This document shows, piece after piece, positions 1-64,000 of a stretch of 64,000 nucleotides of DNA. The position numbers were made by a program, and so were the translations under genes. This DNA is from a virus: positions 1-64,000 of IMG/VR virus record IMGVR_UViG_3300034105_004893; one strand, written 5' to 3'. Under the pieces are notes generated by a model, which saw nothing but the letters and a program-made list of their open reading frames with translations, did not search any database and had not been told where the DNA came from. Position 1 is the first letter of the stretch. Every line of letters begins with the position of its first letter.

Positions 1-57
1 TTTTTTTGTGTTTTTGGCCAAAATGATACATCCAGAACCTTGTTTTACAAATTGCAT
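1..57 (-). CDS. 5' fragment of a gene cut by the left edge, NUDIX-like start
   Basis: Nineteen codons run open from an ATG at 57 to the left edge. GGGA lies about seven bases upstream as a weak ribosome binding site. The peptide begins MQFVKQGSGCIILAKNTKK, which resembles the first strand and turn of NUDIX hydrolases (G-x-G-C-I-I-L-A before the Nudix box). The Nudix box itself would lie outside the window, so the function is a guess from a very short stretch. Confidence 0.35.
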   Translation of the reverse strand, partial: MQFVKQGSGCIILAKNTKK

Positions 58-124
58 GTTTTTCCCAATACTGTTAAAAATAAATTACCTAAGTAACTAT
101 AGCAATTAATTTTTGATAGTAAAG

Positions 125-2296
125 TTAGTCGAAGTCACTACTGAAGCGAATTCTTTTTCTTCTTTTTAGTTCTTGGTTTATCATATCTTGTACTTCTGGC
201 GATTTCTTATATCTAAAGGCATCCAAACTAGTGAGTGATTTCAAAAATGAATATGGCTTATCAATCAATTTTACCATTTCATTTATATCTTTTGCATTTC
301 TGATCAAAATAGAAGCTTCTTCAAGACTGAGTTGTTTTTTAATTTTAATCAAGGTCATTGCCATTTTTAATTTGTCTGTTGCGTATTGAACAAAATATTG
401 AAATGCCACTATAGAAATTTCTTGATTTTTTTCTTTTAGAATTTGGATAATATCATTTATAGTTTTATCTTTATCTTTTGATCTGTCGAAAATCCATCCT
501 ATGACTTTGTCATGAACTGGATATTTACTTTGTCTTAAATTATTTAAAATAAGTTCTAAAATTTCAGTATTATCTTTTAGATTAGAAGTCAAATAAGAAA
601 CATCATCACCAGAAAGATTTTCTTTATATTTTATAATTATTTTTGCCATTTGTTCTCTTCTATCAATTGCATTATCAAGCAAAGAAGAAATATTTTTATC
701 AGAAAGTTTGCTTATATTATCTGATCCTAACCGTTCTGCTATTTTGTCTTTATCTTTTGAATAAAAAAGCAAATGAAAAACATTACTATTAGAAAGATTT
801 GTTTTTTTGTATCTTATAATTAGATCTGACATTTTGTCTTTATCAGTTGCAGTACCAAGTAAACTATAAACATTGCTATTAGAAAGTTCTGGTTTTTTTC
901 TTATAATTAATTCTGCCATTTTTTCTTTGTCATTTGCCTTAAGAAGCAAATTTTCAACAGTATCATCAGAAAGTTTTGGATTTTTGTTTAGAATTATTTC
1001 TGCTATTTTTTCTTTATCATTTGCAAATTGAATCAAATTAAAAACATTATTATCAGAAAGTTCTGGTTTCTTTTCAATAATCAATTCTGCTATTTTTTCT
1101 TTGTTGATTGCAGCATAAATCAAATCACCAACATTTTTGTCAGAAAGGTTTGATTTCTTTTGGATAATTAGTTGTGCTATTTTGTCTCTGTCTTTTGTAT
1201 TTACAGCCAAACTATAAACATCACTATCAGAAATTTCTTGATGCTTTTCAATAATAAGTTGTGCTATTTTGTCTTTGTCAGTTGAATAAGAAATCAAATG
1301 ATAAACATTATTACGAGAAAATTTTGGGTTGTAGTTTATAATTAGTTCTGAAACTTTGTCTTTGTCTTTTGCATTTCTAAACAATGAAACAAGAATTTCG
1401 CCATAAAGTTCTGGTATGTATTTTATAATTACTTCTGCCATTTGGTCTTTGTCACTTGCTCTATCAAGTAAATCAGAAATATCTTTATCAGAAAGTTTTT
1501 TTAAATTTGATTCTAATTTTTTTGCTGTTCGTTCTAAGTTTTTAGAATTCAAAAAAATACTTTTGACATTTTCAATTTCAGTATTGCTGCCAAACGCAAG
1601 TTTTTCTTTCATTTTTTCTGGAGCCTTGTAGGTAGTTTTAAAAGCTGTGCCTAATGTTCCAACCGATTTTATCCAACCAATATTACTTTTTAGTTCTTCC
1701 ATCTTTTTCATATTATTAGGTTCTGCGACTGCATAACCCAACATAGTTATTGTTCCATCTTTAACTGTTGGATATTTCACTAAACAATAACCATCATTTG
1801 CCCCATAATAGATAATTCCTTTTACCGAATTTACTATCCAACCATTTTGTTCATAGAATTGTTTTGCTAAAGCTGATGAGTATTTTTCTTTTTCTTGTTG
1901 TTCATCGTAATATTTTAATTTAATTTCATTTACATTTGGTTTGTTTAGTAGTCCTAATTTCTTTAATTGATCGCTTATTTTATAATCCTTGCCATGTATT
2001 TGTTTTGCCACAGATAATTGAAATATGAGATATTTGTCTAGTTCTTCCACTTTAAATTTGACTACTGCTTGACCATATGTTTGCATATAATTGGTAAATT
2101 GGCTTTCTATTGCAAAAGTAGTATAAAGACCACAACCGTACATACAACCTGAGCCAACTTTGTAATCTTTTGTGAGTATACTTGATACGGCTTTGACGCT
2201 ATCATCTTTATTGCAATCTTGACATGTTCTATGATAGACAGTTGCGGTCTTATTGGGGAATATTTCTTCAGATAGTAGCCAATGTTTAAAGTTCAT
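125..2296 (-). CDS. Leader-bearing ADP-ribosyltransferase-like protein with about 14 helical repeats
   Basis: The start is placed at the ATG giving MNFKHWLLSEE, because this leader recurs in about twenty proteins here; an in-frame TTG/ATG region further upstream would add 16 hydrophobic residues. Residues 20-210 look like an ADP-ribosyltransferase fold: YHRT at 21-24, then GSGCMYGCGLYTT ending near 60 (compare the GxGxYx(T/S) strand of PARP-like enzymes), and a later GIIYYGANDGYCLVKYP. From about residue 270 there are roughly 14 repeats of about 34 residues built on LS-D-x-x-V-x-x-L-L-x-x-A-x-D-K-D-K-x-A-E-L-I-I, probably two-helix units. There is no Shine-Dalgarno; TAAATAA lies four bases before the ATG. 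T4 Alt is a known precedent for a head-packaged, injected ADP-ribosyltransferase. The ART call is inference; the repeats and leader are directly visible. Confidence 0.7.
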   Translation of the reverse strand: MNFKHWLLSEEIFPNKTATVYHRTCQDCNKDDSVKAVSSILTKDYKVGSGCMYGCGLYTTFAIESQFTNYMQTYGQAVVKFKVEELDKYLIFQLSVAKQIHGKDYKISDQLKKLGLLNKPNVNEIKLKYYDEQQEKEKYSSALAKQFYEQNGWIVNSVKGIIYYGANDGYCLVKYPTVKDGTITMLGYAVAEPNNMKKMEELKSNIGWIKSVGTLGTAFKTTYKAPEKMKEKLAFGSNTEIENVKSIFLNSKNLERTAKKLESNLKKLSDKDISDLLDRASDKDQMAEVIIKYIPELYGEILVSLFRNAKDKDKVSELIINYNPKFSRNNVYHLISYSTDKDKIAQLIIEKHQEISDSDVYSLAVNTKDRDKIAQLIIQKKSNLSDKNVGDLIYAAINKEKIAELIIEKKPELSDNNVFNLIQFANDKEKIAEIILNKNPKLSDDTVENLLLKANDKEKMAELIIRKKPELSNSNVYSLLGTATDKDKMSDLIIRYKKTNLSNSNVFHLLFYSKDKDKIAERLGSDNISKLSDKNISSLLDNAIDRREQMAKIIIKYKENLSGDDVSYLTSNLKDNTEILELILNNLRQSKYPVHDKVIGWIFDRSKDKDKTINDIIQILKEKNQEISIVAFQYFVQYATDKLKMAMTLIKIKKQLSLEEASILIRNAKDINEMVKLIDKPYSFLKSLTSLDAFRYKKSPEVQDMINQELKRRKRIRFSSDFD

Positions 2297-2300
2297 AGAT

Positions 2301-2307
2301 TTATTTA
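2301..2307 (-). promoter_or_regulatory. TAAATAA late-promoter-like element
   Basis: On the minus strand TAAATAA is followed by ATCT and then the ATG at 2296, with no Shine-Dalgarno sequence. It resembles the T4 late -10 box TATAAATA. At this distance the transcript would begin at or next to the start codon. Confidence 0.4.
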
Positions 2308-2368
2308 CACAACAAATAAGATAAAATCCACTAAATAATGTCATTACAAGTTAAGAGTGGGGATAATT

Positions 2369-3589
2369 ATGAAATTCAAAATTTGGTTAGAAAATGACGA
2401 AAATAATGATGCCATTAAGAAAATGGAAAAATATGCAATTGAAGGTAAATTTGAAAAGTTAAAGCAATTATATGAAGAAGCATTAAGTGCAAATCATCTT
2501 ACAAAAGATCAGTATAGAAAGTTGAAAGATACATTTGAAGATTCAACTAGTGATCCATATCTTGAAGAGTTTGCAAAATTTTCCAAAGAATATGATAAAA
2601 GAGAATATGAAAAAAATAAATTAGATCCCACTAATTATGCTCCACATTTCATATTAAAATCTAATCTGGAACATGTTTTTATAAGCGACTTAAGGTGGGC
2701 AAGCGGTTCTAAGAGATATAGTTTGCTAACTAAAAAATCAAATCAGAAATATATTGATTCATTCCCAGAAGAAGTGCAACAAGCCTGTAAGGGTATGTTG
2801 GCATATTCTATGGATTATATAGAAGCCAAGAAAAAGATAGATGATCTTAAAGAAAAAGTAAAGACTCCAGCAGATTTTAAAGCGATGAAAAAAAGTGAAG
2901 ATGAGGAACGCAAGAAAAAAGAATTGTTCATGAGACCTCTAGCATCAAAAATGGCAATGGGCAAATTATCGACTCAAGTCGAACAAGTGCTAGAAAGCAA
3001 ACAACAAGAATTTATCGAAAGTTATAAAAACGATCTATTAAATAAATTTCAAATTAATTCTGAAAAAGTAAAAAATTACAAAATTTCAAATAAAGATGAT
3101 ATGGTAAAGATAATGCGTCAATTTATGTATTTTAATATTTTAGAGCTTTTCAAATTTGACTATAAAAATTTGACTATAGAAAAAGTAGAAAATACAAATG
3201 AAATTGTAAATAAGCTATCAAAAAATAGATGGGATTCAATGTCGGGATTTTTCAAATCGAGAATGATCAATAAAATAGGCCCAATTGTTGATAAGAAGGC
3301 CAAAGACAATAGTGATTTTACAATGAAAACAATAGAAATTTCTATTGATGGTGGAAAACTTGTAGGTAGATTTAATTTCAATTTTACAGACCAGTCTTCA
3401 TTCAATGTAAAACATCAAGTTGTAGGTTATATTAACAAAAACAATTTAGGATTTTATAGATTCCCAACACACTTTCAAAATATAAAAACTGCTGATGGAA
3501 CTGCATATAACTTTTTGTCAGAAGAAGAAATGTACAAAAAGTTTGCAGACATTGAAAAACCAAAAGAAATGCCAGAGGAAAAAATCTAA
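2369..3589 (+). CDS. Leader-bearing protein of unknown function (406 aa)
   Basis: The ATG at 2369 gives MKFKIWLENDEN and is preceded by a GGGG run about seven bases upstream; a GTG four codons earlier is less likely. The first 10 residues match the shared leader seen across the window. Residues 15-200 are strongly charged and mostly helical (many K/E), while 300-390 are richer in beta-type residues. I recognise no domain or catalytic motif. It is divergent from the ADP-ribosyltransferase-like gene at 125-2296, the two starts lying about 70 bases apart. The leader suggests a virion-packaged protein. Confidence 0.75.
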   Translation: MKFKIWLENDENNDAIKKMEKYAIEGKFEKLKQLYEEALSANHLTKDQYRKLKDTFEDSTSDPYLEEFAKFSKEYDKREYEKNKLDPTNYAPHFILKSNLEHVFISDLRWASGSKRYSLLTKKSNQKYIDSFPEEVQQACKGMLAYSMDYIEAKKKIDDLKEKVKTPADFKAMKKSEDEERKKKELFMRPLASKMAMGKLSTQVEQVLESKQQEFIESYKNDLLNKFQINSEKVKNYKISNKDDMVKIMRQFMYFNILELFKFDYKNLTIEKVENTNEIVNKLSKNRWDSMSGFFKSRMINKIGPIVDKKAKDNSDFTMKTIEISIDGGKLVGRFNFNFTDQSSFNVKHQVVGYINKNNLGFYRFPTHFQNIKTADGTAYNFLSEEEMYKKFADIEKPKEMPEEKI

Positions 3590-3625
3590 CAAAAAATAGA
3601 TTCTACTTTAATATTTCCATTACAA

Positions 3626-3970
3626 TTACATGGAAAAAGAACTGCCACATCCACAAGTAGACTTAGCTTGTGGATTGTCTATTTTAAATCCACGAGAATT
3701 CATATCATCAATAAAATCTATAGTTGCATCTCCGATATACATAGCACTTCTTTTATCGACTATTACTGATATGCCTTTGATTTCATATAATTCGTCTAAT
3801 TTTTGATTTACCTCTTTTTCTATTGTTAGTTTCGATTGGAAGCCAGAGCATCCACCACCAACAACTTTTACTCTTACATGAAGCTTTTCTTCTGTAGCTC
3901 CTTGGTTTCTTTCTTCTTCAATTGCAAGATTTATTTCTTTTACTGCTTTTTCTGTTATTTTAATTGCCAT
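3626..3970 (-). CDS. iscA: A-type iron-sulfur carrier (IscA/ErpA/HesB family)
   Basis: At 114 residues it has the usual family length. The three conserved cysteines are all present: C41 in GGGCSGF and C106/C108 in STCGCGSSF. These proteins accept or hand over Fe-S clusters to apo-proteins. AAAGGA sits six bases before the ATG. No other isc, suf or nif gene lies nearby, so it probably feeds host or phage Fe-S proteins on its own; HesB-type proteins are known in some phages. The symbol is given at family level, because IscA, ErpA and SufA cannot be told apart from this sequence alone. Confidence 0.92.
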   Translation of the reverse strand: MAIKITEKAVKEINLAIEEERNQGATEEKLHVRVKVVGGGCSGFQSKLTIEKEVNQKLDELYEIKGISVIVDKRSAMYIGDATIDFIDDMNSRGFKIDNPQAKSTCGCGSSFSM

Positions 3971-4111
3971 TTTATTTCCTTTACAATAATTCTTTTAACT
4001 TTTGTCTATTATTCATTTCAATAACTTAATCAAAACCTTCTTCTGGTGCGATTTGTTAAAAATAACTCATCATCCTATCTAAGACTTATGATAGAATATT
4101 TTTTATCAATT

Positions 4112-4888
4112 TCATAGCAATTTATTTTTCAATAAAACAAAAGGATCGTTAATATAAATGTCATCAGTAAGCTTAATTCCATTTGTTCTATTTAATTCGC
4201 CAAATGAATCGCCAAATGGAAAATCATCACTTTCTGCATACTTAGTCTTGAAGTAATTAGAATAAATCATTTTCATTTGAACTATTTTATCATGAACAGT
4301 ATCTGCGTAAGTTGTATGATGCATTATTGCTTCTTGTGTTATTCCGCCATGAGGTCCATTTATAAAAAATTCTCTTGGCATCAAAGCGTGATTTACATTT
4401 GCATCGTGAATAATCTCATTTAAGATATCTTGGTCGGCATATTTAGGTTTTTTTAATTTTAATTCTTCTTTTATAGAACATATAAGTTTAATTATATTTT
4501 TAGTGTTTCTTAAAATGTAATAACCACCGTTGTATTTATCGGAGTCAAATTCCTTTGTTCCACAGAAATCTAATTTTTTACATTCCATAAAATCTAAAAC
4601 TCTAAAAGTATTCATTGGGTTTAAATATTGAATATCCAAATCATTAAAGACCAATAATTCTCCCTCTCTTAATTCGTTTAAATTTTTTATTATAAAGTCT
4701 AATTTTTGCACCGCAGCTTCATACCAAGAAGGAGTTCCAAATCCAAATACATTAAATTCTTTTAAATCAATTTTACACAAACAAACTTCAAAATAATCTA
4801 AATATTTTTCTATTGATTTATTGTAAATGTCATAAATATTTTTAAAATTATCAGACCAAACACCCACAAGTTTTATTTTTTTGTTCAT
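4112..4888 (-). CDS. Glycosyltransferase, GT-A fold, GT77-like
   Basis: The ATG at 4888 follows AGG by five bases; a GTG two codons upstream is less likely. The protein carries the nucleotide-sugar DxD signature in LLVFNDLDIQYL, then CGTKEFDSDKYNGGYYILR and DQDILNEII, an order typical of GT77 and related nucleotide-diphospho-sugar transferases. There is no signal peptide or membrane segment, so it should act in the cytoplasm. It is separated from its neighbours and likely has its own promoter. The acceptor cannot be told from sequence. Confidence 0.75.
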   Translation of the reverse strand: MNKKIKLVGVWSDNFKNIYDIYNKSIEKYLDYFEVCLCKIDLKEFNVFGFGTPSWYEAAVQKLDFIIKNLNELREGELLVFNDLDIQYLNPMNTFRVLDFMECKKLDFCGTKEFDSDKYNGGYYILRNTKNIIKLICSIKEELKLKKPKYADQDILNEIIHDANVNHALMPREFFINGPHGGITQEAIMHHTTYADTVHDKIVQMKMIYSNYFKTKYAESDDFPFGDSFGELNRTNGIKLTDDIYINDPFVLLKNKLL

Positions 4889-4972
4889 AATCACCTAAAA
4901 ACATGAAATTAAGTTTTTGTAGATGTATTATAGTTAGGTATTTTTTATTGTACATGTTAATTTCCTTTTGTT

Positions 4973-5689
4973 TTAAAACAAAGAATCTATAATTGGTGGT
5001 GGCTCATCCCATGCTGAAGTCTTAGATGTAGTTATTGGTTTTGGTTTAGAATAAACTTCTGGTTGTTTATCTTTTAATTGTTTTTTATTTGATTTTGGCT
5101 TTGGAAATTTTGCAAAGAATGCATCCAATTGATTGTTGTTTTCCCCGCCATCGATAAACTCATATTTTCCTCCCTGACCCAATTCTTGTTGCAATATTTG
5201 AGTAGCAGTCTTTCCTTCGATTGGCTTAATATCTGCAATTTTTCCATCAACAATTATATATCTTATTCCGTCTTTAAGTTCTTTACCAAATGGAGCCACT
5301 ACAATGAACGCCCCATCTCTGTAAGCTGTTGAAGCTCCAAGTCCCGATCCTACTCCATTTATATTATTTGTTAGTGGTGCTGTATGATTTGGTGCCTTGT
5401 TTCTTTTAAGCATTTCTATTAGTGACTTTATTTGAAAACCAAGACTAATTTTAGCTAATCCATGTGCATCCAACTGTACATTCAAATCATCATATTTTGG
5501 CAATAAGTAAAAAAGAGTATCTTTATCGCTGTATCGATTGTAGTTACCGACAGATCTCATCAATGGCTTTAAATTATCTGGTAATTCTTGGTTCCATATT
5601 TCAGAAACATCAATCGATTCATAATATTGATTCTCTGTAATAATACCAGCTAGGTACAATTTGTAATTAGGATAGTTTTTATTGTACAT
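4973..5689 (-). CDS. Unknown protein with Pro/Lys-rich tail, coupled to the poly(A) polymerase-like gene
   Basis: The ATG at 5689 overlaps the last 11 bases of the upstream gene, with AAGGA 11 bases before it; a TTG ten codons earlier is the alternative. The 238-residue product has a globular part (residues 1-185) with a glycine-rich GVGSGLGAST and a beta-type stretch FIVVAPFGKELKDGIRYIIV, followed by a basic, proline-rich tail ending in DEPPPIIDSLF. I recognise no family. The overlap implies co-translation with the upstream nucleotidyltransferase. Confidence 0.65.
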   Translation of the reverse strand: MYNKNYPNYKLYLAGIITENQYYESIDVSEIWNQELPDNLKPLMRSVGNYNRYSDKDTLFYLLPKYDDLNVQLDAHGLAKISLGFQIKSLIEMLKRNKAPNHTAPLTNNINGVGSGLGASTAYRDGAFIVVAPFGKELKDGIRYIIVDGKIADIKPIEGKTATQILQQELGQGGKYEFIDGGENNNQLDAFFAKFPKPKSNKKQLKDKQPEVYSKPKPITTSKTSAWDEPPPIIDSLF

Positions 5690-6926
5690 TGAAGAAGTTG
5701 TCCTTTTCCATTTGATCAAGTTTATCGCTTATATCTTTTCCTTTTAATCCAAGGTGTGCCACATCTGCACCAGTGTATTTAGGCTTGTGTTCAAATAATC
5801 TCTTAGATTCATTCTCAAATCCGAAATGACTCATGAATGATTCTATGGACTTATAAGTAACTCTCTTCATTTCTCTGGATATATCATGAATTTTGTATTC
5901 GTGGCTCATTGGATTCTTGAACATGTTATATGCTTTTAAAATTATGATCGCAGGAGTAAGAACATCGTGTTCGAATTTGTATTGTATCAGCATATCAGAC
6001 AGCTTCCTATTAGGAACTTCTTCACTAAGGATGTAAGCAATCATAGCAGAAAGATTATTGTTCATTTGATCAAGAGGTTCCAATTTTGGAATTTTTATTC
6101 TTTCTGGCATGATATTATGAATGAGATCCAAATCTTTTAAAGACTTGATGAAATTAGCTGGAGATTGACTTTGCTTTAAACCAGAAAGAAATTCTTTGTT
6201 GATTCTTTCCTTGCTGACATTTTCTAAGTTTTTGAATTCAGCTATTGCCATTTTGGTTTTATCGTCAAGATGACTCATTATATTGTCACGATTGTATCTG
6301 TTAAAGAATCTAACTACACGCAGAACTCTAAGTTTGTCTTCATAGAATCTTTGGAATGGATCTCCGACCACACTTGTGTGTTTGTTCTTTATGTCTTTAA
6401 TGCCTTTTCCGTCATTATAATCTTTTACTTTTTTGTTTATTGTATCATAGAACAAAGCGTTATAGTTCAAGTCTCTTCTTTTAGTATCTTCTTCTGGTGT
6501 CGCTCCAAATTCTGTTTTTTCTGGTGTTCTTGAATTGCCAGAATAGACTTCCTTTCTGAAAGTTGCTATTTCAAATTCATCTTTCTTTTTTCCATCCATG
6601 TCTTTAACAATGATGGAAAGGACTCCTTGGTCTATTCCCTTCTCGAATATTTCTAATTTAAATCTTCCATTGGCTATGGTTGTATTATGAATTATTTTTC
6701 TTGTTTCTTCTGGAAGTGCGTCTGTTGCTAGATCATAGTCGTTTATGTCTTTTTTCATGTCGTGAAAATGATTAAAGAGATGATCCCTTACAGCACCACC
6801 GACTACATAGCATGTTTTGCCATGTGCATTCATGATGTGTGCTATTTCTTCTAATTCCTCTGGGATCGACATTTGAGTGTCTATAGTTTCTAATTCTTCA
6901 GAAAATAACCATTGTTTAAATTTCAT
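5679..6926 (-). CDS. Poly(A) polymerase / tRNA nucleotidyltransferase family enzyme with head-targeting leader
   Basis: Family members add CCA or poly(A) to RNA 3' ends. Residues 1-13 (MKFKQWLFSEELE) are the shared leader. The nucleotidyltransferase head follows: GGAVRD at 43-48, metal-binding DYD at 63-65, ATFRKEVY, and the family box EEDTKRRDLNYNALFYD. The neck has GKGIKDIKNK, VGDPFQRFYEDKLRVLRVVRF. The order and spacing of these motifs match the bacterial class II CCA/PAP superfamily, and the length of 415 residues is normal. CCA addition cannot be told from poly(A) addition here; the conserved RRD is kept. A leader on this enzyme suggests that it is carried in the virion, which would be unusual. 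Confidence 0.9.
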   Translation of the reverse strand: MKFKQWLFSEELETIDTQMSIPEELEEIAHIMNAHGKTCYVVGGAVRDHLFNHFHDMKKDINDYDLATDALPEETRKIIHNTTIANGRFKLEIFEKGIDQGVLSIIVKDMDGKKKDEFEIATFRKEVYSGNSRTPEKTEFGATPEEDTKRRDLNYNALFYDTINKKVKDYNDGKGIKDIKNKHTSVVGDPFQRFYEDKLRVLRVVRFFNRYNRDNIMSHLDDKTKMAIAEFKNLENVSKERINKEFLSGLKQSQSPANFIKSLKDLDLIHNIMPERIKIPKLEPLDQMNNNLSAMIAYILSEEVPNRKLSDMLIQYKFEHDVLTPAIIILKAYNMFKNPMSHEYKIHDISREMKRVTYKSIESFMSHFGFENESKRLFEHKPKYTGADVAHLGLKGKDISDKLDQMEKDNFFNVQ

Positions 6927-6927
6927 G

Positions 6928-7773
6928 TTAAATTTCTTGACTCACATTTTTAAGTGCTGACAAATTTGGTAACTTGCTAGGCAAATGAGGAGCAGCATGC
7001 AAACCAATATCGACTCCTTTAGAAACCTCGTTACCAACATTTTTCATGATTGAAAGTAATTCACTTTGATCAACACCTCCAACACCAGCAAGAGAAGATG
7101 CGACAGAATCTAAACTATCTTTGGCATAAAAATTAGTTGCATTTCCAATACCCGATCCAATCACATGTCCAACAGCAAACAAAAATAATGCTTTTGCCAA
7201 ATATCTTTTGTTATTTCCTAAAAACAACATAATATCACCAATAGATTTTTCTGCCATTGTTCTTAATTTTGAATAGTATTTACTTGTTTTTCCAGCAATG
7301 AATCCAGCACCGCCACCAATTGTTTCGCCAGCTTTATCCATAGCACCAGAAATCATTTTTCCAGTTCTATCAATAAAAGATGATTCTGCCATTGCTGGAA
7401 CTTTTCCAACTGTCATATCAGTAACTTTATCGAATCCTTTTGCAGCGTAATGAATTATTTCATCACTTACAACTTTTGATAATAAAGCAATTGGAATTGC
7501 AGCAGCACCACCAGTCATACCAGCAGCTATTAAAGTGGCAGCAAAAGGCAAAGACAAACCAAGCTTATTTAATTTATCGGACATTGACTTTCCAACATTT
7601 ATTGCTTTATGTGCAATTTCTTTTGCTTTTTTATATTGCTCATCTGTTTGGCTTGCGTTTTCTTTTTCATCACCTTTTGCACTTTGATAAGATGCTTGAA
7701 ATCCTTGTTTCATTTTATCAAAAAAAGCTTCGTTAACATTACGATGTTCAATATATTGTGAAAATGTTTTCAT
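6928..7773 (-). CDS. Leader-bearing protein with two glycine/alanine-rich hydrophobic segments
   Basis: It begins MKTFSQYIEHRNVNE (shared leader) with AGGA shortly before the ATG. Two stretches could insert in membranes: about residues 72-100 (LPFAATLIAAGMTGGAAAIP) and about 190-215 (YLAKALFLFAVGHVIGSG). The first hydrophobic block and the following K-G-F-[DE]-K-V are clearly homologous to the protein at 23446-25026. It lies just upstream of the poly(A) polymerase-like gene with a one-base gap, so the two are probably co-transcribed. A membrane-active injected protein is one possibility; no function is proven. Confidence 0.7.
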   Translation of the reverse strand: MKTFSQYIEHRNVNEAFFDKMKQGFQASYQSAKGDEKENASQTDEQYKKAKEIAHKAINVGKSMSDKLNKLGLSLPFAATLIAAGMTGGAAAIPIALLSKVVSDEIIHYAAKGFDKVTDMTVGKVPAMAESSFIDRTGKMISGAMDKAGETIGGGAGFIAGKTSKYYSKLRTMAEKSIGDIMLFLGNNKRYLAKALFLFAVGHVIGSGIGNATNFYAKDSLDSVASSLAGVGGVDQSELLSIMKNVGNEVSKGVDIGLHAAPHLPSKLPNLSALKNVSQEI

Positions 7774-7787
7774 ATTTATCCTAAAAA

Positions 7788-8243
7788 TTAATTGGCTAAT
7801 TTATATACAAATTTATCTAATTCTTTTTTTGTTTCTGGGTTTTTTTGAACAAATTGATTTAACATGTTCTTGGCCTTTGGATCTTTTGATATTTCTTCTA
7901 ATTGTTTGATTCTTATTTCATCAAACTTAGACATAGTTTTTCCAATACCAGTTTTCAAACCAGAATAAAATGGTTCTACTATTTTTTTCAAAACATTCAT
8001 GGTTCTGTCGAAGCTTGTGTCTGTAGGTATTTCACGATTATAATTTCTTTCGAATTCATAACCAAAAGCATAATCAGCAGCTTTCAAAGAATTGGTTGAA
8101 AGTTTTTTAACGAAATCCCAAAGTCCAGAACCGACACCAGAAATTCCAGATTCTATTCCAGCAGTTGCTATATCCATAAGTGATTCGTCATAAAACTTAG
8201 GATCTCTTTGTTCTAAGAACTTTTTAAATGTATATTCTTTCAT
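7788..8243 (-). CDS. Leader-bearing 151-aa protein, paralogous to the middle of the 23446-25026 protein
   Basis: The ATG at 8243 gives MKEYTFKKFLEQRDPKFYDE; 13 extra upstream codons are possible but hydrophobic and unsupported. The leader F-K-K-F-L-E-Q-R-D-P-K-F-Y-D-E matches an internal segment (FEQYIMSRDPEMYME) of the protein encoded at 23446-25026. There is no Shine-Dalgarno; TATAAAT ends two bases before the ATG. The rest is helical with a short glycine-rich SGISGVGSG. It sits directly upstream of the 6928-7773 gene. Function unknown. Confidence 0.68.
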   Translation of the reverse strand: MKEYTFKKFLEQRDPKFYDESLMDIATAGIESGISGVGSGLWDFVKKLSTNSLKAADYAFGYEFERNYNREIPTDTSFDRTMNVLKKIVEPFYSGLKTGIGKTMSKFDEIRIKQLEEISKDPKAKNMLNQFVQKNPETKKELDKFVYKLAN

Positions 8244-8274
8244 AAATTTATATATAAAATAAAAGGAAATAAAC

Positions 8275-9120
8275 ATGAACAAATTATTGACAATTGGCTT
8301 TTTAACTTTTGTTTCAAATTTTGCTATATCTCAAGAACCAAGATATAGATTTATATTACCTCCTGCTCCGCCAGCACCACCAGCATTAAACAATACAGTT
8401 AAAGCACAGATTTCTAATCAAAACATTAATTTCAATACTGGAAGTAGTAGTGGATTTGGTGGCGGTTTTGGAGGTGGTGGCTTTCAACAAAATACAGGTG
8501 GGATTCAAGGCACTGCCCAATACACACAAAATAATACCCTAGGCATGCAAATCTCGCAACTTTATCAAATTCCACTTTCTACAGGTGGTAGTAACATGGG
8601 TGGCGGTTTTGGTCAATTTGGTGGTGGTCAATTTGGTGGTGGTCAATTTGGTGGTGGTCAATTTGGTGGTGGTCAATTTGGTGGTGGTCAATTTGGCGGT
8701 GGTCAATTTGGCGGTGGTCAATTTGGCGGTGGTCAATTTGGCGGTGGTCAATTTGGCGGTGGTCAATTTGGCGGTGGTCAATTTGGCGGTGGTCAATTTG
8801 GCGGTGGTGGTGTCAATACAACTATGGGTGGTGGATTCGGTCAAGGTGGTGGATTCGGTCAATTTGGAGGCACTGGCGGCCAAGCTGTAGGTATGAACAA
8901 TCCTTTTTATCAAATGGCAATGCAGGGTATTATGTCTGGTGTAGGTGGTTTAGCATTTCAGAGTGGTAGCGGTGGGAATATGGGCGGACAAAATATGCAA
9001 GGTCAATTTGGTGGTGGGAATATGGGTGGTGGATTTGGTCAATTTGGCGGTGGAAATATGGGCGGTAATGGATTTGGTCAATTTGGTGGTGGTTTCAACA
9101 ATGGTGGAAATGGTTTATAA
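8275..9120 (+). CDS. Secreted glycine-rich repeat protein (QFGGG array)
   Basis: AAAGGA precedes the ATG by about eight bases. Residues 1-20 (MNKLLTIGFLTFVSNFAISQ) form a clear signal peptide, followed by a proline-rich stretch (PPAPPAPPA) and a long region dominated by Gly, Phe, Gln and Asn. The centre holds 13 tandem QFGGG units. Such low-complexity Gly/Gln/Phe proteins often form surface coats, adhesive fibres or phase-separating material; which applies here is unknown. It faces away from the leader-bearing genes. The 3' end is copied 1.4 kb downstream (10506-10530), a sign of rearrangement. Confidence 0.75.
   Translation: MNKLLTIGFLTFVSNFAISQEPRYRFILPPAPPAPPALNNTVKAQISNQNINFNTGSSSGFGGGFGGGGFQQNTGGIQGTAQYTQNNTLGMQISQLYQIPLSTGGSNMGGGFGQFGGGQFGGGQFGGGQFGGGQFGGGQFGGGQFGGGQFGGGQFGGGQFGGGQFGGGQFGGGQFGGGGVNTTMGGGFGQGGGFGQFGGTGGQAVGMNNPFYQMAMQGIMSGVGGLAFQSGSGGNMGGQNMQGQFGGGNMGGGFGQFGGGNMGGNGFGQFGGGFNNGGNGL
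8614..8808 (+). repeat. 13 tandem copies of a 15-bp unit coding QFGGG
   Basis: The unit CAATTTGGTGGTGGT repeats 13 times without interruption. Copies 1-5 use GGT for the first glycine and copies 6-13 use GGC, so the variant is clustered. This is what stepwise slippage or unequal exchange from two founder units would leave. The repeat keeps other frames open on both strands; those are artefacts. Confidence 0.95.
9096..9120 (+). repeat. 25-bp perfect direct repeat, left copy
   Basis: The last 25 bases of the glycine-rich gene, including its TAA stop, recur exactly at 10506-10530. The two copies flank the 1385-bp segment holding the genes at 9121-9663 and 9673-10467. Confidence 0.95.
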
Positions 9121-9663
9121 TTATTTTTCGATTTCTTTATTCAACTTTTGTTTGATAGATTCTTTTTCTTCTGGATTTATATTTGCCAATTGATTGTTTC
9201 CGAAGTTAGCAATATTTTGTTTATAGTAAGCATCAAATTCCTTGATTGAAGAAATCCCTTGTTGTTCTCCCTGTGCTGTTTTTATTTTATAAATTACTTC
9301 ATCATTATCTACAATCCACTTCGCAAATGGCGAATTAAAAATTTCTGGGAATGGCAAATTGTTTTTTGATATCTCATCTTTTTCATCTGCCATGTTTTTT
9401 GTATATTTTTCTTTAAATTGTTTTGCCATTTCTGGTGTTATATGTTGAGAAAAGAATTTTTGATATATTGGCAAGAAGTTATTTACATGAGCGATTCCAT
9501 TTTGATTTCCGCCTTCTCCTGCAACTTGATAATGTATTTCTCCATCACCTGCTATAAAGTATTTGCCAAAACTTCCATATGCTAATGGCGGAAATTGAAA
9601 GGCATCAATATTTATCTTTTCTATTAAAATTTGTTTTTTTAAAAAAGACTGAAATGTAATCAT
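9121..9663 (-). CDS. Leader-bearing protein with an internal duplication
   Basis: The ATG follows GAGGCGAT closely and gives MITFQSFLKKQILIEK, a divergent leader. Two segments look related: FGKYFIAGDGEIHYQVAGEG followed by NQNGIAHVNNFLPIYQKF (residues about 32-70), and FAKWIVDNDEVIYKIKTAQG followed by EQQGISSIKEFDAYYKQN (about 113-150), suggesting a doubled small domain. The 3' half is charged. It lies inside the cassette flanked by the 25-bp direct repeat. I do not recognise the family. Confidence 0.65.
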   Translation of the reverse strand: MITFQSFLKKQILIEKINIDAFQFPPLAYGSFGKYFIAGDGEIHYQVAGEGGNQNGIAHVNNFLPIYQKFFSQHITPEMAKQFKEKYTKNMADEKDEISKNNLPFPEIFNSPFAKWIVDNDEVIYKIKTAQGEQQGISSIKEFDAYYKQNIANFGNNQLANINPEEKESIKQKLNKEIEK

Positions 9664-9672
9664 ATCGCCTCA

Positions 9673-10467
9673 TTAATTACTTTTAAAATTTAAAATATTT
9701 GGATCTAATTTTTTTTTGTCTGAGCCAAAAGTATCTTTTAATCCATCCCAGTCTATTGGTTTTGGGCTTTCTTTTGGTGTTAAAACAGTACGCTGATTGC
9801 CTTGCCAATCTTTTTCTTGTGGGTTTTCCCAAGGATTACCACCATCGGGATTCCCAAATGTTCCACCAGTTTTCTTAAATAAATCCTTCATATATTGACC
9901 TACTTTTTCCATTTGATCTTCCGCAAGCTCTCCAGTTTTTGAAACAATAGCACCAATATAATCACCAATAGCACCAGCAAAATCTTTTATTGCATTCCAA
10001 GCTTCCATTAATATTTTCCAAATGGTGTTTCCTCCAAGACCCAAAATATACATCAATGCTTTGTAAGCCATTTGCCCCGTCCAACTGAGTAAATCTGTGA
10101 TAACTCCATGTTGCAATCCAAGATATAACAATGCTCCAACAACTACAACTATACCTAATTTTTTTACTGCACTTTTCAAAAATTCTTTGATAACAATTTT
10201 TTTATCTTTGTCTTTAATTTCTTCTTCTATTTTTTGGGGTTTTATTCCAATTATTTTTTTTAAAACTGACATTCCGAATTTCGTTACATTATATGCTGCT
10301 GACAAACCAGCCTTTGCCGTTTTGTACGCACCAATTGCAGCTAACGATAGAATTTCATTTACTTGATCTGATTCATTCAAACAATAGATATCTTTCATTT
10401 TTAAAGAGTTTAATTTAACGAATTGTTTCTCAACCAAGTACAAATTAAAACTTTTCATATTAATCAT
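9673..10467 (-). CDS. Leader-bearing membrane-associated protein
   Basis: It starts MINMKSFNLYLVEKQ, with GAGGCAAT directly before the ATG, the same leader layout as the next gene downstream. A strong hydrophobic segment lies near residues 94-115 (LGIVVVVGALLYLGLQHGVI), with further apolar helices to about 175 (ALMYILGLGGNTIWKILM, FAGAIGDYIGAIVS). The C-terminal 70 residues are polar and proline-rich. The arrangement of leader, charged linker and hydrophobic helices resembles the 6928-7773 protein in general plan, but I see no clear sequence match. A role in membrane interaction after injection is only a guess. Confidence 0.68.
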   Translation of the reverse strand: MINMKSFNLYLVEKQFVKLNSLKMKDIYCLNESDQVNEILSLAAIGAYKTAKAGLSAAYNVTKFGMSVLKKIIGIKPQKIEEEIKDKDKKIVIKEFLKSAVKKLGIVVVVGALLYLGLQHGVITDLLSWTGQMAYKALMYILGLGGNTIWKILMEAWNAIKDFAGAIGDYIGAIVSKTGELAEDQMEKVGQYMKDLFKKTGGTFGNPDGGNPWENPQEKDWQGNQRTVLTPKESPKPIDWDGLKDTFGSDKKKLDPNILNFKSN

Positions 10468-10505
10468 ATTGCCTCATCAATTATTTTTTAGATATGTTAT
10501 CTAGC

Positions 10506-10530
10506 CAACAATGGTGGAAATGGTTTATAA
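10506..10530 (+). repeat. 25-bp perfect direct repeat, right copy
   Basis: This is an exact copy of the 3' end of the glycine-rich gene (9096-9120), standing in non-coding DNA between the stop of the 10536-10970 gene and the start of the 9673-10467 gene. No glycine-rich coding sequence precedes it, so it is a fragment left by duplication or insertion. Confidence 0.95.
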
Positions 10531-10535
10531 AATAT

Positions 10536-10970
10536 TTAAAAATCTTCCATGTAAGTATCAAATGATTCTGGATCACTATCTATTCTGCTAACAACAATGT
10601 CATCATTGTCGAATTTAACATTAGGTATTTTTTTCCAAGTATAAGCTGCACCAGTCTCATATGTGCTTGGATAAATATCAATTTCATAAACACCCTCTTG
10701 AAATTTTCCAATTGTGTAAACATGTTGTGTTCCAACTGTAGCAGAAACTGTAGCTGCATCAATTCCATTATCATTTAAAACACTTGCGATTTCATCTGCG
10801 ATATTATGACAAATGCCACCACCACCATATTCTTCATCATGTCCTTGATCATCTTGTTTCCAATTATCATAAATATGTTGAGCTTTTGATATTATCATTG
10901 GCTTTAAAGATTCTATTTCTTTTATAGATTTTAAAGGTTGTTCGCTTTCAATCCAATTTTTAAAATTCAT
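10536..10970 (-). CDS. Leader-bearing papain/transglutaminase-like cysteine peptidase fold
   Basis: Residues 1-12 (MNFKNWIESEQP) are the shared leader, and GAGGA precedes the ATG. A possible Cys-His-Asp triad is present in the order expected for papain-like or transglutaminase-like folds: Cys in GGGGICHNIADEI, His in GTQHVYTIGKF, Asp in YEIDIYPS. I recall phage proteins with the same GxCH...QHVY...YEIDIPP pattern, though without a named activity. The ATG overlaps the stop of the 2H-like gene upstream (ATGA), so the two are translated together. Activity (protease, amidase or inactive) is inference. Confidence 0.7.
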   Translation of the reverse strand: MNFKNWIESEQPLKSIKEIESLKPMIISKAQHIYDNWKQDDQGHDEEYGGGGICHNIADEIASVLNDNGIDAATVSATVGTQHVYTIGKFQEGVYEIDIYPSTYETGAAYTWKKIPNVKFDNDDIVVSRIDSDPESFDTYMEDF

Positions 10971-11467
10971 GATTTTTCCTCAAAGTTTCTTTTAGTAATG
11001 TCTCCTGTAAGAACCAATGGATCTCCATTACTATTATTAGCAAGTGTCATGTAAAAATATTTTCTTTCTTTGTTAGGAACTTCTAACTTTCTCCATATCT
11101 TTGAAACATAATTGTGAAAATCTTCTTGATTAGATATATCTGCAATAACAAATTGATTTCCATTATGGCGAGTAATTACAACTTGTCTTCCAAAGACTGG
11201 CTTTGGCAAGTCTTGCAATTCTGGATAATCTTTTTCTAATAGTTCTTTAATTTTCTTTTTAAATTCTTGCATTTCGCTAGGATCTATTAATGTTATGTGA
11301 GGGTTGCTTATTTCTGTTGCACCTTCTGGTAATGATTCTATTGGTGGATTTTTAGTCTTGTAAACTAATCCATTAGAGCTATCCAATACACTTACAGCCC
11401 TTTTACGATTAGGATGCATAAAGACATTATCGAAATTTTCATTAAACCAATTTTTAAAGCTTTTCAT
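10967..11467 (-). CDS. Leader-bearing 2H-phosphoesterase-like protein
   Basis: The ATG at 11467 gives MKSFKNWFNENF (shared leader); 12 upstream codons in frame are an alternative. NPHITLID contains an H-x-T motif of the 2H phosphoesterase fold. The second motif position reads YFYMTLANNSNGDP, where the usual second H-x-T/S histidine is replaced by tyrosine or methionine. Phage 2H-like proteins I know read RYFHVSLAN at this place. If the missing histidine is real, the protein may bind rather than cleave. No Shine-Dalgarno is seen; TATATAAAA lies just before the ATG. Confidence 0.65.
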   Translation of the reverse strand: MKSFKNWFNENFDNVFMHPNRKRAVSVLDSSNGLVYKTKNPPIESLPEGATEISNPHITLIDPSEMQEFKKKIKELLEKDYPELQDLPKPVFGRQVVITRHNGNQFVIADISNQEDFHNYVSKIWRKLEVPNKERKYFYMTLANNSNGDPLVLTGDITKRNFEEKS

Positions 11468-11523
11468 AATTTTATATATTGTTTTGATCATATATAAAAT
11501 CAAATATTAAGAAGGGAAAAATT

Positions 11524-12696
11524 ATGAATTTTAAACAATGGTTTTTTAACGAAATGGAGATAGCCACATTAGATAAAGAGAAAATTTATCCTTATGGGTC
11601 TTCCGATGAAATAAAATTGGGTCAGCCAAAAAGCAGTAAAGTAAGTGGTTTTTGTCTACACAATCCAGAAATAAATGCATTTGCTCAAAAAAATTCAACA
11701 AATATGTTTATAGTTTTTGCATTTGTTTTTTACACAATTCAAAAAGAGTGGCAGATAGTTCATCAAACATTTCCAGATTTTTTAAAATGGGTTTTTGAAG
11801 ATGCGATACATAAAACAAAAAAAAATAAGATAAATGCTTGGGATTATGCTGGCCAATCGTTTGCAAAACAGGCAAATCTACTTGGTTCCAAAAAAGGAGA
11901 AAGTAAGGCGAGATATCTCGAAGAATTATGGGAAAAAAAAGATACTATTTATAATGGTATAACATCGCTCATGAATAAAGGTGAATCTACTTCCTTATCA
12001 GATTCTTCTGATTTTAAAATTTTCGAGTATATTGTAGACAACATAAAAGGACTTGCTGCTGTAAAAGCTGCTTTTGCAACTCAATTAATCATAGGAAAAT
12101 ATGGATGTGTAGATTCTGTTAATATGAGAGCGTATGACAAAATGATTCGTGCCGATATAGAAAAAGACCCAAAAAAATCTGGCTTTAGTTTAACCACTAA
12201 AAAAAGTAAGACCAAAAAAGACGCTCTTGGTAATTTTGTAAATATAACCGACAAAAAAGGTAATACCGTCACTGATACAAATGTAAAAACAAGTGGTATT
12301 GGTTTGAAAGGATATGTTAGTTTTCTTGATGCCTTGCAAGACTTATATGGCGATAGCATTTCTAAAATCATGTGGGATGATTGGTGCAAAATAGTAAATG
12401 ACAAAATTATAAAATCTAATGACATTGGCGATTCAAATAAAATAAAATTAAATGTTAATGATCAAGAATTTAAAATAAACCCATACAAAGTAAAAAGCAA
12501 TACAAGAGACATGATTGACAAAGAAAAGGGATTTTTGCAAAAAGTAGATCCAGAAGGTACAGGTTCTGGAATTAGTTTGGCCCATTTGCAATCAATCAAA
12601 GCTGGAGAAAAGTATGGAGAAAAATTCGATATTGCAAAAGTATTGGAAAAAATTAAGATTTTAAAAGAATATATATTATCACAAAACATTCTATAA
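11524..12696 (+). CDS. Leader-bearing protein with HhH-like 'VKAAFATQLI...GCVDSVN' motif
   Basis: AAGAAGGG precedes the ATG; residues 1-12 are MNFKQWFFNEME (shared leader). Near residues 175-203 it has GLAAVKAAFATQLIIGKYGC and VDSVNMRAYD. This matches a motif I recall from phage proteins (PGLGxVKAxFxxQLxxGxxGCIDxHNxR) resembling the helix-hairpin-helix of DNA glycosylases. A lysine-rich insert (KKSKTKKDALGN) follows. It is divergent from the 2H-like gene over a 56-bp spacer. Function not known; nucleic-acid binding is plausible. Confidence 0.68.
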   Translation: MNFKQWFFNEMEIATLDKEKIYPYGSSDEIKLGQPKSSKVSGFCLHNPEINAFAQKNSTNMFIVFAFVFYTIQKEWQIVHQTFPDFLKWVFEDAIHKTKKNKINAWDYAGQSFAKQANLLGSKKGESKARYLEELWEKKDTIYNGITSLMNKGESTSLSDSSDFKIFEYIVDNIKGLAAVKAAFATQLIIGKYGCVDSVNMRAYDKMIRADIEKDPKKSGFSLTTKKSKTKKDALGNFVNITDKKGNTVTDTNVKTSGIGLKGYVSFLDALQDLYGDSISKIMWDDWCKIVNDKIIKSNDIGDSNKIKLNVNDQEFKINPYKVKSNTRDMIDKEKGFLQKVDPEGTGSGISLAHLQSIKAGEKYGEKFDIAKVLEKIKILKEYILSQNIL

Positions 12697-12708
12697 AAAG
12701 GAAAAGTC

Positions 12709-13113
12709 ATGAGTCAATATTTTAATCAAAAACCTATCAGTGAAGCGACATGGTGGGCAAGTGTGATGGATCAACTTGGAAATGTAAGCAAAAATCCTAA
12801 TTTGTACGAAGATATGGACGCACCAGCACCATCACCATCACAATCACCAGAAGATGAAATGAAAATAGGTCATGGTTTAGACAGAAAGTTAAAAATATTT
12901 TTAGATGGATTAGATAAAACTGATTTAACTAGAGCAAATTTAAAAAACTTGGCAAAAACCTTGATAAACTCATTACACAAAGCAATGGTAGATGATGAAG
13001 GAATTCAAGATTCAAGTGCAAGAACTATGCTTATGAAAGAAATTAAAGCAGCTTTTCAAGAAGTTCCAGAAGAAGAATCAGCAGAAGAAGGTCAAGAATT
13101 TAAAGGACAATAA
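12709..13113 (+). CDS. Small acidic protein of unknown function
   Basis: AAAGGAAAA lies before the ATG, 12 bases after the previous stop, so it is co-transcribed with the 11524-12696 gene. The 134 residues comprise a short N-terminal part with WWASVMDQL, a proline-rich linker (APAPSPSQSPEDE), a helical middle and an acidic tail (EEESAEEGQEF). I see no catalytic motif. The N terminus FNQKPISEATWW does not fit the shared leader closely. Confidence 0.65.
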   Translation: MSQYFNQKPISEATWWASVMDQLGNVSKNPNLYEDMDAPAPSPSQSPEDEMKIGHGLDRKLKIFLDGLDKTDLTRANLKNLAKTLINSLHKAMVDDEGIQDSSARTMLMKEIKAAFQEVPEEESAEEGQEFKGQ

Positions 13114-13121
13114 CCTCAACG

Positions 13122-13484
13122 ATGATATCATTTATCAAAAATCTATTCGGACTTAGGTCTAGTATCAGAAATCTATTCGATCTTAGATCCGGTAGGTGGA
13201 ATGGTCGTAGAAAAAAATGGCTGACAGAAAATGATAGTTGTATAGCTTGTGGAAAAAAAAGTTCACTTCATGTACACCATAAGATTCCGGTTCATATTGA
13301 TGAAAGTAAAGAGCTTATTGAAGATAATCTATGTACTTTGTGTGCAACATGTCATTTTGTTTTTGGCCATTCGCACAACTGGTCACTTTATAACCCTTTT
13401 GTAATAGAAGATTGTGAAAATCATTTAAAAAGGGTAAAAGAAAATCAAAAAATTAATCAATCCTTGCAAAAAAAACAATATTAA
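13122..13484 (+). CDS. HNH endonuclease, small
   Basis: The zinc knuckle C-I-A-C-G-K-K is followed by the HNH core SSLHVHHKIPV, N in DNLCTLCATC, and H in HFVFGHSH, in the order of McrA-like HNH nucleases. The N terminus holds a near repeat (NLFGLRSSIRNLFDLRSGR) before the nuclease. At 120 residues it is typical of a free-standing HNH enzyme. It follows the 12709 gene by eight bases. Homing, packaging or defence roles cannot be separated. Confidence 0.8.
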   Translation: MISFIKNLFGLRSSIRNLFDLRSGRWNGRRKKWLTENDSCIACGKKSSLHVHHKIPVHIDESKELIEDNLCTLCATCHFVFGHSHNWSLYNPFVIEDCENHLKRVKENQKINQSLQKKQY

Positions 13485-13498
13485 AATCAGTGAACTAA

Positions 13499-14599
13499 AT
13501 GCGTCATAAAAATTTAAAAAATCAAGTAAAAATACAAGAGGCATTAGCGAAAAAAGCTAATAATCCATATCTTCGTATAATCCCAGAAAATGCAAAGATA
13601 TTTCAGAAAAATAAAAAAATAGAAATTCATAATAATGTAAGAAATAAAAAATCTATTTTTACAAATTTAGAATCACAAAATCAGAATTTCAAAAGAGAAA
13701 AAGAAATTCAATTCTTAACAACCATACCATCTAAAATGGTAAGGCTTGATTTGCCAGAAGCTGGTAGCTTTAATGCGGGAATATTAGATTTAGGCAATAA
13801 AATATTATGCGTTTATAGATCAAATGAATATGAATTCGTAGCTTGTTTTTTAAATTATGAATATAAAGTTATAAACAATTTTTATTATAAATTTAAAATG
13901 TATGGTGTTACCGATCCAAGAATAATTAGAACTCCTGATAATAAAGTTCTAATGTCTTATTCAATGAAATTTGACAATTGTAATGCTGAAAGTATTGCAG
14001 GAACAATTATAATGGATCTAAGTAAATCAGATACTGAAATTTTTGAAGCTGAAACAATTAGGATAAGCCCAAAAGAAATTGTAAGAAGGCAAAAAAATTG
14101 GATGCCTTTTGTTCATGAAAAAAAATTATACTTTATTGCAAACATACATCCACATGAGATTTATGAAGTCCACACAGGAAGCATCATAAAATCAGAAAAA
14201 AAATATGTAACATCATTTAAAAATAAATGGTTTATGCAGACTGAATTGAGAGGTAATACAAATGCAGTTATCTTGCCAGATGGCAATTATTTGACAACAT
14301 TTCACACAGTTGCAAGAAACAAAAATTTACATTATTATGATAATGGTTTTTATATTTTTGAAGGCAAGCCACCATTTGTAGTGACGCATATGTCTGAAAA
14401 AACATATTTAAAAGCAGAAGATGCTACAGAACCTCATTATAGAAAATCTGGTCTTATACTGTGTACATTTCCAATTGGAATGATCCTTAAAGATAACAAA
14501 GTCATTATAAGTTATGGCGACAATGATTCTTGTGTAAAAATACTTGAATCATCCTTAGATGATGTCATGAGCATGATGGTTAAGGTAAACGACAAATAA
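13499..14599 (+). CDS. GH130-like beta-propeller protein
   Basis: The 366-residue product has a basic N-terminal 80 residues and then landmarks of GH130 mannoside phosphorylase-like propellers in order: AGSFNAGIL, YGVTDPRIIRT, RQKNWMPFVHEKKLYF, RGNTNAVILPDGNYLTTFHT, and ISYGDNDSCVKIL near the end. GH130 enzymes phosphorolyse or hydrolyse beta-mannosides. The catalytic Asp of the DPR motif seems kept, but the match is distant, and a binding-only propeller is possible. It opens the glycan-modification segment that runs to 20.6 kb. Confidence 0.65.
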   Translation: MRHKNLKNQVKIQEALAKKANNPYLRIIPENAKIFQKNKKIEIHNNVRNKKSIFTNLESQNQNFKREKEIQFLTTIPSKMVRLDLPEAGSFNAGILDLGNKILCVYRSNEYEFVACFLNYEYKVINNFYYKFKMYGVTDPRIIRTPDNKVLMSYSMKFDNCNAESIAGTIIMDLSKSDTEIFEAETIRISPKEIVRRQKNWMPFVHEKKLYFIANIHPHEIYEVHTGSIIKSEKKYVTSFKNKWFMQTELRGNTNAVILPDGNYLTTFHTVARNKNLHYYDNGFYIFEGKPPFVVTHMSEKTYLKAEDATEPHYRKSGLILCTFPIGMILKDNKVIISYGDNDSCVKILESSLDDVMSMMVKVNDK

Positions 14600-14610
14600 A
14601 TCAAAAATTT

Positions 14611-15210
14611 TTAGTCTGGTTTTTCAAAGTAAAAGCTATAACCTTCCCATCCAGAACCATAAACGGCTCTTTTTGGTGAGTTATCATCCGAAGTATGAAA
14701 TAATTTTATTCCCTTTGATGCAGTAAATTCATCTACGGATCTTTTTACATTATAGCTTTCATCAGGTCCAGAGGCATAGTCATGACCAGCAAAAATTCCA
14801 CCCTTCTTAATCTTAGGATACCAAATGTTTAAATCGTTGAGACAACCTTGATAACTGTGATTTGCATCTAAATAAATAAAATCAATATGGTTGTCATAAA
14901 ACTGATTTACAGCAACATTTGACCACATTTTTAAAAATGAAACATGTTTGTGATTCTTAAAATCTTTTAAAACTTGGTGATATCTTGTAATTTGAACTTC
15001 GTTCGATAAATTACATGGGTCATTGTATCCTTCACTTTGATTTTCCCAAAAATCAATTGCAAATAACTTTTGACATGTTTTCCAAGAATCAACAATTTGC
15101 TTTGTAAAGTGACCTGCTGCAACGCCAATTTCTACTCCAATCCCATTTGGAAATTTTTTATCGATATACTCAAGTAGTTCTACTCTATTTTTAAAATTTT
15201 CACTTAACAT
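14611..15210 (-). CDS. Class I SAM-dependent methyltransferase (Methyltransf_24 type)
   Basis: The SAM-binding motif I is GVEIGVAAG near residue 24, and motif IV-V is DFIYLDANHSYQGCLNDL followed by KGGIFAGHDY, which is typical of sugar O-methyltransferases of the Methyltransf_24/cephalosporin-hydroxylase-like group. Length (199 aa) fits. Its start overlaps the end of the upstream glycosyltransferase by 11 bases, so the pair is coupled. It probably methylates the sugar transferred by that partner. Confidence 0.85.
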   Translation of the reverse strand: MLSENFKNRVELLEYIDKKFPNGIGVEIGVAAGHFTKQIVDSWKTCQKLFAIDFWENQSEGYNDPCNLSNEVQITRYHQVLKDFKNHKHVSFLKMWSNVAVNQFYDNHIDFIYLDANHSYQGCLNDLNIWYPKIKKGGIFAGHDYASGPDESYNVKRSVDEFTASKGIKLFHTSDDNSPKRAVYGSGWEGYSFYFEKPD

Positions 15211-16306
15211 AATATCTCCCGTTTGTCCAAGAATCGTTATAAATATCTACTTTTTCTTGAATTGTTTTGCCTTTCATATCTTCTGCTAATATTTGTAAAT
15301 TCCTGCCTATTTTATATTTAGGTATAATAGTTGATTTATAAGAACTTTTATTTCGAATAAAATCATATGATTCAGAAAAATCATTGTGCCAAATGAAAGA
15401 AGACAAATGACATTTTTTGCAGATCCAGATTTGATCTTCCTCAAAAATTTCTATTTCTCCTTTTTCTATTCTATTTTTTATATCAAATCTATTTGGCTCA
15501 TAAGTATATTGTGCTTTATCGCAAGCCTCACATGGCTTTTTAAATACATGATCAGGAACAATATTAGATCTACCAGAATGTGATCCGTAATAATGATGCA
15601 ATCTAAACATTTTTTTAGAAAATCTTGCACAAGTAGACCCAAATTTTCTTGCCCTTAAGCAAAAATCCTGATCTTCCCAATGCTCATTATTTGTAAATAC
15701 TTCATCACAACCATTAATTTCCAACCATTCATTTCTAAAAATCATATAATTGCCATAACAATTAAGTGGCATTAATTTCGCTGATTCATTAATTTCGCTA
15801 TGTTCTGTCCAAGAGCATCCAGATTCATTTATCTTTGGAATAGAATTCCAATTAACATTATCGCTATTCATATCCCAAATGGAAATAGAATGACCCGTTT
15901 GTGGGTGAGCATCCAATACGCTCTTAGGTTCGCAATTGTGAAAATAAAAATCGCAATTAGTGGTTGATTCGGCACAAATTTTTGTGAAGTCTGGTGTTAC
16001 AAATCTCCAGCAAGACAATCTTACTATTCTATTTGATTCCGAATACACATATGGAGCATTAAATATTGCACAGTCTAATCTTTTAGCTATATTCAAATTA
16101 GGTTTGTAAGGAACATGAATGATGTTTAATTTATAATGATTTGCATATTGCGGAATAAGATCTTTTCTTTTAGAGTAGTGAGGGTCTATAGCATAAACAT
16201 CAAAATCTTTATAATTTTGTTCAGACAAGCATTTCAATTGTGCTTTAAAAAGATAATCTCCTTCAAAGAAGAAAGATGGTGTCATTCCTACTGTAAGATT
16301 TGTCAT
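15200..16306 (-). CDS. GT-A glycosyltransferase with zinc-knuckle insert
   Basis: An N-terminal GT2-type Rossmann part (LTVGMTPSFFFEGDYL, DFDVYAIDPH) leads to an acceptor/metal motif WEDQDFCLRARKFGS near residue 225, as in GT2/GT7-type enzymes. C-x-x-C pairs (CEACDKAQ, CKKC) lie in the C-terminal third and may bind zinc. At 368 residues it is longer than a minimal GT2. It has no membrane segment. ATAAATAA lies six bases before the ATG, and the gene is coupled to the methyltransferase downstream. Confidence 0.75.
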   Translation of the reverse strand: MTNLTVGMTPSFFFEGDYLFKAQLKCLSEQNYKDFDVYAIDPHYSKRKDLIPQYANHYKLNIIHVPYKPNLNIAKRLDCAIFNAPYVYSESNRIVRLSCWRFVTPDFTKICAESTTNCDFYFHNCEPKSVLDAHPQTGHSISIWDMNSDNVNWNSIPKINESGCSWTEHSEINESAKLMPLNCYGNYMIFRNEWLEINGCDEVFTNNEHWEDQDFCLRARKFGSTCARFSKKMFRLHHYYGSHSGRSNIVPDHVFKKPCEACDKAQYTYEPNRFDIKNRIEKGEIEIFEEDQIWICKKCHLSSFIWHNDFSESYDFIRNKSSYKSTIIPKYKIGRNLQILAEDMKGKTIQEKVDIYNDSWTNGRYYVK

Positions 16307-16312
16307 AATAAC

Positions 16313-16320
16313 TTATTTAT
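16313..16320 (-). promoter_or_regulatory. ATAAATAA late-promoter-like element
   Basis: On the minus strand ATAAATAA is followed by GTTATT and the ATG at 16306, with no Shine-Dalgarno sequence. This is the only member of the set that precedes a gene without the shared leader. Confidence 0.35.
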
Positions 16321-16406
16321 GTAGGCTAATCAAAAAAATATAATTTTTAAAAAACAAAAAAATATGATACAATAATGATAACTAATTCTTAATTGGGCAA
16401 TAAAGG

Positions 16407-17078
16407 ATGTCCTTCCAAATTTATAAAAATTTGGTAAATCAAGCAACAATGACATTTTCTGAATTTATTAAAAATGAACACAAAAAAATTCTTGGTTGGT
16501 GCGATGAAGATAAGGCACAAAAATTTTACGATATCATTACAGAATCTAAGGCAAAATTATGTGTAGAAATTGGAGTTTTTGGAGGTTCGTCTTTAATTCC
16601 ACAAGCTCTTGCGATGAAAGATAATAATGATGGAATCGTAGTTGGTATCGATCCTTGGACACATGATGCTGCATTAGAAGACATGGAAAAAGATGAGAAT
16701 AAAGAATGGTGGTCAAAAATAAATCTAGATGAAATTTATAAAAATTTTACTAGCCAATTAAAATTTTATAAAGTGGATTCATTTTGTAAAATCTATAGAG
16801 ATAAATCAGAAAATGTAATAAATGAATTTAAAGATGAATCTATTGATATTTTACACATTGATGGAAATCACTGCGAAAAACTTGCCTATCAAGACTCTGT
16901 AAGTTATTTTCCAAAGGTTAAAAAAGGTGGATACATATTCTTTGATGATACATCTTGGAGTGAAAACGGAAAAAATATATCAACAGAAAAAGGTTTAAAT
17001 TATTTATTGCAATATTGTGAAAAGGAATGTATTGTTGGAAAAGATTGTGTAATCTTAAAAAAAAATAATTACAGATAA
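16407..17078 (+). CDS. Class I SAM-dependent methyltransferase
   Basis: Motif I reads LCVEIGVFGGSS and the later strands DILHIDGNHCEKLAYQD and KKGGYIFFDD, matching Methyltransf_24-type enzymes acting on sugars. The start is ambiguous: the ATG at 16407 abuts AAAGG with no spacer, whereas an ATG at 16449 would give MTFSEFIKNEHKK, close to the shared leader but with no ribosome binding site. The longer form is listed. It heads the plus-strand run toward the sulfotransferase, though two minus-strand genes intervene. Confidence 0.8.
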   Translation: MSFQIYKNLVNQATMTFSEFIKNEHKKILGWCDEDKAQKFYDIITESKAKLCVEIGVFGGSSLIPQALAMKDNNDGIVVGIDPWTHDAALEDMEKDENKEWWSKINLDEIYKNFTSQLKFYKVDSFCKIYRDKSENVINEFKDESIDILHIDGNHCEKLAYQDSVSYFPKVKKGGYIFFDDTSWSENGKNISTEKGLNYLLQYCEKECIVGKDCVILKKNNYR

Positions 17079-17098
17079 GATTTTTTTGCGTTGAACAT

Positions 17099-17356
17099 TC
17101 ATTCGGAAATATAAAGAACAGAATAGAAAATTTTCATTTTTTCTTCATATCCATGACCAAGAGGATGCCACTCTTCAGAAGCTTGCATTTGAACAACTTT
17201 TTTGCACATAGCAGCATCTGGAATCCTGTTAAATTTACTTTTGCAAAATTTTATGAAATGAGTTACTAAAACTTCCAAGGAATAAAAACAACCAAGAACA
17301 GATACTTCGTTATTCTTTTGGATGGCCAACACATATACACTTTTCTTGTTACTCAT
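17099..17356 (-). CDS. Small protein of unknown function
   Basis: AAGGTTTC precedes the ATG. The 85 residues include VYVLAIQKNNEVSVLGCF and a helical middle with two or three cysteines, with no known motif. It is isolated between a methyltransferase and a leader-bearing gene. Confidence 0.5.
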   Translation of the reverse strand: MSNKKSVYVLAIQKNNEVSVLGCFYSLEVLVTHFIKFCKSKFNRIPDAAMCKKVVQMQASEEWHPLGHGYEEKMKIFYSVLYISE

Positions 17357-17434
17357 GAAACCTTATGCTTTTCATAAATTGATTGATTTTCAAAAAATAA
17401 TTGTAATTTTATTGTAACATTATGTCAATGTTAA

Positions 17435-17740
17435 TTATTTGCTATTCCAAGCAGCATGACTTTCTTCTCTTCTTTTTTTCAATTCAATATCAATATAACT
17501 ATTTATTTGTCGATATAAAGGCAAAGATTTGCAAGCAAGCATTAATGGAATTGTTAATTTTTCTATTTTGACTTTATCGTTTTTCAATTTAGCTTGGACA
17601 TAATCCTGCAAAATAGTTACTGGCACATTTTTAAATTGTGCTATAGTTTTGTTGATAAATTCATCATCCATAGCCCTAATTGGGTTCACATGTGGTGCAA
17701 AGTCAAACAATCCTTCAAGATACTGATAAAAAGTTTTCAT
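17435..17740 (-). CDS. Leader-bearing 101-aa protein
   Basis: It begins MKTFYQYLEGLFDF, a close match to the shared leader, with GAGGAT seven bases before the ATG. The rest is helical and basic (ends ELKKRREESHAAWNSK). No family is recognised. Its small size and leader resemble T4 internal proteins, which are packed into the head and injected. Confidence 0.68.
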   Translation of the reverse strand: MKTFYQYLEGLFDFAPHVNPIRAMDDEFINKTIAQFKNVPVTILQDYVQAKLKNDKVKIEKLTIPLMLACKSLPLYRQINSYIDIELKKRREESHAAWNSK

Positions 17741-17814
17741 TATGTTATCCTCGTTTAAATATATATAATATTTTTAACAAAAGATTTAAATCGTTTGACG
17801 CTAAATTATTGAAT

Positions 17815-18282
17815 ATGAATAAAAATTATTGGTCAATTGAATTGTTGCATCCATACTCGCCATCTTACGAGGATGTAAATACATATAAAGACAATAGAAA
17901 AAAAGGAACTACACTTTTACTTGGATGCACTCATAAATTGTTACCATTGAGCGACTTTCAGATGGACATAGATCCTTGGTATGAAGCACCTACTGTAATT
18001 GTCAAAGATTGGGTCGATAATGATAATTTCTACAACAATATGATTGGCGATGGAGTTTTGAACTTTACTAAAGATTTGACAGAAAAAATCATTAAAATGT
18101 CTCAAAGATATACTGAGGCTTTAATTGTTAGATCTTTCAATAAGAAATTGCCAAATATGAAAATCGCAAATTATTTCCCAACAGAAAACGACTTCGCATT
18201 GAAACCAAGTAAAATCTTAAAACATCAAGATTACAACTTTTTTATATGGAATTTTAAAAATGAATCAAATGGAAGAATCTGA
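17815..18282 (+). CDS. Degenerate methyltransferase-like protein
   Basis: The ATG at 17815 gives MNKNYWSIELLHPYSP; the open frame extends further upstream but overlaps the divergent gene. TTLLLGCTHKLLPLSDFQMD, WYEAPTVIVKDWVD and MIGDGVLNFT follow the order of motifs in class I methyltransferases that report GDG after the acidic loop. At 155 residues it lacks the C-terminal strands. The last 23 bases overlap the start of the adenylate-forming enzyme, so the two are coupled. Confidence 0.6.
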   Translation: MNKNYWSIELLHPYSPSYEDVNTYKDNRKKGTTLLLGCTHKLLPLSDFQMDIDPWYEAPTVIVKDWVDNDNFYNNMIGDGVLNFTKDLTEKIIKMSQRYTEALIVRSFNKKLPNMKIANYFPTENDFALKPSKILKHQDYNFFIWNFKNESNGRI

Positions 18283-19294
18283 TCTTAAAGTAACCTTAGA
18301 AAAATTCGAAATAGGTCAATGGTCATATAAGCCAAACTTCAACATCATTTCTAAATTTCCAATCATGAGTAAAGAATGTCTTCGAAAAGTAGAAATGAAA
18401 AAACATCTATTTACATGCAGCACATCTGGATCTACAGGAGAACCAGTATCGGTAGAAAAAACATATGAAGATTACATCTGGTATATGGCAACTACAGTAA
18501 GAGAATTTCTTTGGCGTAAGTGGGATTTCACAAAAAATGTCGCAATAATTAGAGGCGACAATAAAGTGGAAGATTTAGAAACTTGGGGATTACCAAAATT
18601 CATAGCACCGATACAAGGCATGACATACAAAATGAATTTCGCACCTATAAGTGTAATTCAATCTTGGTTGGAAGAAAAAAATCCACATTACATTCACTGT
18701 TATCCATCTATTTTAAAACAAATCGATTTATCAAAAGTAACAAATCTAATTGATGTAAAAGGCACAGGAGAATTAGGCGGAACTATGTTTTCATCCGAAG
18801 AGTGTGGAACTATAGCGATACAATGTCCTGATAACAAAAACAATTATCATGTCATGGAAAATCAAATGGTTGAAGTCGATACTGATGGTAGCATGATTAT
18901 AAGTACCATGACAAACCCTTACATTAGAAGATATAAAAATGGCGATCATATAGAGCTTGGAGAATGCACTTGTGGAAGAACATTACAAACCATTACAAAA
19001 ATAAATGGAAGGGTAAGAAATATGTTTGTGCTTCCAAATGGAGATAAAAAATGGCCATTAATTGGAAGTAGAGACTACCATAGTAGATTTGGTATAAAAA
19101 AATACAAAGCAATTCAAACATCGATTGATCAATTGGAATTGCAAATCATATGTGAGCCACTTGAAGAAAAAGAAAAAGAATTAAAGGATTTAATTTTAGA
19201 ATGGTTACAATCGCCAATAAATATAACTATTAAATATGTTTATTCTTTTCCAAACTATAAACATGAGGAGTTTATTTCTTTGGCGGACAAATGA
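18260..19294 (+). CDS. PaaK/CapK-like adenylate-forming enzyme
   Basis: STSGSTGEPVSVEK at residues 54-67 is the phosphate-binding loop of the ANL superfamily. Further on come HYIHCYPSILKQ, GTGELGGTMFS, ECTCGRTLQTI (zinc-type Cys pair found in PaaK-like proteins) and INGRVRNMFVLPNG. These mark the phenylacetate-CoA ligase/CapK/coenzyme F390 synthetase group, which activates acids as AMP esters. At 344 residues it is shorter than PaaK (about 430). CapK-like members often sit in polysaccharide clusters, as here. Coupled to both neighbours (overlaps of 23 and 4 bases). Confidence 0.82.
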   Translation: MNQMEESDLKVTLEKFEIGQWSYKPNFNIISKFPIMSKECLRKVEMKKHLFTCSTSGSTGEPVSVEKTYEDYIWYMATTVREFLWRKWDFTKNVAIIRGDNKVEDLETWGLPKFIAPIQGMTYKMNFAPISVIQSWLEEKNPHYIHCYPSILKQIDLSKVTNLIDVKGTGELGGTMFSSEECGTIAIQCPDNKNNYHVMENQMVEVDTDGSMIISTMTNPYIRRYKNGDHIELGECTCGRTLQTITKINGRVRNMFVLPNGDKKWPLIGSRDYHSRFGIKKYKAIQTSIDQLELQIICEPLEEKEKELKDLILEWLQSPINITIKYVYSFPNYKHEEFISLADK

Positions 19295-19872
19295 AAAATT
19301 TTGAAGAATTATGGGATTACATTAAAGAAGACAATTTGATGGGCTATGAGAAAAGTAAAAATCTTTACGATGAATTGAAAACTACTAAAAATTTAAATGG
19401 AAACACAGCAGAAGTAGGAGTATACAAGGGAAAAACTTCAAAATTAATACATTTATTCCATGAAGATAAAAATCATTATTGTTACGATACCTTTGAAGGT
19501 GTAGCTCTTTCAGACTCTAATATAGATTTTCATAAAAATGGAGATTTTAATTGTTCGATAGAAAAAACGAAAGATTTCCTCGGAACCGATAATGTCATAT
19601 ATAAAAAAGGAATTTTCCCTTTTACTTTCAAAGAAGAAAAAGAAAAATTTATTTTTGTCCACAGTGATACTGATACTTATGCTGGGGCAAAAGCAACATT
19701 AGATTGCTTTTCTAAAATCATTGTTCATAATGGTATAATTTTATTTGATGATTATCATTTTAAAGGCATTGAAAAAGCAATTTATGAATTTTTTCTAAAG
19801 AACAAAAATTTTTCATTTAAACAATCTCAATATCAATGCGTTCTTACCAATAAAAATATAAAATTGATTTAA
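19291..19872 (+). CDS. TylF/MycF-like O-methyltransferase
   Basis: AEVGVYKGKTSKLI, the YDTFEG motif and FVHSDTDTYAGAKATLDCF followed by GIILFDDYHF are the landmarks of the macrocin O-methyltransferase family, which methylates sugar hydroxyls with SAM and a metal. The length of 193 is slightly short of the family. The ATG overlaps the preceding stop (ATGA). It probably finishes the product made by the adenylate-forming enzyme and the glycosyltransferases. Confidence 0.85.
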   Translation: MKNFEELWDYIKEDNLMGYEKSKNLYDELKTTKNLNGNTAEVGVYKGKTSKLIHLFHEDKNHYCYDTFEGVALSDSNIDFHKNGDFNCSIEKTKDFLGTDNVIYKKGIFPFTFKEEKEKFIFVHSDTDTYAGAKATLDCFSKIIVHNGIILFDDYHFKGIEKAIYEFFLKNKNFSFKQSQYQCVLTNKNIKLI

Positions 19873-19902
19873 CAAATCGATGAAAATTGATATAATAATA
19901 TC

Positions 19903-20628
19903 ATGAAAATAAATTTAAAATACATCATAAGTGGAACTGGTCGTTGTGGAACAGTTTATATGGCTAGATTTTTCACAGAAATTGGGATTAATTGCGGTCA
20001 TGAAGCCATTTTTGATAACCATGGCCTAGACATAGCACTTAAAAGAATTAATGGTAATGCTTCAATTGAGACGAGTCATTGTTCTAGATTTGACCTACTG
20101 AGATCTAAGCCCATAGAAAATTGGTTTTCTGCAAATAACATAATGGCGGAATCAAGTTACTTGGCTGCTCCTTTTCTGAATCATTCATGTTTTTCTGATG
20201 CTAGATTAATTCATGTTGTTCGCAATCCTTTAAAAGTTTTAAGTTCTTTTTTTCTAGATGCTAAATTTTTTGATCCTAAATCTGAAGGTCAGAAGCCTTG
20301 GAATTCTTTCGTTTACAGGCATATGCCACATATTGAAATGGAAAAAACCATAATTGAAAAAACTTGTAGGTATATCATAGATTGGAACAGGATGATCGAA
20401 AAAAGTAAAATTGAAAAAATAAAAATAAGAATTGAAGATTATCCATATGATTCACTTGCTAACTTCCTTAGATCTAATGCAAAAATAATAAAAAACAATA
20501 AAATAAATTCTTGGAAAAATCGTGAAAAAGAGTTAACTATTTTTGATATACCAAAAGGAAAAACAAGAGATGAATTTGTATTCTTTATGAAAGAAAACAA
20601 ATACACTGTCGATATGGTTACAATTTAA
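19903..20628 (+). CDS. PAPS-dependent sulfotransferase-like protein
   Basis: The 5' phosphosulfate-binding loop is SGTGRCGTVYMARFF at residues 10-24 and the 3' phosphate motif is VVRNPLKVLSSFF near residue 107; together they define the sulfotransferase fold. A histidine-rich middle (HMPHIEME) may be near the acceptor. The gene follows the O-methyltransferase by 30 bases and ends the plus-strand modification run. The acceptor is unknown; a virion or host glycan is the simplest idea. Confidence 0.8.
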   Translation: MKINLKYIISGTGRCGTVYMARFFTEIGINCGHEAIFDNHGLDIALKRINGNASIETSHCSRFDLLRSKPIENWFSANNIMAESSYLAAPFLNHSCFSDARLIHVVRNPLKVLSSFFLDAKFFDPKSEGQKPWNSFVYRHMPHIEMEKTIIEKTCRYIIDWNRMIEKSKIEKIKIRIEDYPYDSLANFLRSNAKIIKNNKINSWKNREKELTIFDIPKGKTRDEFVFFMKENKYTVDMVTI

Positions 20629-20630
20629 AA

Positions 20631-20933
20631 TTATTTCGTAATAATGATTCTATTTATTTCACTAATTTTAGACCTTAAAGATTCAACTTCGGAAATAAGA
20701 TCTATATTTTCGGATTTCAAATCCATAGATTGATTTTCAATTTCAACTTGTAAATTTAATTTATCTTTTTTAAGAATTTCTATTTTTTCATATAAATCAT
20801 TTATTTGAAGATTCAATCTTTCGATTTCATCGTGTAAAGACAAACTATCACTTTTCAACTGTTCGTTTTCATTTTTTAAAGAATTAGATTTGTTGATTTT
20901 ACTTTGAAAAAAGTTTTTTACTGTTGAAATCAT
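20631..20933 (-). CDS. Small coiled-coil protein
   Basis: The ATG at 20933 follows AAGGTGATTATT. After a short basic start (MISTVKNFFQSKINK) nearly all of the 100 residues form a heptad pattern of Leu/Ile with Glu/Lys/Asn (for example LNLQINDLYEKIEILKK), a long coiled coil. There is no membrane segment. Probably a structural or scaffolding small protein. Confidence 0.6.
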   Translation of the reverse strand: MISTVKNFFQSKINKSNSLKNENEQLKSDSLSLHDEIERLNLQINDLYEKIEILKKDKLNLQVEIENQSMDLKSENIDLISEVESLRSKISEINRIIITK

Positions 20934-21048
20934 AATAATCACCTTTTTTATTGAAAAAATAAGATAATTTAAAGTAGTATCAAATATTTTTAATTTTTGT
21001 TAAAAAAGACATAAAGTGTAATAACTACTATTAGGTATTTTTAATACA

Positions 21049-21068
21049 GGAGAAATATTAGTCTCCTT
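21049..21068. other. Small hairpin upstream of the 21116 gene
   Basis: AGGAGA and TCTCCT pair around an eight-base loop, followed by TTTATTT on the plus strand. It stands in the 180-base gap before the leader-bearing gene. It may be a weak terminator or a leader hairpin. Confidence 0.3.
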
Positions 21069-21115
21069 TATTTATTGTAAATTTAAATTAACATAAGTGA
21101 AATTTGAGGTATAAA

Positions 21116-21730
21116 ATGAGAATGAAGTCTTTCCATGAATATGTCGAAATGCGTGATGATTATAATGTAGATGAAAGTATGTTTGGTGGCCTTGTTGGTG
21201 CTGCTGGTGCTGCTGCCCAAGGATTAGGCTCTGGTCTTTTGGGTGCTGGAAAAGCAGCACTAAAAGGTGCTGGGGATGTAGGAAGAGCAGCACTAAATCT
21301 TGGTGATAAGGCCATTTCTGCAACTGGACAAACTGTCATTCAAGGTGCTAAAGACTTTGCTAAAGGTACAGCAGATGCTTATAGCAAAATTGATCTAAAC
21401 AGAGTAAATGATATCATCAATAAATCTACAGACCCAGCATTCAAGTTGTTTATGGGTTCAATTGTTAAAAATTACGATAAGCATTATAAGGCAGCTAAAG
21501 ATCATTTAGACAAACAACAACAGACTGCACAAGCTAAGTCTGCTGGTGCAAGTAAGCCTGGACAAAATAAAGCGATTCAAAAGAGTGCAGATGATTACTT
21601 CACCAATGCAGCAAAAGGAAGACCACCTGCTGCTCGTGCCTCTGCACCTGCTCCATCCAACATTTCATTCTCTAGAGGAGTGTCAACAGGAGCAGAACAA
21701 ATGCCACAACAAGGTAGAGTTGCAAGGTAA
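21116..21730 (+). CDS. Leader-bearing Gly/Ala-rich amphipathic protein
   Basis: GAGGT lies five bases before the ATG; the leader reads MRMKSFHEYVEMRDDYNVDES, and the R-D-x-x-x-x-x-E tail resembles the leaders of the 7788 and 23446 proteins. Residues 25-75 are Gly/Ala-rich repeats (GGLVGAAGAAAQGLGSGLLG, GAGKAALKGAGDVG) like amphipathic membrane-active helices. The rest is polar and ends in a Pro/Ala/Ser-rich tail. A hairpin terminator follows. It may be an injected membrane-interacting protein; not proven. Confidence 0.68.
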   Translation: MRMKSFHEYVEMRDDYNVDESMFGGLVGAAGAAAQGLGSGLLGAGKAALKGAGDVGRAALNLGDKAISATGQTVIQGAKDFAKGTADAYSKIDLNRVNDIINKSTDPAFKLFMGSIVKNYDKHYKAAKDHLDKQQQTAQAKSAGASKPGQNKAIQKSADDYFTNAAKGRPPAARASAPAPSNISFSRGVSTGAEQMPQQGRVAR

Positions 21731-21761
21731 TATTGGTAAAGAATTTAAAAACCGTTCACAA

Positions 21762-21806
21762 AAATACACCTAAATCTACTTGTGAGATTTAGGTGTATTT
21801 TTTAGT
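21762..21806 (+). terminator. Rho-independent terminator after the 21116-21730 gene
   Basis: A perfect 16-bp stem (21762-21777 with 21785-21800) around ACTTGTG is followed by further T residues on the plus strand. Confidence 0.85.
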
Positions 21807-21881
21807 TTTAAAAAAAAGCTAATTTATACCTTTTTACAAAAAAATTTCATTGTTATCAACACAAACTTTTTTCGCTGTTAA

Positions 21882-22394
21882 TCAATGTTCAAAAACTATT
21901 CCAAATTGGTGTATTTTTTTATCATTCAATTTATCTACCCAAATACTAAAAAATTCACTTTTTTGCATCTTTCTATTGTCTTTGCTTTTATAATAAGGAT
22001 CTTTAAAATAAACAAATTTTTCATCTACTTTGGTAACAATAACATAATGGCCACTATTAAATAATTTTTTATTTTTATCATTGCCCCAAGATTGAATTGG
22101 TACTAATACTGGCTTTTTTTGATTTGTAAAATCTTGCAACTTATTCAAACTCATCTTATTATATTTATTTACCTTTAGGCCGAAATTTTTAGCTACTGCT
22201 ATAATATTATCAGGGCTAGTTCCTTTGTTTTTATTTGTTTTGCACAATGAAACTAACTTTTTATATTCGATTTTTTTAATATTAAAATAAGATAAAATAG
22301 AAAAAAGAGCAGCAGGACCGCAATCATGATCATGTGATTGTTTTTTAATTCTAATACTAATTTCTTCTTGAAGTAACCAATTTTTAAATTGCAT
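21882..22394 (-). CDS. Leader-bearing C39-like cysteine peptidase
   Basis: Residues 1-11 (MQFKNWLLQEE) are the shared leader. The peptidase C39-like domain follows at once: DCGPAALFSIL with the catalytic Cys at 25, GHYVIVTKV with His at 116, and FKDPY with Asp at 132. The spacing fits bacteriocin-processing type C39 domains, here without transporter parts. No Shine-Dalgarno is present; TAAATAA lies three bases before the ATG. Carried in the head and injected, it could cleave a host protein, or it could act in virion maturation; both are inference. Confidence 0.82.
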   Translation of the reverse strand: MQFKNWLLQEEISIRIKKQSHDHDCGPAALFSILSYFNIKKIEYKKLVSLCKTNKNKGTSPDNIIAVAKNFGLKVNKYNKMSLNKLQDFTNQKKPVLVPIQSWGNDKNKKLFNSGHYVIVTKVDEKFVYFKDPYYKSKDNRKMQKSEFFSIWVDKLNDKKIHQFGIVFEH

Positions 22395-22397
22395 AAC

Positions 22398-22404
22398 TTA
22401 TTTA
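22398..22404 (-). promoter_or_regulatory. TAAATAA late-promoter-like element
   Basis: On the minus strand TAAATAA is followed by GTT and the ATG at 22394 of the C39-like peptidase, with no Shine-Dalgarno sequence. Confidence 0.4.
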
Positions 22405-22455
22405 GATTTAACAAACAATTTATTCATGTTGTTAAAATAAAAAATTAATTTACAT

Positions 22456-23379
22456 TTAAGACAATTCTTTTATTACATTTGTAAAATCGGCCAAAGGTAT
22501 TTGATCTGGTGTTGTTACTGTTGATGAAATCCTATGTTTGTCCAACAGTGACAATTTTAAAAATGAAGACTTCCTTTTTTCTATAGTATTCTTAAATGCA
22601 GAAAAGAAATTAGGCACAACAAAATAAGCCTTTGCAAAATCTAATCTTTTATTTTTTGAGATGAAATAAAACTTGACGACCACAAATTCATCTTCCATTT
22701 TTACACCAGTTGGAACTATAACAAATGGTTTTTTGGGAAAATCTTTGTCTATCATTCCAGTATGTGCAATTTTAGATGGATCTAAAGTTATGTATTTTTT
22801 TACAAAATTGTTTTGTAACAAAGGTAGACTTTTCAAAAATCTTTGAATAACCCTTTTGGTTTCCTTTGCTTCTCCAGCTATTGTATCCCAATCTTTTAAA
22901 GCTTTTTCTGATTTTTCTTTATTTTTCATTCTGTCAAAAAGATCTTTTCTAAGAAATAAGCCATATTGAACTATCGGATACATGTCTTTCATATATCTAT
23001 CGTAAAATCTTTTATACATAACTTCCATATTTGGATCAGAAGACAAGAAAGAAATAAGTTCTGGTTTAAATTGATTTACAAAAGCCAATACTATCTTAAC
23101 CAAGCTTGAATAAACGGCAGATGGGTTTCTACTTTTATTAGTAAGATTATAACCGCCATAAGGATCTGTAAGATTGACATCATAACACTTCATATTTGGA
23201 AAGCCAGTTCTACTCTTTTCAGTAAAAAAGATAGTATGTTTGCCATCATCAGAAACAAAATCTGATTTATAGCCACTTTCTCCACTTCTAGACATATAAG
23301 TATCAAATTTAACGGAAGATGTATCAGCTTTAAATGGGTCTTCTAATTCATTTATAATTATCCAATTTTTAAATCTCAT
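22456..23379 (-). CDS. Leader-bearing protein, 'MYxRFYxRY' family
   Basis: The leader reads MRFKNWIIINELEDPF. Residues about 85-150 contain NPSAVYSSLVKIVLAFVNQF, then FLSSDPNMEVMYKRFYDRYM and YGLFLRK. The same order of motifs appears in the proteins at 32402-33019 and 33453-34211, so this is a paralogous family. I recall phage proteins with a similar FSxxx(D/S)R(x)nLY-R motif but no known activity. No clear ribosome binding site is seen. Confidence 0.72.
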   Translation of the reverse strand: MRFKNWIIINELEDPFKADTSSVKFDTYMSRSGESGYKSDFVSDDGKHTIFFTEKSRTGFPNMKCYDVNLTDPYGGYNLTNKSRNPSAVYSSLVKIVLAFVNQFKPELISFLSSDPNMEVMYKRFYDRYMKDMYPIVQYGLFLRKDLFDRMKNKEKSEKALKDWDTIAGEAKETKRVIQRFLKSLPLLQNNFVKKYITLDPSKIAHTGMIDKDFPKKPFVIVPTGVKMEDEFVVVKFYFISKNKRLDFAKAYFVVPNFFSAFKNTIEKRKSSFLKLSLLDKHRISSTVTTPDQIPLADFTNVIKELS

Positions 23380-23445
23380 TTTTATCTTTCAATATTGTAA
23401 TTCAATAATATATATATTTAGTAACTTTTATATATTGGACTAAAA

Positions 23446-25026
23446 ATGAATACATTTTCTGAATTTTTTATAGCACAACAAAAAAATGATGTGACATTTT
23501 TTCTAGAAAGTAATCATCAACAATTTGAAGATTCCAAAGAACTTTTCTATAACATGATTTGTAAATTTGGAAATGATCCAATCATATTAGAAGCATGGGG
23601 CGATTGGTGGAATAAAGCCAAGGAATATGCTGGAAAGGCATGGAATTGGGCCAATAATAAAGATATGAGTTTACAGGATATTGCCACAGGAACTGGGAAT
23701 TTGGCAAAAGGTGTGGTTACTGGATACAAACAAGGTTATAAAGCCACAGAAGGCGAAGCTGGAATAAAGAAAATAGAAAGTATTGCAAAAGAAGTATCAG
23801 AATTAGCAAAATCTTTTTCACAAAAATATAAAGTCGATCCAGTAACAGCAGCGGTTCTTATTTCTGCTGGTGCTACTGGTGGTCTTGGTGCAATTCCAAT
23901 GATGGCAATAGCAATAGGATTAAGAAGAAGTGGATCATGGTTAGCCGATAAAGGATTTGAGAAAGTTTGGGAAAAATTAACTGGTACGACTGTAGATCAA
24001 GCTGATGCTGCATGGCAAGGAAGCTCTGCCTCTGCTCCAAAGATGGCAAGCCCTGCTTCTTCTCCAAAGATGGCAGATCCTGCTGGAACATTTAATGTAA
24101 TGAACCCCTCAGCAAATTCCGCATCAATTAAAGATCATTTTCAAAATTCTGGAAATCTTACATTTGAACAATACATCATGTCTAGAGATCCAGAAATGTA
24201 CATGGAATTAACAAGTTGGTTAAAACAACTTGTTGGTAAAGGTGCAAAGAAAGCTGGTGAATTTGCTGGTAATGTTGCACAAGGAGCAAAGGATTATGCA
24301 AAAGATGTCGGAGAAAGAGGATTTGGAACTGCAACTGGAGAAAGGGCTGGAAGAGTTTTGGGAAAAGGTGCTGGAACTTTTGTAAACATTTGGAGCGTAC
24401 TTAAAAAGAGTATTGCAAATGTTGGTAAGTTTATGGCCAACAATCCAGTTAAAACATCTAAATTGGTATTGGCTATTGCTGCTGGAAGTATGATTGGTCA
24501 TTATGGAACACAAGCAATCAATAATTTCATTCATAAGCCTTCATCTGACCAAATAGGAGAAATTACAAAAGCCGCTAAAGACTCTGGTGTTTCTGATACT
24601 GACATAAATGATATTCATAAAGATACTGGATATTCTGGTAAAGGTGGAGATTTCAGTAATGCTATTGGTGCAAAAATTAGTTATGGCAATGCAGTCGCAC
24701 AAGCCAAAGCAGATATCGTTCAAAGCATTAGAGATGGAAATATTACAGATTATGAAACTTTACAAAAAGCAATTAAAGATGCACATAATAAATTTTTCCC
24801 ACTATTAGATCCTATTGGAAAAAGAGTTTTTGACAGTAAATTAGATATGCATATCACAAGCTTGGCTGGCAATGGTGCTACAGGAAATGCTGCCGAATTA
24901 ACAATGAAAATCATTAAAAATGCTGGTGGAACTCCAAATATCGAAGCCCTTTCAAATATGGGGCAAGCAATAAACAAAATTAAATCGTCATTAAATACTG
25001 ATCAGATTGGTATTGACAACTATTAA
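23446..25026 (+). CDS. Leader-bearing two-part protein, apparent fusion of two head-protein paralogs
   Basis: The N terminus is MNTFSEFFIAQQKND (leader-like). Residues about 128-185 (VDPVTAAVLISAGATGGLGA then PMMAIAIG and KGFEKVWEKLTG) match the first hydrophobic block of the 6928-7773 protein. At residue 238 a second leader-like sequence begins, LTFEQYIMSRDPEMYMELTS, matching the start of the 7788-8243 protein. It is followed by Gly/Lys-rich sequence and a hydrophobic segment, TSKLVLAIAAGSMIGHYGTQ, again matching the 6928 protein. So the gene looks like two leader-bearing units joined. Length 526 aa. Function unknown. Confidence 0.75.
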   Translation: MNTFSEFFIAQQKNDVTFFLESNHQQFEDSKELFYNMICKFGNDPIILEAWGDWWNKAKEYAGKAWNWANNKDMSLQDIATGTGNLAKGVVTGYKQGYKATEGEAGIKKIESIAKEVSELAKSFSQKYKVDPVTAAVLISAGATGGLGAIPMMAIAIGLRRSGSWLADKGFEKVWEKLTGTTVDQADAAWQGSSASAPKMASPASSPKMADPAGTFNVMNPSANSASIKDHFQNSGNLTFEQYIMSRDPEMYMELTSWLKQLVGKGAKKAGEFAGNVAQGAKDYAKDVGERGFGTATGERAGRVLGKGAGTFVNIWSVLKKSIANVGKFMANNPVKTSKLVLAIAAGSMIGHYGTQAINNFIHKPSSDQIGEITKAAKDSGVSDTDINDIHKDTGYSGKGGDFSNAIGAKISYGNAVAQAKADIVQSIRDGNITDYETLQKAIKDAHNKFFPLLDPIGKRVFDSKLDMHITSLAGNGATGNAAELTMKIIKNAGGTPNIEALSNMGQAINKIKSSLNTDQIGIDNY

Positions 25027-25111
25027 TCTAAGCTACTTTGACTAATAAAATATGCAATTCAAATTATTCAATGATTTGTCTTCTAATAGTTTACTTTCGG
25101 TTGTATTACTT

Positions 25112-25324
25112 CTATTTATCAATTCCATGTGTGATGATATCGATTTCTTGTTCAAGCATTTTCTTTTCTTGATTTAAGAAATCTATTTCAGATTTAAGGT
25201 CTGACATTTTTCTTTCTTGAGTCAAAATGCAAGAAATGGAAAATAATGAGATTAAAAAGCAAGTAAGACAAACTCTTGCTTGAATTGTACATGCCATAAC
25301 AAAAATTTTATCAAACATATTCAT
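25112..25324 (-). CDS. Small membrane-anchored coiled-coil protein
   Basis: Its start codons overlap the stop of the 25311-25583 gene. Residues 8-34 include a hydrophobic segment (VCLTCFLISLFSISCIL), followed by a charged coiled coil (LKSEIDFLNQEKKMLEQEID). This is an arrangement common in phage spanin-like or anchoring small proteins, but there is no specific match. Confidence 0.5.
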   Translation of the reverse strand: MNMFDKIFVMACTIQARVCLTCFLISLFSISCILTQERKMSDLKSEIDFLNQEKKMLEQEIDIITHGIDK

Positions 25325-25583
25325 TCCAATCTATATCATCTTGCATAATTATTGGAGTACCATCACCAAGATATGCTCCCCTTATGTTGAATTCGAAGAA
25401 TTCTTCGGCTTCCTCATGGTTCATATCTTTTTCCAAATTAGCTATTATTTTAGAATAGCTATAAACGATCTTTATGCTGTTAAAGCATGTTGAGATACCC
25501 ATAATGGCATTGTCGTGTCCATCGAGCAATAAAGCCCCTTCAATGCCATTTTCTTCACAGTAGTTGTCAATCATTTTTCTCAT
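25311..25583 (-). CDS. Conserved phage-type protein of unknown function
   Basis: The ATG at 25583 gives MRKMIDNYCEENGIEGALLL. The rest includes DNAIMGIS, IKIVYSYSKIIANLEKDM, EEAEEFFEFNIRGAYLGDGT and PIIMQDD. I recall small phage and prophage proteins with the same pattern (D-A-I-x-G, V-Y, EA-x-E-[FY]-[FL]-E-[FY]-N-I, G-x-x-TPI), with no assigned function. It sits 44 bases downstream of the helicase stop. Confidence 0.65.
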   Translation of the reverse strand: MRKMIDNYCEENGIEGALLLDGHDNAIMGISTCFNSIKIVYSYSKIIANLEKDMNHEEAEEFFEFNIRGAYLGDGTPIIMQDDIDWNEYV

Positions 25584-25627
25584 GATGTTACATTTAATCT
25601 TTTTCAAAATTAAATGCAATATCAGAT

Positions 25628-28405
25628 TTAATCTTTTCTGATAACCAAATTCCAAATCCCCGCTTTCTTAAACATTTTTATTGTGGACTCGTATGGCGAC
25701 CTACCCTCTTTGATTTTGTGTCTTAGTCCGCTAACACACACTCCCAATGGAGAACTGGTTGATGGTATGTGTCCATGTTTTTTATGATACACGCAAATTT
25801 TTTCAGCCGCTTTGTTCTCTCTGATTTCGTAAGTGTTGATACAACTTATTTCCTCCCATATCCCCGCTTTCTTTAGAATTTTAACTGTGGATTTTTCTGG
25901 TGATCCACCCTTTTTAATTTTAGATCTTAATGATCCGATCCATTTTCCCAATTTTAATTTAGTTGATGGCATGTGTCCATGTTTTTTATAATAAACACAA
26001 ATCTCTTCAGCTATTTGATTCTCTTTAATTTCATGAATGTTAAGACAAATAACCTCTTCCAAAATACCAGCCTTCTTTAGAATTTTTACTGTGGATTCGT
26101 ATGGCGACCTGCCATCTCTGATTTTTTTTCTTAAGCCACTAATCCATCCTCCCAACTTAGAACTGGTTAATGGGATGTGTCCATGTTTTTTATGATAAGC
26201 ACAAATCTTTTCGGCCATTTCATTCTCCCTAATTTCATGCATATTAATGCAAGTGACTTCTTCCAAAATCCCATCATTCTTTAGAATTTCAACTGTGGAT
26301 TCATATGGTGATCCACCTTTTTTTATTTTAAATCTTAATCCACCGATCCATTTTCCCAATTTTAATTTAAATAATGGGAGGTGTCCATGTTTTCTATAAT
26401 ATAAACAAACTTGTTGAGCCATTTCATTCTCCCTAATTTCATGAATGTTCAAAGAACTGACCTCTTTCCAAATTCCAGCTTTATTAAACATTTTTACTGT
26501 AGATTCGTATGGTGATACGCCTTCTCTAATTTTTTTTCTTATGTATGAAATACACCTGCCAATTTTAGAACCAACAGATGGAATGATTCCATGTTTTTTA
26601 TAATAATCGCAAATTTCTTCGGCCATTTTATTTTCTTCTGTCTCCCCGCTATTCATTCTTTCTCGTAGCAATTTTAAAGAATCTTTGTCCACTAAAGAGC
26701 TAATGTAGTGCTGTACAAAACCAGATGGGTTTTTACATTTTTCAATCATATCCCAATCAATATTTGAAACATTTTCATTCTTCATCTTCAACGACCTCCT
26801 TGAGAGAATCGAAAATATCTCACACGAAATTTCTTCGATTTCACCTTTTGTAATTTTGTTTGCACCAAAAAATTCAACAACACACTTTTTAATTTTTCCA
26901 ATGACATTTACAGAATCGTCTTTAGCATCATATTTTGAAAAAATGTATTTAAAAACATTGTTCAAAAGAGATATTTTTCTATTTTCATCTAACTTGCTTA
27001 AGGCAGATTCAACTTTGTCATTTCTTTCTTTTCGATCAACACTTAATGGTGAATCTTTAATTTCCGAAACTGGATTCATCGCATTTTCCATTAACATGTT
27101 GACTGCAATTAACTTAAAATAAGTATTAAGTTTATTTTCCATTTCGTCATCTAACATAAGAGGCATGATGTGCATAATCTTTGCAGTCGGCTTGCCTTGC
27201 TTGTCTCTGATTACACGACCAACCATTTGAATCAAATCAGTAACAGATTCTTTAATGCCTGTTATTATCATGCCATTTGCAAATTCCCAATCACAACCTT
27301 CCTTGAACATGTTCAATGAAATGATGCAATCAAGAGCATTTTTATCGTTGTTTATATTAACACCACCAATGACACCAGAAAAATAATCTTTTCTTAAGTG
27401 TCTATTTTCTTCGCTTACAAGATCTAGTATTTTGTATTTTTCTCCTTTTTCATTTATCAATTCTATGATCCCATAATCATTAGTTTTTATTTTTTTTGCA
27501 CCAAATTTCTTAGCAAGCATTTTCACAATACTTCGTACTTCGTTTTTCTTGCAATCAGTTTTCATTTTGTTCATTCTGTTGGGAATGTAAATTATGATTT
27601 TTTTATGATCAGAAGAAAAAAGAGAGTCAATGCAATTTCTTACTGAAGACAGATAGCTTGTTGTTTTGGCTGTATTAGATCCAAAAACAAAATCATAAGA
27701 AAAGTTTTTAAAATGTTTCATTTGATTTATCCACACATCGAGCGGGAGACTATATTTTGAAAATTTAGATGCTAGTTCAGCAGATATAATCTGTTGCTTG
27801 TCGCCACGGAAAAAAGTTGCGGTAACTAAAACAATGTCATTTTTATGACTGAGTTTTTCGACAACTTCTCCAATTCTATTCGAACTATGCTGCACATGGT
27901 GTGCTTCATCTACCACAAGAACTAAATTATTCCAAATCTTTTCATTTCTGAATTTTTCCCAACATAAAACCAATGTCTGACGGCAACAGATGATTACTCT
28001 TTCGTTAATGCCATTGATTTCTTTGGAACTCAAAAACGACAGAAGCTCTCCAATAGTTCTGATGCCTTTTTTGTTACATAGATTAGTTTTTGGATTCCAA
28101 TCTATTTTAGTTCCATCAGTCAATTGGACTTTAATATTTTTGCCAAAGCTCGATGCGATAAGAGTTTCTGGAACACAAATAATCACTTTCTTGTTACTGT
28201 TTGCAGCCTTTTTCCAAGCGAGGCTGGCGATGACAATACTCTTACCAGACCCAGTGGGAGCATTTATAACAGCCAATTGTTCGTTTTGAAGCTGTTTTCG
28301 GCAATCTACCTGCCAATTTCTTTCTTTGACATATTCATCGTTATTTTCGATGATTGTAGAGTGATTCAAAGACTTCCAATTAAATCCATCAATCTTATTA
28401 GACAT
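25628..28405 (-). CDS. SF2 DEAH-box helicase with five C-terminal helicase-associated repeats
   Basis: Helicase motifs are in order: Walker A APTGSGKS at 49-56, DEAH at 166-169, motif III VTAT, motif V-like LNMFKEGCDWEFANGMIIT, and motif VI QMVGRVIR. This is a type-III-restriction/UvsW-like SF2 enzyme acting on DNA or RNA. The last 335 residues are five repeats of 68 residues, each with C-x-Y-[YH]-[KR]-K-H-G-[HI]-[ILM]-P, K-L-G-x-W-I, R-x-K-I and SPYESTVK, resembling the 'helicase associated' domains found in arrays in other bacterial helicases. Total 925 aa. It may act alone; no restriction partner is adjacent. Confidence 0.9.
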   Translation of the reverse strand: MSNKIDGFNWKSLNHSTIIENNDEYVKERNWQVDCRKQLQNEQLAVINAPTGSGKSIVIASLAWKKAANSNKKVIICVPETLIASSFGKNIKVQLTDGTKIDWNPKTNLCNKKGIRTIGELLSFLSSKEINGINERVIICCRQTLVLCWEKFRNEKIWNNLVLVVDEAHHVQHSSNRIGEVVEKLSHKNDIVLVTATFFRGDKQQIISAELASKFSKYSLPLDVWINQMKHFKNFSYDFVFGSNTAKTTSYLSSVRNCIDSLFSSDHKKIIIYIPNRMNKMKTDCKKNEVRSIVKMLAKKFGAKKIKTNDYGIIELINEKGEKYKILDLVSEENRHLRKDYFSGVIGGVNINNDKNALDCIISLNMFKEGCDWEFANGMIITGIKESVTDLIQMVGRVIRDKQGKPTAKIMHIMPLMLDDEMENKLNTYFKLIAVNMLMENAMNPVSEIKDSPLSVDRKERNDKVESALSKLDENRKISLLNNVFKYIFSKYDAKDDSVNVIGKIKKCVVEFFGANKITKGEIEEISCEIFSILSRRSLKMKNENVSNIDWDMIEKCKNPSGFVQHYISSLVDKDSLKLLRERMNSGETEENKMAEEICDYYKKHGIIPSVGSKIGRCISYIRKKIREGVSPYESTVKMFNKAGIWKEVSSLNIHEIRENEMAQQVCLYYRKHGHLPLFKLKLGKWIGGLRFKIKKGGSPYESTVEILKNDGILEEVTCINMHEIRENEMAEKICAYHKKHGHIPLTSSKLGGWISGLRKKIRDGRSPYESTVKILKKAGILEEVICLNIHEIKENQIAEEICVYYKKHGHMPSTKLKLGKWIGSLRSKIKKGGSPEKSTVKILKKAGIWEEISCINTYEIRENKAAEKICVYHKKHGHIPSTSSPLGVCVSGLRHKIKEGRSPYESTIKMFKKAGIWNLVIRKD
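25640..26635 (-). repeat. Five coding repeats of about 204 bp in the helicase gene
   Basis: Successive 68-residue units share the frame and landmarks KKHGHIP, KLGxWI, SPYESTVK and HEIRE. Units two to five are the most alike. Each probably forms a small DNA-binding helical domain. Confidence 0.85.
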
Positions 28406-28506
28406 TCTTTGCCCTTTCGAAAAACATTATGATTGTAAACCTATATGTCTTTCGTCACATCCATATTAATATTTCACAAAATTATCCAAAAAAACAAAAA
28501 TAAAAC

Positions 28507-28534
28507 AAAAAACCACGATTTTTAAAAATCGTGG
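28507..28534 (-). terminator. Terminator after the 28570-29064 gene
   Basis: An 11-bp perfect stem (CCACGATTTTT with its complement) is followed on the minus strand by TTTTTTG. Confidence 0.85.
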
Positions 28535-28569
28535 TAATGAAATATACTTAAAAAAAAGGCAAAGTAAAG

Positions 28570-29064
28570 TTAGTTGTAAGAATAAGTTCCAGTAAAAAAG
28601 CTTCTATGGAATTTATTTAGATGGTAGTCAATATCTTTTAGCAACAATGTAATTTTTTTCCTGACTTCGACCACATCTTCTTCTTTATCGACATTAATTT
28701 GTGAAATATCATAAATTTTATTGAATAAATCTTTAAAAATGAATTCTTCTTGCATGTTTTTTCTTTTTTTCTTCAATAATTTAAAAACATTCATTGCAAT
28801 TTTATACAACTTGTCCATAAATTTATTTTTATCTGTATTGGATGAACTACTCATATCATCGAATGAATCTACCGCATCCTGTACTTTGCGACTTAAATCA
28901 GATAGTTCTTTTTTGGTATCTTCGCTTGATACCAAATCGCTCTGATCAATAATACCATCTTCATTTTCATCTGACACTTGTTTTAGGTCTGGATGGTACA
29001 TCAAACCAGACGATTCCAAATAAACATATTCTTTATAAAGCTTATAAAACCTATAATCAATCAT
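28570..29064 (-). CDS. Acidic helical protein with EF-hand-like loop
   Basis: AAGGAATAAT precedes the ATG. The N terminus IDYRFYKLYKEYVYLESS may be a divergent form of the shared leader. Residues 31-44 (SDENEDGIIDQSDL) resemble a calcium-binding D-x-[ND]-x-D-G loop as in EF-hand and dockerin. The remainder is helical and charged. A strong terminator follows. Function unknown; Ca binding is inference. Confidence 0.6.
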   Translation of the reverse strand: MIDYRFYKLYKEYVYLESSGLMYHPDLKQVSDENEDGIIDQSDLVSSEDTKKELSDLSRKVQDAVDSFDDMSSSSNTDKNKFMDKLYKIAMNVFKLLKKKRKNMQEEFIFKDLFNKIYDISQINVDKEEDVVEVRKKITLLLKDIDYHLNKFHRSFFTGTYSYN

Positions 29065-29128
29065 ATTATTCCTTAATCTACATCAAAAAAACATATGCTT
29101 TATATATGTTTTTTTATAACTAATAAGT

Positions 29129-29443
29129 ATGACAAAAAGAAAAAACATTGCATTTTGGTTTTTATTTACAATGATATTATCAATAAGTGCATTAGATCTG
29201 TATCTTATAATAAGATTTCAAAATGTGCTTATACATGAAGAAAAGAACATAGTAGGCATTTGGCTAATAAGGCTAGATTCTGGGTCGGTTGCTTTATTTT
29301 CAGCGGTAAAAATGTTTGGAACATGTTTAAGTTTAATGATTTGGAAAAAAATATTGATAAGCAATCAAAAATATGGATTTACGATTGGAATTAGTATTTT
29401 GGCATTTCAGATATTTTTATTTTGTTGGCTACTATTCTTTTAA
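29129..29443 (+). CDS. Small membrane protein, DUF5658-like
   Basis: Three hydrophobic segments are visible (residues about 7-30, 54-72, 84-104). The pattern LDLYLIIRF...NIVGIWLIRLDSGSVALFSAVKMFGT recalls small inner-membrane proteins I associate with planctomycetes and DUF5658. No catalytic residues are seen. The gene overlaps its convergent neighbour by four bases. Confidence 0.6.
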   Translation: MTKRKNIAFWFLFTMILSISALDLYLIIRFQNVLIHEEKNIVGIWLIRLDSGSVALFSAVKMFGTCLSLMIWKKILISNQKYGFTIGISILAFQIFLFCWLLFF

Positions 29444-29766
29444 TGGCTGTGAAAACCTTTTAACAGAATAAATCCCAAGATGATAAAAATCAATCCAAAC
29501 ATTTGAAAATAGTTGAATGAGAATTTAAAAATCATTAAGGGAATGCAATATCCAATTACCAAAATCATAAAATCCCAATATATGCTATTAATGAGAATTT
29601 TTTCTTTATCATCTAAAGATTTAACAAGCGTAAACCAAATTACACTTCCACAAGTGTTTAAAAGAATTGAAACAATGAAAAACCAATGGCTTTTTCTGGT
29701 TGAATCAAAAAAAGTCAAAAACATTACCAGCGTGTAAAAAATACCAGCAAAAATGTAATGCCACAT
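29440..29766 (-). CDS. Four-helix small membrane protein
   Basis: The 108 residues are almost entirely hydrophobic with four predicted membrane segments separated by short polar loops (FDSTRKSHW, VKSLDDKEK). The size and plan resemble small multidrug-resistance or EamA half-transporters, but key residues of those families are not evident. ATATATAAG lies three bases before the ATG in place of a Shine-Dalgarno. Confidence 0.6.
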   Translation of the reverse strand: MWHYIFAGIFYTLVMFLTFFDSTRKSHWFFIVSILLNTCGSVIWFTLVKSLDDKEKILINSIYWDFMILVIGYCIPLMIFKFSFNYFQMFGLIFIILGFILLKGFHSH

Positions 29767-29785
29767 GACTTATATATGGTTCAAA

Positions 29786-30856
29786 TCATGTGTTAATATC
29801 CATTTTATTTTTAGATTCTTCTAAGCTAAATCCAAGTTGTTTGAATTCTTTCAATCTAAGAATTTGATCCAAATTTAAGTTACCAGCGGATTCAGCCCAG
29901 TCTTCAATTAATTTAGTTTTTAATTCCAAATCTGGGTTTGAGAAACATTTAACATATTTAAATCTGCTAGGCCTACTTCTTAAAGCCTCGTCTATTTTTT
30001 CAATGTTATTTGCAGTCAATATAAAAACAACTTTTTCATAAGAGTTATAAACACCATCTAAACAATTAAGTATTACATCAAATGTAAACTTGATTCCCAT
30101 ATTGTTACTTCCGTTATTGCCTTCTCCTATGATGCACTTTCTGCCATCAAAGTAATTATCAAAATCTTCCAAAAGAACAATCGTACCTGATGATATCTGA
30201 GAAAACATGAACATGATGTCTATATTCGTAAATTCGGGAACGAATGTGATAATTGTTATTGGCAAATTATGTTTAACCGCAAGGTATTTTACATAAGAAG
30301 TTTTTCCATTACCTGGTTCACCATACAAAATAGCTCCTGTTTTAGAGTTGTTCAACAATATATTTCCTATCTCATCATCAAAGTCTTTCCATAAACTTTC
30401 TGGGAATATAGGATTATTGGCGTATTTAATAGCTCCAATTTTATCTGTGTTCCATGGAGTTGCTATTCTAACTGGTACACCAAACAAATTAATTTGCAAT
30501 TCCTTGAGACTAACTTCTAAAAAAGTTTTTATATTTTTGTAATTCCAGCGAGTACACATTATAGAAGTAACTAAGTCCTTGCCTTGAAATCCAGCTTGAA
30601 GCAATCTCTCGTAATGACTAATGTAAAACCATGGGAAATTTTTATTGAAACAAAAAGCCCTGTAAACTACCGGATGTCTTATCTCGGTAAAAAACTCTTC
30701 ATCAATTATAAATTTTTTTTCATCTTTGCAAATGTCATAAAGAGTTCTGAATGTGTTATTGTCGATTCTTATTTCTACTAAAATCAAATATCTAATTACT
30801 GCCCATATACCAACAGCAATTCCACTCAATGCCAATATCGGTGTCATCCAGTTCAT
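29786..30856 (-). CDS. BCS1-like AAA ATPase with N-terminal membrane anchor
   Basis: A membrane segment occupies residues 5-28. The AAA core has Walker A GEPGNGKTS at 179-187, Walker B IVLLEDFD at 226-233, sensor-1 TANN at 281-284 and the arginine motif RSRPSR at 293-298. An FDV-x-L-N-x-LDGV element follows Walker B, as in BCS1-type proteins, which translocate folded proteins across membranes in mitochondria. GAGGAAATAAAT precedes the ATG. BCS1-like proteins are known in bacteria and some viruses, but their substrates there are mostly unclear. It is two bases from the end of the acetyltransferase gene, so the two share a transcript. Confidence 0.85.
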   Translation of the reverse strand: MNWMTPILALSGIAVGIWAVIRYLILVEIRIDNNTFRTLYDICKDEKKFIIDEEFFTEIRHPVVYRAFCFNKNFPWFYISHYERLLQAGFQGKDLVTSIMCTRWNYKNIKTFLEVSLKELQINLFGVPVRIATPWNTDKIGAIKYANNPIFPESLWKDFDDEIGNILLNNSKTGAILYGEPGNGKTSYVKYLAVKHNLPITIITFVPEFTNIDIMFMFSQISSGTIVLLEDFDNYFDGRKCIIGEGNNGSNNMGIKFTFDVILNCLDGVYNSYEKVVFILTANNIEKIDEALRSRPSRFKYVKCFSNPDLELKTKLIEDWAESAGNLNLDQILRLKEFKQLGFSLEESKNKMDINT

Positions 30857-30858
30857 AT

Positions 30859-31281
30859 TTATTTCCTCAAATCTAATCGAAAATTTAACTCATGTTGGAA
30901 AAAACCTAGATTTTTATAAAATCCAATATTTTTTTGATCGGTAGAAAGAACTAATTTATAGCAAGTCTCTCGTTTGGCTTGAAGAATAACATAATCTAAT
31001 AAAATTTTTCCAATTCCTTTTCTTTGAAAGTCTTCGGCCACGCAAACATCTTCAATGTGACCACACTTTTCTTTATAACGAAATTTAGATTCTAACAACA
31101 AACTGGCTGTAGCTACAATCCTATTATCGCATTCAACAACAAAAGTTTTAATTCCACATTTGCTTCTATGTTTTAAAATTTGAGAAATATCACTAGATTC
31201 AGAATATATTTCTCCCAAAACCTTAAGGCAATCCATGAATCCTTTGTTTAAATCTGATTTTCTAAATAATCTAATTTCCAA
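30859..31281 (-). CDS. GNA1-like GNAT N-acetyltransferase
   Basis: Acetyl-CoA-binding motif A reads GHIEDVCVAEDFQRKGIGK beginning at residue 74, then CYKLVLSTDQKNIGFYKNLG. This combination (GH-[IV]-EDV, R-x-K-G-I-G, CYK, GFY-x-x-x-GF) matches glucosamine-6-phosphate N-acetyltransferase GNA1 rather than a generic GNAT. If correct, it makes GlcNAc-6-P for UDP-GlcNAc supply, which fits the many glycosyltransferases in the window. It is upstream of the BCS1-like gene with a two-base gap. Confidence 0.8.
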   Translation of the reverse strand: MEIRLFRKSDLNKGFMDCLKVLGEIYSESSDISQILKHRSKCGIKTFVVECDNRIVATASLLLESKFRYKEKCGHIEDVCVAEDFQRKGIGKILLDYVILQAKRETCYKLVLSTDQKNIGFYKNLGFFQHELNFRLDLRK

Positions 31282-31369
31282 TTTAAAAATCTCCTCTTGA
31301 TCAAATCAAAATAATCATGCATATTGTACAGAAATAAATGAGTCACTGTCAAACTGATAATGGACTGCG

Positions 31370-32407
31370 ATGAAATACATAACACACATAGGTCGCAAAT
31401 TTTTAAGGAATGGTGGTGCTGAAATCCTTTTAAGAAGCATTTCATCACATGAGATGTTTCAAGGCGATTTGCAATTCAGACAAAGTTTATGCATCGATAG
31501 AAATTTTTATGATAAAGAATTTTGCGAAACATTTCCTCATCCTGTATATCTTGGTGGAAAAAACGAAATAACTAAAGCAATTGAAAATGAAGATATAATT
31601 TTATTTTGGGGAGACATCCAATTAAATAATCTAGATATTCCAAAACCAAAAGTTTGCATATTGTTCGTGTGCAGCGAAGAGCCTAATATAGTTTCCAATA
31701 ATTCAAGCTATATTACACATTGCATTGCGACATCAAAGAGAACGGCACTTAATTCGTGTGGCAATATACCATATACAGTAATTTACCCTGGATTTGATGA
31801 AATAAGACTAACGCCAACAGAAACTAGAGATTCGCAAAGAAAAAAAATGGGTCTTGGCGATGATGATTTTTTAGTTGGTATGATTTCAAGAATTGGAGAA
31901 AACAAAAGACAATTTTGGCTTATGGAGGCAATTCAAAAAATAAATTCAGAAAAAATAAAAGCAGTTTTTGTTGGTGGAGGAAAAGATTTAAAAAAACTTA
32001 AAAATATGAATGTAAGAAATTGTTTGTTTGTCGGTCATCAAGATGATGTTGCAAATTGGTATCTGGCCATGGATGCTTTTTGTATATTGTCAAGAAGTGA
32101 AGGAGGGCCAACAACCTTATTCGAATCATCTTATATGAAAGTTCCGTTGATATATACAGATTGCGGATTTACAAAAGAATTGTGCAATAGTTACAATTCT
32201 TTCTTTGTAAGAGATGTTAAAGATTTAATAGAAGTTATAAAAATCATGCATTCATTAGGAAAAGAAAATTTAAAAAGATATACAAATAATAATTATAGCA
32301 TATATGAAGAGTTTGGATCTATAGAAAAATCGGCCAAAAATTGGTACAAAACAATTAAAGATGTAGTGGCAAAAAAAGAAAGGGAAAATTGCAGATTACT
32401 TTCATAA
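31370..32407 (+). CDS. Glycosyltransferase family 4/1 (GT-B)
   Basis: An N-terminal HIGRKFLRNGGAEILLRSIS donor/acceptor loop leads to VIYPGFDE, VGMISRIGENKRQFWLMEAI, a repeat of VFVGGGKDL, and the nucleotide-sugar site SRSEGGPTTLFESSYMKVP, the E-x-x-x-x-x-x-x-E-like motif of GT4 enzymes. Length of 345 is normal. It is a soluble enzyme that should transfer a sugar from a nucleotide donor. The stop overlaps the convergent 32402 gene by six bases. Confidence 0.88.
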   Translation: MKYITHIGRKFLRNGGAEILLRSISSHEMFQGDLQFRQSLCIDRNFYDKEFCETFPHPVYLGGKNEITKAIENEDIILFWGDIQLNNLDIPKPKVCILFVCSEEPNIVSNNSSYITHCIATSKRTALNSCGNIPYTVIYPGFDEIRLTPTETRDSQRKKMGLGDDDFLVGMISRIGENKRQFWLMEAIQKINSEKIKAVFVGGGKDLKKLKNMNVRNCLFVGHQDDVANWYLAMDAFCILSRSEGGPTTLFESSYMKVPLIYTDCGFTKELCNSYNSFFVRDVKDLIEVIKIMHSLGKENLKRYTNNNYSIYEEFGSIEKSAKNWYKTIKDVVAKKERENCRLLS

Positions 32408-33019
32408 TCCAATTCTTTTTATTCTTTTTAAATTTTTAATGTTAGAAGAACTTTTTTCATAATCTTGTTTGATCAGATCCATAAATTTTTCTTTTAAATT
32501 TTCTGGTATAGACATTAAAATCTTATCAATTAATTTATAATCGATGTAAAAAGTTCCTAACTTTACAAGTCCAAACTCACTAGAAAACCTTTTGTAAAAA
32601 TCATGATACATAATTTTCAAAGATGCAAATTCAGTGCTAAATTCTAAAGCAACAGGATTTTCCTTGTCTATTACAGTCTTTATTGACTTCAAGGCTTCTG
32701 AATATACTTTATATGGATTCATGCTTTTTCCACTAGGAGAAAGTTCATCTTTAGCACCTTCTAATGTCATAAAAACAACATAGGTTGGTCTTGTTAATTC
32801 GTCTTTAAATTTGTTTTCATATTTGAATAAGTCTGGCATTTTTTGGAATAGAAAGTCTTTGACTCCTCTTGGATGCCTTATAAAATTCATTTTATATTTT
32901 TCATTTTCAGAAGCATAGAAATGGTAGTCGTATTGCCATTTACTTCCTTGCAATGCCACTGGCTTGAAATCTGATAAAACAGACCGCAATTCATTTATAT
33001 ATTGATAAAACGATTTCAT
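32402..33019 (-). CDS. Leader-bearing protein, 'MYxRFYxRY' family, member 2
   Basis: The ATG at 33019 gives MKSFYQYINELRSVL. It carries PYKVYSEALKSIKTVIDKEN then EFSTEFASLKIMYHDFYKRF and FYIDYK, the same order as in the proteins at 22456 and 33453. TATATATA lies upstream with no Shine-Dalgarno. Length 205 aa. Function unknown. Confidence 0.7.
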   Translation of the reverse strand: MKSFYQYINELRSVLSDFKPVALQGSKWQYDYHFYASENEKYKMNFIRHPRGVKDFLFQKMPDLFKYENKFKDELTRPTYVVFMTLEGAKDELSPSGKSMNPYKVYSEALKSIKTVIDKENPVALEFSTEFASLKIMYHDFYKRFSSEFGLVKLGTFYIDYKLIDKILMSIPENLKEKFMDLIKQDYEKSSSNIKNLKRIKRIGL

Positions 33020-33061
33020 GAATGTATATATATTTAACCAAGGCATTCTCAAGAGGTTATA

Positions 33062-33451
33062 ATGAAAAGTATTAATGAATTTAAGGCAAGCGGAAAAATT
33101 AAAGACTTAGTTTATAAATTATTTGAAGCAAGACAAGTCTCTCATACTGCTCATTTACAAACAAAAAGTTATGCCGAACATAAAGCTTTAAATTCTTTTT
33201 ACAACGACCTACTTGATTTAGCAGATACATTCATTGAAACATACCAAGGCCAATATGGAATTATTAGTGGGTATGAAAGCATGAGTATTGAAAAAGAATC
33301 AGATATTGTCAAATACCTTGAAGATTTTGCCAATGTAATCAAATCGAATAGAAAAAACTTAAATGAAGATGACACTCATTTGCATAATATACTTGATGAG
33401 ATTATGGGTTTGACTTTTCAAACTATTTACAAATTAAAATTTCTAAAATAA
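33062..33451 (+). CDS. DUF5856-like phage protein
   Basis: AAGAGGT lies before the ATG. LFEARQVSHTAHLQTKSYAE followed by HKALNSFYNDLLDLADTFIE and TYQGQYGIISGYE match a conserved phage family I know as DUF5856, whose H-x-x-H-L-Q-T and YAEHKAL motifs suggest a ferritin-like helical bundle. Activity has not been assigned to my knowledge. It supports a phage origin for the window. The start MKSINEF is only loosely leader-like. Confidence 0.75.
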   Translation: MKSINEFKASGKIKDLVYKLFEARQVSHTAHLQTKSYAEHKALNSFYNDLLDLADTFIETYQGQYGIISGYESMSIEKESDIVKYLEDFANVIKSNRKNLNEDDTHLHNILDEIMGLTFQTIYKLKFLK

Positions 33452-33452
33452 A

Positions 33453-34211
33453 TTATGATATTGAAGATGCTTTATTTTTATGAGACATTTTAAATTTTCT
33501 TATTTTAGAAACATAAGATTTCTTTTCTAAATCTACATCTTGTATTATTTTAATGAGTTTATCTGGTAAAGATTGATCTATTTTTCTTGAATCTCTTATT
33601 ATGCTATCAATTTTTTCTTTCTTTATATAAAAGTCAGATCCAACAAAAGCGTATTGGGTGTGAAGATAATGTTTGTAAAATCTATCATATATTGATATTA
33701 AGCTTGGGTCTTGATCACTGGGAGATATCCAAAACGCATCAGGATTCTTTTCCTCGATAACCTTTCTGGTTGCAACAATCACATTGGCATATACAAATAA
33801 TGGATCGCTTTCTTCAAATTTACCAAATTTTGGAGTAAAATTACTTTTTTCGCTATATAAATCTAATTTGAAAATTGATTTTAGATTATTTAAAAATATA
33901 TCAATAATTTTTTTACCTAAATCAGAATTCTTATCGATTGAAAGTTTTGCGAGAAATATCTTAGCAATTTCAGCCGATAATCTTCTGCCGAAATTTTCAA
34001 ATTGAACTTCATAATTGTCAGAATGCTCAATATCATATTCTTTTGATTTAAATTGATATCCAAAACCAGTACCAAAATTAGACAACTTGACAGAATTAAG
34101 TGGTGCTTGCATCGCTGGATATGTTTTCCCAGTTATGGGATCAGTCCAATTAAACGAAACTTCTTGCAACAAATCTTCAATAAGGTAATTTTTAAAATTC
34201 AATTTGAACAT
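33453..34211 (-). CDS. Leader-bearing protein, 'MYxRFYxRY' family, member 3
   Basis: It starts MFKLNFKNYLIEDLLQE. The family segment reads DPLFVYANVIVATRKVIEEK then SDQDPSLISIYDRFYKHYL and FYIKKEKID. It has an extra N-terminal part (TGKTYPAMQAPLNSVKLSNF). No Shine-Dalgarno; GATAAATAA lies three bases before the ATG. It is convergent with the DUF5856-like gene one base away. Function unknown. Confidence 0.72.
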   Translation of the reverse strand: MFKLNFKNYLIEDLLQEVSFNWTDPITGKTYPAMQAPLNSVKLSNFGTGFGYQFKSKEYDIEHSDNYEVQFENFGRRLSAEIAKIFLAKLSIDKNSDLGKKIIDIFLNNLKSIFKLDLYSEKSNFTPKFGKFEESDPLFVYANVIVATRKVIEEKNPDAFWISPSDQDPSLISIYDRFYKHYLHTQYAFVGSDFYIKKEKIDSIIRDSRKIDQSLPDKLIKIIQDVDLEKKSYVSKIRKFKMSHKNKASSIS

Positions 34212-34214
34212 ACA

Positions 34215-34223
34215 TTATTTATC
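34215..34223 (-). promoter_or_regulatory. GATAAATAA late-promoter-like element
   Basis: On the minus strand this box is followed by TGT and the ATG at 34211, with no Shine-Dalgarno. It overlaps the last codons of the upstream gene. Confidence 0.4.
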
Positions 34224-34682
34224 TAATATTTTGTATTTTTCTTGCAAATAAGCAAGCAATTCTTTTTGTTCTTCATCCAAAGTCTTATTTTTGTCGAAAA
34301 GTATTTCATATCTTTTCTGCATTTCTTGGAATGTTTCTCTTTTTTTCTTAATTGGAAATTCAGTTTTATAGTATTGGATATCATCTGCTATATCAATGGA
34401 ATCTAAAAAGGCACTATAATCTACGGCAAAACCTATTCTTTTTTCAGAATATTTAAGAACTTTCATATCAACATTTTTAGTTGGTATCTTTCTAATTTCT
34501 GCAATAGTGTATTTAATTTCATTAGTTGCAATTGATGGTTTTGAATTTGTCTTTTTATTGAATTCATGGATCAAATCATTGAATTTAATCCAATAATTTT
34601 TAGTTGAAACCTCAACAGCAATAGGGTTTTCAATTTTATCTTGCGACAACAATAGAAATATAACTGAAAATAAAGAACACAT
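34215..34682 (-). CDS. Exported or membrane-anchored protein of unknown function
   Basis: The ATG at 34682 follows AAGGAG by eight bases and gives MCSLFSVIFLLLSQDKI, a short hydrophobic signal or anchor; longer in-frame starts lack a site. The remaining 135 residues are polar, with a lysine/glutamate-rich helical end. No domain recognised. Confidence 0.62.
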   Translation of the reverse strand: MCSLFSVIFLLLSQDKIENPIAVEVSTKNYWIKFNDLIHEFNKKTNSKPSIATNEIKYTIAEIRKIPTKNVDMKVLKYSEKRIGFAVDYSAFLDSIDIADDIQYYKTEFPIKKKRETFQEMQKRYEILFDKNKTLDEEQKELLAYLQEKYKILDK

Positions 34683-34797
34683 AATAATTCTCCTTGAGTT
34701 TGTTTTCATAAGAATAATTTGATTTGTTTCATTTGTCAATCGATCTTGCTTTAATATTAGAAATGATTTAAAATCTCTTCATTCAAAGGAGAAAATT

Positions 34798-35316
34798 ATG
34801 AATGAACTTGAAAATCCAGTGGCATTAGGAGTCACAATAACTCTTGATCCAACCGAACAGTTAATCTGCAAGGCTATCGCCAAAAAAAGATATCAAAATT
34901 CAAGAAGTATGAATGTCAAAAACTCTAAAATTGGCGATCAATCTAATGAGCAGACTGATCTTGAAGGAGTTTCATCTGAATTGGCGTTTTGTAAGATGTT
35001 CAATGTATATCCCGATCTAACTGCACAAGTAAAATCTTCAATAGATGGTACAGATCAAGGCGATGCTGTGCTGCGTGATGGAAGAACTGTCGATGTAAAA
35101 AGCACAAGATATTTAACAGGAAGACTACTTGCTGTGAGATGGAAGAAACAAAATGTCGATTTGTTCGCTTTGATGATAGGAACTTTCCCAACATATACAT
35201 TTAAAGGATTTATGAAAAGTGAAGAGCTTTTAAAAGAAGAAAGAATGGGTAATTTAGGTCACGGAAATAGCTACATAGCACAACAGCATGAACTTAAAGA
35301 TCTTGAAAATATTTAA
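34798..35316 (+). CDS. PD-(D/E)XK nuclease-like phage protein
   Basis: AAAGGAG precedes the ATG. LEGVSSELAFCKMFNVYPD, then GDAVLRDGRTVDVKSTRY and VDLFALMIGTFPTYTFKGF fit a restriction-like fold: E in the helix, D in the first strand and VDVK as the (D/E)xK motif. I recall the same pattern in uncharacterised phage proteins. Role may be DNA processing or an inhibitor of host nucleases; not settled. Confidence 0.72.
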   Translation: MNELENPVALGVTITLDPTEQLICKAIAKKRYQNSRSMNVKNSKIGDQSNEQTDLEGVSSELAFCKMFNVYPDLTAQVKSSIDGTDQGDAVLRDGRTVDVKSTRYLTGRLLAVRWKKQNVDLFALMIGTFPTYTFKGFMKSEELLKEERMGNLGHGNSYIAQQHELKDLENI

Positions 35317-35331
35317 AATAGGAGTCGAATT

Positions 35332-35829
35332 ATCAATAGTTTATTTAAAATTTCTTTTTTTTTTACATTATTTTTATGTGGTTGCCCAAAAACAACTAAT
35401 GATAATTCAAATAAAATAAAGCAAAATCCTGTAGAAGAAAAACCTAGTCAAAATATAGATTATAAAAATGAATATTCCGAATCAAATCTAAAGCTCTTAA
35501 AGCTGCATAATAAACAAAGAGAGTACAAAGGCAGGGTTGGATTAGATTTAGATAAAACTCTTATAAATTACGCACAAAAGCATGCTGAATGGATGGCTAA
35601 AAAAAACAACCTTACTCATTCTGATATATCTGTTTTAATGGGTAAATATCATACTGCTGGTGAAAACATAGCTTGGAATCAAGAAGACGAGGATGAAGTG
35701 ACAAATTCATGGATGAATTCTTCTGGTCATCGTGCAAATATCCTGAATAGAAGTTTTTCCAAAGTTGGATTTGGTGTCGCATCAGCAAAAGATGGAAGTC
35801 TATATTGGTGTACTGTTTTTGGTGACTGA
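35332..35829 (+). CDS. CAP-domain lipoprotein with a non-standard start codon
   Basis: The frame is open from a TAA just upstream of AGGAG to the stop at 35829, yet the first ATG (35593) falls in the middle of the CAP domain. Reading from ATC at 35332, seven bases after AGGAG, gives NSLFKISFFFTLFLCGC, a lipoprotein signal with lipobox LCGC (Cys 18), then a linker and a full CAP/SCP domain: LLKLHNKQREYKGRVGLDLD, YAQKHAEWM, GENIAWN, WMNSSGHRANILN, VGFGVASAKDG. ATT one codon earlier is the other option. An ATC for ATG change by mutation or read error is likely. Cell-surface or periplasmic role inferred. Confidence 0.75.
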   Translation: MNSLFKISFFFTLFLCGCPKTTNDNSNKIKQNPVEEKPSQNIDYKNEYSESNLKLLKLHNKQREYKGRVGLDLDKTLINYAQKHAEWMAKKNNLTHSDISVLMGKYHTAGENIAWNQEDEDEVTNSWMNSSGHRANILNRSFSKVGFGVASAKDGSLYWCTVFGD

Positions 35830-36258
35830 TTCCATTTTTAAATATAAATTCTTAGGTGGTTCTTTGTAATAAAACTTTATATAAGGACAAATCCAAGCCC
35901 CTTGATCAGACATCATACCTTTGAGATTTTCCTCATGGACATCATAAAGCCAACCATCATACAATGGCTCTTTGTAAATCATTTTAACATCACATGATGG
36001 AAAATAATTATCTGATACCAAAAGAATAAAGCCATTTTTATAATCTGATAATTTTTTAAGCTTGCATCCTATATTTATCAATCTGTCTGTTCCAACAACC
36101 ACTGGAGATAATGCCATATCTGTAATTTGTGCTGGTGCAAAATCATAAAATTCTCCATTTTTTTCAAACATCCATCTATTGTCTCTTTTCAAAACAAAGA
36201 ATGTTCTTACTCCAATTTTTTCGTAATCACTATTATCAAATTCATTTAAAACACTCAT
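35800..36258 (-). CDS. Unknown protein (152 aa)
   Basis: Starts TAATG-coupled to the preceding gene (36258-36692). Beta-rich pattern with FFVLKRDNRWMFEKNGEFYD and GWLYDVHEENLKG; no known motif. Overlaps the convergent CAP gene by 30 bases. Confidence 0.58.
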   Translation of the reverse strand: MSVLNEFDNSDYEKIGVRTFFVLKRDNRWMFEKNGEFYDFAPAQITDMALSPVVVGTDRLINIGCKLKKLSDYKNGFILLVSDNYFPSCDVKMIYKEPLYDGWLYDVHEENLKGMMSDQGAWICPYIKFYYKEPPKNLYLKMESVTKNSTPI

Positions 36259-36692
36259 TAGCAGTCCTTAAATTTGTTTTGTGTTATCTTTATTTTTTCA
36301 ATATCTTTAGCTGGTCTAGAAAAAACTTTCAGAACCACTTCTTCTTTTCTATAATTGAGTACAAATATAATCATATCGCACTCTAAAGATTTACTTTTAG
36401 ATGCGTATAAAATATTATGAATTTCAATCTTTTTTGATATTAGATTCTCGATACAACCAGCAACATCGAAGGCAAAATTGTAATAGAATGTTTTGCCATC
36501 TCTTGCTCCTCCAACAATTTCATTTCTCGATGGACAAGCAAGCAATTCTATCCTTTTCGTATCTTCGTCAAAGGTTACTTTGGTGTGAATATTAGTTTCC
36601 ATATCAGATTCTTTTCTTTTTGCCTCTCCTATATAGCACCAATTGATGTATACGCTTTCAAATATTTTTTTATATATTGGTTTAATTTTCAT
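36258..36692 (-). CDS. Unknown protein (144 aa)
   Basis: It shares stop/start overlaps with both neighbours (TAATG downstream; abuts 36692 upstream), so it is part of a minus-strand operon. MKIKPIYKKIFESVY begins it. No domain recognised. Confidence 0.58.
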   Translation of the reverse strand: MKIKPIYKKIFESVYINWCYIGEAKRKESDMETNIHTKVTFDEDTKRIELLACPSRNEIVGGARDGKTFYYNFAFDVAGCIENLISKKIEIHNILYASKSKSLECDMIIFVLNYRKEEVVLKVFSRPAKDIEKIKITQNKFKDC

Positions 36693-36892
36693 TAATTGTA
36701 CCCTGCCTTTTTGTCTATTTCGATAATCATCTTCAATACTTTTTCTACCTCACTAAGCATCTCTGCTTTAGTTCCGTAGAATCTAAAATCTCCAAAATCA
36801 TGGGCAACATCCCAAGGATAATTGGGTGACAACCTCTCTGCTTCGACATGAACACCATCTGAGGTATCAAAAATTATTTTTTTCATTTTCAT
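36692..36892 (-). CDS. Small unknown protein
   Basis: The ATG at 36892 (or 36886) follows AGAG. The 66 residues read like a small alpha/beta domain (KKIIFDTSDGVHVEAERLS, FGDFRFYGTKAEMLSEVEKV). No family recognised. Confidence 0.5.
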   Translation of the reverse strand: MKMKKIIFDTSDGVHVEAERLSPNYPWDVAHDFGDFRFYGTKAEMLSEVEKVLKMIIEIDKKAGYN

Positions 36893-36896
36893 TTCT

Positions 36897-37127
36897 CTAA
36901 AAGGGTAATTCGTCAATTGTAAAAAACTTTGGAGGAACAACTTTGTATTCTTCTCCTATAAAATCAAGTATTTGTTGCTTTCTTTCATCTGGTAAAAAAT
37001 CAAAAGTTAATGCCAACAAATCAATAGCTACATTAACTTCATCTTCTTCATTTGATGATGCTGATTTTATAATAGAATTTAAAAAATTCATAATCTTCTT
37101 TTTGATTTCAAGATTATTTTTTTTCAC
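36897..37127 (-). CDS. Small unknown protein, probable GTG start
   Basis: A GTG at 37127 follows GGAG by eight bases and an extended -10 promoter, making it the best start; an ATG at 37091 after AAGAAG is the alternative. The 76-residue product is helical and acidic (NEEDEVNVAIDLLALTFDFL). It is the first gene of the transcript that runs to 35800. Confidence 0.52.
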   Translation of the reverse strand: MKKNNLEIKKKIMNFLNSIIKSASSNEEDEVNVAIDLLALTFDFLPDERKQQILDFIGEEYKVVPPKFFTIDELPF

Positions 37128-37142
37128 AGTATAAACTCCATA

Positions 37143-37148
37143 ATTATA
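37143..37148 (-). promoter_or_regulatory. Extended -10 sigma-70 promoter
   Basis: On the minus strand TGGTATAAT gives a perfect TATAAT with the upstream TG dinucleotide, about seven bases before the ribosome binding site of the 36897-37127 gene. No good -35 is seen at the usual distance. Confidence 0.55.
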
Positions 37149-37187
37149 CCATACCAACATTTCACGAACAGTAAAGAAGACTAATAG

Positions 37188-38030
37188 TCACCAAGAATAA
37201 AAATCAGATTTATACAAATCAAAATTAAAATCAAATATTTTCCTTTGCAAGTTTTCGGCAAAGTGTTCTGGACTTATAATGACATTAATATCGCAATTTT
37301 TAATATTTTCTTTAACAATGCTAGTCACACCATCAATAAACTTTACAGTTCCAAGAAGTGGCATTGTTTCTAAAAGTTGCAAAAAGCATTCATCAGAAAT
37401 TAATTTGTTAACTAAAAGATATTTGCATAATTTTTTCATTTTCGTTGAAGCGTCACACCAATCAGGGTGTTTTGCCGAAATCAAGTCAATGATAAACAAA
37501 TCATATTTGGAAGACACGAAAGAATAAACACTTCTAATATTGTGCAAATACTGTCTATCTTCGCTGAATCCAATACGGTTCAAAAAAGCAGAGTCATCTT
37601 GGTCTTCTGGCTTTGATTTTATAATACTTTGTATTAACAACCATGAATTCTTATTTTCCAGATTGATTGGAGATTCATCATTCCAAGTTATTTTGTAATC
37701 ACTATCGCATTTATAATCAAAGCATTTTCCATCAAATGAATTGTCGTTATAAAACAAAATCGAAAATGACGAATCTTTTTTTTCTGTATTGATATTTCCA
37801 TCAACACAAATGCACACTTGATCTATTGAGGCACCAACTTTGAACAGTTTGACAATTGATGCAATCTCATAATCATTTTTAGAAAAAACAATACAAGACG
37901 GAGAACCTTTCTTTCCAAATATTAAAAAAGAAGGTGTTGAAATTGATTTAGAGTGCGATGACCAATATTCTTTAAATTTCTGGGCAAAATTAAAAATATT
38001 TTTTTCTTCCGTGAAAATAAAATCAAACAT
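37188..38030 (-). CDS. Unknown protein (280 aa)
   Basis: The ATG at 38030 lies three bases after the stop of the previous gene; TTG two codons earlier is possible. The sequence has an alpha/beta look (PSFLIFGKKGSPSCIVFSKN, DQVCICVDGN, YDLFIIDLISAKHPDWCD) but no nucleotide or metal motif I can name. It is the last gene of the sigma-like operon. Confidence 0.58.
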   Translation of the reverse strand: MFDFIFTEEKNIFNFAQKFKEYWSSHSKSISTPSFLIFGKKGSPSCIVFSKNDYEIASIVKLFKVGASIDQVCICVDGNINTEKKDSSFSILFYNDNSFDGKCFDYKCDSDYKITWNDESPINLENKNSWLLIQSIIKSKPEDQDDSAFLNRIGFSEDRQYLHNIRSVYSFVSSKYDLFIIDLISAKHPDWCDASTKMKKLCKYLLVNKLISDECFLQLLETMPLLGTVKFIDGVTSIVKENIKNCDINVIISPEHFAENLQRKIFDFNFDLYKSDFYSW

Positions 38031-38032
38031 AA

Positions 38033-38251
38033 TCAACTCGGTGGTACTAAGTTCTGTAACTGTAAGCCAAAAGCCATAATAGCTGGATTAGTAGATTTGC
38101 AAGCCACAATAAAATCCCCAATGTCTAAAGCCAGATTAAGATCTAAATCGACATCAACACGATGCTTAATGGAAAATGATGGATCTTTAGGCTTATTTCT
38201 ATTGTCTTCAAAATCATTATTTTTTTTGGATCTAGGGTTAAATTCATTCAT
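38033..38251 (-). CDS. Small unknown protein
   Basis: The 72 residues overlap the previous gene by eight bases and abut the next. A basic, disordered start (RSKKNNDFEDNRNKPKD) precedes VDVDLDLNLALDIGDFIVAC. No family recognised. Confidence 0.5.
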   Translation of the reverse strand: MNEFNPRSKKNNDFEDNRNKPKDPSFSIKHRVDVDLDLNLALDIGDFIVACKSTNPAIMAFGLQLQNLVPPS

Positions 38252-38567
38252 AGTTCAGACCTTTCACTGTTACATATAAAAAATCAATATTAGGAAGTTT
38301 ATCCTGCAACTCTACAGGAAGTTTTATAACATTAGATTCAGTAGCATACAATATGAAATTATCATTTTTGGAAATAAGCTTAATGAACATATCGTAATTA
38401 GGAATTTTTCCCGATGATATCACTAATGAAATACCATCATTGCACACTTCCTTTGAATGTTCAATAAATATTTTAAAAATTTCAGAATCAAGTTGGATAT
38501 TCCACTCAGGAAATATCCAACTATCATTCTTTCTGATGATTGGAACCACAGCTAAACTATTACTCAT
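38244..38567 (-). CDS. Unknown protein (107 aa)
   Basis: It overlaps the sigma-like gene upstream and the small gene downstream by eight bases each. No motif; a compact alpha/beta protein by pattern (GISLVISSGKIP, NDNFILYATESN). Confidence 0.5.
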   Translation of the reverse strand: MSNSLAVVPIIRKNDSWIFPEWNIQLDSEIFKIFIEHSKEVCNDGISLVISSGKIPNYDMFIKLISKNDNFILYATESNVIKLPVELQDKLPNIDFLYVTVKGLNYE

Positions 38568-39504
38568 TTAAACTCCAATGTTTTTTTATTACACTTACAG
38601 CCGTTTTAAACGCATGTGTAATGGTCATTTTTGAGTAAGGTCTTTTGGTAGAAGGATTAACCAATGATCTTGCAAGTTCTGACTTCCATCCATGCTTACC
38701 ATTAAGGGAAGCGATGATACATTTACGCTCTAAATCTGATAGTGGCAAATTATCGATTTCAGAAACATTAAATGTAACTTCCGATTCATTTTGCCTTGCA
38801 ACCGGATCAAACCTTAGACCATCAGAATCATACAAGCTCTCAACCACACACTTTGTGATATGACTATTTACATTTCTTCTTTGTTTGGAGTTAAGTTTTA
38901 AATCCTCAAAAACATCTTCTCTCGTTTTATTTGGATTTTGAAGCATATTTTGTTCAACTATATTCTTAAGCACATAATGCCTAGAAGGAGAAACTATAAG
39001 ACGATTCTTATTGATATGGTGCGATCTATATCTTGAAGCAACCCTACGCAAAAATGAAGTTATTTCTTTAGTTTCATCCGTAAAGTAATAAAGAGCAAAG
39101 ATGGACTTTAGAAACAATTCTTGCATGATATCTGCATCGCCATATGACCATTTGTACAGCAAAGGAATATGTCCTTCAATAACTGCAACTTCGATAGTCT
39201 TATTTCCTAATTCTGAGAATATTACCTTTTTAGGAATTAAGATTGTTTTGCGATCATTTTCAAATTCTGCAATTAAATTTTCTGGAATTTTATCAGTGTT
39301 TGGCTTATCGCTTAGTACTGACCATCTGAAAGCTACTTTTTCCTTACGAGGATAAAAAGATGACCATTTTTTCATTAATTCTGAGCTTTTCTTTATCTTT
39401 TCTTTTATGAAAGACTTATTTTCCTCAGAAAGAATATTATATTTGTAACTCATTGCTGCTTCAACCAACCTTTCTTGTTGTGATTGTTTACCGACTACAA
39501 ACAT
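38560..39504 (-). CDS. Divergent sigma-70-like factor
   Basis: Residues about 122-175 (SYGDADIMQELFLKSIFALY, YFTDETKEITSFLRRVASRY, RSHHINKNR) follow the spacing of sigma region 2, including the helix that binds core polymerase and the tail that melts the -10. Residues 255-312 (LSDLERKCIIASLNGKHGWK, SELARSLVN, MTITHAFKTAVSVIKKHW) look like a region 4 helix-turn-helix. Sequence identity to standard sigmas is low, as with phage late factors such as T4 gp55. It heads a minus-strand operon. A late or middle promoter-recognition role is inference. Confidence 0.6.
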   Translation of the reverse strand: MFVVGKQSQQERLVEAAMSYKYNILSEENKSFIKEKIKKSSELMKKWSSFYPRKEKVAFRWSVLSDKPNTDKIPENLIAEFENDRKTILIPKKVIFSELGNKTIEVAVIEGHIPLLYKWSYGDADIMQELFLKSIFALYYFTDETKEITSFLRRVASRYRSHHINKNRLIVSPSRHYVLKNIVEQNMLQNPNKTREDVFEDLKLNSKQRRNVNSHITKCVVESLYDSDGLRFDPVARQNESEVTFNVSEIDNLPLSDLERKCIIASLNGKHGWKSELARSLVNPSTKRPYSKMTITHAFKTAVSVIKKHWSLNE

Positions 39505-39636
39505 AAGGTAAAAAGATTTGTCCGAAACTCAACCTGATCTTTTACCCTTACATATAGTTGTTCGTTGTTGCTGCCAATTTATTTCAAGAAATTTATCCTA
39601 ATGATAAAAATTTTTGACAAATTGATTTTAAAAACT

Positions 39637-39645
39637 TATAAATAA
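39637..39645 (+). promoter_or_regulatory. TATAAATAA late-promoter-like element
   Basis: TATAAATAA, which contains the exact T4 late box TATAAATA, stands four bases before the ATG at 39650 with no Shine-Dalgarno. This is the best match in the window. Confidence 0.5.
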
Positions 39646-39649
39646 AGCC

Positions 39650-40054
39650 ATGAACATTATTCATTTTTTTGAGTGGGAACAGCCAGATATAATAAGCTTT
39701 GACTTTGACGATACTTTATGCTTAAAATATGGCGTTCCAAATGAAGAAATTGTTAAAATTCTCAAAAATTACCATCGTGAAGGCTGTACATGCATAATAG
39801 TAACCGCAAGGAATCATGAGCATGAATCAGAGGAATGGTGGCAAGAAAATCAACCAAATCGTACTACTATAATTAAATTCTTAAAAAAACATCAAATACC
39901 AATTGAGAAAATATTTTTCACCAACCATGAGCCAAAAGGCCCAATTTTAAAAAAATTAAATGTAAAATTGCATTATGACGATAAAGATGAAGAATTAGAA
40001 AGTGCCAAAGATCACGGCATAAAAACTATAAAAGTGGAATATAAGGAAGTTTAA
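39650..40054 (+). CDS. Leader-bearing HAD-family phosphatase
   Basis: The first 12 residues (MNIIHFFEWEQP) fit the shared leader, and the HAD nucleophile motif DFDDTL follows at 18-23. IIVTARN supplies motif II, and LHYDDKDEELE matches the acidic motif III-IV. At 134 residues it is a minimal, cap-less HAD of the kind seen in phage T4-like 5'-3' deoxyribonucleotidase or polynucleotide phosphatase domains. Downstream the next gene overlaps by one base. Confidence 0.82.
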   Translation: MNIIHFFEWEQPDIISFDFDDTLCLKYGVPNEEIVKILKNYHREGCTCIIVTARNHEHESEEWWQENQPNRTTIIKFLKKHQIPIEKIFFTNHEPKGPILKKLNVKLHYDDKDEELESAKDHGIKTIKVEYKEV

Positions 40055-40743
40055 TGGAAAGAGTAAGTTTAATTGAAGGCCAAATACCAGTAGTTATTTT
40101 TGCTCCTCATGGATTTCAAGGCAATGATGAAAACACTGCAATTATCGCAGAAAACATTGCGAGGCAAATATCTGCATTTGCGGTCATAAACAAAGGATGG
40201 GAAAGAGCAGACACAGTTGACTGCATCAGAGATAAAGCTGATTGTAACAATGTTGATCATTGCCACACAGAAGTTGTTGATGAAGAAATACTAGAACCTA
40301 TGCTTAAATTTACAAAAAAAGCAAAAGCCCTTGGTGATACAGTTTTTCTTTATAACATTCATGGAATGAGCAATAAGCATAGAAGTAAAATAAATGATAA
40401 GATCGATATGGTCATTGGCTATGGAGAGGGCAATCCAGCAAGCTACAGTATGGATATTTGGAGAAAAGATTTCTTTATGCATAGACTTTTAAGTTTTGGA
40501 ATTAATGCATACGAAGGCAAATCTGGAGGTCCTTTTAGTGGATGGTCAAGGAACAATATGAATCAATTATTTCGCAAATGGAATTTTGACAATAGCGTAC
40601 AGGCATTACAATTAGAAATAGCACATGAATTAAGATCAGATAAAGAAATGTGCATGTTATTTAGTGATTACTTGGCTACTTGCATTAGTGATCTTATTGG
40701 TGTGACTGATTTCGTACCAGATAAAAAATATAAAAGCTATTGA
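40054..40743 (+). CDS. N-formylglutamate amidohydrolase-like protein
   Basis: VVIFAPHGFQGNDENTAIIA, then NIHGMS, IDMVIGYGEG, AYEGKSGGPFSG and QALQLEIAHELRSD follow the layout of the HutG/N-formylglutamate amidohydrolase fold, a Zn-dependent peptidase-like hydrolase with His-Gly, N-x-H and E motifs. At 229 residues it is close to the family length. The ATG overlaps the HAD gene stop (TAATG), so both are co-expressed. True substrate unknown. Confidence 0.72.
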   Translation: MERVSLIEGQIPVVIFAPHGFQGNDENTAIIAENIARQISAFAVINKGWERADTVDCIRDKADCNNVDHCHTEVVDEEILEPMLKFTKKAKALGDTVFLYNIHGMSNKHRSKINDKIDMVIGYGEGNPASYSMDIWRKDFFMHRLLSFGINAYEGKSGGPFSGWSRNNMNQLFRKWNFDNSVQALQLEIAHELRSDKEMCMLFSDYLATCISDLIGVTDFVPDKKYKSY

Positions 40744-41213
40744 TTTTTAATATTTCGATCAATGAAAGACTGATCTTCTGGATTTACAGTTATATTTTCT
40801 GGCTTTCTATTCAAAGACCAATCGTGATTTAAGAAAATGAAGTTTTTTTCTTGGTTGTTTTTTTCTATTATGGAAAAATTTTCATTAAAGCCTATTCCCA
40901 AGTTGTTTATTCTTTGAGAATTTTTTTTCAATTCTGCTTCGATATTTATAATTCTGCCAGTGATAGATTCATCTTTATTTACAATTGTACCAGTGACAGA
41001 TTCATCTCCAATTGGTTTTTTGTTACTTTTAATTTTAAAATGTTCAACAATAAAATATCTAAATTTTTCATTTTTTTTAAAGAGAAGTCCAATTGACATA
41101 AAAGAAAGTGCAATAATTACAAAGTATAAAAAAAAATTACTTTTTTTCTTTACGATAATTTTTTTTGATTTATTTAATATTTCATTTTCAAGTTCTTTTT
41201 CCCATGATTCCAT
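40737..41213 (-). CDS. Membrane-anchored protein with variable repeats
   Basis: GGGGGATAT precedes the ATG. A basic N terminus (KKIIVKKKSNFFLYF) leads to one membrane helix at about 28-45, then a charged domain with near repeats (DESVTGTIVNKDESITGRI). Probably a type II small membrane protein. It overlaps the amidohydrolase gene by seven bases tail to tail. Confidence 0.55.
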   Translation of the reverse strand: MESWEKELENEILNKSKKIIVKKKSNFFLYFVIIALSFMSIGLLFKKNEKFRYFIVEHFKIKSNKKPIGDESVTGTIVNKDESITGRIINIEAELKKNSQRINNLGIGFNENFSIIEKNNQEKNFIFLNHDWSLNRKPENITVNPEDQSFIDRNIKNQ

Positions 41214-41225
41214 ATATCCCCCAAA

Positions 41226-42140
41226 TTATTTGTGCCTTAATAGGCTTTTATGTATAGATATGACCATATTGTTATAAATTTGACATTCATATTTTTTCTT
41301 ATAAGAGAAAAGAGGCTCTAAATAAATTCCTCTTCTTATATTTCCAATATAATGTAGATTTTTTTTTGGACTATCATACATTGAAATTGCAATATATTTT
41401 TCTTTATCTTTATACACTGATAAATCACATCTTGTTTTGATGGCATCTTTGGATAAGCTTTTTATGTAATTTTGAGATTGATATTCTTGTGTGTTGATTT
41501 TGGTAGAAAGTTTCATTTTTTCTGCGTCTATGAGATTATGCAATACCTTTTTATCTCCGTATTTATTTTTTTCATAAATTTTTCTTATGTTGTGCAAATT
41601 TTCAATTGAAATATTTGAATGTCCTTTTAATCCATTGCATATTGAACACATAGTTTGATAATTTGAATGTCTATCTGTTCCTCCCACACACTTAGGTGTA
41701 ATGTGATCTTTAGTCAAGAGGACAAGGCCATCTTGACTTTTAGCATAAAGATTAAAATGAGGAGTAACATCATTCAAGTTTTTTTCTAATATGACCTTTG
41801 TGCCTTCAATGCCACAACAAACACATTTATTGTTTTCTCTAAATAGAAAGTATCTCTGCGAGTTCATCTTTACAATGTACTCTTTACCTTGAAATGAAAC
41901 TTTAAAATTATTGTTTGTTTTTTTTAATTTATCTAATATAAAAGACCAAGAATATTCCTTGATCCTTTGAATTTCTATATTATTTTTTAATTCTTCGACT
42001 TTTATTTCTAAATCAATATTTGGAAAATGCAAATCACGAATGGCATTGGTTAATTCATCAAATGCTTTTTGTTGAACAAATTCTTTAGATTCACCGCTTT
42101 TTATTGTCCATTTTATACTCGCCTTAATTTCATATTTCAT
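41226..42140 (-). CDS. HNH endonuclease with N-terminal extension
   Basis: Residues about 98-170 hold the HNH site: CVCCGIEG zinc pair, then KDHITPKCVGGTDRHSNYQT, MCSICNGLKGH. The N-terminal 95 residues and C-terminal third are unassigned. The start overlaps the preceding stop (ATGA). HNH enzymes here could be homing, defence or genome-processing nucleases. Confidence 0.82.
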   Translation of the reverse strand: MKYEIKASIKWTIKSGESKEFVQQKAFDELTNAIRDLHFPNIDLEIKVEELKNNIEIQRIKEYSWSFILDKLKKTNNNFKVSFQGKEYIVKMNSQRYFLFRENNKCVCCGIEGTKVILEKNLNDVTPHFNLYAKSQDGLVLLTKDHITPKCVGGTDRHSNYQTMCSICNGLKGHSNISIENLHNIRKIYEKNKYGDKKVLHNLIDAEKMKLSTKINTQEYQSQNYIKSLSKDAIKTRCDLSVYKDKEKYIAISMYDSPKKNLHYIGNIRRGIYLEPLFSYKKKYECQIYNNMVISIHKSLLRHK

Positions 42141-42394
42141 TGAAACTCTTCATTCATATGATCTGCTTCGGCCTGACTGTATAAAAGCTCATAGACCATA
42201 AGACCACAATAGGCTGTAATCAATTTGTTTTTATTTATTTTAGAAAACGACCTAATCCATGTGCTTATAATTGGATTTACTTCTTCTATTTCTTTAAGTT
42301 TATTTTCAATATACAAAACATCATCAGCGTTTTGCAAATTTCCAATTAATGAAAATGTCGTTTCCTTTTTCACCACAGGCAAATACTTTTCCAT
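42137..42394 (-). CDS. Small helical protein
   Basis: AAGGAAGAT precedes the ATG. Eighty-five residues, mostly helical (YIENKLKEIEEVNPIISTWI), no motif. Translationally coupled to the HNH gene. Confidence 0.5.
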   Translation of the reverse strand: MEKYLPVVKKETTFSLIGNLQNADDVLYIENKLKEIEEVNPIISTWIRSFSKINKNKLITAYCGLMVYELLYSQAEADHMNEEFQ

Positions 42395-42402
42395 TATCTT
42401 CC

Positions 42403-43287
42403 TTAAGGCAATATCTGAAGTACATAATCATTAAACACTTGTGCCATCTGGTGTTCTGGGAATGCTTTGCTGTAGTCATCCCTAGTTATTCTTGATGACA
42501 CCAATTTGTTGTCTTTGAAGAAATCTTCAACTAGAGTTTTAACACCATCTTGACTAACGACCTTAAACCTAGCACCATCAAACCATTTATTGTTTTCGTT
42601 AATTGGAAAATAAGTCTTCTGTTTTATATCACCAATAAGACCAAGCTCCGTCAACTCTTCATCTGTAAAAACTAATTGAACATAAGCTTTATTTAACTTT
42701 CTGTACAAATGAGTTCCATGCCTTGATGAAAAAGGATGGCAACGAACAAATATTTTTGAATTATCATCAACGATTTGACGAATTTTATTTAAAACTTCAA
42801 CTGGGTTTTCGGTATGATCTAAAACATCATAAAGCAAAACAAAATCGTAAGGAGCATTTTTTTTAATTTTTTCAAAGTCACTTGTCAATAAAAAGCTTTC
42901 TTTTTTTTCTTCCCAATTTAAATTGCCACTTTTCAAAATATCATAACCATGAGACTTAGTCGCCCCAGATGTAGAGGCATTAAGTGCAACATGTCCTTCG
43001 CCACATCCAAAATCCAAAAAGCTTTTATCTCTTAAATCCTGACTTAAATAAGAAATAATACCTTCGGCCCTATCAATTTTATCTTGTTCGTTCTCTTCAC
43101 ATATTAAAAAATCAGGGGCAGCTTGAGGCCATTCTTCTGACATAAGAAGTGATTTCAAAACATCAAAATCAGATTTTTTTTCTATTTCCGAGATATTTTC
43201 TATTTTTTGATCATTAGAAATTAAAGCAAGTTTTTTAAGTTGTGTCAGAATATCTTCAAAATTCTGAATAATTTTATCTAAGCTCAT
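42403..43287 (-). CDS. Class I SAM methyltransferase, paralog of the 57058 gene
   Basis: The ATG at 43287 follows AAGGATG at a good distance; an ATG three codons upstream would touch the site. Motif I is FLDFGCGEGHVAL, motif post-I SHGYDIL, then YDFVLLYDVLDHTENPVEVL, a UbiE/CoQ-type methyltransferase fold. KIFVRCHPFSSRHGTHLYRK followed by LNKAYVQLVFTDEELTELG is nearly the same as in the protein at 57058-57933, a family-specific insert with no role I know. Length 294. Confidence 0.85.
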   Translation of the reverse strand: MSLDKIIQNFEDILTQLKKLALISNDQKIENISEIEKKSDFDVLKSLLMSEEWPQAAPDFLICEENEQDKIDRAEGIISYLSQDLRDKSFLDFGCGEGHVALNASTSGATKSHGYDILKSGNLNWEEKKESFLLTSDFEKIKKNAPYDFVLLYDVLDHTENPVEVLNKIRQIVDDNSKIFVRCHPFSSRHGTHLYRKLNKAYVQLVFTDEELTELGLIGDIKQKTYFPINENNKWFDGARFKVVSQDGVKTLVEDFFKDNKLVSSRITRDDYSKAFPEHQMAQVFNDYVLQILP

Positions 43288-43361
43288 GAAATCCATCCTT
43301 TATAAAAGCCTACCTATTCTATAATAGAAATTATAAAACAAAATTTAAAAAAATTTCAACC

Positions 43362-44108
43362 TTAAAGTGATTGTAATTTTTGTTCTAGGCTTTTTTTCGA
43401 ATGCATTTTAAATGTTGGATACATGTAGCTAAAAGAATTTTTAACATTATTGAAAAAATCATCATATTTAGCCTGAATTATAATATCGCCATCTACTTTA
43501 AGAGTTCCGGCCAAATGAGACATTCCACTATCTATTCCAAAAAAACCAGAAGATTCCATTAGTTTTTTTGATAGATTGATCAAATCAGAAAAAAAACACT
43601 CACGGTCTTTTATATAAGTTTTTGTTTCTGTTCCACCTATGCATATTGATTTTTTCTTCTCAAATGCCCTAAAAGCATTTCTTACATCATTATTCGTAAA
43701 ACTTTTTCTAGCTTCTACTGATCTACACAAAAAATGAAAACATAAAAAGTCTTTTTTTTCTTTAACGCCATGAAATGTGTCAGGTAAGATAAATTTTTTC
43801 AATTTAATTTTTTTAAGCGTACTAAGTCCAAAGCATATATTCAAATAAGAATAAGGAAGATAATTTTCAAAAGAAACAGTATTAAATTCAGGTTTCCAAG
43901 GATGGAAATAATTACTCAAATAAATGTGACCATTATAATTAAATATTTTAAAAAGCTGAGAATAAATTTCAGGACTTTCTCCCAAAATTCCTATCTTTAT
44001 GCCTTCTTGTATAGCCAAATTATACAAAATATTAAAACTTGTAATTATATCACCAAGATGCATAAACCGCAAATATACTTTACCATCATTTCGTTTCAAT
44101 TTTATCAT
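43362..44108 (-). CDS. GT9-like glycosyltransferase
   Basis: KVYLRFMHLGDIITSFNILY resembles the N-terminal donor-entry segment of ADP-heptose:LPS heptosyltransferases, and GFFGIDSGMSHLAGTLKVDG is the GT9 signature (G-x-D-S-G-x-x-H-x-A). At 248 residues it is shorter than LPS enzymes (about 340). Coupled to the gene upstream by ATGA overlap. A phage-carried glycan enzyme is likely. Confidence 0.75.
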   Translation of the reverse strand: MIKLKRNDGKVYLRFMHLGDIITSFNILYNLAIQEGIKIGILGESPEIYSQLFKIFNYNGHIYLSNYFHPWKPEFNTVSFENYLPYSYLNICFGLSTLKKIKLKKFILPDTFHGVKEKKDFLCFHFLCRSVEARKSFTNNDVRNAFRAFEKKKSICIGGTETKTYIKDRECFFSDLINLSKKLMESSGFFGIDSGMSHLAGTLKVDGDIIIQAKYDDFFNNVKNSFSYMYPTFKMHSKKSLEQKLQSL

Positions 44109-44542
44109 GGCTGTGAATTAAAATTTATTTTTCTTAAAATATTTTTTTGCTTGTCTCTTTGTTTGAGATAGTAACTTATTCCCTTTTTTATTTGATTTTC
44201 CTTAGATTCTCTCACATCTCCAAAAATTGCATAATTCTCCATTTTTATAAGCTTGGCCATATTATCTTCCCCGCCAAACAAACTAAGCTCTCTAATTCTA
44301 ATATCCACCTCTTCACTTGCTTTTTTTTGAATTTCTTCCTCAGTCATAACAACAAGATCGACATCAATAGGCAAAGAAACCTTTCTGATATTTTCCCACA
44401 TCCATACAGGAATAATGACCACATGATTAGTGTCATTTTTCAAAACCTCGACTTCTTCAAGTTGCAAATAGATATTATCAGCATCAAAGCACTGCTTGTA
44501 TACTTTGTATCCTTCTCCAGAAGACAAATTTATCTTAGTCAT
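44105..44542 (-). CDS. Unknown protein (145 aa)
   Basis: GGAGAATTTTC precedes the ATG. Middle part PVWMWENIRKVSLPIDVDLV is followed by an acidic helix. No motif recognised. It overlaps the GT9-like gene by four bases. Confidence 0.55.
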   Translation of the reverse strand: MTKINLSSGEGYKVYKQCFDADNIYLQLEEVEVLKNDTNHVVIIPVWMWENIRKVSLPIDVDLVVMTEEEIQKKASEEVDIRIRELSLFGGEDNMAKLIKMENYAIFGDVRESKENQIKKGISYYLKQRDKQKNILRKINFNSQP

Positions 44543-44651
44543 GAAAATTCTCCTACAGACAAATTATAAGAGAAAATAATAACAATAAAAATATTTGTTT
44601 TTATTTTTATGGAATCTTAAAATTAAACAAATAACTTTTTGGTGAAATATA

Positions 44652-45242
44652 ATGCCATACAAAGATAAAGAAGATTATAAAAAGTATCAAAAAAAATATC
44701 ATAAAGATTGGTATGATATGAACAAGGAAAATAGAAAAAAACAAATAAAAAAAAGAAAAGTTGAAATCTACAAAGAAGTGGCCAATTTTAAATCAACCAA
44801 TAAATGCAAGATATGCAAAGAATCAAATCCAGTCGCACTAGATTTTCATCACCTGTCTGATAAAAAATTTGGAATTCGTGCTGGTATCTCTTCTGGATAT
44901 AACCTAAAAAAAATAGTGGATGAGATGTCCAAATGTATAGTTTTGTGTGCGAATTGTCACAGGAAAGAACATCACGACAAAAAGGAAAATAAAACCATAA
45001 ACAATCGTGAAAAAATAAACAATTTCAAATCAATCAATAAATGCAAGATATGCAAAGAATCAAATCCAGTCGCACTAGATTTTCATCACCTGTCTGATAA
45101 AAAATTTGAAATAAGCAAAGTATCAAGCTCCAGATGTAGTCTTGAACATATAATGAATGAAATATCAAAATGTATATTGCTATGTGCGAATTGTCATAGA
45201 AAAGAACATTATGGCGAAAAATCAGAATCATCCCACTCGTAA
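44652..45242 (+). CDS. HNH endonuclease with an internal tandem duplication
   Basis: After a lysine-rich start (KKYQKKYHKDWYDMNKENRK), the HNH unit NKCKICKESNPVALDFHHLS ... IVLCANCHRKEHH occurs twice, at residues about 49-116 and 126-193. Each unit keeps the zinc C-x-x-C, the HH pair and the C-A-N-C-H, so both may be active or one may serve in binding. Related single-copy proteins are common in phages and bacteria. The DNA copies are almost identical, pointing to recent duplication. Confidence 0.82.
   Translation: MPYKDKEDYKKYQKKYHKDWYDMNKENRKKQIKKRKVEIYKEVANFKSTNKCKICKESNPVALDFHHLSDKKFGIRAGISSGYNLKKIVDEMSKCIVLCANCHRKEHHDKKENKTINNREKINNFKSINKCKICKESNPVALDFHHLSDKKFEISKVSSSRCSLEHIMNEISKCILLCANCHRKEHYGEKSESSHS
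44784..44871 (+). repeat. 88-bp coding repeat, first copy
   Basis: This stretch recurs at 45021-45108 with only about two base differences, both near its 5' end; the distance between copies is 237 bp. Confidence 0.93.
45021..45108 (+). repeat. 88-bp coding repeat, second copy
   Basis: Nearly exact copy of 44784-44871, encoding the second HNH unit start. Sequence after the match differs between units. Confidence 0.93.
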
Positions 45243-45562
45243 GGAATAATCTTCCATGTGTCTAGAATTGTATAATCTGCTTTTAAATCCATTTCTGGAT
45301 GCAACTGCCAACTAGTAATTCTAACACCTTGAACAGTAATTTTATGATCTTCCATCATCATGCACAAATTGAGTTCTATTCCCTGTTCATGCCAACCATC
45401 CATTTCTCGATCAGATGGCTCAATTTGAATAATTAAATGTCCTGTAATATCTTCTAATTGGTAACTACTAGGCAAAGGAAATTGCCCTGCATTCGATGGA
45501 TAATCACCAGGGTCTTCCCAAATGTCTATTTCTAAAGATAAAGTATTTTCAAGAATTTTCAT
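45209..45562 (-). CDS. Unknown protein (117 aa)
   Basis: GGGAATCGT precedes the ATG. Beta-rich acidic sequence (LSLEIDIWEDPGDYPSNAG, HLIIQIEPSDREMDGWHEQG); no motif recognised. Overlaps the tandem HNH gene tail to tail by 34 bases. Confidence 0.6.
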   Translation of the reverse strand: MKILENTLSLEIDIWEDPGDYPSNAGQFPLPSSYQLEDITGHLIIQIEPSDREMDGWHEQGIELNLCMMMEDHKITVQGVRITSWQLHPEMDLKADYTILDTWKIIPYEWDDSDFSP

Positions 45563-45602
45563 ACGATTCCCATCAATGTAAAATTACATAAATATATTTT
45601 TG

Positions 45603-45639
45603 ATAAGAATCACAAATCAAGATGACTTGTGATTCTTAT
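45603..45639 (-). terminator. Hairpin terminator after the 45651-46544 gene
   Basis: Perfect 13-bp stem (ATAAGAATCACAA with its complement) around an 11-base loop, 12 bases past the stop on the minus strand; the T-run after it is short, so it may act in either direction. Confidence 0.65.
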
Positions 45640-45650
45640 TCGTTCAAAAA

Positions 45651-46544
45651 TTAATCTGCGTTTGTACCAAGAATATCAGCAGCAGCAGCAATTTTTCGAT
45701 TGCTTTGTTCGACTGGATTATCGCCAACCGCAAACTTTGGATATGCGGGATAAGATACTGGTCTGATTAAATTAAAGATTGCGATCAATTGATCCACACT
45801 CTTTGCGTATGCACAGACCCTTTCCAAAAATCCATCCCTAACAGTGACACCAGAATCACGATGAATAAGAGCGATCTTTTCATCATCGGTAAGACCTTCA
45901 ATCGTTGTCTTTCCAGATGCCGTTAAAAATATAGCTAGCTTTTTACCAGCAGATTTTTCAATCTCAGTCGCTGGCACAAATTCCCTACCACTTCCATAAT
46001 GACCAGTCAATAGATCAGTAATAGGGCGAACACCAATTACTGGATTTAAAATTAATTCGTTATTTACCAAAGATTCGGCATCATGCGGATGTAGGCCAGA
46101 ATCAGTAAATGCCGAAATATAAACACTTTTTGCATCAAGTCCCTCAGCAACTTCTGGGAGCTTTACCTTAAATTTATCGGTAAACAACCAACTTGCGGTA
46201 TGGTCAACAGTGTTATTTTTTTCAGTTTGTAGTTGGGGATTAGAAGGTCTTGATCTAGATTCAAAATATTTTATACAAAATTCTTGTAGACATATTTCAT
46301 TCAAAATGTCTTTTGAATTTTCTAATCGCTGCATAACTGGTTCAGCTACAATTTTTGCAGAAATCCAACGAGTAAACACCTCTTGTGCTTCTTCGTCTAG
46401 GGATATTTTCCACTTAGAAGCCTTGCCCTTTACTGTTGGGGTGATTGGAGGGAGAGATGCAACTAAAGATTCTAAAACACTTGCTACAGATTCTGTAGTA
46501 GAAGATTTGGATACAGACACAGACTTTGTGGCTTTTTTAGCCAT
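45651..46544 (-). CDS. Unknown protein (297 aa), less AT-rich than its neighbours
   Basis: GAGGTAATGTATC precedes the ATG. The first 30 residues are low-complexity Ser/Thr/Lys/Val (AKKATKSVSVSKSSTTESVA). A globular part follows with KWKISLDEEAQEVFTRWISA, TVDHTASWLFTDKFKVKLPE and LTASGKTTIEGLTDD. I recognise no family. The more even codon use than nearby genes hints at strong expression or a different history. It has its own terminator, consistent with a single-gene unit. Confidence 0.65.
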   Translation of the reverse strand: MAKKATKSVSVSKSSTTESVASVLESLVASLPPITPTVKGKASKWKISLDEEAQEVFTRWISAKIVAEPVMQRLENSKDILNEICLQEFCIKYFESRSRPSNPQLQTEKNNTVDHTASWLFTDKFKVKLPEVAEGLDAKSVYISAFTDSGLHPHDAESLVNNELILNPVIGVRPITDLLTGHYGSGREFVPATEIEKSAGKKLAIFLTASGKTTIEGLTDDEKIALIHRDSGVTVRDGFLERVCAYAKSVDQLIAIFNLIRPVSYPAYPKFAVGDNPVEQSNRKIAAAADILGTNAD

Positions 46545-46649
46545 GATACATTACCTCATATTATAACCATTTGTTGCTCTGGCCCATTGCCATCGCTAAG
46601 GTCACTATATGGAAATAAATTTAAAAGTAAGGTGGGGAAAATATATTTT

Positions 46650-47510
46650 TCAAAAATTATTCGCAGAAATAAGAAGTGTTTGGTCTGCCATTAATATCCA
46701 AGACTGCAAAAAATAAGCATTTGGCAAACTTTTTTGTTCCATTTCTCGGAGTAAAACTTTTGCATCCTCGTTTATTTTATTTAACTTTTCATGATTGTTA
46801 TTCAATTGAACAAGGATTTTAATGTTATCTACCAAATCATAATATTGAAGAATTAAAGATTCGTACATTTTTTTAGGTTCTAAGTAGAAATATTTCAAAA
46901 TATTTTCGACACAATCATTTGAATGTAGCTGTCCATTTGAATGGTGTAACCATCCAGCGCACATTAAATCTACTTTTTCATTTGGTTTTAAATTTATATC
47001 ATATGCAGCCTCCTGTGTCATGGAGTACAAATGATTTTTTAATGGGATGTTTCCAAAAAACACATCATCTTTATGTAATTCTAAAGACTCATACTTTGAT
47101 TTTCTAATATCTTGATTTATAAAATATTCCTGAACAAAAACCTTACATTTTCTACAAATGCCATCGCCAACCAAATCATTTTGACTTTCATTGTAAAAAT
47201 CATGATTACAAGATTTTATTTTTTGAAAATTATCATATGCATCATCCTCAGCAATTTCAATTTTCTTACCTCTTCCTGTAATCCATATTCTTGGCCTTTG
47301 CCATTTTTCAAGTATAAATATGTTTGGTAAATTTATACTTTCTGGGATTTGTATATTGGCAGCAAATAAATACTTGTCTTTTTTATCTTTTTTTGAATAA
47401 AGATTTTTATACTTCAAATAATTTATTTCAGATTCTTTTATCTTAACAATCGCATCTTCGCCCCAATCTTTGGAGCTTGAATATTCAATTTCTGTTTTAT
47501 TAGAGTACAT
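46650..47510 (-). CDS. Unknown protein with zinc-finger-like cysteines
   Basis: It overlaps the sigma-factor gene by 11 bases. One zinc site is plausible: C-N-H near residue 96, then DGICRKCKVF near residue 116. The rest is helical. The position directly after the sigma gene suggests co-expression. Function unknown. Confidence 0.6.
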   Translation of the reverse strand: MYSNKTEIEYSSSKDWGEDAIVKIKESEINYLKYKNLYSKKDKKDKYLFAANIQIPESINLPNIFILEKWQRPRIWITGRGKKIEIAEDDAYDNFQKIKSCNHDFYNESQNDLVGDGICRKCKVFVQEYFINQDIRKSKYESLELHKDDVFFGNIPLKNHLYSMTQEAAYDINLKPNEKVDLMCAGWLHHSNGQLHSNDCVENILKYFYLEPKKMYESLILQYYDLVDNIKILVQLNNNHEKLNKINEDAKVLLREMEQKSLPNAYFLQSWILMADQTLLISANNF

Positions 47511-48423
47511 TTTTACAATCCGTGTTCCTTACAGTTTCACGCATAGAAATCAAAAATTTCTCTTTTAACTGCCTTACTCTTTCCTTCGTTATTTCCAATA
47601 AACCGCTTATTTCTTCAAGATTTTTTCTTTCTTTTCCATTAATTCCAAAATAATGCTCAATGATTAAAATCTGCCTATTGATATCTCTTGTATTAAGTCT
47701 TTTTTTTGCAGTTTCAATAACACGATTGATAAATATTGCATTTTCTTTTTGATGCACTTCTGATGTAAGGAATATTTCTGCCGAATTTTGAATTTCTGTT
47801 TGATTATCGTCAATACTATAAAATTCATTTTTTTTATTTTTTTTAAGATTAATCATTCTGAAGAAGTTTTTACGGAGAACCCAAACACAATATGTACTAA
47901 ACTTATTTCCAAGAGTGTAATTGAAATAATCAACAGATTTTATCACATCCATATAAGCATCTGACAAATAGTTATCCAGATTGCGTTTTTCTCTATAACT
48001 TTTAAAATCGTTTTTCAAAATGTGTGTTGCCAAACGAAAATTAGAACTTGCTATCTTGTTACGCAAATCATATATTTTAATTTGGAGATTTTCTATTTTT
48101 TCTATTTTTGTTTTGATTGATTTTTTGCAATTCAATTTTTCAATTAAATTTTTAGCTTTGAATTTGAGAAAATTAAGTTGTTTAAAAAGATGATATTCTT
48201 GTTCCCTCGTTAGAAGAGGCTCTTCGTAACAAGGTCTCATTTCTGGTTGTTTGTTTGTATTTCTAAGATTTAAAACTTTCTTTGATTCCAAATCGAATTT
48301 ATGTTTGTCTGGTATATCGCCTAATATTTTTTTACTTGTAATCTTTTTATCAAAATCAACATGATGAAAATACTTTAAGTTTGTCTTTAATATAGATTCT
48401 TTCCTTTCTTCAATCGCTTGCAT
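47500..48423 (-). CDS. Sigma-70 family RNA polymerase sigma factor
   Basis: GAGGTC lies seven bases before the ATG. Region 1.2 is PLLTREQEYHLFKQLNFLKF near residue 89, region 2 spans RNKIASSNFRLATHILKNDF to KFSTYCVWVLRKNFFRMI, and region 4 ends with LEEISGLLEITKERVRQLKE, including the helix-turn-helix that binds the -35. The L-L-T-R-E-Q-E-x-x-L-F-x-x-x-N-[FY]-L-K form of region 1.2 is one I associate with planctomycetes. It is likely the regulator of part of the phage genome. Confidence 0.88.
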   Translation of the reverse strand: MQAIEERKESILKTNLKYFHHVDFDKKITSKKILGDIPDKHKFDLESKKVLNLRNTNKQPEMRPCYEEPLLTREQEYHLFKQLNFLKFKAKNLIEKLNCKKSIKTKIEKIENLQIKIYDLRNKIASSNFRLATHILKNDFKSYREKRNLDNYLSDAYMDVIKSVDYFNYTLGNKFSTYCVWVLRKNFFRMINLKKNKKNEFYSIDDNQTEIQNSAEIFLTSEVHQKENAIFINRVIETAKKRLNTRDINRQILIIEHYFGINGKERKNLEEISGLLEITKERVRQLKEKFLISMRETVRNTDCKNVL

Positions 48424-48498
48424 TTTTAGACCTCTAAATTATAAAAATAAACATGATTTATTTTAATTTATAAATTTTAATATTGCAAGATAAATCTA

Positions 48499-48825
48499 TT
48501 ACAAATCTTCCATTTCCTTTTTTATTTTATTTCGTACAAGATCGGCAGATGATTCTAGTATACTTATAGATAAAGCTGGCGGTATATTAAAGCAATCTAC
48601 TAATATTCCATTAGTAGATGTTTTTATTATAATTAAAGGTGTTTCACGATTTTTAATTTCTTCAAAAAACTGATCCATAGTCGCCAATTCTAAATACTCT
48701 TGCAATGTTTTTTGCTGATAGTTTCTAAGTTTTCTATTTTCTGTCATTAGAATTGAAAGTAACAAATATCCAATCGATAAACCAAATATGAATAATGCTA
48801 TAAGAATTGTTAGTAAAATTTCCAT
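48499..48825 (-). CDS. Small membrane-anchored protein
   Basis: The ATG at 48825 follows AAGGTGATTG. One membrane helix lies at residues about 3-26 (LLTILIALFIFGLSIGYLLL); the rest is soluble (LVDCFNIPPALSISILESSA). Its start lies three bases after the stop of the GGCT-like gene, so they are co-translated. Confidence 0.55.
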   Translation of the reverse strand: MEILLTILIALFIFGLSIGYLLLSILMTENRKLRNYQQKTLQEYLELATMDQFFEEIKNRETPLIIIKTSTNGILVDCFNIPPALSISILESSADLVRNKIKKEMEDL

Positions 48826-48828
48826 CAA

Positions 48829-49248
48829 TCACCTTATGGGCCAAAAAAATCCAGCTTCTTTGCACCCGCTTACATCTTTTTGATAAAAATAAGCTTCGGC
48901 AGTCTTCCTGTATAATTTAGTAAGAGTTTCATTAAAAAGTGGCAAATTTACAATTGTGATTTCATCCAATAGAATTTCACGCCTTTGAAAAACATTGTAT
49001 TCCACCCCTTCAATATCATCTAAAACACGCAAACATTCTGTATCTACTTCGTATAATTCCCCATATATTTTTTTACCAGCGAATTTATCTTTCGACTCGA
49101 CCAAACATGGATACGAAATTGTTTTAAACATAAAATATTGCCCGATTGTTTTAGCAATTCCTATGTATCTTTGTTCTTCCAAAATATAATGCCTTGAATG
49201 GCCATTTTTTAAGGTTCCATAAACAAAAATCAAATGATAATCTTCCAT
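48829..49248 (-). CDS. Gamma-glutamylcyclotransferase-like (AIG2/GGCT) protein
   Basis: FVYGTLKNGHSRHYIL at residues 8-23 is the Y-G-S/T-L-x-x-G motif of the GGCT fold, and GELYEVDTECLRVLDDIEGV is the second signature. Members cyclise gamma-glutamyl groups on amines or peptides. Length 139 fits. AAAGGTAGC precedes the ATG. The phage benefit is unknown. Confidence 0.82.
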   Translation of the reverse strand: MEDYHLIFVYGTLKNGHSRHYILEEQRYIGIAKTIGQYFMFKTISYPCLVESKDKFAGKKIYGELYEVDTECLRVLDDIEGVEYNVFQRREILLDEITIVNLPLFNETLTKLYRKTAEAYFYQKDVSGCKEAGFFWPIR

Positions 49249-49254
49249 AATTTG

Positions 49255-49761
49255 CTACCTTTCAATGAGACTTACTTTATGTTCATAAAAAGATAAACAA
49301 AAATTACAAATTAACTCATGATTATAATTTTTGTTTTCTATAAAATCATGAACGAGCCATTTGGCGTATATTCTACGAACCTGCTCCCAAAACATTTGAG
49401 GTGCAAATATAAAACCAACATCATAAACAAGCCTTTCTTGAAAATATTCATAGAAATAAACTTGTTTTAAAATGTTTACTATTGGAAAAACCAATAATTT
49501 TTTATCTTCTTGAAAAACCTCATTGACAATAATCCTATCTTTAAAGTCAATATTTTTTATATCTTTATACGAATCTGTTAATATCACAGGATCTTTTGTA
49601 AAACTTAGTGTCTTGTAAATGTCATCCACTATTGTTGGTATTCCTTCGATTTCTGAAATCAAAGGTTCAACACCAAGAATGGCAATCTCATGACCTTCAT
49701 CCTTGTATTGATTCATCCAATCATAAGACTTATTTTTTATATAAATACTATATATTTTCAT
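49255..49761 (-). CDS. Unknown protein (168 aa)
   Basis: Alpha/beta protein (KIYSIYIKNKSYDWMNQYKD, HEIAILGVEPLI, DPVILTDSYKDIKN) with aromatic-rich second half; no motif recognised. It precedes the GGCT-like gene by six bases. Confidence 0.58.
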   Translation of the reverse strand: MKIYSIYIKNKSYDWMNQYKDEGHEIAILGVEPLISEIEGIPTIVDDIYKTLSFTKDPVILTDSYKDIKNIDFKDRIIVNEVFQEDKKLLVFPIVNILKQVYFYEYFQERLVYDVGFIFAPQMFWEQVRRIYAKWLVHDFIENKNYNHELICNFCLSFYEHKVSLIER

Positions 49762-49791
49762 ATTTTTGTACCACTTGTTCTGTTGTGTTTT

Positions 49792-51045
49792 TCAAACCTT
49801 TTTAATTAACATTTCATCAATTGTAATTGAATTAGAGTCATTGTCGGAAGCGTTGAACATTATGTCGCTCATGAAATTTTCCACAACCGACCTTAAAGCT
49901 CTTGCCCCTGTTCCCTTTTTAAAAGCCACATTTGCAATTTCTTTTATTGCTCCATCGGTAAATTTCAAATCAATATCATCATAAAAAAATAATTTTTGAT
50001 ATTGTTTTAAAATTGAATTTTTAGGTTCAGTCAAAATTGAAATTAAATGGCTTTCAGTCATATGATCCAAAGCAACTTGTATTGGCAATCTTCCTACGAA
50101 TTCAGGAATCATTCCATATTGTATAAAATCTTCATCAGTGACGCTTTTAAGAATTTCATGATCTGAATTTTCAACACCTGTTGAATTTACAAATCCAATT
50201 TTACTTTTTCCAATTCTTCTTCTGATTGTATCTTCAATACCAACAAAAGTTCCGCCACATATAAAAAGTATGTTTGATGTATCGACTTGTATAAAATGTT
50301 GCTCTGGATGCTTTCTTCCTCCTTGGGGCGGAACATTACAAACTGTTCCCTCTATTATTTTAAGAAGTGATTGCTGAACTCCTTCTCCACTCACATCTCT
50401 TGTTATCGACATATTCTTTGATGTTTTGGCTATTTTGTCTATCTCATCGATGTAAATAATTCCCATTTGTGCCTTATCAACATCATAATTTGTTTCACGA
50501 AGAAGTTTAACTATAAGATTTTCAACATCTTCTCCAACATATCCAGCTTGGGTAAGGACTGTGGCATCTCCGATAGCAAATGGAACTCCAAGAAATTTGG
50601 CCAAGGTTTTTGCGAGTAATGTTTTTCCACAACCTGTCGGCCCTAAAAATAAGATGTTGGATTTTTCTATCGTTACATCTTGAAGTTTTTTTGGAATTTT
50701 CGATTGATTGGTCTTATCGTTTATGCGTTTATAATGGTTACAAACAGCAATTGCCAACAGTTTTTTTGCTCGATCTTGACCTATAACATGTTGATCTAAA
50801 AATTCGACAACCTTTTTAGGACTAATCTTTTCAGAAAATTGAATTTCTTTTTTTAATTTTGATGACTTTTTAAAATCATCGGGGTTTGCAGTGGACAAAG
50901 ATACATGCATTAAATTTATACAATTCGAACAAATGTAAGCCCTATCACCTTTTTTTCTTCCATTTCTCGGCCTTGCCAATGATGCACCCTCAATAATAAC
51001 AGCATCATTCTTTTCGCAAAACTCACAATAAAAAACTTTAGACAT
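49792..51045 (-). CDS. clpX: ClpX, AAA+ unfoldase subunit of the ClpXP protease
   Basis: GGAGGAT precedes the ATG. The N-terminal zinc-binding domain has C7-C10 and C39-C42. The AAA+ core has Walker A GPTGCGKT at 135-142, pore-1 loop GYVG at 168-171, Walker B IIYIDEID at 196-203 and [13 protein letters not shown] at 282-285 keeps the IGF loop that docks onto ClpP. Length 417 is typical. No clpP is in the window; host ClpP or a distant gene would complete the protease. A phage-borne ClpX may redirect host proteolysis; in a bacterium it would be ordinary housekeeping. Confidence 0.96.
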
Positions 51046-51105
51046 TCAACAATCCTCCGTGAAATAAAAAAATATTATACCATGAACCTTAACATCAAGC
51101 AATAT

Positions 51106-51864
51106 TTAAGATTTTAAAAATCTATGAGACCATCTTTTTTTTATAATTTCATGATTATGAGTAAAGCTAGACTCACAATCAATAGTTTTCATGACTTCTT
51201 TAATCGTTTTATTTTCATGATGTGTTACCAATCCAAGATGTAAAGCGTAAATTCTTTCCTTGAATTCTGTCAGTCTTAAAGAAAAATCACTGTCTTCACA
51301 ATAGGCAAACTGTAAATGTTCTTCGTCAAACAAACCATATTTTTCATAAATAAATCTAGGAATACAAAAGCACCAACCACAAATGTAATCAATATCGCTG
51401 CCAAAATTAAAAATTGTTCCTTTACCAGATTCGTTTATTTTTCCACCAAGATATCCAACTTGTGCATAGCCATATTGTTGAATTTGACCAATCATTGCCT
51501 TATCCCAGTTTGGCAACACTTCGGTATCAGAATTCAATAAAATTGCATATGGATTTTTAGAAATTTTCATCAATTCATTGTTTGGCTTGATGAAACCAAT
51601 ATTTTGATCATGATGAGAACAAATTATGTCTTTTTGACTTTCTATCCAACTTTTTGTTTCTTGATCTGAATTATTATTCCAAATATAAATTTGATAATTT
51701 TTTGTATTTTTTCTAATTGATTCGACACATTTTTTAAGATAAAAAAGCTGATTGTGGACAATTATCAAAATGTCTTTGGAAACATATTGGTAATTTGACA
51801 TGCAATCCAACTCTGCTAGAATCTTTTGACTGTATCTTTCGATTCTAAATATGACATCATTCAT
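51106..51864 (-). CDS. GT2 glycosyltransferase
   Basis: DILIIVHNQLFYLKKCVESI begins the GT-A fold; YAILLNSDTEVLPNWDKAM is the DxD-like donor site and FAYCEDSDFSLRLTEF the E-D acceptor motif of GT2 enzymes. GTIFNFGSD lies between. Length 252. No transmembrane helix. The acceptor is unknown. Confidence 0.85.
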   Translation of the reverse strand: MNDVIFRIERYSQKILAELDCMSNYQYVSKDILIIVHNQLFYLKKCVESIRKNTKNYQIYIWNNNSDQETKSWIESQKDIICSHHDQNIGFIKPNNELMKISKNPYAILLNSDTEVLPNWDKAMIGQIQQYGYAQVGYLGGKINESGKGTIFNFGSDIDYICGWCFCIPRFIYEKYGLFDEEHLQFAYCEDSDFSLRLTEFKERIYALHLGLVTHHENKTIKEVMKTIDCESSFTHNHEIIKKRWSHRFLKS

Positions 51865-51875
51865 ACACCAATTAT

Positions 51876-51904
51876 AAAAAAAAAGCGTAGAAAAATCTAC
51901 GCTT
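51876..51904 (-). terminator. Terminator after the 51925-52248 gene
   Basis: Stem AAGCGTAGA/TCTACGCTT with four-base loop, flanked by A and T runs on both sides, so it can stop transcription both ways. Confidence 0.82.
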
Positions 51905-51924
51905 TTTTAAAATTAATATGTGAA

Positions 51925-52248
51925 TTAATTTTTCAATTCTTTTAACAAATTGATAAATTCAAGCAGTTTATCAATTCCGCCAACCTTTTGGGCAAAACTT
52001 CGAAGCTCAATCAAAATCGAACCATAATTTTGCAAATCAATTGAATTGTTTTCTTCCTGATTTAATTTTCCAATCTCTTTGGAGCGTATAGCATAAATAT
52101 TAACTTTTTTTATGTCAATATTTAAATCCTTAAGCCTTTGTATCATTGTGTCCTTCCAATCTTTTGGTGGATTTTCTGATACGGCTCCAATTTCTTGCAA
52201 TATTTGCCTAACGATTTTGCTTTTATTTCCGACAGTGTCTTTTTGCAT
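51925..52248 (-). CDS. Small helical protein, coupled to the winged-helix gene
   Basis: The ATG at 52248 follows AGGTG by four bases. The 107 residues include SKIVRQILQEIGAVSENPPK and a C-terminal helix (VGGIDKLLEFINLLKELKN). The repeated K-x-x-[IV] pattern resembles a small DNA-binding or scaffold protein, but there is no match. It starts seven bases after the winged-helix gene stops. Confidence 0.58.
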   Translation of the reverse strand: MQKDTVGNKSKIVRQILQEIGAVSENPPKDWKDTMIQRLKDLNIDIKKVNIYAIRSKEIGKLNQEENNSIDLQNYGSILIELRSFAQKVGGIDKLLEFINLLKELKN

Positions 52249-52255
52249 GTTACAC

Positions 52256-52723
52256 CTATACTGCAAAATACAAGATTTCGCCATTATCTCTTTTTTGCTT
52301 AAGGTCTTTTGCCTTAACCAATTTGTTTACTGCTTGATAAACATTATTGGCAAAGTTTTTAGCATCGCTCTTGTAGCCAAGTTTTTGAGCTACACCAGCT
52401 ACTTCTTTCAAAGATATTGGCTCCTTTGATTCATGTATAATTTTACATACTAAAGAACCCAAAGACATAGGCTTGTCATTTTTTGCGACAATTTCTTTTT
52501 TTGCCTTATTGTGCTTAGGAGCAAGTGAATTATCTTCTTGATTGCAAGATTCCAAAACTTGCGATGTCGAAATCGATAAAACTGCCGTTGTTGAAGATCC
52601 ATTTGAAAGAGATGCCAATCTACTTTCAAAAACTGTAACTTCTTCAAGCTTGGAAATAAGACCATCAATAAATTCTCGCTGTTGTTTGAGAGCAGCGATT
52701 CTCTCCAGTGTGTTAACTGACAT
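52256..52723 (-). CDS. Winged helix-turn-helix regulator-like protein
   Basis: The ATG at 52723 follows GGAG by six bases. An N-terminal coiled coil (residues 5-30), a Ser/Thr-rich linker and a C-terminal winged helix (LVCKIIHESKEPISLKEVAG, KNFANNVYQAVNKLVKAKDL, KRDNGEILYF) are visible. I associate this arrangement with planctomycete proteins. It may bind DNA as a dimer. Single-gene or two-gene unit ending at the 51876 terminator. Confidence 0.72.
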   Translation of the reverse strand: MSVNTLERIAALKQQREFIDGLISKLEEVTVFESRLASLSNGSSTTAVLSISTSQVLESCNQEDNSLAPKHNKAKKEIVAKNDKPMSLGSLVCKIIHESKEPISLKEVAGVAQKLGYKSDAKNFANNVYQAVNKLVKAKDLKQKRDNGEILYFAV

Positions 52724-52937
52724 CATGAACTCCATAAACAAAGTCATTTTTGTAATTGATCTTAAAGCAATGACTAAATCTTTACGATCATTTGTCTACA
52801 ATTTAACTTACTGAAATGTTTTATCATCGTAAAGAGATTTAATAAAAATTATTTATACGATTAAAAAATAGTCATACAAGCTCTTTTATCAATAAGCTGT
52901 AAATCGTAATTAACATTCGTAATAAAAGGAATTAAAC

Positions 52938-53123
52938 ATGCTTGTACTTAGTAGAAAAAAAGATGAAAAGATTATACTAAAATGTCCTGATATGCCTGAC
53001 ATAAAGATAACCATTGTTAGGATTGACAACAAAAATAGAGTACGCATTGGAATTGAAGCCGACAAAGACATAACTGTTCTACGATCTGAGTTAGATCGAT
53101 CAATTATAGATAGCAACGATTAG
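52938..53123 (+). CDS. csrA: CsrA-family RNA-binding protein, divergent
   Basis: AAAGGA precedes the ATG. MLVLSRKKDEKIIL and RVRIGIEADKDITVLRSEL match CsrA. The usual V-H-R before the last helix reads V-L-R, so one of the conserved residues is changed though the arginine is kept. Length 61 is normal. CsrA dimers bind GGA in leader RNA and block or stabilise translation. Its 3' end overlaps the convergent zinc-ribbon gene by 20 bases. Confidence 0.88.
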   Translation: MLVLSRKKDEKIILKCPDMPDIKITIVRIDNKNRVRIGIEADKDITVLRSELDRSIIDSND

Positions 53124-53400
53124 AAATTTTGATTTTTTGCAAATACTTTAAAAATTCTTCATGCGAATACGATTCCACGATAACTTTATCAGAAATCAAA
53201 TCTGCTTCAGATTCGGATAAGGATAGTTTGCTTTTTAATTTTTCGACAGTGTAGTTCTTTTTTCTGGCAATCCAAGCTGCCGATAACAGTCTTGATTGAT
53301 TGCTAGAATCAAATAAATTAGAACAAGAAGTGCAAATGCAAATTCCATCCACTAGTGGATGGGATAGACTTTGACCGCAATTAGGACAGACATAAATCAT
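53104..53400 (-). CDS. Zinc-ribbon protein
   Basis: MIYVCPNCGQSLSHPLVDGI begins with C-P-N-C and a second C-T-S-C follows at residue 23, a classic zinc ribbon. The C-terminal two thirds are helical and charged (VEKLKSKLSLSESEADLISD). ATAAATA is present eight bases before the ATG, with a weak TTGAG. Nucleic acid or protein binding is likely. Confidence 0.65.
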   Translation of the reverse strand: MIYVCPNCGQSLSHPLVDGICICTSCSNLFDSSNQSRLLSAAWIARKKNYTVEKLKSKLSLSESEADLISDKVIVESYSHEEFLKYLQKIKISNRCYL

Positions 53401-53420
53401 CTCAATAATATTTATGCTGG

Positions 53421-53454
53421 AAAAGAAAAAACCCCATCATAAAGATGGGGTTTT
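53421..53454 (-). terminator. Terminator after the ParB-like gene
   Basis: Stem AAAACCCCATC / GATGGGGTTTT with five-base loop and flanking A/T runs, 18 bases past the stop at 53472. Confidence 0.88.
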
Positions 53455-53471
53455 TACAAAATAAAGAATTT

Positions 53472-54710
53472 TTACTTCTTATCTTGCTTAGAAAAACACT
53501 TTTTCAAGACTTTGTAACAATTTTCTTCGCCATCATGTATAGCTTTGGCTATTCTAATGGCAACCATTACAACATCTTTCTTGGGAACTTGCTTAGGTAT
53601 GCAGAACAAAGGGTCTTCTTCAAGACAATTTGCATCATTTTTATAAACCTTGGTAAGATATCGAATATAATTTTCTTCTATTATTTGCTGCTTTAAAGCC
53701 TTTGGTTTGGATTCTTCAGCATCCTCACCATTTACCAGTTTTGAAGCGGCATCAATATCCTTTCCTTTGGTTGAGTTTTTATTTTCACGCTGACGAGAAA
53801 CAGCATCTGAAACCTTTAAATTGGCCACATCCAAATTAGCCTGTGCAATTTCGATCTCAATTTCATCGTTTTGATCTGCCAATTGAATTTCTACTTCGGC
53901 AATTTGCTTTTCCTTAGTAGCCCTATTCAATCTTCGAGCATCACGCATGGTTTTCTGTTCATTTCTACTTTCTGCAATTTCATTCGCAGTTTCACGAATT
54001 TGACTTCTTTCTTCAACATCGTCAATTTCTGCTAACTTTATCGCAGCAAGCCTATTTATTCTGCCTTCAAGCAAGTCGTTTAAAGTAGAAGGATCAAGCT
54101 TTTTTACGAGGTGATCAGTATCACGAAGCCAAAGCTTGTTTTTTTGAAGAATGCTCAAAATTTGATCATCTGTGGCCTTGAATTTACGCAATTCCATCAG
54201 CAAGGCAACATCATGACCATCATTTAAATTCTTACGGCAAGCATTTTCCGAATATGAATATGCTAAAGCATCAAGATCGCTATCGGCATTATAAATCTGA
54301 CATATTACATCTTTATAAACTTCGTCAGCAACCTTCCAAGCATATTCTTCTTTTCCATTATCGCCCTCAACAATACAAGATGGATCTCTAACCATTTCAT
54401 GTTTTTGTATTAGTTGCGACAACGCACGATATCTCCTATCTCCACCAACCAATTGGATTGATTTGGTTTCATGGATATAGCGACAAATCAAAGGAACCAT
54501 CATGGTTTTATTTTTAATATCCTCTTTCAAAATCTTTGAAAGATCTGCATCAATAAGATCATTCTGGCCAGATTCGGTTATCAATCTAGGATTATAAAAT
54601 TGATAATTACCTGCTGATTGATCGGCTTCGGGAACCTCAATCAGATTGAAAGGCACCAAAAACAAAGTTCCATGAAGATTTTTAACACTTTCGGGCAAAT
54701 CAAAAGACAT
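53472..54710 (-). CDS. ParB/Spo0J-like nuclease-domain protein
   Basis: The ATG at 54710 follows AAGGAG by seven bases; longer in-frame starts lack a site. GGDRRYRAL at about residues 89-97 and ENACRKNLND at 155-164 are the two ParB N-domain boxes that bind CTP/phosphate. The middle is helical with a DNA-binding helix-turn-helix possible around 175-240 (FKATDDQILSILQKNKLWLR), and the C-terminal 150 residues are charged. ParB partitions plasmids and chromosomes; no ParA is adjacent. A partition or transcription role is open. Confidence 0.78.
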   Translation of the reverse strand: MSFDLPESVKNLHGTLFLVPFNLIEVPEADQSAGNYQFYNPRLITESGQNDLIDADLSKILKEDIKNKTMMVPLICRYIHETKSIQLVGGDRRYRALSQLIQKHEMVRDPSCIVEGDNGKEEYAWKVADEVYKDVICQIYNADSDLDALAYSYSENACRKNLNDGHDVALLMELRKFKATDDQILSILQKNKLWLRDTDHLVKKLDPSTLNDLLEGRINRLAAIKLAEIDDVEERSQIRETANEIAESRNEQKTMRDARRLNRATKEKQIAEVEIQLADQNDEIEIEIAQANLDVANLKVSDAVSRQRENKNSTKGKDIDAASKLVNGEDAEESKPKALKQQIIEENYIRYLTKVYKNDANCLEEDPLFCIPKQVPKKDVVMVAIRIAKAIHDGEENCYKVLKKCFSKQDKK

Positions 54711-54774
54711 AGACAAACTCCTTAATGAGATGATGACTTCCATTCCAAGGCGAAAAATATCAGAAATTAAAATC

Positions 54775-54959
54775 CCTGTCAACAGGTTTACGACAACAAT
54801 TTAAATAATTTTTTCGTAAACCATATGACCCAAATTATCCAAATTAACCAAACTTCATATTTTTAAAAAATGAAATAGAATTATGATTAATTTAGACTTA
54901 AATTAGAATAATTAACTTCATAGGTTCAATTTACCTCGTTATCAACGAAAGTAAAATTG
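54775..54959. promoter_or_regulatory. Cluster of inverted repeats upstream of the ParB-like gene
   Basis: The 259-bp gap before the ParB-like gene holds CCTGT/ACAGG (54775-54786), GGTTTACG/CGTAAACC (54785-54792 with 54815-54822), and a longer imperfect palindrome CAATTTACCTCGTT/AACGAAAGTAAAATTG (54927-54959). They may be operators or a centromere-like site. The known parS consensus is not present. Confidence 0.4.
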
Positions 54960-54969
54960 ATGATTAAAT

Positions 54970-55161
54970 TTACATTTTGTTGGCGTTAAATTTTTCGGAA
55001 AAGTCATTGGTTGGATTAAATTCTTTTGATTCTTTTGATTCTTTTGCTCTAAAAACAAAATCATTACAATGATTGCAAATAACATTGAAATCATTATCAA
55101 TCGAATAATCACGATCTTTCAAAAACTTTTTACAATTTGGACAGCTTCTTGCCTTTGACAT
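54970..55161 (-). CDS. Small zinc-ribbon protein coupled to CsrA
   Basis: CPNCKKFLKDRDYSI and NVICNHC supply two C-x-x-C pairs in 63 residues. The start overlaps the end of the CsrA gene by 32 bases. Unknown role; probably regulatory. Confidence 0.62.
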   Translation of the reverse strand: MSKARSCPNCKKFLKDRDYSIDNDFNVICNHCNDFVFRAKESKESKEFNPTNDFSEKFNANKM

Positions 55162-55330
55162 CTATTTCACCTAATTTTATAGCATCATAAACTTCTTGCC
55201 TATGGACAGGTATTTCACTTGGGGCTTCTATACCTATTCTAACTTTGCCCCTACCAACCTCCACAACAGTAATAATAATATTATTGTTTATCACAAGACT
55301 CTCATTGATTTTTCTCGATAATATCAGCAT
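55130..55330 (-). CDS. csrA: CsrA RNA-binding regulator
   Basis: AAGGAAG lies eight bases before the ATG. MLILSRKINESLVIN, VRIGIEAPSEIPVHRQEVYD cover the whole CsrA fold, with the VHR motif that contacts GGA-containing RNA intact; a 10-residue lysine-rich tail is extra. Length 66. This is the second csrA in the window and closer to canonical. Coupled to the zinc-ribbon gene. Confidence 0.95.
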   Translation of the reverse strand: MLILSRKINESLVINNNIIITVVEVGRGKVRIGIEAPSEIPVHRQEVYDAIKLGEIDVKGKKLSKL

Positions 55331-55411
55331 TTCATATCTTCCTTGAAAAAATAAATTGATCTTTAATTACTATAATTTAAATTTTAAATAAAAACAAGTC
55401 TTAATCAAAAC

Positions 55412-55440
55412 AAAAAAAGGCAGCAGGATTACCTGCTGCC
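55412..55440 (-). terminator. Strong terminator after the 55462-55623 gene
   Basis: Stem GGCAGCAGG/CCTGCTGCC with a four-base loop and seven T residues on the minus strand; one of the clearest in the window. Confidence 0.93.
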
Positions 55441-55461
55441 TTATCAAAATATATATTTTGA

Positions 55462-55623
55462 TTATGCGAACAAAGATTGGCCACAAACTGTAACTGCTGC
55501 TACATAAGCACCAGCACGACCATTGCATGTACCAGAAGCAATGTTTGCTCTGCTACACTGGGGGTAAAAAAATCTCCAAGTAACATTAGTATATGTCGAA
55601 TCACTCTTTTTGCAACGAAACAT
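55462..55623 (-). CDS. 53-aa small protein with its own strong site and terminator
   Basis: GGAGGAATC lies directly before the ATG. The product begins MFRCKKSDSTYTNVTWRFFY and contains four cysteines (C4, C23, C33, C47) and an Ala/Val-rich end. A near-perfect terminator follows the stop by 22 bases. The combination of a consensus ribosome site and strong terminator suggests a highly expressed single-gene unit. No family is recognised. Confidence 0.62.
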   Translation of the reverse strand: MFRCKKSDSTYTNVTWRFFYPQCSRANIASGTCNGRAGAYVAAVTVCGQSLFA

Positions 55624-55656
55624 GATTCCTCCATTTTATAAAATGAGAAGCGAAAT

Positions 55657-56484
55657 TCAGACAACAATATTTAGAGTTGATAAATATTTATTTAAAGAAT
55701 CTTTAAAAACATCATGGTCTTTTCGCAAAATTTCTTTCGATTTTGGTGACAATGTATTTATAGTTCCTTTGCCATCATGATGAATCCAGCTATTTCCAGC
55801 TATGGCTTGTTTAAAACCATTTTTATTCATCGTCAATGCATATTCTTGTGATTCACATCCAGCATACTTGTACTCTTGAAAATAACCGGAAAACTTAAAC
55901 AAATCCCTATGACAAATTGAACAAAACATTGGAAGATATTCATTAATGTTCAAAATATAATCCTCTGACTTTTGTTCTTTTTTCGTCTCAAGATGCCTAA
56001 GATCATCATTGAAGCAATTACTTCTGGCAGATACCATCTTTACATTTTGAGATTTTAATCTTTGCAAACACGATCCAATATTTGTCAGCCAATTTGTATC
56101 ATCTGGAAGGACATCGGAATGCAGGATACACACATATGGAATCCATGGATTATTTGAATTTTTTAATGCGTAATTTACAGCAGCACCAAATCCTTGGTTT
56201 TCTTCTTTTTGCAAGCAATTAAGGCCAGCAATTTTCTTCTTAGATAAATCTTTTATGAATGATTTATTTTTTGAACCATCATCAACCAATGTCACTTGAT
56301 ACCTATTTGTTCTTATAGTCGAAAAAATTGCTTCTAACAATTTGGCAACAGACGAATAAGTATTGTAAAAAGGAATGATGATTTCTACAGATTTCATATT
56401 TCTTGGATCTATGCTAGAAAAACCATCCATTGCAATATCATATTTTGTAACCTTCTCTTTTTCTTCTGTTTCTAAATCATCCAT
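55657..56484 (-). CDS. GT2 glycosyltransferase
   Basis: The GT-A motifs are VEIIIPFYNTYSSVAKLLEA, VTLVDDGSKNKSFI and CILHSDVLPDD (DxD-like), followed by GFGAAVNYALKNS. Length 275. Start: ATG at 56484 with AAAGGAAATTAAAA upstream, overlapping the preceding gene by eight bases. The acceptor and product are unknown. Confidence 0.85.
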   Translation of the reverse strand: MDDLETEEKEKVTKYDIAMDGFSSIDPRNMKSVEIIIPFYNTYSSVAKLLEAIFSTIRTNRYQVTLVDDGSKNKSFIKDLSKKKIAGLNCLQKEENQGFGAAVNYALKNSNNPWIPYVCILHSDVLPDDTNWLTNIGSCLQRLKSQNVKMVSARSNCFNDDLRHLETKKEQKSEDYILNINEYLPMFCSICHRDLFKFSGYFQEYKYAGCESQEYALTMNKNGFKQAIAGNSWIHHDGKGTINTLSPKSKEILRKDHDVFKDSLNKYLSTLNIVV

Positions 56485-57007
56485 TTTTAATTTCCTTTGT
56501 AATATCTTTCAAAATAGAATTAAAATAATTCATTTCTAAAATGCAATAATAATTTGATTTTTTATCTTCTACAGCTTCTTGAAGTTCTTTCGAGTTTTTG
56601 GAAAATTCAAGGACATGAACGGAACAATTAAAATTTTTATCTTCATTCATTCTTAAAATGTTTTTGTACGCATAGGTGTTATTAGGTTTGAATTTATTGG
56701 TACAAACAAAAATAATTTTTTTGCAACCCTCTTGAGATCCAACACCAAATAAAGTATCTCTAAATGATTTTTCAAACAAATCATTGTCCTTTATCTGATA
56801 AGAATTTAATTGAGCTACACTTTCTCCATGAGTAGTCGGTAATTTGGAATTCCCAGAAACATAAAGCTTTGAACTGCTTCCAATATTTGAAAAAAAATCC
56901 ATAAATGTTTTTTTTATGAATTTAAGACCAGAATCTTTATTATATGTGAAATCATGTATATCAAAAACAATCCCAATGTATATCTGTTTTTCAAATCCAT
57001 CAATCAT
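56477..57007 (-). CDS. Unknown protein, possibly vWA-like fold
   Basis: GGAGAACAAAA precedes the ATG. Alternating strands and helices (QIYIGIVFDIHDF, CKKIIFVCTNKFKPN) suggest a vWA-like alpha/beta fold, but the MIDAS D-x-S-x-S is absent. Overlaps the GT2 gene by eight bases, so the two are co-translated. Function unknown. Confidence 0.58.
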   Translation of the reverse strand: MIDGFEKQIYIGIVFDIHDFTYNKDSGLKFIKKTFMDFFSNIGSSSKLYVSGNSKLPTTHGESVAQLNSYQIKDNDLFEKSFRDTLFGVGSQEGCKKIIFVCTNKFKPNNTYAYKNILRMNEDKNFNCSVHVLEFSKNSKELQEAVEDKKSNYYCILEMNYFNSILKDITKEIKNG

Positions 57008-57057
57008 TTTTGTTCTCCATTATACTATTTAATAGTAGAGAAACAAAGGAACAAAAA

Positions 57058-57933
57058 ATGGAAAATAGAGAACAAATAAAGCAATATATTAAAGCTTGTG
57101 AACATATGATTAAGTTTTTCACCAAGTTTCTTGATACTGATACGCTTGGTATTAGATCTTTATCAAAAGAAGATAAGCTGAAAGAATTGACTGATTTAAG
57201 GTACGAAATCAAAAAAGATACTTGGCCAGAAGCCGAAAGTCCAAAACTTACACAATCTCAAAAAAGTATGAAATTATTTGGAGAATTAATTTCTACACCA
57301 GTTAAAAATAAAAATATATTAGAATTTGGATGTTGTGATTGTGATTTATCATCATTGTTAAAAAGTAAATTTGGAGCCAAAACTGTTGTTGCTTTCAAAT
57401 TAGATGATTGTCAGTCTACAGACACCAATCTTTTAGACCCAAATGTAATTTTCACAGACAATTTCCGTGTCGCCCAACAGATAGCTCCATTTGATATTAT
57501 CATTCTAAATGATGTTATTGATCATTTAGAAAAGCCAGTTTTCTGGATTAAACAATTAGCAAAAATGCTTTCTAAAGAAACAGGAAGAATGTTTGTTCGT
57601 TGTCATCCATGGCTATCAAGAAATGGAACACACCTATCACAACAAATGAACAAAGCTTTCTTGCATCTCATATTTTCAGATGATGAATTGGGAACTCTAG
57701 GTGTATCCAATAAATTCACAAGAAAAATAACCGATGATATGGATTCATATAAAAGATTTTTTGAAGAATCAAATTTAAAAGTTTTAAACCATAAGATTTA
57801 CACCAAATCAATAGAAGTGTCATTTCTTAAAAACCAAGTTGTTTTAGAAAGAATTAAAAAGTTCACCAAAATAGATAAAAACTTATTAGAAAAATTAGAA
57901 GTAGAGTTTATTGACTTTGAATTAAAGGCGTGA
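57058..57933 (+). CDS. Class I SAM methyltransferase, paralog of the 42403 gene
   Basis: The ATG at 57058 follows AAAGGAACAAAAA. ILEFGCCDCDLSSLLKSKFG is a degenerate motif I (the glycines are replaced by cysteine and aspartate), then FDIIILNDVIDHLEKPVFWI. RMFVRCHPWLSRNGTHLSQQ is the family insert shared with the 42403 protein. The altered motif I may weaken SAM binding. Length 291. Confidence 0.8.
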   Translation: MENREQIKQYIKACEHMIKFFTKFLDTDTLGIRSLSKEDKLKELTDLRYEIKKDTWPEAESPKLTQSQKSMKLFGELISTPVKNKNILEFGCCDCDLSSLLKSKFGAKTVVAFKLDDCQSTDTNLLDPNVIFTDNFRVAQQIAPFDIIILNDVIDHLEKPVFWIKQLAKMLSKETGRMFVRCHPWLSRNGTHLSQQMNKAFLHLIFSDDELGTLGVSNKFTRKITDDMDSYKRFFEESNLKVLNHKIYTKSIEVSFLKNQVVLERIKKFTKIDKNLLEKLEVEFIDFELKA

Positions 57934-57935
57934 AT

Positions 57936-58553
57936 CTATTTTTCATCGTTATCATTATCTAATTCGATCATCCAATAAGCCACACCTAAAAAACTTTCCC
58001 AATCTTTTATTTTATAATCACATCTCAAAGCATTCATTTTAGGCTTCTTAGGTACTTTTAAAAGTTTCATATTGGCTTGTAACGGATTTCTATTCGCTTT
58101 TTTGGTGTTACACTTTACACAAGCTAAAACGCAATTTTCCCAAGTGGTCAAACCGCCATGACTTCTAGGAATAACATGATCTATAGATAATTCTTCTGTG
58201 CTAGGCTTCTGACCACAATATTGGCACTTGTATTCGTCTCTTTTGTAAATTGTCTTTCTACAATAATGAACTTTTTTTGCTGGAACTTTATCGTATCTTG
58301 TAAGCTGAATAACTGATGGTATTCTGAATGATGCATTTACACTTCTAAGCTTTTCTTCATCGTCTTGTGGTCTTACTTTAGACCAATCTTCCCAAGTAAG
58401 AGTTTGAAATCCGTTGGCACAATCTACAATTATAGCTTTTGGCTCACCATCTTTATGTTCACTGAATAATTTTATTAGAGCTTTTTCAAGCGTTAGAATA
58501 GTAATTGGTCGCCACGACTTGTTTAAAACTAAAACTTTTCTATTTTGTATCAT
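57936..58553 (-). CDS. HNH endonuclease
   Basis: A widespread bacterial HNH protein: VLVLNKSWRPITILTLEKAL, then CRKTIYKRDEYKCQYCGQKP, LSIDHVIPRSHGGLTTWENC, VLACVKCNTKKANRNP. Zinc C-x-x-C pairs and the H-N-H core are complete. Length 205. No clear Shine-Dalgarno; the start lies seven bases after the upstream stop. Function may be DNA processing; not clear. Confidence 0.88.
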   Translation of the reverse strand: MIQNRKVLVLNKSWRPITILTLEKALIKLFSEHKDGEPKAIIVDCANGFQTLTWEDWSKVRPQDDEEKLRSVNASFRIPSVIQLTRYDKVPAKKVHYCRKTIYKRDEYKCQYCGQKPSTEELSIDHVIPRSHGGLTTWENCVLACVKCNTKKANRNPLQANMKLLKVPKKPKMNALRCDYKIKDWESFLGVAYWMIELDNDNDEK

Positions 58554-58560
58554 ATTGTAT

Positions 58561-59538
58561 CTATAATTTTAAATCACAATTAGACCATTCTTTAATTCTA
58601 ATTCTTGCCAATTTCATGGCATCTTCAAACCATTCTTTAGTTTTCTTAAAATGAGGAGGACTATACATTTTTCCAGATGTGTAACTTCTAAAGTGATCTA
58701 TATTGGAATCATTGGTTCTTTTTTCATTTTCTTCATGTCCAATTATAATTGTTTCAATATTATTTTTTCTTAATATGTAATTACCAAGTATTTCTGTATC
58801 TGGCCAGTTTGGTCTCATTGGATCTGGCTTGTAATCAACAATATTATATTCATTACAAAGTCTACGCAAACTCCACGCAAAACCAATTTTATCCATGGTT
58901 TTCATGTGATACATGCTTGCAGTGTGTGAAATCATACCTCTCCAATCATCATGCTTTCTTGGAGTTATTTCATAGCCTACGACTGGAGTTTTCTCATTAC
59001 ATATATTCAATAAATAATCTATAAAATCATTACGCTTTAAAAATACATCGGCATGTGTGGCAAACAAATATGGAGTTCTACATAATGTCATAGCCAAATC
59101 CATAGCCATGGCTGGGTAATCACTTGGATGCATAACTCCGTTCAAAGCAATTGTATGAACCTCTACATCCTCATCTCGAAGATCCAATACACTATCCAAA
59201 TGATCGCTTCTACTTCCAGTATCAATGATCATGATGTATGGTCTTTCTGTTTGCAATCGCAACAACTCAATGCAAGTCCTCAATGTTTCTGATGTATTCA
59301 AGCAAGGTATGACCGCTGTTGCTTTATATTCCCAAGGCTTTTTATCACATGATCCTTCCCATGGAGATTTTATGGTTAATTCGCCATAAGATGGAGATGT
59401 TTCAAATTTGCGAATCTCTACTTCTTCCCAATTATTTTCAGTATCTAGCCAAATATACTTTCTATCTTGGCTAATTTTCTTCTTCTTTTCTGGTGTTTTT
59501 GCCCATCTAGAATCGGAAATTTTCATAATTTTATTCAT
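58561..59538 (-). CDS. GT2-like glycosyltransferase
   Basis: KATAVIPCLNTSETLRTCIE, IMIIDTGSRSDHLD and YLFATHADVFLKRNDFI give the GT-A fold with an H-x-D variant of the DxD site. It has an N-terminal 80-residue extension and C-terminal 100 residues outside the fold. GAGGAATATA precedes the ATG by about 11 bases. Length 325. Confidence 0.78.
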   Translation of the reverse strand: MNKIMKISDSRWAKTPEKKKKISQDRKYIWLDTENNWEEVEIRKFETSPSYGELTIKSPWEGSCDKKPWEYKATAVIPCLNTSETLRTCIELLRLQTERPYIMIIDTGSRSDHLDSVLDLRDEDVEVHTIALNGVMHPSDYPAMAMDLAMTLCRTPYLFATHADVFLKRNDFIDYLLNICNEKTPVVGYEITPRKHDDWRGMISHTASMYHMKTMDKIGFAWSLRRLCNEYNIVDYKPDPMRPNWPDTEILGNYILRKNNIETIIIGHEENEKRTNDSNIDHFRSYTSGKMYSPPHFKKTKEWFEDAMKLARIRIKEWSNCDLKL

Positions 59539-59601
59539 TTAAATATATTCCTCGCAATAACTAAGTAAGCAATTGTTTTTTATTATAAGAGAAGGCACAT
59601 T

Positions 59602-59892
59602 ATGTTGACAAATTTTTATGAATGGATGAGCTTTAGACAAGCTGTAGAAGCACCAGAAGGCGATTATGCCTTTATAGGAACATACAACAATGATCAATTC
59701 CCAAACTTGAAAGAAACAAGCCAAAGAATTGAATTGGATGCCGCATTATCCTTAATTCCAAAATCTTATCAAAATCAATTTTCTAACATGGAAACCATTC
59801 ATGCTGGGAAGTCGCAAAATGAGAGCAATAAAGATGTTATTTGGATTTCTAATCAAGATCAAAATATTACTTTTTTGTTCGAAAAAAGATAA
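59602..59892 (+). CDS. Leader-bearing 96-aa protein
   Basis: AGAAGG precedes the ATG; it begins MLTNFYEWMSFRQAVEAPE (divergent leader: F-x-x-W-[ML]). The rest is polar with GDYAFIGTYNNDQFP. The family is not recognised. It is convergent with the 59893 leader gene. Confidence 0.62.
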   Translation: MLTNFYEWMSFRQAVEAPEGDYAFIGTYNNDQFPNLKETSQRIELDAALSLIPKSYQNQFSNMETIHAGKSQNESNKDVIWISNQDQNITFLFEKR

Positions 59893-60249
59893 TTATTTTT
59901 TAATATGAGTTATTGAAAAAGGATAGTTATCCTTTGCTGTATAAAACTTCTTAATTGGCTCTGGTCCTGATATATGTCTTATATCAAATGGGGCTTTAGT
60001 GCCATTATTGCCATCGCCATAATTCTTTGGCTCTCCTGGTATGTGCTTAATACTAAATGGAGGGCCATCACCGTTATCGTAAAGCCTATTGTCCAAACTA
60101 ATATACAAAAGAGCATCAGCAGAACTAGGCAAATATGTTTGCAATGGGTAAAGTCCAATGCCTCCATACCCTAGAGGGTACAAACCAGTTTTTCCAGATG
60201 TTTTACCTTCATTGATTTTAAACCAGTTTTTAAACGAAAAATCTTTCAT
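59893..60249 (-). CDS. Leader-bearing protein with three 'PFxIxHI' repeats
   Basis: It begins MKDFSFKNWFKINEGKTSG. Three short repeats follow: PPFSIKHIPGEP, APFDIRHISGPEP and YPFSITHIKK, in a Gly/Pro/Tyr-rich, probably extended chain. No Shine-Dalgarno; ATAAATAA lies three bases before the ATG. Function unknown; a packed structural or decoy protein is possible. Confidence 0.68.
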   Translation of the reverse strand: MKDFSFKNWFKINEGKTSGKTGLYPLGYGGIGLYPLQTYLPSSADALLYISLDNRLYDNGDGPPFSIKHIPGEPKNYGDGNNGTKAPFDIRHISGPEPIKKFYTAKDNYPFSITHIKK

Positions 60250-60252
60250 ATA

Positions 60253-60260
60253 TTATTTAT
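60253..60260 (-). promoter_or_regulatory. ATAAATAA late-promoter-like element
   Basis: On the minus strand the box is followed by TAT and the ATG at 60249, with no Shine-Dalgarno sequence. Confidence 0.4.
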
Positions 60261-60270
60261 GCATGAAACA

Positions 60271-60300
60271 AAAAAAAAGGAGCGTTTTTCAACACTCCTT
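60271..60300 (-). terminator. Terminator after the 60327-60611 gene
   Basis: On the minus strand AAGGAG...CTCCTT is followed by nine T residues; the stem has one mismatch and an inner GTT/AAC extension. Confidence 0.82.
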
Positions 60301-60326
60301 GGTTTGACAATTTTTAACAACAAAAA

Positions 60327-60611
60327 TTACTTAGTGCTAGGTGCAACGACTTTTGGCTTTTCTGCACCCTTTGGAGCCTCTGCTGCTTTAGCAGGTTCGG
60401 TAGAACACCCACTAGAGCCACAAGAGCTACGACCATGAAGCAGTTTTGCTCCACAACCAGAAGTTGTAGTCTTGCAAGAAGTTGTGGTCTTGCAAGAAGA
60501 ACCACATGACTTACTTCGCAACTTGCCACCAAGCAAACCGCCACGACATCCTGCTTCAGCGGAACTTACACTAAAAGCAACTGCCAAAACCAAAACTGAA
60601 AGATACTTCAT
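60327..60611 (-). CDS. Secreted cysteine-rich small protein
   Basis: AAAGGAGTG precedes the ATG. Residues 1-20 (MKYLSVLVLAVAFSVSSAEA) are a signal peptide with an A-x-A cleavage site. The mature part has ten cysteines in a repeated pattern (CGSSCKTTTSCKTTTSGC, GRSSCGSSGC) and a Lys/Pro/Ala tail. Similar short secreted Cys-rich proteins are known in planctomycetes. Disulfide-rich surface or matrix role inferred. Confidence 0.72.
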   Translation of the reverse strand: MKYLSVLVLAVAFSVSSAEAGCRGGLLGGKLRSKSCGSSCKTTTSCKTTTSGCGAKLLHGRSSCGSSGCSTEPAKAAEAPKGAEKPKVVAPSTK

Positions 60612-60693
60612 CTTTCACTCCTTTGAAAAAAAGTAGGAAACAAACTAACCACAAACAATATACCAAACACTTAAACGAAAGTAAAATGAATTT

Positions 60694-60924
60694 CTATTTT
60701 TTTGTATAAGGAAACCATATCCTAAAACAAAAACCAAATAATAAATTCATTTTAAGTGCCTGTGTAAAAGTAATTTCGGTCAATCTTCCTTGTGTTATTT
60801 CTGGTATTAAAGAATTCCACAACCACCAAACTGGCAAGGTTAATATGACAGCGTAAATAATTACCAAACACACAACAGCAATGCTAATTGCAAAAATTTG
60901 CTTAATGTTAAACTCATCAGACAT
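60694..60924 (-). CDS. Small membrane protein, conserved phage type
   Basis: GAGGTATC precedes the ATG. One long membrane segment (FAISIAVVCLVIIYAVILTL) is followed by LPVWWLWNSLIPEIT, ITFTQALKMNLLFG. The motif W-W-L-W-N-x-L-x-P and ITF-x-QA recurs in small phage and bacterial membrane proteins of unknown role. Length 76. Confidence 0.65.
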   Translation of the reverse strand: MSDEFNIKQIFAISIAVVCLVIIYAVILTLPVWWLWNSLIPEITQGRLTEITFTQALKMNLLFGFCFRIWFPYTKK

Positions 60925-60945
60925 AATTTGATACCTCTAGTTCTT

Positions 60946-61686
60946 TTATAAAATAGTAATTCTTTTATATTGTTTAAAATCAGTGTATTCAAATAATTTT
61001 TTCTGTATTTGAATTTGCCATAGTTTTTGATTTACACGAAAACTTTTTGTATAGCTCTTATCGTGTTGCCTGTAATAAAGTAAGGATTCTGGCATATTGT
61101 GCAATATCTTATCGTTTTGCAGCATTCTAATCCAAAGTTCATAATCCTCAACTATACAATTTGGAGATTCGTCATACCCACCAACATCTAATACAGATTT
61201 TTTTTTAAACAAAACTGTTGGATGGTTTATAAACCAAAGGCTTGAATTGGCGATTTTTTTAGTGATTATATGAGGATGATCTGTTTTGTTCTTTAGTATC
61301 CATCTTGTATTATTTGCGACCATAAATGTAAGATTACTTCCAACCAAATCAACATTTGGATTTCTTTGCAAATAATCAAATTGCTTAAAAAGTCTTTTTG
61401 GAAGAGAAAAATCATCTGCATCCATTCTTGCGATCAAATCGAATTGTGATTCTTGTATCCCTTTATTGCAACCAAAAGAAATGCCAAAATTATGTTTAAG
61501 ATGAATTACTTTTATATTGTTGTTTTTGTGAAAATAACCTAATAAACTTTTTGTGTCTTTGGAATTTGATCCATTATCCACAATAATTACTTCTATTTTT
61601 TTAAATGTTTGATTCAAAATAGAATCAACGGCTTCTTTTAGCCAAAAAGAATTAGTATTACATACTGGTATCACTACAGATATCAT
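60946..61686 (-). CDS. GT2 glycosyltransferase
   Basis: The ATG at 61686 follows AAGG by six bases; the longer frame runs through the upstream terminator hairpin. ISVVIPVCNTNSFWLKEAVD, VIIVDNGSNSKDTKSLL, FDLIARMDADDFSLPKRLFK (DxDD donor site) and CIVEDYELWIRML form a typical GT2 domain. Length 246. Confidence 0.88.
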   Translation of the reverse strand: MISVVIPVCNTNSFWLKEAVDSILNQTFKKIEVIIVDNGSNSKDTKSLLGYFHKNNNIKVIHLKHNFGISFGCNKGIQESQFDLIARMDADDFSLPKRLFKQFDYLQRNPNVDLVGSNLTFMVANNTRWILKNKTDHPHIITKKIANSSLWFINHPTVLFKKKSVLDVGGYDESPNCIVEDYELWIRMLQNDKILHNMPESLLYYRQHDKSYTKSFRVNQKLWQIQIQKKLFEYTDFKQYKRITIL

Positions 61687-61701
61687 ACTTAGCCTTAATT
61701 T

Positions 61702-61740
61702 AAAGAAGCCCACCACAACATTATTGTAATAGGCTTCTTT
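61702..61740 (-). terminator. Terminator after the 61765-61983 gene
   Basis: AAAGAAGCC (61702-61710) pairs with GGCTTCTTT (61732-61740), with an inner ACAA/TTGT pair. On the minus strand it lies 24 bases past the stop, between the small gene and the glycosyltransferase. Confidence 0.72.
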
Positions 61741-61764
61741 TTGCATATAATCTTAAAATTAAGA

Positions 61765-61983
61765 TTAAACAATAAAATCAAGATCGGCAACGGTTGCAAC
61801 AGTATCGGTGAAAGTTCCACCATCTAAAATGCGACCTGCCATTTTAAACTCACCGCCTGAATGAAAATAAATCCCATGAACGGATCGTTGAATTGAGTTA
61901 CCACCAGTAACAGATGTATCCAAAGACCCTTCAGTTCCAAGATTCACCAAAGCTGGTGATAATTCTACAGTATAAGTAGCCAT
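61765..61983 (-). CDS. Small beta-rich protein
   Basis: AAAGGAGAAAAATT precedes the ATG, a strong site. Seventy-two residues, beta-pattern, few charges (ATYTVELSPALVNLGTEGSL, GIYFHSGGEFKMAGRILDGG). It looks like a small abundant structural or decoration protein; a terminator follows, so it is a separate unit. No family match. Confidence 0.65.
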   Translation of the reverse strand: MATYTVELSPALVNLGTEGSLDTSVTGGNSIQRSVHGIYFHSGGEFKMAGRILDGGTFTDTVATVADLDFIV

Positions 61984-62072
61984 AATTTTTCTCCTTTTGC
62001 AAAAGTAAACTACTAAAATATATAACCTTTTAAAGCCTATTTTGATTTTAAAAGTGTGTCTTTTGGTGAGAA

Positions 62073-62921
62073 TTAGTTTTCGACCAACTTACCTTCAAAA
62101 GCCAATTTAGAGAACAAATAAGGGAATGCACTGCTTGTTGAGTGAAGTATAGCTAGGTCTTGACTGTATTCAAATACAGAAACATCTTCAGTATCAAAAA
62201 ATGAATTTTTTATTTTATTTTCAAGAACAAAAAGATTACATGCAACTTCTTCTCTATTTCTTCCATCTTCTCGTAACGCATACATCATATCTGACATTGG
62301 GTGTTTTTTGTACAGTAGATTATTACAATACTGCAAAACCTGCTTTCCGTATTCTTTTAGTAAATTACCCTTCCAAAAAACTACGCCAGAATTAAATGGC
62401 ATTAATGTTTGTTTCTCTAAATTGTCACCATTAAAATAGATAAATCGCATTTTTTGCTTAGAAATAGTTCCATTGTTAATCCCAACTAAAGGACAAGCTA
62501 CAAATTCATAATTAGAATATTTTTCGAAAATGAAATCAATTGATCTGAAACAGAATGTGTCTACATCTAAAAGAATTGCGTCATCAAAATCATAATTCTC
62601 AAATATGCACCTTTGTATGGAAACATAATTTTGTGATTTGTATGGAAGATCATTAATTTCTATAAGATTTATGTCCAAACTTTTAACAAGGCTGAAAATG
62701 TCTTCTTGGCGAAATAACATAAACCTTTTCGTATATTCTGGAGATATATCTTTAAATAACTTATTTGTTTGTTCCCAAGAATCTTTATTTAGGTCATTTA
62801 CATAAAATAAAGTAATTGGGATTTTTGGATTGTGCTTTCTAAATGTTCTAACAGAAACACTAAACATAGCATTGTAAATTGGATTTTCATTTAAAACATA
62901 AACACAACACTTGTTGTTCAT
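62073..62921 (-). CDS. GT8-like glycosyltransferase
   Basis: CCVYVLNENPIYNAMFSVSV, ILLDVDTFCFRSIDFI (DxD) and LMPFNSGVVFWKGNLL match GT8/nucleotide-diphospho-sugar transferases. Length 282. The start overlaps the upstream gene by four bases (ATGA). Sugar and acceptor unknown. Confidence 0.8.
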   Translation of the reverse strand: MNNKCCVYVLNENPIYNAMFSVSVRTFRKHNPKIPITLFYVNDLNKDSWEQTNKLFKDISPEYTKRFMLFRQEDIFSLVKSLDINLIEINDLPYKSQNYVSIQRCIFENYDFDDAILLDVDTFCFRSIDFIFEKYSNYEFVACPLVGINNGTISKQKMRFIYFNGDNLEKQTLMPFNSGVVFWKGNLLKEYGKQVLQYCNNLLYKKHPMSDMMYALREDGRNREEVACNLFVLENKIKNSFFDTEDVSVFEYSQDLAILHSTSSAFPYLFSKLAFEGKLVEN

Positions 62922-63310
62922 TGGTCAAACCTACTGCCATTTTTTATGAAAACAAATTTAGTCACATAACAATCATTGATCTGCCAATAGCAGCCATCTT
63001 GATTGAATTTTGAATTTACGACTTTATAATTTGCTCTCAAATAATATTCTTCGTCAATTTTTTTAATCAAATAAACCTTGGAATAAACCCAACCATCTTT
63101 ATCAATCGAGCTAACCATGCCAAGGCCAACATACTCATCCTTCCAATATACTGGTATAAATCCTTTTGATTTGATCAATTTGTCGATACAGTTATAATTA
63201 ATCAAGACATGATTTGAACTGATCGCATCTGCTTTCAAAAATGGAAGATCAATTGCTTTATCTTTATCAGCATAAAATACTATAAAGCAAAACAAAAGAT
63301 TAATCATCAT
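62918..63310 (-). CDS. Small protein with signal peptide-like start
   Basis: Residues 1-14 (MMINLLFCFIVFYA) may be an export signal or membrane anchor. The rest includes FIPVYWKDEYVGLGMVSSID and EYYLRANYKVVNSKFNQDGC. Overlaps its neighbours at both ends (stop/start overlaps). Function not known. Confidence 0.58.
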   Translation of the reverse strand: MMINLLFCFIVFYADKDKAIDLPFLKADAISSNHVLINYNCIDKLIKSKGFIPVYWKDEYVGLGMVSSIDKDGWVYSKVYLIKKIDEEYYLRANYKVVNSKFNQDGCYWQINDCYVTKFVFIKNGSRFDQ

Positions 63311-63494
63311 GATAAGAATCCAATGCTACTGATTTAGAATTAGTGCCATTTTTTTTAACTTCACTTTCTTTTCTCTCAGAACACTTTGAGCAAAATCTAA
63401 TCGTAAACTTATCAGGGCTACGAAATTGTTTATTGCACCAACCCAAACAGTTTACGATACCGCTTCTATCCATGATGTTTAATTTGCTTTTCAT
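63300..63494 (-). CDS. Small zinc-finger protein
   Basis: TAGGAGATAACA precedes the ATG. IVNCLGWCNKQFRSPDKFTI then RFCSKC gives a C-x-x-x-C...C-x-x-C zinc site, a short motif that I associate with small planctomycete and phage proteins. Sixty-four residues. Nucleic-acid or protein binding likely. Confidence 0.62.
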   Translation of the reverse strand: MKSKLNIMDRSGIVNCLGWCNKQFRSPDKFTIRFCSKCSERKESEVKKNGTNSKSVALDSYHDD

Positions 63495-63503
63495 TGTTAT
63501 CTC

Positions 63504-64000
63504 CTATTTTTGAATAGTACCAAAGTTTTTAAAATTCTTCAACAGGTTTTGCAAATTATTATTTCTATCTGTTTTAGCTTTCATGACATTTGATATTTCA
63601 TCCATGCTCCAAGGTGTTCCAAATGAAATATTTGGCCTTAAATTATCAACACCAACATCCATGGTTAGATTGTTGCCTTTAGATAAAGAAATGACATCAA
63701 TCAAACGATTTACAGTATCATCATTTTGAGAAACATTTAAGATAGATGCAAAACTATCTCTATATAATTTAGCATCACATTCAAGTACCATTCCATCATC
63801 TTCTGGAGAGAGAAAGCCATGTGTATGACCATAAAGCATCCAAGAGCCATAAGATTTTTTATCCCATGATCTACAAGGATAATGAAAGGTAAAAACAACT
63901 TGTCCATCAATTTTAAATGTATATTGATCATAGCAAGTGAAATATTTACTCATGTATTTACGATCATCATGATTTCCAAGTATTAAATACACATTAAAAC
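63504..64000 (-). CDS. Metallophosphoesterase, cut by the right edge
   Basis: The frame is open to the window edge, so the N terminus (with the DxH and GDxxD motifs) is missing. What remains has LILGNHDDRK (third motif), FTFHYPCRSW, YGHTHGFLS (fifth motif) and MDVGVDNLRP with FGTPWSMDEI. This is a calcineurin-like phosphoesterase, of the sort that hydrolyses cyclic nucleotides or diadenosine phosphates or strips phosphate from RNA. Substrate unknown. Confidence 0.88.
   Translation of the reverse strand, partial: FNVYLILGNHDDRKYMSKYFTCYDQYTFKIDGQVVFTFHYPCRSWDKKSYGSWMLYGHTHGFLSPEDDGMVLECDAKLYRDSFASILNVSQNDDTVNRLIDVISLSKGNNLTMDVGVDNLRPNISFGTPWSMDEISNVMKAKTDRNNNLQNLLKNFKNFGTIQK

Follow-up and report, generated by a model that had tools for sequence, protein, structure and literature searches.

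An N-terminal leader resembling the capsid-targeting sequence of phage T4 precedes many unrelated proteins in environmental megaphages

Proteins targeted to phage heads

The internal proteins IPI, IPII and IPIII of phage T4 feature an N-terminal capsid-targeting sequence of ~10 residues (Mullaney and Black) with aromatic residues at positions 4 and 7. Mutagenesis maps capsid targeting to these two positions, and targeting and processing are separable (PMC9026906). At least 10 internal proteins were reported across the T4 relatives (PMC12373910). In phage P1 an N-terminal signal sends the anti-restriction protein DarB to the capsid (PMC9024508), and gp53 and gp54 of phage SPN3US have a common N-terminus (PMC5694885).

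A leader of this kind is described here in a window of 64,000 nucleotides (positions 1 to 64,000 of the IMG/VR record IMGVR_UViG_3300034105_004893). It lies within a 165-kb megaphage fragment, and this megaphage is related to LR756511.1 (595 kb). The leader consensus is roughly M-K-[TNS]-F-[KR]-[EQ]-[WFY]-[LFI]-[E/x]-x-[KRE]-E, covering ~11-12 residues, and conservation fades ~12 residues from the start. Its two near-invariant columns (F in 97% and W, F or Y in 97% of cases) correspond to residues 4 and 7 of the T4 leader. As in the T4 internal proteins, one common leader stands before unrelated bodies; most leaders have a hydrophobic-x-Glu motif in residues 5-16, though in variable register. 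The 155 leader proteins from eight records belong to 126 unrelated body families, and the 27 leader genes of the 165-kb record are spread over 26, in agreement with the diversity of bodies noted in the preliminary description of the window.

Leader genes of the window

The preliminary description attributed the leader to 20 open reading frames. All of them exist and 18 score at least 7 bits with the leader matrix (see next section), while those at 23379 and 39650 are weak. The features are the following:

125-2296, minus strand: MNFKHWLLSEE and a 723-aa body; 12.1 bits; TGTAAATA at 2309-2302
2369-3589, plus strand: MKFKIWLENDE and a 406-aa body with no Pfam match; 11.2 bits
5679-6926, minus strand: MKFKQWLFSEE and a class II CCA-adding/poly(A) polymerase nucleotidyltransferase (PF01743, 1.9e-24, residues 39-182); 12.1 bits
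6928-7773, minus strand: MKTFSQYIEHR and a hydrophobic Gly/Ala-rich 281-aa body; 13.5 bits
7788-8243, minus strand: MKEYTFKKFLEQRDP leader of the RDP type and 151 aa; 14.4 bits
9121-9663, minus strand: MITFQSFLKK and 180 aa, function not assigned; 9.0 bits
9673-10458, minus strand: MKSFNLYLVEK and a hydrophobic 261-aa body; 10.1 bits
10536-10970, minus strand: MNFKNWIESEQ and a 144-aa alpha/beta body; 13.4 bits
10967-11467, minus strand: MKSFKNWFNEN and 166 aa, 2H-like by eye only; 13.0 bits; TATATA shortly 5' of the ATG
11524-12696, plus strand: MNFKQWFFNEM and 390 aa, function not assigned; 15.0 bits
17435-17740, minus strand: MKTFYQYLEG and 101 aa; 12.2 bits
21116-21730, plus strand: M(RM)KSFHEYVEMRDD leader and a Gly/Ala-rich body; 12.4 bits
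21882-22394, minus strand: MQFKNWLLQEE and a C39 papain-like peptidase (PF03412, 2.3e-18, residues 15-153); 7.8 bits; TCTAAATA at 22406-22399
22456-23379, minus strand: weak leader MRFKNWIIINE; 3.5 bits
23446-25026, plus strand: MNTFSEFFIAQ and a 526-aa hydrophobic body; 14.8 bits
24157-24201, plus strand: second, internal leader LTFEQYIMSRDPEMY at residue 238 of the 23446 reading frame
32402-33019, minus strand: MKSFYQYINEL and 205 aa; 8.6 bits; leader-bearing homologue G005_140904
33453-34211, minus strand: MFKLNFKNYLIED leader and 252 aa; 7.1 bits; GATAAATA at 34223-34216
39637-39644, plus strand: exact TATAAATA late-promoter-like element ending 5 nt before the ATG at 39650
39650-40054, plus strand: doubtful leader MNIIHFFEWEQ and a HAD-type phosphatase (PF06189 and PF08282 over cut-off); -0.8 bits
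59602-59892, plus strand: MLTNFYEWMSFR leader and 96 aa; 9.4 bits
59893-60249, minus strand: MKDFSFKNWFKINE leader and a 118-aa YGGxGxYP-type body; 8.7 bits; CATAAATA at 60261-60254

Several details of the initial reading change. The leader placed at 10467 is present, but its gene starts at the inner ATG 10458. A subclass of RDP leaders is weakly supported. Position 7788 marks where the 8243 gene ends (3'), and the RDP leader assigned to 23446 is the internal copy. The 6926 product, described as RNA polymerase-like, is actually the nucleotidyltransferase listed above. An ADP-ribosyltransferase assignment for 2296 found no backing in Pfam, PHROG or PDB, its body giving weak DUF2336 repeats with a Pfam score below cut-off, and the 2H-like assignment of 11467 found none in Pfam or PDB.

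The 7773 and 23446 bodies are paralogous, and by sequence the 23379 body may be related to those of 33019 and 34211. The AF2 model of the 10970 protein has pLDDT below 50 in residues 1-8 and above 80 over most of the body; as modelled, the leader is a low-confidence segment outside the fold. A fold search with this body gave nothing below E 0.001, the best hits being weak thiol-protease/transglutaminase-like matches.

Frequency and conservation of the leader

The leader matrix was trained on LR756511 only. At 9 bits or more it retrieves 24 of the 234 genes of the 165-kb record, compared to 0.48 expected from shuffling residues 2-25; the two other chance controls for this record gave no match among 383 overlapping spurious ORFs or among 776 internal ATGs. 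Leaders are also found in four other records: G001 (33 matches versus 1.3 expected), G017 (11 versus 0.27), G005 (13 versus 0.7) and G028 (18 versus 1.4). The N-terminal profile sought in the preliminary description holds genome-wide and in independent genomes. In the other megaphages LR745206, LR756502 and LR756504 a MIKK[WF]xx[FY] variant is at most slightly in excess, which is not significant.

The 165-kb record has at least six further clear leader genes beyond the window, at 64779, 72666, 95777, 115297, 128426 and 129416. The matches at 69455, 16449, 52747 and 118691 are probably false positives; the amidoligase domain of 69455 starts at residue 11.

Applied blind to T4, the matrix placed IPI, IPII and IPIII within the top 5 of 290 ORFs (chance 2.5e-6). 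The Alt leader MELITELFDE scores -2.8 bits and is no match, although Alt is capsid-targeted, and no Alt homologue was found by phmmer. The tag also points to gp61.1 as a possible unrecognised T4 head protein.

Leader GC3 is close to body GC3 and follows each genome (0.155 in G001, 0.61 in G017), showing that synonymous sites are free while the residues are kept, and therefore that the peptide, not the DNA, is under selection. Between relatives at 87% protein identity the PrkA gene has a GC3 of 0.27 versus 0.82 and the tag is kept in both. Orthologous cargo retains the tag in divergent phages. This is found for divergent homologues of the 6926 protein (LR_580680, L278 and L293) and for the 22394 orthologue LR_429897. 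A leader also stands on the 11524 body homologue in G028_157336, and the 60249 body family has 7 leader-bearing members in 5 records; of the 10970 homologues, L284 has the leader and L286 does not. Domains begin directly after the tag, at residue 19 for NADAR and residue 15 for C39.

Head genes and late-promoter-like element

A gp21 protease gene, whose product has conserved His and Ser motifs, occurs alongside those for gp20 and gp23 in LR756511, G001, G017, G038 and G028, gp23 of the latter being broken up by ORF calling. A gp21-like prohead protease, which the preliminary description suggested seeking elsewhere in the genome, is present in the 595-kb relative. The incomplete 165-kb fragment has no PF03420 match. 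PF03420 is found in 13 of 13 relative contigs that were picked for carrying the capsid gene. The capsid protein N-terminus has conserved FLNE/LLE sites. Co-occurrence in samples gives no firm link between a capsid contig and the 165-kb phage: identical capsid genes occur in six samples and a copy at 99% in another, and of these samples 3300042449 alone also holds the phage. A 1369-aa ORF at 106015-110124 was considered as terminase and dropped; T4 gp17 matches LR_535401 instead.

A TATAAATA-like element ending 4-5 nt before the ATG precedes 28 of 155 leader genes versus 19 of 2597 others. This fixed spacing, a trait of T4-type late genes, is found mainly in LR756511 and G001. The link is weaker in the 165-kb record (6 of 27 versus 10 of 170, p=0.01). 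In G005, G006 and G038 it does not reach significance.

Function of the leader

F, K, N and I are frequent in AT-rich genomes, whose coding sequences could yield many MKxFxxW starts by chance. This explanation is refuted by the shuffles, spurious ORFs and internal ATGs, with their 0 to 1 matches, and by the same tag occurring at genome GC contents of 41-53%. The promoter-like element directly 5' of many leader genes would fit a DNA-level element (promoter or downstream box), or recent copying of 5' segments, with no function of the peptide. Such an origin is highly improbable because it is contradicted by the GC3 of the leaders and by the tag kept across the PrkA GC3 shift. A short N-terminal aromatic tag could also serve for sorting or docking to another phage structure, be it a phage nucleus, the membrane or a replication centre. 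However, the T4 copies of the tag sit on known head proteins, late-type promoters are common to leader genes and the first 50 kb of phiKZ are without the tag, making this role improbable. Homologues of the phiKZ nuclear shell or PhuZ were not found by sequence in the eight records, and import into a phage nucleus was rejected.

The leader might also target capsids yet stay on the protein, as a packaging tag with no scissile Glu. The Glu register varies from +5 to +8 and thus defines no single cleavage site, residues 5-16 lack a hydrophobic-x-E site in 18% of leaders, and the separability of targeting and processing in T4 would allow it. Against this, [LIVFMWY]-x-E occurs in residues 5-16 of 82% of leaders versus 21% of other genes, a contrast inflated by matrix selection ([LIVFM]-x-E occurs in 59% of leaders), and Glu at +8, a position outside the matrix, is independently enriched (32% of leaders). 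The gp21-type protease of the relatives with its catalytic-type motifs and the sites in the capsid protein N-terminus also speak for cleavage, and an uncleaved tag is considered rather unlikely.

The best explanation, with a probability of about 0.8, is a T4-type capsid-targeting sequence that loads a large, mostly uncharacterised cargo, as the preliminary description had proposed. It is supported by the profile and the head module in relatives and by the blind recovery of the T4 internal proteins. Tagged proteins would be made late in infection from the late-type promoter. The tag would bind the scaffold core through its two aromatics (residues 4 and 7 of MKTF-type leaders), leading to enclosure of the protein in the prohead. 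The gp21-type prohead protease would then probably cut the tag off after the leader-end Glu. The mature cargo would be packed with the DNA, enter the next host alongside it and act before phage gene expression. Candidate cargo comprises enzymes (for RNA repair, of the NADAR and C39 types, 2H/Acb1-like phosphoesterases and helicases), small basic proteins, membrane-like proteins rich in Gly/Ala and many uncharacterised proteins.

As the tag matches the T4 head-loading tag, the kit of ready-made proteins that these viruses bring along for injection is probably unusually large. The RNA-repair and nucleotide-signal enzymes in the predicted cargo suggest that defences based on nucleases and cyclic nucleotides may be neutralised by some phages ahead of gene expression. 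The balance tips slightly towards a widespread environmental megaphage clade having turned the T4 internal-protein device into general cargo loading. This would provide 20 to 50 tagged proteins per genome (tRNA/RNA-repair, 2H/Acb1-like, NADAR) as a time-zero counter-defence kit, made from apparently leaderless late transcripts with the promoter abutting the tag.

Comparison with known head-packaged proteins

The ejection proteins of SPN3US and phiKZ are numerous, packaged in the heads of giant phages and in several cases cut after Glu. Their propeptides are mostly longer than 100 residues, with no single short common tag and with an A/S-x-E cleavage motif, whereas conservation in the megaphage leader stops at ~12 residues and [AS]-x-E is no feature of it. 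The Dar signals of P1 span 10-30 residues and, unlike the megaphage leader, have no consensus among Dar proteins.

The T4 system is closer: the gp20/gp21/gp22-like/gp23 head module of the megaphage relatives is T4-type, and Alt offers a precedent for a packaged enzyme with a short cleaved propeptide that is injected. Differences from the T4 internal proteins are the preference for F and W rather than Y and F, the variable Glu register and the many genes whose ATG directly adjoins a late-type promoter. T4 has three internal proteins and Alt, while the larger megaphage records have 11-48 tagged genes each, many coding for enzymes. The sequence rule predicts likely head cargo among hundreds of uncharacterised genes of uncultured megaphages, which otherwise needs virion proteomics of phages that were never grown, and the tag could be a loading signal for protein delivery, like that of T4.

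Leader detection in the record and its relatives

All 20 open reading frames of the window to which the preliminary description attributed a common N-terminal leader are present. A scoring matrix of nine columns was trained on the relative LR756511 only (47 genes), to avoid circularity, and then run on the record: 18 of the 20 leaders score above 7 bits, while those starting at 23379 and 39650 fall below. Twenty-four record genes reach at least 9 bits for 0.48 expected from shuffling residues 2-25 of each gene, a conservative expectation because real leaders were kept among the shuffled genes. None of 383 spurious overlapping ORFs and none of 776 internal ATGs of the record attains the cut-off. 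In related records, genes of at least 8 bits number 33 in G001 (1.3 expected), 18 in G028 (1.4), 13 in G005 (0.7) and 11 in G017 (0.27); leader genes are few in G038 (3; 0.27 expected) and G006 (2; 0.33 expected).

Of the RDP-type subclass of leaders proposed earlier, it holds that RDP/RDD endings recur (window 8243 and 21116; record 129416; G005 141835 and 158563), but they are too few for proof. One orthologue pair is included, record 129416 and G005_158563. The 23446 ORF holds a second leader-like peptide, LTFEQYIMSRDPEMY, at window 24157-24201, suggestive of a fusion between two tagged genes.

Conserved leader, unrelated bodies

The peptide is what is conserved in the leader genes. The bodies behind it are unrelated, as had been proposed: 155 leader proteins from eight records, grouped by single linkage, form 126 body families, 107 of them singletons. 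Conservation ends at +8 from the anchor Phe, after about 12 residues. Within each genome leader codons have nearly the same GC3 as the codons downstream, from 0.155 (G001) to 0.61 (G017), and the tag is present in both relatives with 87% identical PrkA proteins despite GC3 values of 0.27 and 0.82. In orthologous cargo (CCA-adding/poly(A) polymerase, C39 peptidase and two unknown families) the linker varies while the tag stays. The tagged polymerase is found in the phage of the record, in LR756511 and, at 39% identity to the LR756511 protein, in a third phage. The 10970 model has its low-confidence segment in the first eight residues, and the body folds without them.

Cargo of the leader proteins assigned by domain
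6926, window: CCA-adding/poly(A) polymerase
22394, window: C39 peptidase
39650, window: HAD phosphatase, tag doubtful
Record, outside the window: DUF5872- and DUF6321-like basic proteins, just below cut-off
Relatives: 2H phosphoesterase, with matches to 2_5_RNA_ligase2 as well as Acb1
Relatives: NADAR; HAD_SAK_1 RNA-repair phosphatase; tRNA-ligase phosphodiesterase
Relatives: DnaJ; GNAT; SNF2-type helicase
Relatives: NUDIX domain, not traced to a single protein

The other window cargo proteins are unknowns. One leader family (record 72666, L001:9666; G001_1480; LR_303354) is probably metallopeptidase cargo: the two relatives have an LHE[IV][GA]H-type motif, and G001_1480 also matches a metallopeptidase-type Pfam family below threshold.

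Late-type promoter

In LR756511, YAWAWA lies at most 18 nt from the ATG in 31/48 leader genes versus 80/906 others. Pooled over the records, a match to TATAAATA (7/8 positions or better) ends exactly 4-5 nt upstream of the ATG in 28/155 leader genes and 19/2597 others. The association is weaker in the record (6/27 versus 10/170, p=0.01). Judged by T4 late-promoter geometry, transcription of such genes would begin at or adjacent to the ATG. The same spacing occurs in a G017 head-region gene and in large tail-like LR756511 proteins (assigned by eye), as expected for late genes. Window 47500-48423, which by eye looks homologous to a sigma-70-like protein of G005 (L214:18793-19707), is a candidate phage sigma factor for these promoters.

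A megaphage clade, with a T4-type head module in relatives

The source record is linear and incomplete (165,207 bases, the window being bases 1-64000); its remainder was covered piece by piece. The window has 30% GC, and no tRNA genes were found in it. The closest named relative is LR756511.1, an uncultured phage of 595 kb whose PrkA-like kinase is 67% identical; 69/234 record genes have homologues there, with a mostly collinear stretch at ~64-115 kb. IMG/VR contains many contigs from the same clade. The clade is thus one of megaphages and the record a fragment.

The PrkA-like kinases at L003:10374-12443 and L031:10001-12070 are 87% identical in protein and 68% in DNA (GC3 0.27 versus 0.82); their phages are sister megaphages of very different base composition. 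Inteins or mobile elements probably account for a 1369-aa ORF (L003:5018-9124) that in its middle part can be aligned to intein-bearing proteins, and for the splitting of a DNA polymerase gene into two distant parts (record 91871-94612 and 103923-105137).

The head genes of LR756511 follow the T4 order: portal (containing an intein), 616-aa protein, gp21-type protease (PF03420, 6.7e-28), scaffold-like protein and gp23-type capsid protein (PF07068, 5e-87). The search for a gp21-like prohead protease proposed earlier was positive in relatives: phmmer with T4 queries finds gp20, gp21 and gp23 in LR756511, G001, G017, G038 and G028 (gp23 of the latter fragmented by ORF calling) and gp17 in the same records except G017. 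G001, G017 and G028 also have gp18, the contractile sheath protein. The protease alignment retains GELxHP and SSRGxG, and PF03420 is present in 13/13 capsid-gene contigs tested. In G001 and in G017 a single contig carries protease, PrkA marker and tagged genes. A second, diverged Peptidase_S77 homologue (3.5e-9) lies apart from the head module at LR756511 242240-243133.

Probable leader cleavage

Leaders are enriched for Glu at +5, +7 and +8; at +8, a column outside the matrix, Glu occurs in 32% versus 7% background (p about 1e-20). Within residues 5-16, [LIVFM]-x-E is found in 59% of leaders versus 19% of other genes and [LIVFMWY]-x-E in 82% versus 21%, partly through matrix selection in both cases. 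FLNE and LLE sites are conserved in the N-terminal arm of the capsid protein. Together these features make it likely that the leader is cleaved; the register of the Glu varies, and the cleavage site is not fixed.

Comparison with T4 internal proteins

In a blind scan of T4 with the LR756511 matrix the five best of 290 ORFs are, in order, gp61.1, IPI, ORF 69264, IPII and IPIII; three internal proteins would all rank so high by chance with a probability of 2.5e-6. T4 Alt, in contrast, does not match. Mutagenesis of T4 MKTYQEFIAE identified residues 4 and 7 as the main capsid-targeting sites and residues 8 and 10 as processing sites (PMC9026906); the near-invariant leader columns are exactly residues 4 and 7.

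Gp61.1 (MKTFKEFIKEDMVAG..., 54 aa; AF158101 18966-19130, L270) has the best T4 score, 12.4 bits, and is possibly an unrecognised internal head protein. In the cultured T4-like cyanophage P-SSM2 an enzyme bears a similar tag: the nucleotidyltransferase PSSM2_194 (158143-159417, L301) begins MKSFSQFLTET (11.6 bits).

The leader is best read, by a wide margin, as a T4-type capsid-targeting sequence: its sequence, its position, its target residues and, in relatives, the genome context place it in this kind. The tagged proteins are predicted to be located in virions, cleaved and injected. T4 internal proteins are injected restriction-enzyme inhibitors with only the leader in common (PMC12373910; PMC3012670), and the megaphage cargo, its roles read from domain names, would fit such a role. 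Among the open-access papers found, none describes such a tag system in megaphages; its novelty lies in its scale, in enzymes as cargo and in being combined with a late-type promoter abutting the tag.
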